Virus record (IMG/VR): IMGVR_UViG_3300033145_001019 | Span: 1-21,683 of that record | Source of the DNA: a virus | Reading direction: 5' to 3' (one strand) | Length of the DNA stretch: 21,683 nucleotides | Part shown: piece by piece, positions 1 through 21,683 of the stretch | Layout: each line of letters opens with the position of its first letter | Numbering within the stretch: the stretch's first letter is position 1 | Translations under genes and position numbers: made by a program | The notes under the pieces: model-generated | Seen by the model: only the letters and a program-made list of their open reading frames with translations | Databases searched by the model: none | What the model was told of the DNA's origin: nothing

Positions 1-132
1 CTCTAATCTATCTAAATACCTTGACCCCTCGTTAATATAAAAGTCAGCTCCGTTATCACTTCCATCTGAGTTAACCAAATCAAACCGGCCACTCTCAGAT
101 CTAAGTTTTTGTCTTACTTGTAGTAAATTCAT
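1..132 (-). CDS. Partial gene, connector/adaptor-like virion protein (N-terminus only)
   Basis: Open reading frame starting ATG at 132 and running off the left edge, so only 44 residues are visible (MNLLQVRQKLRSESGRFDLV, then NSDGSDNGADFYINEGSRYLDRLE). AAAGGG, contributed by the 27-bp repeat at 139-165, lies 6 bases before the ATG and makes a suitable Shine-Dalgarno site. The opening MNLLQ-x(3)-L-x(4)-G, followed by a Gly/Asp/Asn stretch and a 'FYINEGSRYLDRL' segment, resembles N-termini of phage head-tail adaptor or neck proteins, and the place just after the major capsid gene fits that role. The family call is from memory of such N-termini, not from a search; the coding call itself is firm. 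Confidence 0.7.
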   Translation of the reverse strand, partial: MNLLQVRQKLRSESGRFDLVNSDGSDNGADFYINEGSRYLDRLE

Positions 133-138
133 ATACCA

Positions 139-165
139 CCCTTTGACAAATAATTTGCTAAAGGG
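139..165 (-). repeat. 27-bp dyad repeat, copy 1
   Basis: Imperfect palindrome with inner CAAA-N3-TTTG. On the minus strand it ends TTTGTCAAAGGG, and that AAAGGG is the ribosome-binding site of the gene starting at 132. Arms pair at 11 of 13 positions plus one G-U. See the repeat-family finding. Confidence 0.85.
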
Positions 166-183
166 GGGCAGTTGCCCACCCCC
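163..183 (-). terminator. GC-rich hairpin after the major capsid gene
   Basis: On the minus strand the RNA reads GGGGGTGGGCA, then AC, then TGCCCCCC, followed by TTT. This gives a stem of GGGCA/TGCCC extended by GGG/CCC across one bulged T, 15 bases after the capsid stop codon. The T-run is short and overlaps repeat copy 1, so it may be a partial terminator or an mRNA-stabilising hairpin that raises capsid expression over the next gene. Confidence 0.5.
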
Positions 184-197
184 TATAACATTAACCT

Positions 198-1496
198 CTA
201 AGGTACTAGATTGTTATCCAATCCAACACTATTCATAACTCCAAAAGTAAGAGGATGATGGAACTCATATCCCATCTCAGTAAGATACTCCTCTTTCTTC
301 CCATCGATTCTATTATGTCCAGTGTTCTGTTTCTCCATCTTGTCCGCAATAAACATAGTATCATCAATGTACCTCATTCTCATGTTCTTAGGCTCCATTA
401 TCACCAGCATATTCCTGGTGGTTGGCTGGAAACTGAACAGTGGATGTGTCTTCATGAAAATATTACCAAAAGGAGTAATCCACTTCCAAACCTTCAATCC
501 ATAAGCCACAGTTTCTGGCGTAAGATTAATCTGTCCACTCGCTTTAGCCAAACGATTAATCCCAAGAATAGCTCCACTTCCGGCAAAAACCAACTTCTCA
601 TTTGAGCCATACCTAAAGAGTTGCTCAAGGAATGTATCCATCCACAACTCACCACCAGCCAACCAAGTCTGGCCAGCATAAGCAGGGTTCAAGCTATAAT
701 CATCTACATTAGCTGGAGCAAACTGTCGAGTGAAACTCAAGATCCCCTGTGTAGTTCTCTCAGGTTTTCCATTAGTTCCAGTTCTAAGAGTCCTAATACC
801 AAAGAATGAACTCTGCTCTATCTCAATAGAGTGATACTCAAGAGTATCCCTCTTCATCCTCTGATAATCATCACCAGTTCTCAACTTAGTCTTCATTGCA
901 GTCCTGGTAACATCAAGTGTATTCCTAAAAATCTGAGCATAGTTACTATACTCAACTGGATCTTGATGAACTGAGGTGGTCATTTCAGCACCCTCAGAAT
1001 TTATATTACCAATTACCAAGATTGTATCACAATTACTTAGATCTGTAGTAACTCCATTATCATCAGCCTCAAGTAACTCAACTGTGAGAATACTATTAGC
1101 TCCATTGATAATTGAGTCAACAACTACCTTAGCATTTACATCAACTCGATAGTTAGAAGCATCCCTAAGCAATACCTGATGCCCGCCCCTAATCTGCTGA
1201 GCAAGTGCTGCAGCAACAGTTATATAAAGTGTATCCCCAGCAACTCCGCCAGCAACATAAAGAGCTGAAAGATCAGGAAGAGTAAACACTCCATTAACAG
1301 TCCCACCAACACTACCTACATTCTCAGTCCACCAGTGGTAATGTGGATCATCGGTAGATTCATTCCCCATCATACTAAGCATAGCAGTAAGTGCAGCAGT
1401 CCCGTTAGGGTACAAGTACAGTATCTGCTGTCTCCAATTTTCCGGCCTTTGGTTAGTTGCCCAATCGCCAGTTCCTCTCATTCCTAAAAAAGCCAT
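198..1496 (-). CDS. Major capsid protein, SU10/DUF5309-like (HK97 fold expected)
   Basis: A 432-residue protein expected to build the capsid shell. Around residues 179-200 it carries the stretch 'YSNYAQIFRNTLDVTRTA', followed by a region rich in charged residues ending 'ESSFFG'-like (IEIEQSSFFG). This resembles the N-x-x-QIF...VT-x-T...FG pattern I know from phage SU10-type capsid proteins (DUF5309). Length and position after a scaffold-like gene agree. GGAGG lies 8 bases before the ATG. The gene ends in TAG and is followed by a GC-rich hairpin. No signal peptide or membrane segment is seen. The capsid role is confident; the exact subfamily is an inference. Confidence 0.8.
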   Translation of the reverse strand: MAFLGMRGTGDWATNQRPENWRQQILYLYPNGTAALTAMLSMMGNESTDDPHYHWWTENVGSVGGTVNGVFTLPDLSALYVAGGVAGDTLYITVAAALAQQIRGGHQVLLRDASNYRVDVNAKVVVDSIINGANSILTVELLEADDNGVTTDLSNCDTILVIGNINSEGAEMTTSVHQDPVEYSNYAQIFRNTLDVTRTAMKTKLRTGDDYQRMKRDTLEYHSIEIEQSSFFGIRTLRTGTNGKPERTTQGILSFTRQFAPANVDDYSLNPAYAGQTWLAGGELWMDTFLEQLFRYGSNEKLVFAGSGAILGINRLAKASGQINLTPETVAYGLKVWKWITPFGNIFMKTHPLFSFQPTTRNMLVIMEPKNMRMRYIDDTMFIADKMEKQNTGHNRIDGKKEEYLTEMGYEFHHPLTFGVMNSVGLDNNLVP

Positions 1497-1524
1497 ATCT
1501 ATTTCCTCCTATTAATCATTCAGT

Positions 1525-1935
1525 TTATTGTGGTGCAGTAGTAGGTGACGCTGTGGTTGGAGCTGCAGTAGTCGGAGCAGCAGTTCCTTCATGAGTTACC
1601 AAGTCAGTTCCAGCATACCAAAACATACCATCTGAATAGAATAATATAGCATCACATTTTCCATTCAAAGTGTAATCCCCATTCCAACATTCACTATCAC
1701 TATTGTTGTCTTCTATAGTAACTGTATTAATAGCATCTGCATTTCTACATACTATAGAATAAAATTTCCCCATTGCTTTCCCGACTGGCGGAAGGGTCAA
1801 AGTCCAAGGCCCGCTAAGTGCATCAGCAATAGGCCTAACTGTATAATCCCTAACACTCATTTCATAATTAGCACGTGGAAAAGCACTCTTGTCAGCCACT
1901 GTAGTTTGTTCTCTGTGTTTGTTTTCAAGACTCAT
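1525..1935 (-). CDS. Small virion protein, possible capsid decoration, with Thr/Pro/Ala tail
   Basis: A 136-residue protein with GGAGG 9 bases before the ATG, 16 bases after the scaffold stop and 28 bases before the capsid start. Residues 1-118 form a compact-looking domain rich in beta-prone residues (for example FYSIVCRNADAINTVTIED, then FYSDGMFWYAGTDLV). Such Gly/Asn/Asp beta patterns occur in phage head-decoration or fibre-like domains. The last ~18 residues are a low-complexity tail of repeated APTTA units. The same type of repeat occurs near the N-terminus of the neighbouring scaffold protein. I do not recognise a family; a head-decoration role is inferred from its place between scaffold and capsid genes. 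Confidence 0.75.
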   Translation of the reverse strand: MSLENKHREQTTVADKSAFPRANYEMSVRDYTVRPIADALSGPWTLTLPPVGKAMGKFYSIVCRNADAINTVTIEDNNSDSECWNGDYTLNGKCDAILFYSDGMFWYAGTDLVTHEGTAAPTTAAPTTASPTTAPQ

Positions 1936-1951
1936 TACGAGTTACCTCCAT

Positions 1952-2788
1952 TTAGTATTTTAAATCATTCATCGTACCTATCTCCTCAGCAAGAGCAGAT
2001 AGCTTAGGTTTCTCAGCAGCCGGTTTTTTCCCTTTAGTAGTTTTGGGAAAAGCCGGATTCTTCACCTTCTCATCTTTTTTCAACTTTGTTTGCTTTTTCA
2101 ATCCAATAGTATCTCTAGTAGCTTTGCCAGATTCGTCATAAAGTTTTTCCAGATTCCACTCGGGATTTTCTCCAGCTAGTTTTTGAGCTTGCAGAGCTAC
2201 CAGTTTTCTATGCGGTAGAAGATCTTCATTACTACCAAAGAAATTATCAACTGAAGTCTTCAGAGCTAATTGTTGCTGAACCACATTCTGCATAACTGGT
2301 GGGATAGATCTAAGAACATGTTCAGTGCTTACATTCTTGCCTATCTCCACTCCCCTTTTCAAAACTGTATTAAGGATGTTATTCAAAACTTTTGGATTCT
2401 GCAAATCCTCTTCAGTTATCCCATCAAGGAAGTTAATCTCTTCAACCGGTGCTTCAGTAGTTGGAGCCTTAGTTGGGAAAGCTTTGGTAGCAGCCTGTGC
2501 TTTTTGGAGCAACTCCAATTCAGCAGCCTTAGCTCTAAGCTCTACTATTTCCTCACCCACTTCTTTAGGTGGATCAGTTGTAGGTGCCTGAGTTTCAGCA
2601 GCTGGAGCTTCGGTAGTAGGTGCTTCAGTCTCAGCACTTGGTGCTTCTGTTGTTGGAGCTTCAGTACCTGGCGACTCAGTACCAGGTGCGCTAGTCCCTG
2701 GTGCTTCAGTCCACTCTCCAGAAGCTGCTAGCTCACTAACTAACTCACTCTTTTGCATTTCTTTTATTTCTTCTTCACTTAAAGCCAT
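1952..2788 (-). CDS. Scaffold-like capsid assembly protein
   Basis: A 278-residue, mainly helical and charged protein. After a short helix (MALSEEEIKEMQKSELVSEL), residues ~26-70 are a mucin-like linker of repeated TEAPTT and APGT units. A helical segment (EEIVELRAKAAELELLQKAQ) follows, then a central domain with 'FFGSNEDLLPHRKLVALQAQ' and 'NPEWNLEKLYDESG', and a Lys-rich C-terminal part. These central motifs match my memory of phage scaffold proteins, and position directly upstream of decoration and capsid genes fits. Start choice: an ATG at 2794 is also in frame, but the AGGGGG provided by the repeat at 2798-2824 is only one base from it and ~7 bases from the ATG at 2788, so 2788 is preferred. 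No protease domain is visible. Confidence 0.72.
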   Translation of the reverse strand: MALSEEEIKEMQKSELVSELAASGEWTEAPGTSAPGTESPGTEAPTTEAPSAETEAPTTEAPAAETQAPTTDPPKEVGEEIVELRAKAAELELLQKAQAATKAFPTKAPTTEAPVEEINFLDGITEEDLQNPKVLNNILNTVLKRGVEIGKNVSTEHVLRSIPPVMQNVVQQQLALKTSVDNFFGSNEDLLPHRKLVALQAQKLAGENPEWNLEKLYDESGKATRDTIGLKKQTKLKKDEKVKNPAFPKTTKGKKPAAEKPKLSALAEEIGTMNDLKY

Positions 2789-2797
2789 TCTCATTCC

Positions 2798-2824
2798 CCC
2801 TATTACAAATAATTTGTTAAAGGA
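2798..2824 (-). repeat. 27-bp dyad repeat, copy 2 (variant TAGGGG)
   Basis: Dyad core CAAA-N3-TTTG retained; the minus-strand end reads TTTGTAATAGGGGG instead of AAAGGG. The G-run is the ribosome-binding site for the scaffold gene. The repeat fills the whole space between the stop of the unknown gene at 2825 and the scaffold start. Confidence 0.8.
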
Positions 2825-3277
2825 TTAACCAACAAAAAGAGTTCTAAAAAGCTCTTTCCAATAGCCATTTCCACCACCAACATTGCTAAGGGCTAGTATA
2901 TCCCCAGTCTGCATGTTGTAAGTTCCAACTGCTGGAACTTGATTTAATCTTACTACTCCCCCTACAACTGCTACTGCTTCATTAGTGATTGTCACATCAT
3001 CATCTTCAGCAATAAACACCTTAATCTGCCCAGCAGTTCCAAGGGTTATAGTACCTATGGTTACAGCGCCATCTGCACTTAAGTTAATTACCTCAATACT
3101 AGATTCTGAAAGATCAGTTCCTACAACCAATCCAATAGTCCCTATTGCAATAACTAAACTAGTTTGAGCAAATGGTATACCACTTAGAGCATTTATCTCA
3201 ATTCTATTATCTCTAATAGCTTCTGCGTGTACACTTACAGGATCAGTATCACTCGGTTTTGCTACGTCCAGAGTCAT
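2825..3277 (-). CDS. Unknown beta-rich structural protein
   Basis: A 150-residue protein with no family I recognise. After a polar N-terminus (residues 1-35), it is made of alternating hydrophobic/Thr/Gly strands such as 'TSLVIAIGTIGLVVGTD' and 'GAVTIGTITLGTAGQIKVFI', a composition common in phage head or fibre accessory proteins. There is no signal peptide. The ATG at 3277 lies inside the end of the upstream gene (29-bp overlap) and follows a long purine-rich GAGGAGGAAGAAG stretch, which is both the SD and the Glu/Asp-rich coding tail of that gene. It sits between portal and scaffold in the head module, so a virion role is likely. Confidence 0.72.
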   Translation of the reverse strand: MTLDVAKPSDTDPVSVHAEAIRDNRIEINALSGIPFAQTSLVIAIGTIGLVVGTDLSESSIEVINLSADGAVTIGTITLGTAGQIKVFIAEDDDVTITNEAVAVVGGVVRLNQVPAVGTYNMQTGDILALSNVGGGNGYWKELFRTLFVG

Positions 3278-3524
3278 CTTCTTCCTCCTCTATATCTTCA
3301 AGTCTTTGTATAAATCTATCAGGCATTTCTAAAACTCTTTCTAGAGCTTCAATTCTACCATCTATATTTCCCTTCCATATAAGAGTCTTAGCTTCTCTAT
3401 ACTCTCTCTCAGCCATTCTCTTAAGAACTAAGATTTCCCTTTTCATATCTTTAGCCAAGAGACTCTTTTTAAAGCCTATTATATCTCCTTTTGTCGATCT
3501 TATTATAACTTCTGAAAAATCCAT
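3249..3524 (-). CDS. Small charged coiled-coil protein
   Basis: A 91-residue, strongly charged, mostly helical protein. Residues ~18-75 have the heptad-like spacing of hydrophobics expected for a coiled coil (KREILVLKRMAEREYREAKT, then RIEALERVLEMPDRFIQRLE), ending in an acidic run (EDIEEEEDD). AGGAGG stands 5 bases before the ATG, and the gene begins 9 bases after the portal stop. Similar short helical proteins accompany portal genes in many phages, where their roles are mostly unknown. It overlaps the next gene by 29 bp, which suggests translational coupling. I do not assign a function. Confidence 0.72.
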   Translation of the reverse strand: MDFSEVIIRSTKGDIIGFKKSLLAKDMKREILVLKRMAEREYREAKTLIWKGNIDGRIEALERVLEMPDRFIQRLEDIEEEEDDSGRSKTE

Positions 3525-3532
3525 TTATCCTC

Positions 3533-5494
3533 CTAAACTGGTTGAATAGCACCTGATGCAACACCTTCTTGAATTTGTTCATCACCTACCATTTCAGGCT
3601 GTATTCTGTTAACATTTCTTCTAAAATCTTCTATATTCTTTGCTCCAAGTTGCTTAGCTATATACATAAACATTCTTGTTGTATCAAGCTCTTGTCTTAT
3701 CTCAGGGTCTGTAGCTGAGGTTTTCCATATATCTATCCAGTGCTCAGAAAAATTACCGCCTGGAACACTTCCATCTTTCGGTACTACATCATAATCTATT
3801 AGCAGATCATAAGGTGTAACCTTACCCCTGGTATTTCCACCAAAGCTTTTAAGTATCTCTTCTTGATAATCCCCAATAGCTTTAATATATACATCCTGAC
3901 TCATAAGCTGTTGACAGTTTGAAGCAAACATATGACCAATATCATGCATAGCTTGCAAACCAATTATCCTGGCAACTCTTTCCAACCTACCAATTCCACC
4001 TGCCCTGGTACCTTGAAACTCTGCCTTAGTCAACCTATCAGGCCCACCTTGTCTTAAATTACCTGACATACTTGCATCTGTTCCAGCTACCCTTTCCATC
4101 CACTGGGTCATATAGGCATTATCTCCAATGTTGGATCTAGTTATATCACTTACATTAAGCTGCTGAACTACCTTATCAACTCCTCTACCCCAAGCTGCTC
4201 TTCTTAACCTAATCAACCCGCCTGGTTTAGGATCTCTAAGATCATTCATATTAACCATATAAGGGTCAACTATTAACATATCATTTATAGCCTTCCTCAC
4301 GTTGGCTATATGTGAATTAAAGAGCCAGTCCATTGTCTCCTGCAAACCTTGCATCATCTCCAATTTACTAACTGGAGTTGGTGTGTATCCATCATACTCC
4401 GGAGCACACATAGCAACTGAGTACATATTATGGTCAAAGTTAGCTGGCTGAGCTTTAATTAATACTTCATCACTTGCTAGCTCAAAGTACCACTTTTCTG
4501 GTTGGCTACTACTTCCAAGTTTCCACTTTGGATCATTAGGGATCAAGTCAATATACATAGGGATTACATCAATTCTATTAGTCCCACCATACCAAGAACC
4601 AATCCTACTCCCCTGATTAGTTTTCTTCTCCCTCTCAGAGTAGTCACTAGCAAATACAGAATACTTACCTTTAACCTTTTCCAAATAGGCTGTATTAAAC
4701 ATAGTATCTTGATTAAGAGCTTGCTCCCTCTTAAGATTCATCAAATTATCCCTAACCACCCAGCCTACATACTCTCCACTTTGAATATCAGTTCCAGCAT
4801 TTGGGTCTGGTAAGAACATATAAGGATCTATATTATCAATCTTATTCCCCTCAAACAGAATCATTTCATCAGTTCTAGTCTTCATCTCTCCTTCATCAAA
4901 CAAGCTACCGTCTGCTTGAAGGATAGTTCCCATTTTCCTTCTGGTTTTATACCCAGTCTTAATACCCCAACCTGGAGATACAACTCCCATACCATAAGTA
5001 AAGGCATCTCTAAGCATAGTGTGTATGTTAAGTTCTGTCTTAAACCTCTCACAATGGAGTTGGATAACCCTCTCCATCAGGATTGCTCCTATAGTATCCT
5101 CAGCACTCCACCCTTCATACTTAAAAATCGGATCCTGAAAGAACACCCCTACCATGTAGGATAACATAGTTTCCATCATTACATAAGAATATGGGAAGAG
5201 AATGGAGACTGGTTTGCGATCATCTTTAGTCTTCACATCCTTCTCTTTATCACTAGTCCTGATATAAGCTGTCATGATCTTGTCAATTTTATTCCAGTTC
5301 TTATACCGACTGGACATAACATTGCTAGATTCTCTAGCCCTTTCCATAATCCTATCCTTAATCCTTCTATGATCCTCAGTCCAAGGTCTTAAATCTAGAT
5401 CATTAGGATACTCATAATCCGGAGCATCAATCCTCTCAAAATCAATCTCAGACATATTTCTATATTCTGTATTTCCTTGAACTACGTTAACCAT
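3533..5494 (-). CDS. Portal protein
   Basis: A 653-residue protein expected to form the dodecameric portal through which DNA is packaged. Visible features typical of long portal proteins are an N-terminal charged region (about 1-60), a conserved-looking 'YVMMETMLSYMVGVFFQDPI' near residues 105-124, the 'IDNIDPYMFLPDPNA' segment near 220, and a C-terminal helical 'EFQGTRAGGIGRLERVARII' region near 500-520 resembling the portal stem/wing area. Length, place between tailspike and scaffold genes, and the presence of a large terminase in the window all support it. AGGAAGGG stands 6 bases before the ATG. A possible 17-codon ORF overlaps the start. The function rests on motif memory and gene order, not alignment. 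Confidence 0.82.
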   Translation of the reverse strand: MVNVVQGNTEYRNMSEIDFERIDAPDYEYPNDLDLRPWTEDHRRIKDRIMERARESSNVMSSRYKNWNKIDKIMTAYIRTSDKEKDVKTKDDRKPVSILFPYSYVMMETMLSYMVGVFFQDPIFKYEGWSAEDTIGAILMERVIQLHCERFKTELNIHTMLRDAFTYGMGVVSPGWGIKTGYKTRRKMGTILQADGSLFDEGEMKTRTDEMILFEGNKIDNIDPYMFLPDPNAGTDIQSGEYVGWVVRDNLMNLKREQALNQDTMFNTAYLEKVKGKYSVFASDYSEREKKTNQGSRIGSWYGGTNRIDVIPMYIDLIPNDPKWKLGSSSQPEKWYFELASDEVLIKAQPANFDHNMYSVAMCAPEYDGYTPTPVSKLEMMQGLQETMDWLFNSHIANVRKAINDMLIVDPYMVNMNDLRDPKPGGLIRLRRAAWGRGVDKVVQQLNVSDITRSNIGDNAYMTQWMERVAGTDASMSGNLRQGGPDRLTKAEFQGTRAGGIGRLERVARIIGLQAMHDIGHMFASNCQQLMSQDVYIKAIGDYQEEILKSFGGNTRGKVTPYDLLIDYDVVPKDGSVPGGNFSEHWIDIWKTSATDPEIRQELDTTRMFMYIAKQLGAKNIEDFRRNVNRIQPEMVGDEQIQEGVASGAIQPV

Positions 5495-5535
5495 AGTTGA
5501 CCCTTCCTGTTAGTCCATAAATTGTTTTCAGCCAT
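5482..5535 (-). CDS. Possible 17-residue ORF overlapping the portal start
   Basis: ATG at 5535 preceded by TAGGAG (3-4 bases), reading MAENNLWTNRKGQLWLT and stopping at TAG (5484-5482), 12 bases past the portal ATG in another frame. The SD and overlap are what a leader peptide coupling translation to the portal would look like. It is short enough to arise by chance, so it is listed with low confidence. Confidence 0.25.
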   Translation of the reverse strand: MAENNLWTNRKGQLWLT

Positions 5536-5564
5536 TTCTCCTACCAAGTCTGCAATGTTGCCCC

Positions 5565-8282
5565 TTAATCAAAAACCTTCCTAACCTCTATTGATAACTG
5601 TAAAGAGCCTAAATCAATTGCCCCTGCGCTGGTATTATCTAAACGCAACTCAATAGTATTAGCCACTCTATATCTTGATGATAAGATTAATCCGTCCAAT
5701 GTCCTATCAGCCCCTACTATAATCTGCCAATATGAACTATTGTCTAACCCTGCTATTGTTACATCGTGTGTTTCGTTAGCGGCAGCGTTTATACTCGCAG
5801 GATCCCAGGTATCTGTAACTCTCAAATAAGGGATAATAGAACACGAAAAATCTGAAAGGTCTACCACTCCTGCATAAGTGCTTCCAGTTGTTTTTATCCT
5901 GTTTTCTATAAATCTATACGTGACTAAAGTATCTCCTGCGTATATCCCAGGTAAGGCTCCTGAACTGATTGAGTTATTTGCTACTATACCATAACTGGCT
6001 TGTGGATAGTTGCCTCCTGCCCCTCTCTCAAAGTGCATCCCGCTTTCACCAGCAGCATCAATATCTCCAAACGAGTTATCTGAAATAATTATATTAAGAT
6101 CTTCACCAAAAGAAATAAAGCCATAATCGTAAACGTCCCAAACAGTATTCCCGCTAATCACAGTATTTTGTGAGTTTCTGGAATACAGCCCTGCCTTAAA
6201 ACCCCGGACAGAATTTCCTTTAATTATATTTCCCTCTGCTAAACCATTACCTCCCTGATTTCCATGATATATTATTCCAACAGTAGTGTTTGCCATAGTG
6301 ATTACTTCGCTTGCTCCGTGATCTACAAACACATTGTTATTAGCAACAATACATCTAGAAGGGGCTGTGTAAGTAGGGGCAGAAACAAAAGGGCCAACCA
6401 TAATCCCTGTTCTGCAATCTTTTACTTTATTTCCTGTAAAAGAAATATCTTCACCTCCATGAGCGTCTAACCCTTCCCAAAACTGGACATTCCACACACT
6501 ATTATTAGTTACTGCAACACGCTTACACACAGGTTTGACGGCTTCAGTACCCACCCCTTTCGTGATAACAATTCCATAAGAATTATCACCAGGACTACCA
6601 CCAAGCAGAATGTCATAGACTTTATTTTTATCTACATTTCCATCATTAGACGACCTAAGCTGTATGCCAGCGTAGAAAATGTCATAGACTTTATTTTTTT
6701 CAATCTCAAATTTCTCTACAAACTCTGTCTCTATTCCTGCATATCCCCAATCATGAATCTTACAGTTTCTAATTTTAAGCCTTGAAATGTAATTTGAAGA
6801 GTCTACGCCATAAGCACGTATCCCAACTTGAGTGGCCACTTGAGTAACATTCTGTGGCCCGTCTAATTCTATACCATCTATCTCTACATCAGAAGCCGTT
6901 ACCAACAAACCCCTGTCTGCTGTGGTATCAGATGCCCAAGAAAAAACCGCTCCTTTAGCGTTAATTGTACAAGCCTTAGAAAGTGTCCACTGACCAGCGA
7001 TAGTGTAGGAACCCGAAGGAATAACGATATATTGATTTGCAGTTATAGCCGTAATCATTTCTTCTAAATATGTTGCATTGTTTGCTCCAGACTCCAAAGA
7101 CGAAAACCCGAAAAATTGTGGATATACTTCTGCCCGTAACGACAAAGAAATATCACCCGTACCATTCCCCCAATCAAATATCTGCTGTCTTGGCTGTGCA
7201 TCAATCTCCCCATTAATTGTTAGATCAGCATCTGCAGAATCAGATAGAATATTTCCTGGAATATATTTGAAAGTAGTAGTAGCAGGAAATACATAATCAT
7301 AGTTAATAGTTTCATCTTTTCTAATTTCTAATCTAATAATTGAATCATCTATATGAAATCCTGCATCTGCTAATGTACTAAACCAAGTAGATTTAATAAT
7401 ACTACCATCAGCAAAATCCACCCTACCAAGACTATCATCTCCAAATGTTGGATAATCTCTACCAATTATATCATTCGATTGAATTGTTAGAGTTCTACCA
7501 GTATTAGGAATTATGTCATACCCTCTTCCTAAATCAAATTTTACAGTGTTTGGGAAAGTATAACTATAATCAAGAATCTCACTTTTTCTAACTTCAAGTG
7601 TTACTTCAGAATTATCTATATGTTTGCCAGTTACTCTTAATCTAGAAAACCAAGTTGATTTAACAACTACTCCATCATTAAAATCTAATCTACCAATCCC
7701 ATTAGCTATTATATAATCTCCAGCCATTATTTGATCTACATTAGAGATTACTATTCCAGAATCTATTGTAAGCTCATTACCTGGCTCACCCCACTTAAGA
7801 GCTACATCATCTCCGATTGGTTGGGTAGTACTAGCTTGCTCGTTTTGAGAAAACAGAAGAGTTACTTCATCATCTACGGTTTCAAGTATGGCTTCATCCA
7901 CATCATCAAACCAAGCAGTCTTAACCTCCGACCCACTAGCAAAATCATAATCAAAAGTTCCGAAGAAAATTTGCTTGTTAGGAGCATCTATACTCACAGT
8001 ATTAATTGTAACTGCCCCAGTAGATGTTATCCCACCATCTGCAAAGAATTTAAGCCTAACGTTTCCAGGGATAGTTCCAGTAAAATCTTCCCTCTCAACA
8101 ATGTAAAGTGTTCTTTCAGCTGCCCCAATCGCAGTTACAGCAGCTGCTAGACCAGTATAGGCTTTAACATCAACCCATATAGCATCTATATCAGTTAAAA
8201 TTATATCGTGAAAGTACATTTGAGAATAAGAATTGAAACATAGTAATAATATAATAAATATTGATAAAATAAACTTCTTCAT
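5565..8282 (-). CDS. Tailspike-like right-handed beta-helix protein with signal peptide
   Basis: A 905-residue protein. Residues 1-20 (MKKFILSIFIILLLCFNSYS) form a clear Sec signal peptide. Residues ~105-355 hold a threefold repeat of about 88 residues, marked by K-T/S-x-WF at 121, 208 and 297, each preceded by a DF-x-x-G segment. Residues ~390-830 are a parallel beta-helix of the pectate-lyase type, with many short turns such as 'GNKVKDCRTGIMVG' and 'NNSISSGALPGIYAGD', opening with 'YIVIPSGSYTIAGQWTLS'. The last ~70 residues form a separate beta domain. Known beta-helix tailspikes bind or cleave host surface glycans. A GGAG lies 5 bases before the ATG. The part encoded by 5565 to ~7250 is CpG-rich and the repeat part is CpG-poor, suggesting a swapped C-terminal domain. 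Catalytic residues cannot be picked out by eye. Confidence 0.82.
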   Translation of the reverse strand: MKKFILSIFIILLLCFNSYSQMYFHDIILTDIDAIWVDVKAYTGLAAAVTAIGAAERTLYIVEREDFTGTIPGNVRLKFFADGGITSTGAVTINTVSIDAPNKQIFFGTFDYDFASGSEVKTAWFDDVDEAILETVDDEVTLLFSQNEQASTTQPIGDDVALKWGEPGNELTIDSGIVISNVDQIMAGDYIIANGIGRLDFNDGVVVKSTWFSRLRVTGKHIDNSEVTLEVRKSEILDYSYTFPNTVKFDLGRGYDIIPNTGRTLTIQSNDIIGRDYPTFGDDSLGRVDFADGSIIKSTWFSTLADAGFHIDDSIIRLEIRKDETINYDYVFPATTTFKYIPGNILSDSADADLTINGEIDAQPRQQIFDWGNGTGDISLSLRAEVYPQFFGFSSLESGANNATYLEEMITAITANQYIVIPSGSYTIAGQWTLSKACTINAKGAVFSWASDTTADRGLLVTASDVEIDGIELDGPQNVTQVATQVGIRAYGVDSSNYISRLKIRNCKIHDWGYAGIETEFVEKFEIEKNKVYDIFYAGIQLRSSNDGNVDKNKVYDILLGGSPGDNSYGIVITKGVGTEAVKPVCKRVAVTNNSVWNVQFWEGLDAHGGEDISFTGNKVKDCRTGIMVGPFVSAPTYTAPSRCIVANNNVFVDHGASEVITMANTTVGIIYHGNQGGNGLAEGNIIKGNSVRGFKAGLYSRNSQNTVISGNTVWDVYDYGFISFGEDLNIIISDNSFGDIDAAGESGMHFERGAGGNYPQASYGIVANNSISSGALPGIYAGDTLVTYRFIENRIKTTGSTYAGVVDLSDFSCSIIPYLRVTDTWDPASINAAANETHDVTIAGLDNSSYWQIIVGADRTLDGLILSSRYRVANTIELRLDNTSAGAIDLGSLQLSIEVRKVFD

Positions 8283-8293
8283 GTTTTCTCCTT

Positions 8294-9502
8294 TTACTTG
8301 ACTAAAATCTCCCTACTCCCAATAGTATTTATCGGAAAATGAAAATCAACTTCTAGTATCATAGGCTGCTCACCATTTGAATTACTTGCCCATGTATCAT
8401 CTGCTCCAGTATCAGTTCTCTTGAGATTACATACCAGCATTGATGAAATAGTTTTTCCAGCACCATTTATCATAACGTCCTCAACTATTTGATGCTTATC
8501 ATCTGTCCCATCACAGGCATCTGATAAATCTGCTGTTGCCATAGCTCCAAATGTTCCATCTATGTTAGCCCAAGAATAATCTACCTTCCACCCAACAAGA
8601 TTACCATTTTCTGCCACTCCCCAATTACCTGGAGTCCAATGTAAGTGAATCCCTATATCCTCTCCATGCTTATACTTATGTGGAAGCTGCACTGTAAATG
8701 ATACTATATCATTCTTAGCAAATTCATAAAGATAAGTACTAGTTCCAGCACCACTCGGAGTAAAAGTTTGAAATGTAGGATCTGATTGTCCAGGTCTATC
8801 AAATGATCCAGGATTTATTCTAATATCATCCCAAACTTCTTCTTGAAGTTCTATAGTTTTATCTGCTCCACAATCTATAAGTAGATCTGAAGGAGCAACT
8901 TCATCTGTTTTTATATTTAGGTCAGTTCCATCATAATAGATTGAAGCATCTTCATCCTCACCGAATAAAATCTTTTCATTATCAGCAACTCCTACTATAA
9001 CCTGGCCAGGATTAATATCTTGCCCTAATATTATTTCAGCTATGTCTTTTGCCTGCCAGCTACTTGAAGGATCATCATACTGAGCTAGATCATCATTTGC
9101 CAAACCTGCCATATTGACATCAGAATGAGATGGGTAAGTATGAACTTGTGCATGATGTGCATTATTATTACTAGCATGAACTGATATATCAACTCCATCA
9201 ACTGTCTGGCCACCTGGAAGAGAAATACTTCCAGCATTATTAATAGTTACTAAACTATTCTGAATCAGCTTACCAGTGTTAGTATCAAACCTACAAATAG
9301 CATTATCAGTAGCTCCGGCAGGGCCAACTACATCACCAATTAAAGTTCCAATATCTGCTAATCTTAAAACCTCAGTAGGGTTAGCCGCTTGAGTTGCAAC
9401 AGAAAGTTGACTATCTGTAATAATAGCATAAGCACTAGGTCCAGTGTCATCAAAGAGGTGCATATTGACCATTGAGCCTAGTGTAACAAATTTTCTAGCC
9501 AT
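8294..9502 (-). CDS. Tail-fibre-like virion protein
   Basis: A 402-residue protein without a signal peptide, unlike the other fibre-like genes here. The N-terminal ~60 residues may attach it to the particle. The middle has fibre-like phrases ('NAICRFDTNTGKLIQNSLVT', 'INNAGSISLPGGQTVDGVDI', 'ILFGEDEDASIYYDGTDLNI') seen in many phage fibre and structural proteins. The C-terminal ~150 residues ('GEDIGIHLHWTPGNWGVAEN', then 'WKVDYSWANIDGTFG') look like a compact beta-sandwich domain; His-rich 'HLHW' pieces of this kind recur in phage fibre C-termini. Start: ATG at 9502, with AAAGGG of repeat copy 3 ten bases upstream. It sits 11 bases ahead of the tailspike gene, so the two may form parts of one host-recognition apparatus. 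Confidence 0.75.
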   Translation of the reverse strand: MARKFVTLGSMVNMHLFDDTGPSAYAIITDSQLSVATQAANPTEVLRLADIGTLIGDVVGPAGATDNAICRFDTNTGKLIQNSLVTINNAGSISLPGGQTVDGVDISVHASNNNAHHAQVHTYPSHSDVNMAGLANDDLAQYDDPSSSWQAKDIAEIILGQDINPGQVIVGVADNEKILFGEDEDASIYYDGTDLNIKTDEVAPSDLLIDCGADKTIELQEEVWDDIRINPGSFDRPGQSDPTFQTFTPSGAGTSTYLYEFAKNDIVSFTVQLPHKYKHGEDIGIHLHWTPGNWGVAENGNLVGWKVDYSWANIDGTFGAMATADLSDACDGTDDKHQIVEDVMINGAGKTISSMLVCNLKRTDTGADDTWASNSNGEQPMILEVDFHFPINTIGSREILVK

Positions 9503-9512
9503 TTCTTAGATA

Positions 9513-9539
9513 CCCTTTAACAAATTATTTGCCATAGGA
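9513..9539 (-). repeat. 27-bp dyad repeat, copy 3
   Basis: Core CAAA-N3-TTTG, minus-strand end TTTGTTAAAGGG followed by TATC. It overlaps the last five codons of the small membrane-protein gene (TAA at 9527-9525) and supplies the likely SD of the fibre gene starting at 9502. Confidence 0.85.
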
Positions 9540-9701
9540 TAGGACAATACTAACTAACATCCCACCAAGATTAAAAACTAACAAAGTAATAACCACATAA
9601 AATCTATTGTCCATAGTATTAATTCTTTTCCACACAGCAATAAACTCCTTTTCTAAAGATTCTATTTTTTCATCGTAGTATTCTTTATTAAAAGCGATCA
9701 T
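9525..9701 (-). CDS. 58-residue single-span membrane protein, holin/XhlA-like
   Basis: Short gene starting ATG at 9701, overlapping the terminase stop by ATGA, and ending TAA inside repeat copy 3. The first ~33 residues are charged and helical (KEYYDEKIESLEKEFIAVWK), and residues ~34-55 are one hydrophobic span (FYVVITLLVFNLGGMLVSIV) with a short tail SYGK. A coiled coil followed by one C-terminal membrane segment is the layout of XhlA-type haemolysin/holin accessory proteins, but many unrelated small phage membrane proteins share it. It is far from the lysin gene and next to the large terminase, so a second holin or antiholin is only one option. The coding call is supported by the exact fit between two genes. 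Confidence 0.7.
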   Translation of the reverse strand: MIAFNKEYYDEKIESLEKEFIAVWKRINTMDNRFYVVITLLVFNLGGMLVSIVLSYGK

Positions 9702-11230
9702 ATTAATCTCCAGTCTTTAAATTCCTTCTCGTACTCCTTTTCTAATTCATCATACTCATCTTCAATATCTTCACTCTTCTCAATCGGTGGATTAAAGTAC
9801 CTTTGTCCAAGCTCCATCATCTCAATAACATATGCGAAAGCATCCATAACATCCCATCTTTTACTCCTCGGAAACATCAAGAGTTGCATTTCAAGTAAAC
9901 TTGAACAAGTTGGGTTGTGGTAAATATAGCCTTGTCTGTAAAATGGTACTAATGCACTTATTCTTTTTACCTTCCCTTTTCCACTCTCAGCTGGGCCACC
10001 CCTAGCTTTTAACCAAACTGGCTCAAAGGCATACAAAGGCCCCCGTTTTGTTATCTCATTCTTAATTGGCTGCTTGATAAACTCCTCTAACCCAGTTACC
10101 TCAATTCCTATATTATGGACATTAAGCCTAACCTTCATATCAAACATCTCGTTGTATAGTTCATCTGGATAAAACTTGCCAGCTACACAATCTCTAAAAT
10201 AGATACTACAAGTTTCATAATTAATTCCAGCAGCTATTATTGCACTATCAGCGCTTTGCATTTTAACAGTCTTGGCTGGATCAACTATTATAACAGTTTC
10301 AATAGCATTCTTATCTAACTCAGGTTCATTATAAGATTGGAAAAACTCAGCTCTGAAACTTGCATCAGCAGTTGAAATTGGAAGATTTCTATACTCTCTG
10401 AAAAGAACATCAAGTTGGCCTTTTTCTTCATGGTTCTTTTTCTCAGCCATAATCTCAATCTTATCCATAAACTCAGGAGCAGTTGGATTATAGTCATCAT
10501 CAAAGGCTTCAAGTCTTATTGATTCCCAGTCACTTGAGTCAAGCAACTCTTGCAATAAACTATCTTCATGTTTTAGAGTATCAATATAGATAATTTGCCA
10601 ATTCTTCTCCAGTCGACTTACACACTTAATTAGATCAGCATAGAACCATTCTTTTCTCTTAGCCCTTATCTCATCATTATGGATAGTCTCAGGGTCTTCC
10701 AAATCGTCTACTATAATCAAATCTGGTCGAGCATTTTTATAGAGTAACCCACGAACCTGCTGGCCAGAACCTCTTGGATAAACCAAAGTATCAAACGCAA
10801 CCCAAGCTTTCTTACTAAAACTCTCGTCAATTCCAAAGGCATTCTTGGCCTTCACATTTCCAAATAGACTCTTAATTGCATAATTGCTTGCAAGTTCCAT
10901 CTTTAAGTTTTCAGTTTGAATAATAGCCGAGTCAAAACTTTTACTAACATAGAGTATGAACCTACTTTGTCTGAATAGTATATCCTTCCCGGCCTTACCT
11001 AACCCTGTAATACTTGTCTTACCAAACCCTCTTGGAGCAGCTATAGCAATCTTAGGTGCTCCAGAATCTATCATTTCAAGAATAGGGATGTGGATATTCT
11101 CAGAAAATGGAGCAGTGAATCTCTCAGGGAATATAGTCTTTGAAGTCATCTCTGTGCTTACAGAACAGAGTGCAAGAGTATCCTTTAACTCTTCATCAGA
11201 TTTTATTTTTTCAAAGTCTAAGTTATCCAT
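9698..11230 (-). CDS. terL: Terminase large subunit (packaging ATPase and nuclease)
   Basis: A 510-residue motor protein that cuts phage DNA and drives it through the portal. N-terminal ATPase: Walker A 'AAPRGFGKTS' at residues 64-73 and Walker B 'LIIVDDLED' at 171-179. C-terminal RNase H-like nuclease: three expected acidic residues are visible, D317 in 'IIVDPAKT', E377 in 'IGIEVTG' and D463 in 'WDVMDAFAY'. The full set and length are normal for the family, so the protein appears intact. Its start overlaps the previous stop as TAATG, and its stop overlaps the small membrane-protein start. Unusually, it lies ~9 kb downstream of the small terminase, separated from it by lysis, glycan and fibre genes. 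The acidic tail (SEDIEDEYDELEKEYEKEF) is long. Confidence 0.95.
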   Translation of the reverse strand: MDNLDFEKIKSDEELKDTLALCSVSTEMTSKTIFPERFTAPFSENIHIPILEMIDSGAPKIAIAAPRGFGKTSITGLGKAGKDILFRQSRFILYVSKSFDSAIIQTENLKMELASNYAIKSLFGNVKAKNAFGIDESFSKKAWVAFDTLVYPRGSGQQVRGLLYKNARPDLIIVDDLEDPETIHNDEIRAKRKEWFYADLIKCVSRLEKNWQIIYIDTLKHEDSLLQELLDSSDWESIRLEAFDDDYNPTAPEFMDKIEIMAEKKNHEEKGQLDVLFREYRNLPISTADASFRAEFFQSYNEPELDKNAIETVIIVDPAKTVKMQSADSAIIAAGINYETCSIYFRDCVAGKFYPDELYNEMFDMKVRLNVHNIGIEVTGLEEFIKQPIKNEITKRGPLYAFEPVWLKARGGPAESGKGKVKRISALVPFYRQGYIYHNPTCSSLLEMQLLMFPRSKRWDVMDAFAYVIEMMELGQRYFNPPIEKSEDIEDEYDELEKEYEKEFKDWRLI

Positions 11231-12588
11231 TAGTGGATATACCCTCCAGTTATAGTCACTGTCGAATCATATTCACCACTATATTCATATGCTCCTATGT
11301 CCCAAACACCATCTACACCTCTTGTAACTCCATCAGGATCAACATCATAAGGTGAGCCAATATCTTCGCCAGCTGGCGTTGCTGCCAAAAGATGAAAATC
11401 AAATGTTGCTGTGTCTAAATAAGGATCTCCTGTTCCGGTTGTGGAATTTGCTTCTGTTGGAGTGTCAGATGTATCAAGATACCTGTTATAATCAGAATCC
11501 CAATCTACAGTCCCAATTTCAGCGTCCATATTATATAGTAAATTGTTTCTTGCTTCTAAACCTACACCAGAACCAGGCGCAGAACCCGCATCACCTAACC
11601 ACCAGTCATTTGTTCCGTCACCCGTTAGTGAATTATTATAAACATTTACGTTTACCATCCCGCCTTTAGTTGTAGAATCAACAAATGAATCAAGGCTTAA
11701 ATCAGCAACATTGCCGTATATGTCCATCCCATCCACTGATATATTTAGATCAACTGCCCCACATCTATCATTAAACGAAACTATGCCTTGCCCACCAGCC
11801 GTATCCTCAAATGTACTCCAACGTAATACAATATTTGTATTTTCTGTCCCTGGGCAAGTCCCTGCTGGTTTGAGATTAATCCACTGTGCGTGGACGCCTA
11901 TCGCATTATAGTAATGATTCCTAAACCACAGATATTCTAATATAACATTATTCGCACCGCCTAATACAATTCCATTTGATGCTCGGTCTAATAAAAAATG
12001 GCTAACCACACTATTGGATACTTGTCCTACAACCATTGCTGACAAGATGCCTCGCTGTGCCGCATCAACAGCATCCATAGCTTGGGCCTCAATATAACTT
12101 ATATTATAATTACTCCCCTCACAAAATATTTTATTCTCTTCATTAACGGTTGCGCCCGGTCTTTTTAATAATCTGAAACCATATGTACCAGCCACCCCAT
12201 CAGTTGAAAACTGACCATCTATATCAATATAAGAAGTGTCGAGATGTATATTATTATTAGCGTACGCTGTGCCACCATTATGACCTATATCTGCGATCCC
12301 GTCGTGATCTGTGCTAACGTAACCTGTCTCAGTGCCATGATCCGCAACAGTTGATTTTTTAATTGTAATAATATCAGTAGTAGATACGGCATCATCTATA
12401 ACCCATGTTGCGTAAACACCATCACCAATATAGTATGTGTCCCCTCTTGTAAGCGTAGCTGGCAAATCATCCCACGCATTATCCCAAGCAGAGCCGTCTC
12501 CAGATCCACCGTCAAGGACATAATGATCCGCAGCATAGGCGTTACTTATAAACAACAGCAATACAAGACTAATAAGAAATCGCTTCAT
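11230..12588 (-). CDS. Secreted beta-helix-like protein
   Basis: A 452-residue protein from the preferred ATG at 12588. Two other in-frame starts (12591, and 12606 farther up) exist, but GAGG stands 7 bases before 12588, and this start puts a signal peptide at the very N-terminus (MKRFLISLVLLLFISNAYA). Residues ~20-75 ('HYVLDGGSGDGSAWDNAWDD', then 'LPATLTRGDTYYIGDGVYAT') match the opening of parallel beta-helix proteins found in many environmental phages and bacterial secreted pectin-lyase-like proteins. Irregular beta-helix coils continue to ~400, with 'GAYEYSGEYD' near the end. It overlaps the upstream gene by 20 bases and the terminase start by one. Function is probably glycan binding or cleavage; no active-site residues are identified. 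Base use is CpG-rich relative to the backbone. Confidence 0.75.
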   Translation of the reverse strand: MKRFLISLVLLLFISNAYAADHYVLDGGSGDGSAWDNAWDDLPATLTRGDTYYIGDGVYATWVIDDAVSTTDIITIKKSTVADHGTETGYVSTDHDGIADIGHNGGTAYANNNIHLDTSYIDIDGQFSTDGVAGTYGFRLLKRPGATVNEENKIFCEGSNYNISYIEAQAMDAVDAAQRGILSAMVVGQVSNSVVSHFLLDRASNGIVLGGANNVILEYLWFRNHYYNAIGVHAQWINLKPAGTCPGTENTNIVLRWSTFEDTAGGQGIVSFNDRCGAVDLNISVDGMDIYGNVADLSLDSFVDSTTKGGMVNVNVYNNSLTGDGTNDWWLGDAGSAPGSGVGLEARNNLLYNMDAEIGTVDWDSDYNRYLDTSDTPTEANSTTGTGDPYLDTATFDFHLLAATPAGEDIGSPYDVDPDGVTRGVDGVWDIGAYEYSGEYDSTVTITGGYIH

Positions 12589-13294
12589 CATCAATCCTCG
12601 CTTCATCAAAAATTATTACATTTGACGCTGGTACGCCACCAAGATTAATACGCTCTGCTTGTGCGGTATCAGATGTATTTACTATTTCAGCGACATAAGT
12701 CCAAGAAGAAAACGGCAACGTACTATACCCTGTACGAAAATATCCATCTGCACCACTCCCGTTATCGTATTCAATCAAAAATACATAATCTGTATCCGGT
12801 TGCAAATTAATATCAACAGTGCTTGTATTGGAAGCACCCCCATTGTAATACATTCTGTGTTCGTAATGATCTGTGTCCCATAATAGTCGTAAATAACCTA
12901 AAGTTGTATTTGATGAATCGGCAAGGAGCAAAGGCCCATTTGTGGTAGTGCCATTATTACCACTGGGGAGATGAATCATGCAGGTCGCAAAAATTTTACT
13001 GTCAGTTCCAGTAAAAGAAGCTCGTCGCCTTGCTCCTGAGCCAGCATAAACAGAAGCAGCGCCAAGAAGGGGTGCAGGAGCAATAGAATAATTTTCTGTC
13101 CATGTTCCGGAAATAACTTCCGTCCAAGTATTGTCGGCCGAGCCTCCATTAAATGTTTCTTCAAATATATACGATGGGGCTGCGCCACCAGCAGACCCAG
13201 AAACTATAATATTACCAGGAGAAAAAGTAACTCCTGCATAAGAATTACAGTATGTAAGTAGAGTTAGTATAAATAATAAAAATATCTTTCTCAC
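12569..13294 (-). CDS. Secreted concanavalin/LamG-like protein
   Basis: A 241-residue protein. An upstream TTG at 13306 is in frame, but GGAG lies 6 bases before a GTG at 13294, one base after the previous stop, so GTG is chosen. The N-terminus is then MRKIFLLFILTLLTYCNSYA, a signal peptide. The remainder ('YIFEETFNGGSADNTWTEVI', 'TDYVFLIEYDNGSGADGYFR', 'NVIIFDEARIDDEAIS') has the layout of a laminin-G/concanavalin-like jelly roll: an early 'FEETFNG' strand, a central WD/YEH segment and a final 'FDEARIDD' strand. Such domains bind carbohydrates. Together with the overlapping beta-helix gene it may form a glycan-recognition pair. Like that gene it is CpG-rich, suggesting that the two were acquired together. 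Confidence 0.7.
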   Translation of the reverse strand: MRKIFLLFILTLLTYCNSYAGVTFSPGNIIVSGSAGGAAPSYIFEETFNGGSADNTWTEVISGTWTENYSIAPAPLLGAASVYAGSGARRRASFTGTDSKIFATCMIHLPSGNNGTTTNGPLLLADSSNTTLGYLRLLWDTDHYEHRMYYNGGASNTSTVDINLQPDTDYVFLIEYDNGSGADGYFRTGYSTLPFSSWTYVAEIVNTSDTAQAERINLGGVPASNVIIFDEARIDDEAISY

Positions 13295-13295
13295 A

Positions 13296-15308
13296 TTAAT
13301 CTCCAACTGTTGATGTATATTCCATCTTCATACCAAGAAAATGAAGTGTTGCAACTGCTGTAGTTGTTCCTCCAGCATCCATCTGCCACCTAAAATAAAG
13401 AGTGTCTCCACCAGCACAAGTTCCATTAGGTGTTACAGCTGCAGAAGTTGTATGGTCTACTGCGTTAGAGCCAGTTACTGCAGCATCATCAATAGCTGCT
13501 TCAGCACTCCAAGTATTATTTACAGTTTCTGTAGCTCCCCTACACATAGCAGCTATATCACTATTTAAAACATCAGTATCTGCTGCTGTTTGTAAGTATT
13601 CAAGCTCAAATGTAACTGTACCACCATTCCAACTATCTGGCATTACAATATGGCCATATAAAGAAGATGCATCATTGTCTGCACATATTGCAGTGTAATC
13701 TAAAGGACCTGAATTTATCTGAACTGCTGTTGAACTTATTTCACATTGAGTACCATCTGGAACCATACCTGCAGCATTCCAAACTACTGACTCAACAATA
13801 TCTACAAGTACATCATCATCTTTACAATAAAATAAATCAGCAGCAGCATCATAACTTACAACTTGATCATCTGTACAACCTTCAGCAGTAGCTGCTACCA
13901 TATCAACAACATGACGGATGTTATTACTATCATACCAACGAAGTGCACCATCTGTATGATTTGCAACAACGGTATCTAATCGTAATTGACCTAGTACAGC
14001 AGGGGCTGCATTACCATTAGGAATCTCCAAACTTGTTGCAGCGCCAGCATCTATTACACCACCAACAGTTGAGAGAGTAATAGTTTCAGCACTCATATTA
14101 ACTGGTATTTGTGGTACTATTTCGTTATCAGAGCCGTCTATAATTATTGCAGCAGTTGGAGTTCCAGCATCCATATAAGTAAGTGTTACATCTGAATCTT
14201 CTGCTCCGTCTGTGGTATCAGTCATATTTGAGCTAATAGAGCCAGAGAACTTGTCAGCACCAAGACCATCTGAATCATGAAACTCGTGAGTTGGAGTAGC
14301 ACTTGGATCAACTGTAAGTGATTTAACTCCAGTATCCCCATCAGCATCTACAGTCATACCACCTGCGCCAGCATCAAAGGTACCTACACCAGTCATATTA
14401 TCAGCATCATCAATAGCTATACCAGTATCTTGAATTCCTTTAGCTCCGCCATCTCCTCTGACAATTGTATGATCTGTCATAACAGCAGCAGCACTTACAT
14501 CTCCAGCACCAGCTGGAGTTTCAAATGTTGGAGCTACTGCTGGCCCATTAGACATTAGGTACTCTCCATCTGCCCCAAGAGCAAGTTCAGTAACATCTCC
14601 ATTTGTATCAGAGTAGAATACTCTCCAAGCTGTCTGATCTACAAACTCAGTTAGGTTAGTGTACCCACCTGGAATTGGCTGAAGATCAAAATACCCACTA
14701 CCTCCAGACCAATTATAAGTAACAACTTCTCCTTCATCACCGGCTTCAAGATCACCTTCACTTGCATCTAGATCAATCAGTATCTTGATCTCAGTACTAT
14801 CATACCAAGTCATTCCACCATCTTCTAGCCCAGTAATAGTATTGTCATAAAGTAACTCACCAACAGCATTAGGTGAAGCATTTTGATTATTGAAGGTAAC
14901 TTGTGGAGTATTTATATTAGTTGTGAAGGTAGGATCATCTGAGAATACAGATAATAGTGTCCCAGTTTCATCATTTAAAGCAGCTATTAATCCAGCTGAA
15001 TTAACAAGCTCTCCCTCATGTGCAGCATCGGCAGCTACTATAGAGTAGAAATCAACTCCAACTTCTAAATCCCACAGACCCCTCATAGCAGCATAATTAG
15101 CTGCAGTTACTGTAGCTTGACCATTAGCTGAAACAACTATTTCATTAGTTAAAACTGCATTAGCAATACCAACTAAATATTGCGCATTAGTTGGAGCACC
15201 TCCTCCACCGCCTACAGCAGGAACTGATCCATAAGGAGTAAACATCATCCCATAAGATGTTGTACAACAAAGTATGAAGAGGAAAACTGTTAAGATTATT
15301 TTTTTCAT
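13296..15308 (-). CDS. Long fibre-like protein with signal peptide
   Basis: A 670-residue protein with a signal peptide (MKKIILTVFLFILCCTTSYG) followed by a Gly-rich spacer (AVGGGGGAP, residues ~31-39). Much of the rest consists of short repeated fibre-type phrases: 'NASPNAVGELLYDNTITGLE' and 'NAAPAVLGQLRLDTVVANHT', each followed by a W/RWYDS segment, and 'DHTIVRGDGGAKGIQDTGIA', a phrase widespread in phage tail-fibre or appendage proteins. The C-terminal ~150 residues include four Cys in 'GTQCEIS', 'AICADND', 'AAMCRGA' and 'NGTCAGG', which could pair if the domain is exported. AAGGAGG stands 4 bases before the ATG. It lacks a visible chaperone domain or lectin signature. A fibre or adhesin role is inferred. 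Confidence 0.75.
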   Translation of the reverse strand: MKKIILTVFLFILCCTTSYGMMFTPYGSVPAVGGGGGAPTNAQYLVGIANAVLTNEIVVSANGQATVTAANYAAMRGLWDLEVGVDFYSIVAADAAHEGELVNSAGLIAALNDETGTLLSVFSDDPTFTTNINTPQVTFNNQNASPNAVGELLYDNTITGLEDGGMTWYDSTEIKILIDLDASEGDLEAGDEGEVVTYNWSGGSGYFDLQPIPGGYTNLTEFVDQTAWRVFYSDTNGDVTELALGADGEYLMSNGPAVAPTFETPAGAGDVSAAAVMTDHTIVRGDGGAKGIQDTGIAIDDADNMTGVGTFDAGAGGMTVDADGDTGVKSLTVDPSATPTHEFHDSDGLGADKFSGSISSNMTDTTDGAEDSDVTLTYMDAGTPTAAIIIDGSDNEIVPQIPVNMSAETITLSTVGGVIDAGAATSLEIPNGNAAPAVLGQLRLDTVVANHTDGALRWYDSNNIRHVVDMVAATAEGCTDDQVVSYDAAADLFYCKDDDVLVDIVESVVWNAAGMVPDGTQCEISSTAVQINSGPLDYTAICADNDASSLYGHIVMPDSWNGGTVTFELEYLQTAADTDVLNSDIAAMCRGATETVNNTWSAEAAIDDAAVTGSNAVDHTTSAAVTPNGTCAGGDTLYFRWQMDAGGTTTAVATLHFLGMKMEYTSTVGD

Positions 15309-15317
15309 AGTTCCTCC

Positions 15318-15710
15318 TTAGTTATTATACTCAGCTGTTACTTGCAAAACTGCAGCACTTGCTCCAGTCTCACTAGTAAATTGAAAAGTTCTAATCATAC
15401 TTCTATTTACAATCCTTAAGCTTTGCTGAGCATACAAGATATGGCCTTGGCCATTACCAACTCTACTTGGATTACTCCCACCAACAGTCCACCTTATAGG
15501 ATTAGTCTCACAAGTAAAAAGCACAGCAGAGACTACTTTGTTATCAGCTCGATTTATAATCCAGCCTGGGAGGGATTGAACTGCATCAGTTGAGACAAGT
15601 ACTCTAGTGGGAGCCACATTCACACCCTGGACTGATAAAACTTCATCCAAAGCAAAACTTGAGCTTGTTACTAGAATAAACGCTAGAATTAAAAATAATC
15701 TCTTTATCAT
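15318..15710 (-). CDS. Small secreted protein of unknown function
   Basis: A 130-residue protein. A longer reading starting at a TTG (15728) exists, but AAAGGG of repeat copy 4 stands exactly 7 bases before the ATG at 15710, which also begins a clean signal peptide (MIKRLFLILAFILVTSSSFA). The mature part of ~110 residues is beta-rich ('RVLVSTDAVQSLPGWIINRA', 'GHILYAQQSLRIVNRSMIRT') and resembles small virion or appendage proteins in overall character, but I recognise no family. It begins a run of four consecutive signal-peptide genes and is separated from the next by 9 bases, so it is likely co-translated with the fibre-like gene. Confidence 0.72.
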   Translation of the reverse strand: MIKRLFLILAFILVTSSSFALDEVLSVQGVNVAPTRVLVSTDAVQSLPGWIINRADNKVVSAVLFTCETNPIRWTVGGSNPSRVGNGQGHILYAQQSLRIVNRSMIRTFQFTSETGASAAVLQVTAEYNN

Positions 15711-15717
15711 TTTATCA

Positions 15718-15744
15718 CCCTTTAGCAAAACATTTGTTATAGCT
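15718..15744 (-). repeat. 27-bp dyad repeat, copy 4
   Basis: The core is preserved on the minus strand as CAAATGTTTTG, followed by CTAAAGGG. The outer left arm is the most degenerate of the seven (AGCTATAA), so the arms pair poorly while the AAAGGG side is intact. It overlaps the last codons of the deacetylase gene and supplies the SD of the gene at 15710. Confidence 0.78.
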
Positions 15745-16375
15745 GACTGAAGGTCAATACTTCAATAAGATCCTTACACTCAGTTAAAGCTTTAAAAACT
15801 CTTCCCCAATCCTCAAAATTAAAATCACACTTACCATGCCCATATAAGCAAAATAACCAATTCTCGCTTACAGCTTTACTAACCCAACTTTTCACTGCTT
15901 CATCTGGAGTTCGGTCACTTACATCTCTTGGTAAATTTATTCCACTTATCATTAATAAATCAGTCTCTTCAACACTCTTTGGTCTACCAAACATTCTTCT
16001 AGAAACAACCCTACCATACTTAAACCTAGCTGCTTTAGCAACATCTAATACAGCTAAATCAATAGATCCATATGGGTAAACTATAGTATTGCATTCTTTG
16101 CCCAGAATCTGTTCTAAAATATTTTTACTAGAAACGAGTTCTTTAGATATAGTATCACGATTCCTCTTTGTTAATTCAATATGTGAGGTACCATGGCAAC
16201 AGACCTCATGGCCTTCATCTGAGTAGACTTTCATAATGTTTATTCTTTCTTTATTTAGCCCTATCAAATCAGCAGCCAAGCAAACCTTAAAATCTACTTT
16301 ATCAGCTATTTCACAAAGTTTACCCCAGTAATGGATATTTCTGCTATCATCAATCGTTAAGATACATTTTGCCAT
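15737..16375 (-). CDS. NodB-type polysaccharide deacetylase (carbohydrate esterase 4)
   Basis: A 212-residue enzyme expected to remove acetyl groups from an N-acetylated sugar polymer using a divalent metal. The NodB motifs are visible: motif 1 'LTIDDS' with D9/D10, motif 2 'HGTSH' with metal-binding H61 and H65, motif 3 'YPYG' around P101, and a late 'LYGHG' with H180 as the likely catalytic-pocket His. Length suits a single-domain cytosolic enzyme; no signal peptide is seen, unlike bacterial peptidoglycan deacetylases, which favours a role on a precursor or on phage-borne sugar. The start overlaps the upstream glycosyltransferase by 19 bases, and AGGA lies 3 bases before the ATG. It is the last gene of the glycan cassette. 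Confidence 0.85.
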   Translation of the reverse strand: MAKCILTIDDSRNIHYWGKLCEIADKVDFKVCLAADLIGLNKERINIMKVYSDEGHEVCCHGTSHIELTKRNRDTISKELVSSKNILEQILGKECNTIVYPYGSIDLAVLDVAKAARFKYGRVVSRRMFGRPKSVEETDLLMISGINLPRDVSDRTPDEAVKSWVSKAVSENWLFCLYGHGKCDFNFEDWGRVFKALTECKDLIEVLTFSQL

Positions 16376-17289
16376 TGTTCCTGAATCTCCTCAAAAGTAA
16401 ACTTAGCATTATCCTTTATCCATCTTTTTTCGCCTTCCCCAACTAATCTAATATTGTGAAGTGACCTTTCACTAAAGTCCTCAAACCTTTTAAGTCTTCT
16501 CTGAATCCTTTTAACCCTTTGTTGTAACAAAGTTTCTCCACCCAGAATATATCCAGCTACTAAAATCCCCATCCATCTACCACCTTCATGAGTTCTTGCA
16601 TACTCAGAAGTTCTGCAAAGAAAAGGGTCTCTCTTAAATGGGCCTATGTGAATTCCAGCAAAGTTCTCAACCAGGTAATTTACTTTACCAAAGAGTAAAC
16701 TTTTAATTCCCATATAAGCGTCTCCACCACCCCAAGAATACTTCTCCTTGGCAAGTGTTCCATACCCTTGAATCTCTTGGTAAAGACTTTTCTTCATCCC
16801 AAATGGAGCACCTCTAAATGGTATTTTTCTACAATTCCAACCTACTTCTCTAAACTTAACTGCCATAAAGGTTCTGATATCCCTTGAGTGATAAGCGTCA
16901 ATCTCGGTGTCCATATGGTAGATTAATGGCCCGTAAACTATCCCAACTTCATCCCCTTTGGCAAATGTTTTGTTAAAGGAGACAAATGCCCCTCTACTTA
17001 ACATCATATGGGAGTCAAGGATTATTATGTAATCTCCATTAGCAACTTCAACTCCTTTATCACGAGCGGAGAAAATACAACTAACACTTTCTTTTAAAAG
17101 CTTTATCTTACCTTCTACTATATATTGTACATCAATCAAGTCCCCAATGTTTAAACCGTCTTTGTCTGAGTTATCAACTATAACTATCTCAACCTTTCCA
17201 TCAAAGCCCTTAGCTTCTTCAAGCAAACTCCTCACTGTGAAGAGGCAGCCAATAGGATCATTTCTAGTTGAGATAACTACACTAATCAT
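16357..17289 (-). CDS. GT-A family glycosyltransferase, paralogue A
   Basis: A 310-residue family-2-like transferase that would move a sugar from a nucleotide donor. 'MISVVISTRND' opens the Rossmann-like fold; nucleotide-site residues are D39 in 'VIVDNSD' and the metal motif is 'LDSH' at 91-94 (Asp-Ser-His in place of DxD). The acceptor/catalytic region shows 'SWGGGD' ending at D190 and 'GIHIGPF' with H214. TTG at 17301 is in frame, but the ATG at 17289 with GGAG 5 bases upstream is preferred; it overlaps the previous stop as TAATG. It shares LDSHM, SWGGGD and GIHIGPF with the next gene, so the two are tandem paralogues. A 27-bp dyad repeat copy lies inside the frame, coding residues ~104-112. 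Confidence 0.88.
   Translation of the reverse strand: MISVVISTRNDPIGCLFTVRSLLEEAKGFDGKVEIVIVDNSDKDGLNIGDLIDVQYIVEGKIKLLKESVSCIFSARDKGVEVANGDYIIILDSHMMLSRGAFVSFNKTFAKGDEVGIVYGPLIYHMDTEIDAYHSRDIRTFMAVKFREVGWNCRKIPFRGAPFGMKKSLYQEIQGYGTLAKEKYSWGGGDAYMGIKSLLFGKVNYLVENFAGIHIGPFKRDPFLCRTSEYARTHEGGRWMGILVAGYILGGETLLQQRVKRIQRRLKRFEDFSERSLHNIRLVGEGEKRWIKDNAKFTFEEIQEQWQNVS
16954..16980 (-). repeat. 27-bp dyad repeat, copy 5, inside a coding region
   Basis: CAAA-N3-TTTG core followed on the minus strand by CCAAAGGGG. It is wholly within the glycosyltransferase frame, where it is read as SFNKTFAKG. The matching part of the paralogous gene lacks it. Being inside a gene, this copy cannot serve only as an SD for the next start. 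Confidence 0.8.
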
Positions 17290-18239
17290 TACTTCTCCCA
17301 AGGTTTGTTCTTAAGATATTCTTCAAAACTCATAACTTGACTCTGCAGCAGCCTCTTCCTATCAACTCCACCAAGAGTCTTTGCCAACCCAAGATACTTG
17401 ACAACTGAAAACCAAGGCCAATTCTTCTCAATAGCTTGGGTATTTCTCTTAACAGCTTCAACCCCACCCAAGACATATAGAGCCACTAGGTAACCTGTTA
17501 AGGTTGGATACTCCCCACTCTTTGCATAAACCCTATACTTATTTCCATCCTTTCCATCTACATTCGGGAATGGCCCTATATGGATTCCTGGACTGGTTGG
17601 TATAGCCCAATTCTCAAACCCAAGCAACCAAGGCTTAGTTCCAATTAAGATATCTCCACCGCCCCAACTTACCTTATTAGCCGACAGTGCTCCATACCCA
17701 CCAAGTGTTCGAAGGAACCAATTTCTACGGCATATCCAAGGCATACCTTTCCAAGTAATCTTTCTTTCAACATCATATAGGGTATTCCAATCTCCCAGTT
17801 CACAACTGGTTACATCTCTATCATGCTTAGCCCTACTCTCATGTTGATGTGCCCAACCAATAGGAGCATGGCCAAAGCCAAGTTTTGGGTCATCCCTGTG
17901 GGAGTTCATGAAGTCAACCATATCCTTGAACATGTTATAGCCAACTAACATATGAGAATCTAAACAAGCGATGTATTGACCCTTAGCACGCTCGGCCCCG
18001 AGTTCCCTAGCTGTGAAAAGACAAGGGAAATCTTGGCGGATTAGTTGAATTTTACCCTCTTCAATATATTTACTTGGTAAGGCACTTTTAACCATCTCAT
18101 AAAACTTTTCATCAGAGTTATCTACAACAACAACTTCTCCACCACCGCTTACAGCTTTAAGAGCTTCAATACAGCTTCTAACTGTAACTGCTAACATAGA
18201 GACATCATTACGATTTGAGATAATGACTGATAGTTTCAT
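17289..18239 (-). CDS. GT-A family glycosyltransferase, paralogue B
   Basis: A 316-residue enzyme of the same type as its downstream neighbour: 'MKLSVIISNRND' at the N-terminus, D40 in 'VVVDNSD', 'CLDSHM' with D94-S95-H96 as the likely metal site, 'SWGGGD' ending at D196 and 'GIHIGPF' with H220. It differs in a longer middle section (residues ~115-165, 'GWAHQHESRAKHDRDVTSCE') where acceptor choice may lie, and in a Trp-rich C-terminus. The pair probably adds two different sugars, or sugars at two successive steps. The start overlaps the methyltransferase stop by ATGA, so translation is coupled. No membrane anchor is seen, so action in the cytosol is expected. Confidence 0.88.
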   Translation of the reverse strand: MKLSVIISNRNDVSMLAVTVRSCIEALKAVSGGGEVVVVDNSDEKFYEMVKSALPSKYIEEGKIQLIRQDFPCLFTARELGAERAKGQYIACLDSHMLVGYNMFKDMVDFMNSHRDDPKLGFGHAPIGWAHQHESRAKHDRDVTSCELGDWNTLYDVERKITWKGMPWICRRNWFLRTLGGYGALSANKVSWGGGDILIGTKPWLLGFENWAIPTSPGIHIGPFPNVDGKDGNKYRVYAKSGEYPTLTGYLVALYVLGGVEAVKRNTQAIEKNWPWFSVVKYLGLAKTLGGVDRKRLLQSQVMSFEEYLKNKPWEK

Positions 18240-18889
18240 ATCTTAGTAAACCTCACTATAACTCTATCTTGTCTAGCCCTTGGTACATCTGGGTAAGCGA
18301 TAATACTATGGAAATACTTGAAGCCACAACTCATCATAACCCCAGTCCAATACTCTATATTATCATACTGGTCTAGCCCGCATTTGATTATAAAGTTTTT
18401 GGTATTCTTAGCTAGTTTTTGGATGAAACCCACTTGGTGCCGAGCGAGCTGAGATCTCATTTTGAATCCATGTTTTTGAACTCCAATGTATCTAAGAACC
18501 GAAATGGCAAAGACATAGTCCCAATCTTGGCCTAATTCCAACTCGTCAACAAATCCATCAAGTATTGTATACTCCCCCCTAAAAAATTCTTTTACAAAAT
18601 AGGCTTGCTTCAGCCACTCTGGTTTGCTCTCAACACCAAATGCGAAGGCTCCTATATCCGCAGCTTTCTTACAAAATAATCCAGCGTTGCAGCCAATGTC
18701 CAAGATAAATTTATCTTCAATTGATTCTCTAATCAGCTCTTGGTGAATGTTTAGAAATAGTTGATCGGTAGTTACCAACTTATCAGTAGTCCAAACTCCA
18801 CCTAAGTTGATCCTCTGATGCCAGCCCTTGTTAGTTCCACTCGTCTTTTCAAGTTCCTTAATCTTCTTTTTGATTCCTTCTTTATTCAT
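18236..18889 (-). CDS. Class I SAM-dependent methyltransferase
   Basis: A 217-residue enzyme with the SAM-binding loop 'FILDIGCNAG' at residues 61-70 (D64-x-G-x-x-x-G) and an acidic residue at the end of the second strand (E87 in 'AFGVESKP'), as expected for a class I fold. Residue ~110-135 'FVDELELGQDWDYVFAISVL' fits motif II/III. The N-terminal ~50 residues ('GWHQRINLGGVWTTDK') probably bind substrate. Placement between a sulfotransferase and glycosyltransferases suggests that it methylates a sugar, but a lipid or peptide target cannot be excluded. The start overlaps the sulfotransferase stop by 8 bases with GGTGGGG in front; the stop overlaps the next gene by ATGA. Confidence 0.85.
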   Translation of the reverse strand: MNKEGIKKKIKELEKTSGTNKGWHQRINLGGVWTTDKLVTTDQLFLNIHQELIRESIEDKFILDIGCNAGLFCKKAADIGAFAFGVESKPEWLKQAYFVKEFFRGEYTILDGFVDELELGQDWDYVFAISVLRYIGVQKHGFKMRSQLARHQVGFIQKLAKNTKNFIIKCGLDQYDNIEYWTGVMMSCGFKYFHSIIAYPDVPRARQDRVIVRFTKI

Positions 18890-19637
18890 ATCCCCACCTT
18901 TTTAATTTCTTTTTAAACTTCTTAGATAATCTATCTTCCATATTCGGTAACTCGGTTTTCCAAGTATCTAAATGAGTTGGCTTATACTCATGACCTTCGA
19001 TACTTAACTTACCAATTCCTAAAAACCTGCTAATCTGCCTGATAGTCTTCTTTGGATCAGCTACTGCATCTTCATACCTAACCACATGAATTCTATCCTT
19101 AAGACTTTTACAATTAAGATTCCTCTCAAGGTATTCACAACCCTCTAACCAAAGATGCTCAGCACTGGGAATTGACTTGGCTATAAAATTGGCTCTAGAT
19201 TTACCACCTTTAAACAGCCGAATTTGGGAAGCTATAACTGCTCTACCATCCCTCAAGCAGAATATAAACTTCATATTTGGAAATCTATTAGCTATCTCAA
19301 TGGTGAAATAGAGATAATGTCTTGGGAGTTTATCACCGAAGTATTTAAGATTTGGGAGTTTTTTAGTTACAAAGTTTGTTACACTTTTGCCGTTTGTAAT
19401 CTTGCTGACTGTTTCTATATCCAGGTTATGTTTTTTAAACACTGCACTAGATGCTCTATTTGGGTTCATCTTATGTTTCATCAAGAGTGGGCCTATCGGA
19501 TGCCGCCAACAGCGAAAGATTCTAAACTCCCTAGTAATAAACAAACTACCATCTATATTGAGCAAGTCAGTGAGTGCAGTTGTTCCACTTCTAGGACACC
19601 CTCCGATAGCTATAAATGGTAGTTCTTCCAGTTTCAT
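18882..19637 (-). CDS. PAPS-dependent sulfotransferase
   Basis: A 251-residue enzyme of the carbohydrate/protein sulfotransferase type, which would transfer sulfate from PAPS. The 5'-phosphosulfate loop is 'GGCPRSGTT' at residues 12-20, and the 3'-phosphate motif 'FCLRDGRAVIASQ' has R129 and S137. 'YFGDKLPRHY' (99-108) has the basic residue often near the active site. Length is normal for a stand-alone phage or bacterial enzyme. The start overlaps the upstream stop as TAATG, with AAGGA 6 bases upstream. Phage genomes carrying sulfotransferases are not common, and here it starts a five-gene glycan cassette, so a sulfated sugar is the simplest product. A TPR or membrane segment is absent. Confidence 0.88.
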   Translation of the reverse strand: MKLEELPFIAIGGCPRSGTTALTDLLNIDGSLFITREFRIFRCWRHPIGPLLMKHKMNPNRASSAVFKKHNLDIETVSKITNGKSVTNFVTKKLPNLKYFGDKLPRHYLYFTIEIANRFPNMKFIFCLRDGRAVIASQIRLFKGGKSRANFIAKSIPSAEHLWLEGCEYLERNLNCKSLKDRIHVVRYEDAVADPKKTIRQISRFLGIGKLSIEGHEYKPTHLDTWKTELPNMEDRLSKKFKKKLKRWGYE

Positions 19638-19810
19638 TATTTATCCTTCAATGGTTTCTCTGTAAAAAATCTAAGAAAAAAGTTACCAAGAGTTATAATT
19701 GCTGTAACTGCTTCAACTGGAATAACGACTCCACAAGTAGTTAAGATAGTTACTACCGCTCCAGCTAATACGTTAAAATTAATAGTCTTACTTTTAAAAA
19801 TACTAAGCAT
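19637..19810 (-). CDS. 57-residue holin-like membrane protein
   Basis: Gene from ATG at 19810 to TAA at 19639-19637, filling the gap between lysin and sulfotransferase. After a short basic start (MLSIFKSKTIN) residues ~13-44 form one or two closely spaced hydrophobic segments ('NVLAGAVVTILTTCGVVIPV', then 'EAVTAIITLGNFFLRFF'), ending in a short charged tail (TEKPLKDK). Such very small proteins ending in 'LRFFTxKPL' recur in phages next to lysins, where they are usually called putative holins. AAGGTAAAGAAG precedes the ATG. Directly after the lysin (5-base gap), it is the best holin candidate in the window. Confidence 0.75.
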   Translation of the reverse strand: MLSIFKSKTINFNVLAGAVVTILTTCGVVIPVEAVTAIITLGNFFLRFFTEKPLKDK

Positions 19811-19815
19811 CTTCT

Positions 19816-20112
19816 TTACCTTCCTTTCGGATCATACTCCACGTGAAATATATCCCTGTTATCAGTGTATTCAACTACATCAAAATCCTTATCCAAACAC
19901 TCAACTACATCCTTCTTGGGAATACCTTGTCTACTAAAATCCAAAGCGTTCTCTTCATAGTGGCAGCTATGCCCCAGGTGATTACCTTCCCCAATAGAAG
20001 TTATGTAGAAATCCTTATCGTTGTTGTTATATAGAGTAATTAGTTTCCCTTTAGCCCTTCTCATATTGGGGGATAGGTTACCAAGTACACCTTGTTTAAT
20101 CCATACAGTCAT
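19816..20112 (-). CDS. Small M15-like peptidase, probable lysin
   Basis: A 98-residue protein, numbered from the ATG at 20112 (another in-frame start at 20136 overlaps the small terminase; AAGGA with 8-base spacing favours 20112). It has S49-C-H51-x(4)-A56-L-D58, matching the S-x-H-x(4)-A-x-D zinc motif of M15 D,D-carboxypeptidase-like peptidases, and a final 'FHVEYD' with H90 as the third ligand. These enzymes cut peptide cross-links in peptidoglycan, and phages use them for lysis. At about 100 residues it is near the lower limit of the family and has no cell-wall-binding domain or signal peptide, so it would need the holin next door to reach the wall. A processing role in virion maturation is the alternative. 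Confidence 0.78.
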   Translation of the reverse strand: MTVWIKQGVLGNLSPNMRRAKGKLITLYNNNDKDFYITSIGEGNHLGHSCHYEENALDFSRQGIPKKDVVECLDKDFDVVEYTDNRDIFHVEYDPKGR

Positions 20113-20116
20113 CTTC

Positions 20117-20629
20117 TTATTCCTTCTCCATTTCAATTATAGTTCCATTATTTCTTGCTAATGCTTTTCCTCTAGCCTTAAGTGCTTCTATCTCGTCAAG
20201 ATCGAAATGCCCCACCAGATGCTTTCTCGGTGCCTCATGTCCGCCTAATTCTTTAACTATCGTATCAGCAGTAGATTTTCTGAGACTCCAGCTAATTCGC
20301 TCGTCTTCAGCCCTTAGAATTTCCCGATAGGTTTCAATCGCCACTGGCTCTAATGACTTAATCTCCTTTGCCACATCTAACGTATCAGCATCCCTAGCCC
20401 CTCTCATTGTCTCTAACTTTGCTTTGCCTAGATCCGAGTTGATAGTGTTAGAAACCGTTTGAGACGTGCAGCCCAGGTAACTAGCAATTTGCGTACCTTT
20501 AAGCCCCAAGACCGACAACCGCAAGATCTCATGAGAAAGATCCCAAAGGTCTTTAATCTGGTGAGTTTTCCTTTCTCCATCTCTTTTCCTTCTCTTATCT
20601 TTACCTTTTTTAATATCTAACCCATACAT
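20117..20629 (-). CDS. terS: Terminase small subunit
   Basis: A 170-residue DNA-binding protein expected to recognise the packaging site and recruit the large terminase. An upstream ATG at 20704 is in frame but lacks an SD; GGAGGT with 7-8 bases of spacing supports the ATG at 20629. The N-terminus is very basic (KKGKDKRRKRDGERK), followed by a helix-turn-helix at ~36-64 ('LSVLGLKGTQIASYLGCTSQ', then 'TVSNTIN'). The C-terminal part is helical ('EIKSLEPVAIETYREILRAE', then 'KSTADTIVKELGG') as in oligomerising small terminases. A transcription regulator with an HTH is the alternative, but first position in the late operon and length favour terS. CpG is frequent (about 7 per 180 bp), unlike most backbone genes sampled. 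Confidence 0.75.
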   Translation of the reverse strand: MYGLDIKKGKDKRRKRDGERKTHQIKDLWDLSHEILRLSVLGLKGTQIASYLGCTSQTVSNTINSDLGKAKLETMRGARDADTLDVAKEIKSLEPVAIETYREILRAEDERISWSLRKSTADTIVKELGGHEAPRKHLVGHFDLDEIEALKARGKALARNNGTIIEMEKE

Positions 20630-20722
20630 TAAAATACCTCCATATAATCCACCATACCACATTAAATGGAAGATGTCAACACCATTAATTTGGGAAACCG
20701 ACATTCTTCATTAACCAACCTA

Positions 20723-20749
20723 CCCTTTAGCAAATTATTTGTTATAGGG
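20723..20749 (-). repeat. 27-bp dyad repeat, copy 6
   Basis: One of the most regular copies (11 of 13 arm positions pair), ending GCTAAAGGG on the minus strand with flanking GATACCC on the outer side. It lies 93 bases before the chosen terS start, so it is not the SD for that ATG. It marks the left border of the gene-free control region and the head of the leftward operon. Confidence 0.88.
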
Positions 20750-20756
20750 TATCATC

Positions 20757-20798
20757 CAACGAAGTTGATTGTTATAGGTTATTTATCAGCGAAGCTGA
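20757..20798. repeat. Pair of mini-hairpins with GAA loops
   Basis: CAAC-GAA-GTTG at 20757-20767 and TCAGC-GAA-GCTGA at 20786-20798, with centres 30 bases apart. The second contains GCGAAGC, a known unusually stable single-stranded DNA mini-hairpin. Confidence 0.75.
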
Positions 20799-20894
20799 AT
20801 GAAATTAACAAATTTTGGGATTTTTAAAAACTATACACCAAAGGTTGAAGAACTAACCCGCCCCTTATCTACGTCATTTACCCCCTACTCGGTT

Positions 20895-20923
20895 TGATGC
20901 ACCTTACAATGGTTGATGCACCT
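20895..20923 (+). repeat. Direct repeat TGATGCACCT, two copies
   Basis: TGATGCACCT at 20895-20904 and 20914-20923, 19 bases apart, each preceded by GGT or GGTT. The short spacing resembles iterons, but only two copies are present. Confidence 0.6.
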
Positions 20924-21015
20924 AGTGGAGTGAGGTTCACCTTCCACCGGTGGACTAGTGGTTTAATTACTAGGTATCAACTAGAGTTGGCATGATAGTT
21001 GCTAGCTGGTGGTGT

Positions 21016-21058
21016 GTATCACATCGATGATACAGTTATGTATCACATCATTTGATAC
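21016..21058. repeat. Tandem GTATCA...TGATAC dyads
   Basis: Two inverted repeats in direct array: GTATCA-N6-TGATAC at 21016-21033 and GTATCA-N7-TGATAC at 21040-21058. Both have CATC after the left arm, and starts are 24 bases apart. Further GTATCA half-sites are at 20749 and 20974, and TGATAC at 21409. This is a plausible binding site for a dimeric regulator or initiator. Confidence 0.7.
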
Positions 21059-21113
21059 ACTATTATCATCATTCAACTAGGTTTGTTGGCATCATTGTTG
21101 CAACGGCATAAAA

Positions 21114-21190
21114 CGTCACATTGACATGGTTTAGGATGTGTAATAATCCCAATGTGTTACCCTAGTTTATTGCCGTTAATCGTCACATTG
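21114..21190 (+). repeat. Direct repeat CGTCACATTG, two copies
   Basis: CGTCACATTG at 21114-21123 and 21181-21190, 67 bases apart. The flanks hold opposed ACGGCA and TGCCGT, which could pair across the interval. Confidence 0.6.
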
Positions 21191-21412
21191 TGGCCTAGAT
21201 TGTCATAATTCATACCGTTTTTAATTCCATTGAATTTGGTAACTAGTTGATATTGTTCACGTTTAATTAATTATGCTAGTTGGCATGCTAGATGCAATAC
21301 ATTATGGTAACATTGACAAACGTGCAACATGGCTAGAATAGTGACACTAGGTGATATTTGTCACGCCTGCTAGTTTGGGTTAACCAGGTTTATTGATAAT
21401 TTATAATTGATA

Positions 21413-21439
21413 CCCTTTGACAAATGTTTTGTAATAGGG
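21413..21439 (-). repeat. 27-bp dyad repeat, copy 7
   Basis: Core CAAA-N3-TTTG; the minus-strand end is TTTGTCAAAGGG followed by TATC, as in copy 3. It lies inside the control region, with no start codon close on either strand, so here it cannot act as an SD. Confidence 0.85.
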
Positions 21440-21462
21440 TGTTAATATCCGATCTAGTGGAT

Positions 21463-21491
21463 TTGACTAGATAACCACTCATGGATATACA
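21463..21491 (+). promoter_or_regulatory. Sigma-70-like promoter for the rightward gene
   Basis: TTGACT (21463-21468) and TATACA (21486-21491) with a 17-base spacer. The -35 box matches the consensus at five of six positions and the -10 box at four of six. Predicted transcription would start near 21498, leaving a leader of ~80 bases. This would be a host-polymerase promoter for the rightward (probably early) unit. Confidence 0.5.
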
Positions 21492-21548
21492 CATAGGGCG
21501 GTGGTGAATAATTAGATTAAACTCTAATTTAGTGGTAATACTCATAAA

Positions 21549-21562
21549 ACAACTAAAGTTGT
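21549..21562. promoter_or_regulatory. Short perfect dyad next to the SD of the rightward gene
   Basis: ACAACT-AA-AGTTGT directly followed by AAAAGGGG, the SD of the gene at 21578. The order (dyad, then A-rich GGG) echoes the 27-bp repeat on the other strand, though the dyad sequence differs. It could hold an operator or a small RNA hairpin. Confidence 0.45.
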
Positions 21563-21577
21563 AAAAGGGGATATACC

Positions 21578-21683
21578 ATGAAATTAGATGATAAAATACC
21601 CGAAGGTACTACGTTAAGTAAGACATGGGGGACGACACCAGAAGGTGGTGACTCAAAGGTTGATAAGGTTAAAGTTGAGGGAG
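21578..21683 (+). CDS. Partial rightward gene of unknown function
   Basis: The only convincing plus-strand gene: ATG at 21578 with AAAAGGGG 7 bases before it, open to the window edge (35 codons). It reads MKLDDKIPEGTTLSKTWGTT, then PEGGDSKVDKVKVEG. This is polar and Lys/Gly/Thr-rich, with no signal peptide; the start is too short to assign a family. It marks the start of the rightward, probably early, transcription unit. Confidence 0.6.
   Translation, partial: MKLDDKIPEGTTLSKTWGTTPEGGDSKVDKVKVEG

Follow-up and report, generated by a model that had tools for sequence, protein, structure and literature searches.

The window, 21,683 nucleotides from IMG/VR, is a fragment of a virulent tailed phage of Desulfofustis-phage-like type, and it carries seven copies of a 27-bp repeat (Table 1). 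All seven copies listed in the original prediction were recovered in place, each retaining CAAA-N3-TTTG. The minus-strand end reads AAAGGG in six of them, and AATAGGG(G) in the copy at 2798. Scored against a matrix of these seven, the copies reach 26 to 38 bits, whereas chance matches in Markov-simulated sequence reach 15 bits at best, a comparison that is partly circular because the matrix was trained on the copies themselves. An unsupervised search of the window for palindrome families returned exactly the same seven; simulated sequence yielded 1 to 3 members.

Table 1. Palindromic sites in the window, with the genes that surround them.
Site	Coordinates	Strand	Context
Palindromic site 1	139..165	.	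flanked by major capsid protein (198-1496 -) and following gene (ATG at about 132)
Palindromic site 2	2798..2824	.	between 150-aa gene (stop at 2825) and scaffold-like gene (start 2794)
Palindromic site 3	9513..9539	.	upstream of 402-aa gene (start 9502); holds TAA stop of upstream 58-aa ORF
Palindromic site 4	15718..15744	.	flanked by polysaccharide deacetylase-like gene (stop at 15737, within site) and 136-aa gene
Palindromic site 5	16954..16980	.	within family 2 glycosyltransferase reading frame (16357-17301 -)
Palindromic site 6	20723..20749	.	upstream of HTH / small-terminase-like gene (20117-20704 -)
Palindromic site 7	21413..21439	.	non-coding, upstream of late arm, towards early region beyond the record's reach

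The copies had been described as oriented with late transcription. Within the window they do share an apparent orientation, but the site is a pseudo-palindrome, and in relatives its half-types occur either way round. The constant AAAGGG end overlaps the Shine-Dalgarno sequence of the next gene, and the opposite end overlaps the upstream stop codon: the copies at 9513 and 15718 each contain a TAA, and the copy at 2798 borders one at 2825-2827. The apparent orientation thus follows from location in tight junctions that run from stop codon to Shine-Dalgarno. The suggestion that the repeat is a translation module fares no better, since the Shine-Dalgarno overlap is real but a consequence of position. 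The copy at 16954 lies within the glycosyltransferase reading frame, and the one at 21413 adjoins no gene start.

Of the 35 contigs examined, near-complete or kin and with the window among them, 34 have a corresponding family of odd palindromes, 23 bp long, as expected from the prediction that related phages would hold further copies. Near-complete genomes have 8 to 22 copies each, distributed over both arms, and a simulated control gave at most one chance match per genome for the 34 site-bearing contigs. To see the repeats as markers of gene blocks in the late operon is therefore too narrow, since the sites of relatives lie genome-wide, early arm included. Sites span 23 to 27 bp, and 351 distinct sites have in common a symmetric half-site of about SWNYRTTNAAW. 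Each lineage has its own palindrome sequence, and between lineages the copies in both arms change together (CTTAAACAAATnATTTGTTTAAG, CTATGGTTAAAnTTTAACCATAG, GTTCGTTTAATnATTAAACGAAC). Despite these differences in site sequence the occupied junctions are conserved: a site follows the MCP in 21/29 cases and precedes the connector in 18/31, and the 299-aa gene, TerL, and DNA polymerase are also recurrently preceded by sites. The junction of site 1 carries a site in contig G001 and most relatives as well, and that of site 2 corresponds to the G001 site at 34388. The window and its kin have in common sites upstream of the TerS gene (site 6, with orthologs in G042 at 9939, G043 at 3198, and G044 at 3094) and of the 402-aa gene (site 3, with an ortholog in G044 at 6318). 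Alignment between relatives gave 74.7% identity in sites versus 73.5% in the mostly coding flanks, values that are uninformative on site conservation. By this method no palindrome family was detected in the outgroups Vibrio phage ABTNL-3, Microcystis phage Mel-JY34, Caulobacter phage Kuura, and Pseudomonas phage PaP2, or in contig G037.

Site placement followed physical distance. Spacing was more even than that of random gene junctions in 24 of 30 genomes (combined z of -10.5, against a null built from simple ORF calls), and in 29 of 30 it was more regular when measured in kilobases than when counted in genes. Gaps shorter than a quarter of the mean made up 5% of those observed, against 24% expected. 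Convergent junctions were not avoided: sites occupied 33 of 124 convergent, 32 of 122 divergent, and 289 of 1,459 tandem junctions. With the site center only about 28 bp ahead of the start codon and about 18 bp from the upstream stop codon, any promoter would have to extend into coding sequence. Neither TTGACA nor TATAAT was enriched at any offset outside the palindrome.

The original prediction had favored a DNA-protein site over an RNA hairpin, and this is supported across several hundred sites. On the coding strand, A.C oppositions outnumber G.U pairs (251 versus 153; 22 genomes against 6), and the two halves of the sites are less complementary than within-genome shuffles (z of -7), which together argue that an RNA hairpin is avoided rather than selected. 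Coding-strand RNA is also less stable than that of the opposite strand (p of 2e-5).

Taking these patterns together, the explanation that we favor, with somewhat better than even confidence, is that the repeats are bound, as duplex DNA, by a phage-encoded protein of two-fold symmetry that acts on the genome as a whole. Each phage lineage would have its own protein-site pair, with the consequence that all sites of a genome change together. Sites recur every 2 to 6 kb across the genome, in the short intergenic gaps where a constraint of 23 to 27 bp is cheapest. The bound protein may organize or bridge phage DNA, form roadblocks, or both, rather than switch individual promoters. We infer action on the whole genome from the regularity in physical distance, the indifference to transcription direction, and the missing ties to promoters.

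The most likely binder is a conserved ribbon-helix-helix-like early protein, cluster c18. The window record stops short of its own phage's early region; in the closest kin, G043, the c18 gene lies at 5717-6253. Among site-bearing contigs, all 32 that extend into the early arm encode it, the exception being G001, which ends before that region; the four outgroups without sites lack it. Among 23 conserved genes c18 has the highest local site density (2.28x), and it is flanked by sites on both sides within 1 kb in 18 of 32 cases, versus 13% of genes; this position in the densest patch of sites is part of the case for c18. AlphaFold2 predicts for it an N-terminal domain made of an extended stretch and two helices (pLDDT above 90), together with long helices. 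No Pfam or PHROG match was obtained, and Foldseek returned ribbon-helix-helix proteins (DinJ, CdbA, and VapB) below the significance threshold only. A weak c18 homolog in G037, where no site family was found, counts against the assignment. Protein-site covariation (Mantel and column-wise scans) was dominated by phylogeny; it singled out no gene and did not favor c18 over any other. In the Desulfofustis phage the c18 homolog lies at 850-1191. An annotated "transcriptional regulator" of the same phage (2296-2838), which adjoins a site, had no Pfam match and no alignment with c18. Alternative binders are c16, the product of another early gene of ribbon-helix-helix-like type, and c5, the HTH/TerS protein.

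Several known systems resemble this putative arrangement in part. The operators of P22 Arc and Mnt are near-palindromic, about 21 bp long, and bound by a dimer of ribbon-helix-helix dimers, so their length and symmetry would fit the present sites. Arc, however, has one operator at one promoter, whereas here each genome has 8 to 22 sites that lie away from promoters. Noc/NBS, SlmA/SBS, and ParB/parS likewise use palindromic, dimer-bound sites scattered genome-wide, but with other sequences and protein families. A ParB/parS reading was rejected: in these phages the ParB domain is joined to an N6/N4 methyltransferase, and the gene for this fusion also occurs in the Vibrio and Microcystis relatives without sites. 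MatP/matS of the Escherichia coli Ter macrodomain comprises more than 20 dispersed symmetric sites that serve DNA organization rather than promoter control; the phage sites are likewise dispersed, symmetric, and without promoter linkage. MatP is a ribbon-helix-helix dimer with a coiled-coil tail, and c18 a putative ribbon-helix-helix protein with predicted long helices; no sequence relation between the two was found, and matS sites lie on a bacterial chromosome at far larger spacing. It is possible, though we advance it tentatively, that this virulent tailed phage family has its own genome-organizing system, a viral counterpart of MatP/matS in which a fast-diversifying ribbon-helix-helix protein acts on evenly spaced, lineage-specific palindromes across the whole genome. 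We found no earlier description, in the open literature searched, of regularly spaced putative protein sites across a virulent phage genome. Some thirty natural putative protein-site pairs with diverged specificities would be useful for studying concerted change of DNA-binding specificity over many sites, and they raise the testable question of whether, inside the cell, small phages organize their own DNA or silence it.

Of the three readings first offered for the repeats, operators or stoperators of a phage repressor come nearest. In cluster A mycobacteriophages (L5 and Bxb1), a repressor bound to 20 to 30 short sites genome-wide stops elongation. As in those phages, the present sites are many, lie in short intergenic gaps in similar copy number, and have a motif that varies by lineage; they are also dense around the putative regulator gene. 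However, stoperators are 13 bp long, asymmetric, bound by a monomeric repressor, and set in a single orientation relative to transcription (PMC6550527, PMC9283540). The present sites are instead 23- to 27-bp palindromes, evenly spaced, with halves running both ways and copies at convergent junctions. Cluster A phages are temperate, with an immunity repressor; here no tyrosine integrase (PF00589) was found in 28 near-complete relatives (control, 14/14), and prophage relatives are lacking, with one relative in 84,980 bacterial genomes. The Desulfofustis phage is predicted to be strictly lytic (PMC10370329). We therefore regard stoperator-like roadblocks as unlikely.

If the sites served many phage promoters as operators or activator sites, each controlling a downstream gene block, their recurrence before the connector, the 299-aa gene, TerL, and DNA polymerase would be accounted for. 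Such control is distinctly improbable given that -35 and -10 elements are not enriched, convergent junctions are not avoided, and spacing tracks kilobases rather than genes.

Dispersed recognition sites at which the small terminase c5 would act in packaging are very improbable. One site does lie upstream of the TerS gene, which has the second highest local site density (1.73x) and whose protein ranks first in raw partial correlation with site distance, with MCP and other head genes close behind. The recognition helix argues against TerS as the binder, being nearly invariant across lineages with different sites and yet different between the window and G042 to G044, whose sites are nearly identical. 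A single pac or cos locus, moreover, normally suffices for TerS.

We give scarcely any credence to promoters of a phage single-subunit RNA polymerase (T3-like, CTAAAGGG), a reading suggested by the AAAGGG end in the window phage, or to hairpin promoters of an N4-type virion RNA polymerase, suggested by the 3-nt loop that appears if the site is drawn as a hairpin. Relatives do not share AAAGGG, and T7/T3-type promoters are asymmetric and always codirectional with genes, whereas this element is palindromic, avoids perfect pairing, and occurs at convergent junctions. The polymerase gene proposed with this reading was not found, PF00940 giving no match in 28 near-complete relatives in a search where the control genomes were silent too, and the largest virion protein had no RNA polymerase domain match. 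Equally hard to credit are intercistronic RNA hairpins for processing, stability, termination, or translation, which would suit the position between stop codon and Shine-Dalgarno but are contradicted by the lack of an Rfam match or a T-run at the repeats, by nine terminator-like sites all lying off the repeats, and by pairing statistics opposite to those of a compensated stem tolerating G.U.

The seven 27-bp repeats lie exactly where the original prediction placed them, and an unsupervised family search identified them as the only notable near-palindrome family in the window. Their consensus on the coding (minus) strand is YCCTWTAACAAATnATTTGYYAAAGGG, with the following gene adjoining the constant AAAGGG end. 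Individual copies are odd-centred imperfect palindromes of 23 to 27 bp, in which 8 to 11 of 13 pairs are complementary. This 21.7-kb virus record carries a tailed phage's late arm, encoding capsid, scaffold-like, portal and tail or fibre proteins, large terminase (TerL) and an HTH/small-terminase-like protein (TerS). Among named phages, Desulfofustis phage LS06-2018-MD01 is the closest to it (portal 43%, terminase 48%); remoter relatives include Vibrio phage VS-ABTNL-3, Microcystis phage Mel-JY34, Caulobacter phage Kuura and Pseudomonas phage PaP2.

Locations of the repeats and of other features
Feature	Location	Strand
27-bp repeats (seven copies)	139, 2798, 9513, 15718, 16954, 20723, 21413	
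136-aa protein	1525-1935	-
Thr/Pro-rich 'APTTEAPTTE' tandem repeats, C-terminus of 136-aa protein	1536-1590	
Scaffold-like protein	1952-2794	-
Thr/Pro-rich 'APTTEAPTTE' tandem repeats, scaffold-like protein	2440-2690	
Cassette between TerS and TerL	15737-19637	
ParB-methyltransferase fusion, locus L009	5201-6535	
ParB-methyltransferase fusion, locus L007	10342-11634	

Alignment-based scans detected 160 related loci in IMG/VR, and beyond the window the analysis covered 29 near-complete relatives plus three kin closer to it (G042 to G044). Further copies in related phages, which the original prediction had proposed to look for, were plentiful: with one method for all, equivalent palindrome families were obtained in 34 of 35 contigs (window counted), on both arms and with 8 to 22 copies per near-complete genome, against at most one chance match per genome in a simulated-sequence control for these 34. 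The remaining contig, G037, has no site family, its largest "family" being a tail-gene repeat, and the unsupervised search found no equivalent family in four outgroups. Site sequence varies among lineages, and copies within one genome agree: contig G001 carries eight copies of CTATGKTAATTnAATTAMCATAG, the Desulfofustis phage nine copies of CTATGTCCCAAnTTGGGACATAG, and an exact IMG/VR scan with the kin motif CTTAAACAAATnATTTGTTTAAG matched the three kin contigs only. Across 351 distinct sites the half-site reads S-W-N-Y-R-T-T-N-A-A-W, with a free central base. The repeats are thus a genome-wide, lineage-specific system in which the sites of a genome change in concert, as would be predicted for a trans-acting factor reading them.

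Based on simple ORF calls, sites were spaced far more evenly than random picks among gene junctions (p < 0.05 in 24 of 30 genomes; combined z -10.5), and for 29 of 30 genomes distances in kilobases were more regular than distances in gene counts. Of the gaps, 5% were shorter than a quarter of the mean (24% expected), and none exceeded three times the mean (5% expected). We know of no promoter system requiring such even spacing; the pattern suggests a role for the DNA as such. In the most likely mechanism, the evenly spaced sites would be occupied by a symmetric dimer (or a dimer of dimers) that the phage encodes, and this protein would organise, bridge or block along the phage genome. The main rival is that the sites act as stoperator-like transcription roadblocks; however, stoperators are asymmetric, oriented and monomer-bound (PMC6550527, PMC9283540), and so differ in form from the present sites. 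In function, the nearest analogue is MatP/matS (PMC12756933). We claim membership in neither system, and a limited search of open-access PubMed Central text found no description of one like this.

As candidate binder of these sites, c18, a conserved early protein cluster, stands out among conserved genes. A profile detected c18 in every site-bearing contig reaching the early arm except G001, which ends before that region; it was weak in G037 and not found in the four outgroups. Local site density at the c18 gene was 2.28-fold, the highest of 23 conserved genes, and in 18 of 32 genomes sites flank it at distances of up to 1 kb (13% for all genes). In the AlphaFold2 model the N-domain consists of an extended stretch with two helices (pLDDT above 90), and long helices come after it. 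Since Foldseek returned no significant match, with the ribbon-helix-helix proteins DinJ, CdbA and VapB below threshold only, we call c18 ribbon-helix-helix-like from its sequence pattern and predicted topology. Site-protein covariation favoured neither c18 nor any other gene. Possible alternative binders are c16, a second ribbon-helix-helix-like early gene, and TerS, whose recognition helix, however, changes little as the site changes. In another conserved early protein, which the Desulfofustis phage annotation lists as a partition protein, a ParB domain at the N-terminus is joined to an N6/N4 DNA methyltransferase.

The original prediction had favoured a DNA-binding partner over an RNA hairpin, and pairing statistics supported this. 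A functional transcript hairpin should prefer G.U over A.C on the coding strand; we counted 251 A.C and 153 G.U, with A.C in excess in 22 genomes and the reverse in 6. Halves within genomes were less complementary than when 3' halves were randomly reassigned between sites (z -7 to -8, whatever the score cut-off), and coding-strand RNA folding was weaker than that of the opposite strand (p 2e-5). Together these results speak against an RNA hairpin; the element is therefore maintained as duplex DNA, and mRNA pairing is avoided, though not absolutely, as perfect palindromes do occur in the kin. In the scanned window, the repeats overlap neither an Rfam family nor a terminator-like hairpin. Within genomes, halves are anti-correlated in all near-complete relatives, and the near-palindromes appear to be kept imperfect; in seven of the eight G001 copies, a G-type half is combined with a T-type half.

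The upstream stop codon lies a median of 18 bp from the site centre, and the start codon that follows a median of 28 bp from it; Shine-Dalgarno sequences are most frequent 10 to 30 bp past the centre. A preference for GA in the 5' halves yields a TGA stop codon, and A is abundant in the 3' halves, beside the ribosome-binding site; we infer that the apparent orientation arises from this packing. Sites occupied 33 of 124 convergent, 32 of 122 divergent and 289 of 1459 tandem junctions, convergent ones as often as divergent and not below tandem. Outside the palindrome, no offset showed enrichment of promoter hexamers. Recurrent junctions included the one following the capsid gene (21 of 29) and the one preceding the connector gene (18 of 31); the window has the sites upstream of TerS and of a 402-aa gene in common with its kin.

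A T7-type RNA polymerase was not detected in 28 near-complete relatives, a search in which control genomes gave no match either. Tyrosine integrase was not found in the 28 genomes searched (control, 14 of 14 detected), and a relative turned up in just one of 84,980 bacterial genomes. The Desulfofustis phage is predicted to be strictly lytic (PMC10370329). In three relatives (G011, G008 and G024) the DNA polymerase frame spans ~1148 codons (usually ~830) and the polymerase query matches in two pieces, a pattern suggestive of an element inserted in frame, for example an intein. The late-arm cassette between TerS and TerL encodes a polysaccharide deacetylase, two family 2 glycosyltransferases, a methyltransferase-like ORF and a sulfotransferase; virulent phages do not usually carry such a cassette, which may serve in virion or host glycan modification.

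Follow-up and report, generated by a model that had tools for sequence, protein, structure and literature searches.

It is not evident what the five overlapping sugar-related genes of this phage DNA act on, or whether they act together. In this study, we analysed the window, which is the whole stretch of 21,683 nucleotides and carries five minus-strand open reading frames (ORFs) at 15737-19637. They encode a sulfotransferase, a methyltransferase, two glycosyltransferases (here GT_A and GT_B) and a deacetylase. The results showed that GT_A occurs almost exactly when a capsid-linked protein has a Thr/Pro tail, indicating that these phages probably sugar-coat their own particles.

Anatomy and conservation of the locus

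The ORF coordinates were re-read, and the five overlapping genes proved real and correctly placed, each end overlapping the next start by a few bases; every catalytic motif quoted in a preliminary description of the sequence was found in them (Table 1). For GT_B, the ATG at 17289 is a likelier start than the listed TTG at 17301. Immediately upstream of the sulfotransferase gene, at about 19640-19810, there is a sixth small ORF with a holin-like product of 57 aa. The gene at 19816-20136 (106 aa) had no match in Pfam and none among PHROG families of known function; an M15-like His/Asp pattern was noticed in it by eye only. The profile of the terminase small subunit also matched the protein annotated as such in OP947158 (2e-41). 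The families around the locus (major head protein, portal, terminase large subunit and tail-spike) form a phage-late neighbourhood. The genes had been described as lying in a late operon beside lysis genes: the late structural surroundings were borne out, whereas the lysis neighbour was not firmly supported.

Table 1. Positions and assignments of the genes and tracts discussed in the text
Feature	Position	Strand	Remarks
Major head protein	198-1496	-	PHROG major head protein 6.6e-29
g136a	1525-1935	-	Spike-like predicted fold; between putative scaffold and major head protein; proposed main acceptor
Mucin-like C-terminal tail of g136a, GTAAPTTAAPTTASPTTAPQ	1528-1587	-	Proposed glycosylation sites
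Putative scaffold protein	1952-2794		Thr/Pro-rich stretch TEAPGTSAPGTESPGTEAPTTEAP... at 2564-2710 (-); possible additional acceptor
Terminase large subunit	9698-11230	-	phrog_38 1.8e-60; 3' marker of GT locus
NodB/CE4-type polysaccharide deacetylase	15737-16375	-	212 aa; TIDDS, HGTSH; lineage-specific
GT_B	16357-17289 (ATG) or 16357-17301 (listed TTG)	-	314 aa as listed; GT_A paralogue, LDSH and WGGGD kept
GT_A	17289-18239	-	316 aa; GT27-like (GT-A fold) glycosyltransferase; conserved core of the system; putative first-sugar transferase to Thr of mucin-like tails
Class I methyltransferase	18236-18889	-	217 aa; LDIGCNAG; lineage-specific
Sulfotransferase	18882-19637	-	251 aa; PAPS-dependent type, GGCPRSGTT; lineage-specific decoration gene
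Terminase small subunit	20117-20704	-	By homology; 5' marker of GT locus

The five genes had been taken for a single unit, against which their independent scatter in relatives would speak, and scatter is what the survey of relatives returned. In the searches run, GT_A was the gene common to relatives, with homologues of 46-58% identity across 39 viral loci, and its paralogue GT_B was present in some, a GT_B-like second copy adjoining GT_A in G008, G009, G010, L019 and L033/L035. None of the relatives fetched showed a homologue of the sulfotransferase or of the deacetylase next to GT_A, and methyltransferase homologues next to GT_A were distant only (L027, L396 and L397). On this survey, we reject a conserved five-gene cassette.

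The sulfotransferase matched Sulfotransfer_3 (6e-26, 92.4 bits against a cut-off of 27) with GGCPRSGTT close to its N-terminus, and its closest solved structures were protein-tyrosine sulfotransferases. The methyltransferase matched NCBIfam TIGR04290 (7e-9), its Pfam methyltransferase matches all lying below cut-off. The deacetylase, in which no signal peptide was found, matched Polysacc_deac_1 (4e-15, 56.2 bits against 23.1) and, in the PDB, a peptidoglycan GlcNAc deacetylase (4e-7); its HGTSH satisfies HxxxH. Between the terminase genes, GT_A-positive phages carried sugar-nucleotide SDR enzymes (7), methyltransferases (8), sulfotransferases (2) and an APS kinase (1), and GT_A-negative phages carried other GT2 genes and no epimerase. 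An assignment of the epimerase-like genes as UDP-GlcNAc 4-epimerases was rejected: a dTDP-glucose 4,6-dehydratase type fits at least equally well, and we therefore claim no UDP-GalNAc supply.

Similarity of GT_A to polypeptide GalNAc-transferases

GT_A and GT_B, which share 35% identity and look soluble, matched Pfam GT2 (PF00535) at 3.5e-12 (47 bits) and 2.4e-10 (41 bits), respectively, against a 23.3-bit cut-off. PF00535 was matched by all 35 rows of the GT_A/GT_B alignment, in which D94 and H96 (DSH), W192-D196 (WGGGD) and H220 are invariant. The profile of these 35 proteins matched polypeptide GalNAc-transferases over residues 5-224 (PGANT9, E 9e-8), and the alignment with PGANT9 paired LDSH with LDSH, WGGGD with WGGEN and the late His with the late His. 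GT-A folds are widespread; for the AF2 model of GT_A (pLDDT 91.8), the best 50 of 365 fold matches in the PDB were all polypeptide GalNAc-transferases (E from 3e-14; 16-21% identity), with TM-scores of about 0.65.

Compared with the features of family GT27, GT_A has a catalytic domain of the GT-A type that comes closest to those of GalNAc-transferases, and the D-x-H and late His metal ligands (D94, H96 and H220). It lacks WGGEN: WGGGD stands in 35/35 rows, the position kept and E and N replaced, so that donor specificity may differ from that of GT27. No lectin family match corresponding to the C-terminal ricin lectin domain of GT27 was found in GT_A, whose C-terminus is short and helical. By sequence profile and predicted fold, GT_A resembles the polypeptide GalNAc-transferases (GT27), the starters of mucin O-glycans. 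This likeness, like the link with mucin-like tails, was absent from the preliminary description. GT_A was not found in named or cultured phages, and GTDB genome contigs, searched for a cellular source or prophage host, gave one irrelevant 24% match only.

Thr/Pro-rich tails and their covariation with GT_A

The model of g136a has a core pLDDT of >90, and its best fold matches were phage tailspike domains and the capsid spike of Pseudomonas phage Pa223 (E 3.5e-4 to 1e-2, TM about 0.5). Gene order and these weak fold matches suggest that g136a is a virion protein. Its core is kept in most GT-minus relatives, the mucin-like tail being an addition to it. The gene lies outside the interval given for the cassette (15737-19637).

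Relatives were sampled by profile scans, a single-sequence scan with the terminase having found 3 loci only, and the major head protein served as bait for GT-independent sampling. The tail criterion was set after examples had been seen and then applied uniformly across contigs. Among capsid- or terminase-found contigs spanning the GT locus, 20 had both GT and tail, 13 had neither, one had the GT only and none had the tail only (Fisher 1.5e-8, such values overstating independence because the phages share kinship). With GT-sampled contigs added, the counts were 24, 13, 1 and 0, respectively. The sole contig with a GT and no tail is G076, in which an 11-PTT ORF lies close to GT_A, no more than a few hundred bases away. 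On the terminase and portal tree, GT_A and the tail need 9 changes each, and the well-supported independent pairs (n = 5) were concordant in most pairings and opposed in none (sign test p 0.06). In addition, [T/S]xxP motifs of the scaffold were commoner in GT_A-positive than in GT_A-negative phages (Mann-Whitney p 0.002).

These results bear on what the enzymes modify. GT_A and its neighbours might make or modify a polysaccharide of the host surface, for seroconversion or superinfection exclusion, with the tails as unrelated flexible linkers. A GT2 enzyme with a sulfotransferase, a methyltransferase and a deacetylase is also a plausible polysaccharide set, and O-antigen conversion glycosyltransferases of the GtrB type are likewise phage-borne members of the GT2 superfamily. 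However, GT_B gave only a weak GtrB-like PHROG match (E 0.023), no GtrA or flippase family match was seen among the window genes scanned, both glycosyltransferases look soluble, the genes lie in a late structural position, and GT_A tracks a virion-protein tail with zero tail-only cases. We regard this explanation as unlikely, and the late change of host surface sugars raised in the preliminary description is judged less likely on the same grounds, with no GtrA/GtrB-type partner found. Its other suggestion, sugar added to virion proteins, is supported: the genes are sugar-modifying and the virion is their likeliest target, a reading made much stronger by the proposed acceptor tail at 1528-1587, which that description did not contain. 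It is highly improbable that GT_A glycosylates phage DNA bases as a hypermodification against restriction. Virus-encoded DNA-modifying glycosyltransferases are known (a 2024 Cell Reports paper, as cited in PMC12619734), but a thymidylate-synthase-type enzyme was found in 0/29 records with a positive control, and modification of DNA offers no reason for covariation with protein tails. A TET/JBP search gave no match, its control being likewise empty.

Each of the four Thr codons and each of the four Pro codons occurs in the Thr/Pro tracts, and the spacing is mostly five residues; this pattern speaks more for selection at the protein level than for recent slippage of the DNA. The tracts are repetitive and variable in length, and one is frameshifted in G003, as expected of unglycosylated low-complexity linkers arising by slippage; this origin is nevertheless distinctly doubtful, as synonymous codons are mixed throughout the tracts and the tail was present in 0/13 GT-minus relatives. 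Thr/Pro tracts alone do not imply a glycosylation system, because most of the 120 contigs returned by a PTT x4 DNA pattern scan, many of them fragments, had no GT of these families.

The proposed system and its known counterparts

The same pairing was observed in other phages. In 11/11 loci, which are closely related, a PTT protein is immediately followed by a GT_A-like/methyltransferase fusion of 487 aa, and the phages carrying this fusion gave no match to the terminase, portal or capsid of the window lineage. For a third GT family (DxH, FGGEE), a mucin-like ORF was found in 57/79 loci against 1/32 control pieces and was immediately adjacent in 50/77; we call this family signature-like only, because its sequence profile does not reach GT27. 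GT and tails could also co-travel as one exchangeable late-gene module with no enzyme-substrate relation, phage genomes being mosaic and every locus lying in the late region. We find this improbable, since about 15 kb with the terminase and portal genes separates GT_A from the g136a tail in the window, the tail is an add-on to a core that GT-minus relatives mostly keep, and the two further GT families show a like partnership with different proteins.

Taken together, we put at about 0.75 the probability that the phage encodes mucin-type O-glycosylation of its own virion proteins, giving them a sugar coat that is finished by enzymes specific to the lineage. Soluble GT_A, like a GT27 catalytic domain, would put the first sugar on Thr of Pro/Thr-rich virion-protein tails, mainly the C-terminal tail of capsid-proximal g136a and, in relatives, also other late proteins with long PTTxA tracts. 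GT_B would probably add a second sugar or act on other acceptor sites, and the sulfotransferase, methyltransferase and deacetylase would complete the glycan in the window lineage. Modification would occur late in infection in the host cytoplasm, so that the assembled particle would bear a sugar coat, possibly of benefit through shielding or altered adsorption or diffusion. More broadly, we lean slightly towards mucin-type O-glycosylation as a widespread phage trait. In this view, each of several GT families sharing a GT27-like signature at the active site would have its own dedicated virion proteins with Pro/Thr repeats as partners, in uncultured phages that are unrelated, and the sugar coat of the particle would be diversified by exchangeable finishing enzymes (sulfotransferase, methyltransferase, deacetylase and sugar-nucleotide enzymes).

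The pairing of a mucin-initiating-type enzyme with mucin-like tails appears predictable from sequence, and it recurs in at least two phage lineages and in hundreds of environmental contigs. Direct tests become possible, and GT_A-type enzymes, being small and soluble, are candidates for O-glycosylating defined PTTxA peptides in bacteria. The pairing also raises the questions of where GT27-like enzymes originated and what use the coat has for the phage.

Most descriptions of glycosylated phage virions come from a few mycobacteriophages, and no precedent for phage mucin-like or GT27 systems was found in the open-access literature searched. In mycobacteriophages, glycans on the C-termini of virion proteins are linked to phage glycosyltransferases (Freeman et al. 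2023, Cell Host Microbe, as presented in PMC12619734 and PMC12691614). The system so presented modifies capsid and tail-tube subunits, whereas the candidate in the window is a capsid-proximal spike-like protein with a mucin-like tail, proposed from genetic covariation. Mimivirus has its own genes for O-glycosylating surface proteins of repetitive sequence, and methylated sugars are used (review PMC4691112), but it is a eukaryotic giant virus with a collagen-like acceptor. The chondroitin synthase K4CP (PDB 2z86) gave the best PDB profile E-value (5e-9) and has related GT-A domains; however, it is a polysaccharide polymerase with two short domain matches only and falls outside the best 50 fold matches. 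The polypeptide GalNAc-transferases of animals and Toxoplasma share with GT_A the GT-A fold, the DSH metal motif, the WGG position and the late His, and their acceptors are Pro/Thr-rich, as are those proposed here. GT_A differs from them in its identity of about 16-21%, in having WGGGD for WGGEN and neither a ricin lectin domain nor a signal anchor, and in being phage-encoded with the bacterial cytoplasm as its proposed site of action.

Genes and setting of the cluster

The preliminary description placed five overlapping sugar-modification genes, each with a catalytic signature, in a late phage operon. All five ORFs were recovered on the minus strand at 15737-19637, overlapping head to tail with every signature, and the late setting was borne out by head protein, portal, terminase and spike families in the window, a 21.7-kb virus record without a cellular genome behind it. 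We searched IMG/VR with the first glycosyltransferase, GT_A. The results showed 39 loci (46-58% identity), and in most of them, as in the window, the GT_A gene had a terminase small-subunit homologue on one side and a homologue of the terminase large subunit or spike genes on the other. The small-subunit marker was a 195-aa gene, whose profile also matches the annotated small subunit of OP947158. At these loci of relatives, the sulfotransferase and deacetylase had no homologues, the methyltransferase had only distant ones (L027, L396 and L397), and a copy resembling GT_B, the window paralogue of GT_A (35%), followed GT_A in several relatives. The five genes are therefore not one conserved cassette but a single widely shared enzyme, a copy duplicated in some phages, and private additions.

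From terminase to terminase, GT_A-positive phages carried sugar-nucleotide SDR enzymes, methyltransferases, two sulfotransferase matches and one APS kinase; this interval in GT_A-negative phages contained no epimerases and few methyltransferases. The window sulfotransferase, methyltransferase and deacetylase are consistent with swapping end-modifications. The nearest solved relatives of the sulfotransferase were protein-tyrosine sulfotransferases, so direct protein sulfation by this enzyme is also possible. Multidomain proteins that join GT2, radical SAM and B12-binding domains (e.g. L063:4046-6061) were seen between the terminase genes in both GT_A-positive and GT_A-negative phages.

Five late proteins, including a spike-like 905-aa protein, have N-termini resembling Sec signal peptides, combining a basic start with roughly 12 hydrophobic residues and small residues, which is unusual for phage tail proteins. 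A palindrome-like interspersed repeat occurs at gene boundaries in five copies with at most 3 mismatches, versus 0 expected by chance.

Coordinates of features in the window and of loci of the third glycosyltransferase family
Feature	Coordinates	Strand	Remark
GT_A	17289-18239	-	
GT_B	16357-17289	-	
Sulfotransferase	18882-19637	-	
Methyltransferase	18236-18889	-	
Deacetylase	15737-16375	-	
g136a gene	1525-1935	-	adjoins head gene; C-terminus GTAAPTTAAPTTASPTTAPQ
Sec-like N-terminus proteins	5565-8282, 11230-12609, 12569-13306, 13296-15308, 15318-15728	-	
Repeat TATAACAAATNNTTTGCTAAAGGGT	142-166, 2801-2825, 9512-9536, 15717-15741, 20722-20746		
ORF-poor segment	20705-21683		slightly less than 1 kb without an ORF of at least 60 aa; degenerate direct repeats
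33-nt inverted pair	20722-20754 / 21408-21440		within the ORF-poor segment
DxH/FGGEE family loci	GT near 6001-7050 in most of L467-L545		L467-L545; also L113, L143, L177

GT_A and its candidate acceptor

D94, H96, W192-D196 and H220 of GT_A were invariant in 35 aligned rows. The GT_A profile aligned with polypeptide GalNAc-transferase 9 over the catalytic domain, pairing LDSH with LDSH, WGGGD with WGGEN, and His with His. The best 50 PDB matches of its AlphaFold model (pLDDT 91.8) were all GalNAc-transferases, and its matches among predicted viral structures were generic phage GT2 proteins. Because it has WGGGD and lacks the lectin domain and anchor, unlike GT27 (the starters of mucin O-glycans), we describe GT_A as GT27-like and do not assign it to GT27 itself.

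The proposed acceptor is g136a, encoded between the putative scaffold and major head protein and bearing a mucin-like C-terminal tail. Its predicted core resembled tailspike domains and the Pa223 capsid spike with moderate scores, and long PTTLAPTT tracts were present in other late proteins of many relatives. The tracts mix all four Thr and all four Pro codons, with a spacing of mostly 5 residues. GalNAc-transferases favour Thr with Pro at position -1 or +3, and the PTTxA period supplies both placements. Scaffold-like proteins (window 1952-2794 and relatives) were [T/S]xxP-rich in GT_A-positive phages, whereas GT_A-negative ones tended to Pro/Glu-rich linkers.

Most likely, virion tail Thr residues undergo late cytoplasmic O-glycosylation begun by GT_A; we infer the catalysis, sugar, sites and benefit. 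Late in infection, predicted GT_A would start glycans at these residues, GT_B would extend them and the private enzymes would then modify their ends, before assembly would yield a sugar-coated particle.

Association of glycosyltransferases with mucin-like proteins

Relatives were sampled by capsid and by terminase to avoid selection by glycosyltransferase, and contigs spanning the GT locus and containing g136a were counted. GT_A and the tail occurred together in 20 contigs, GT_A alone in 1, the tail alone in 0 and neither in 13 (Fisher 1.5e-8); adding the GT-sampled set gave 24, 1, 0 and 13. Six contigs with a tail and no GT_A (G063, G069, G070, G074, G089 and G092) were left out, as their GT locus was not covered, the terminase-small-subunit match being absent. 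The exception, G076, had an 11-PTT ORF near its GT_A. On a 41-row tree, GT_A and the tail each changed 9 times; of 200 pairings, 169 had all 5 supported independent contrasts concordant and the remainder had 4 of the 5 concordant, with none opposed (p about 0.06 for the contrasts alone, owing to their small number).

A 487-aa fusion of a GT_A-like enzyme and a methyltransferase directly followed a Pro-Thr-Thr repeat (PTT) protein in 11/11 loci, mostly close relatives; G049 and G051, full contigs of this group, had no matches to the terminase, portal or capsid of the present lineage. These matches were likewise absent from G011, where a PTT ORF lies 16 bases past the GT_A homologue. A third family (DxH, FGGEE) was collected with its own profile, its three seeds having come via PTT tracts. 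Of 79 loci, 57 held a mucin-like ORF, as did 1 of 32 control pieces from GT-minus phages; such an ORF was the immediate neighbour of the glycosyltransferase gene in 50 of 77 cases, an odds ratio of 18.6 versus other ORFs, with the loci partly non-independent. At least 472 matches to this family were counted in IMG/VR, usually with a Thr/Pro-rich virion-like protein encoded directly alongside, in large phages too. At G003 36829-38003 (L052), a frameshift, from either an assembly error or a variable repeat, seemingly divides the PTT protein, whose G002 counterpart is intact.

Comparison with known systems

At the sensitivity used, GT_A was found in no named phage and no surveyed genome, and by capsid the closest named phage was Desulfofustis phage LS06-2018-MD01 (48.5%), which has neither GT_A nor g136a. 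The pairing of a GT27-like enzyme with a mucin-like virion tail had no precedent in the open-access literature searched, where absence is not proof. Virion glycosylation itself is already known in phages, namely mycobacteriophages, according to the passages citing it in PMC12619734 and PMC12691614.
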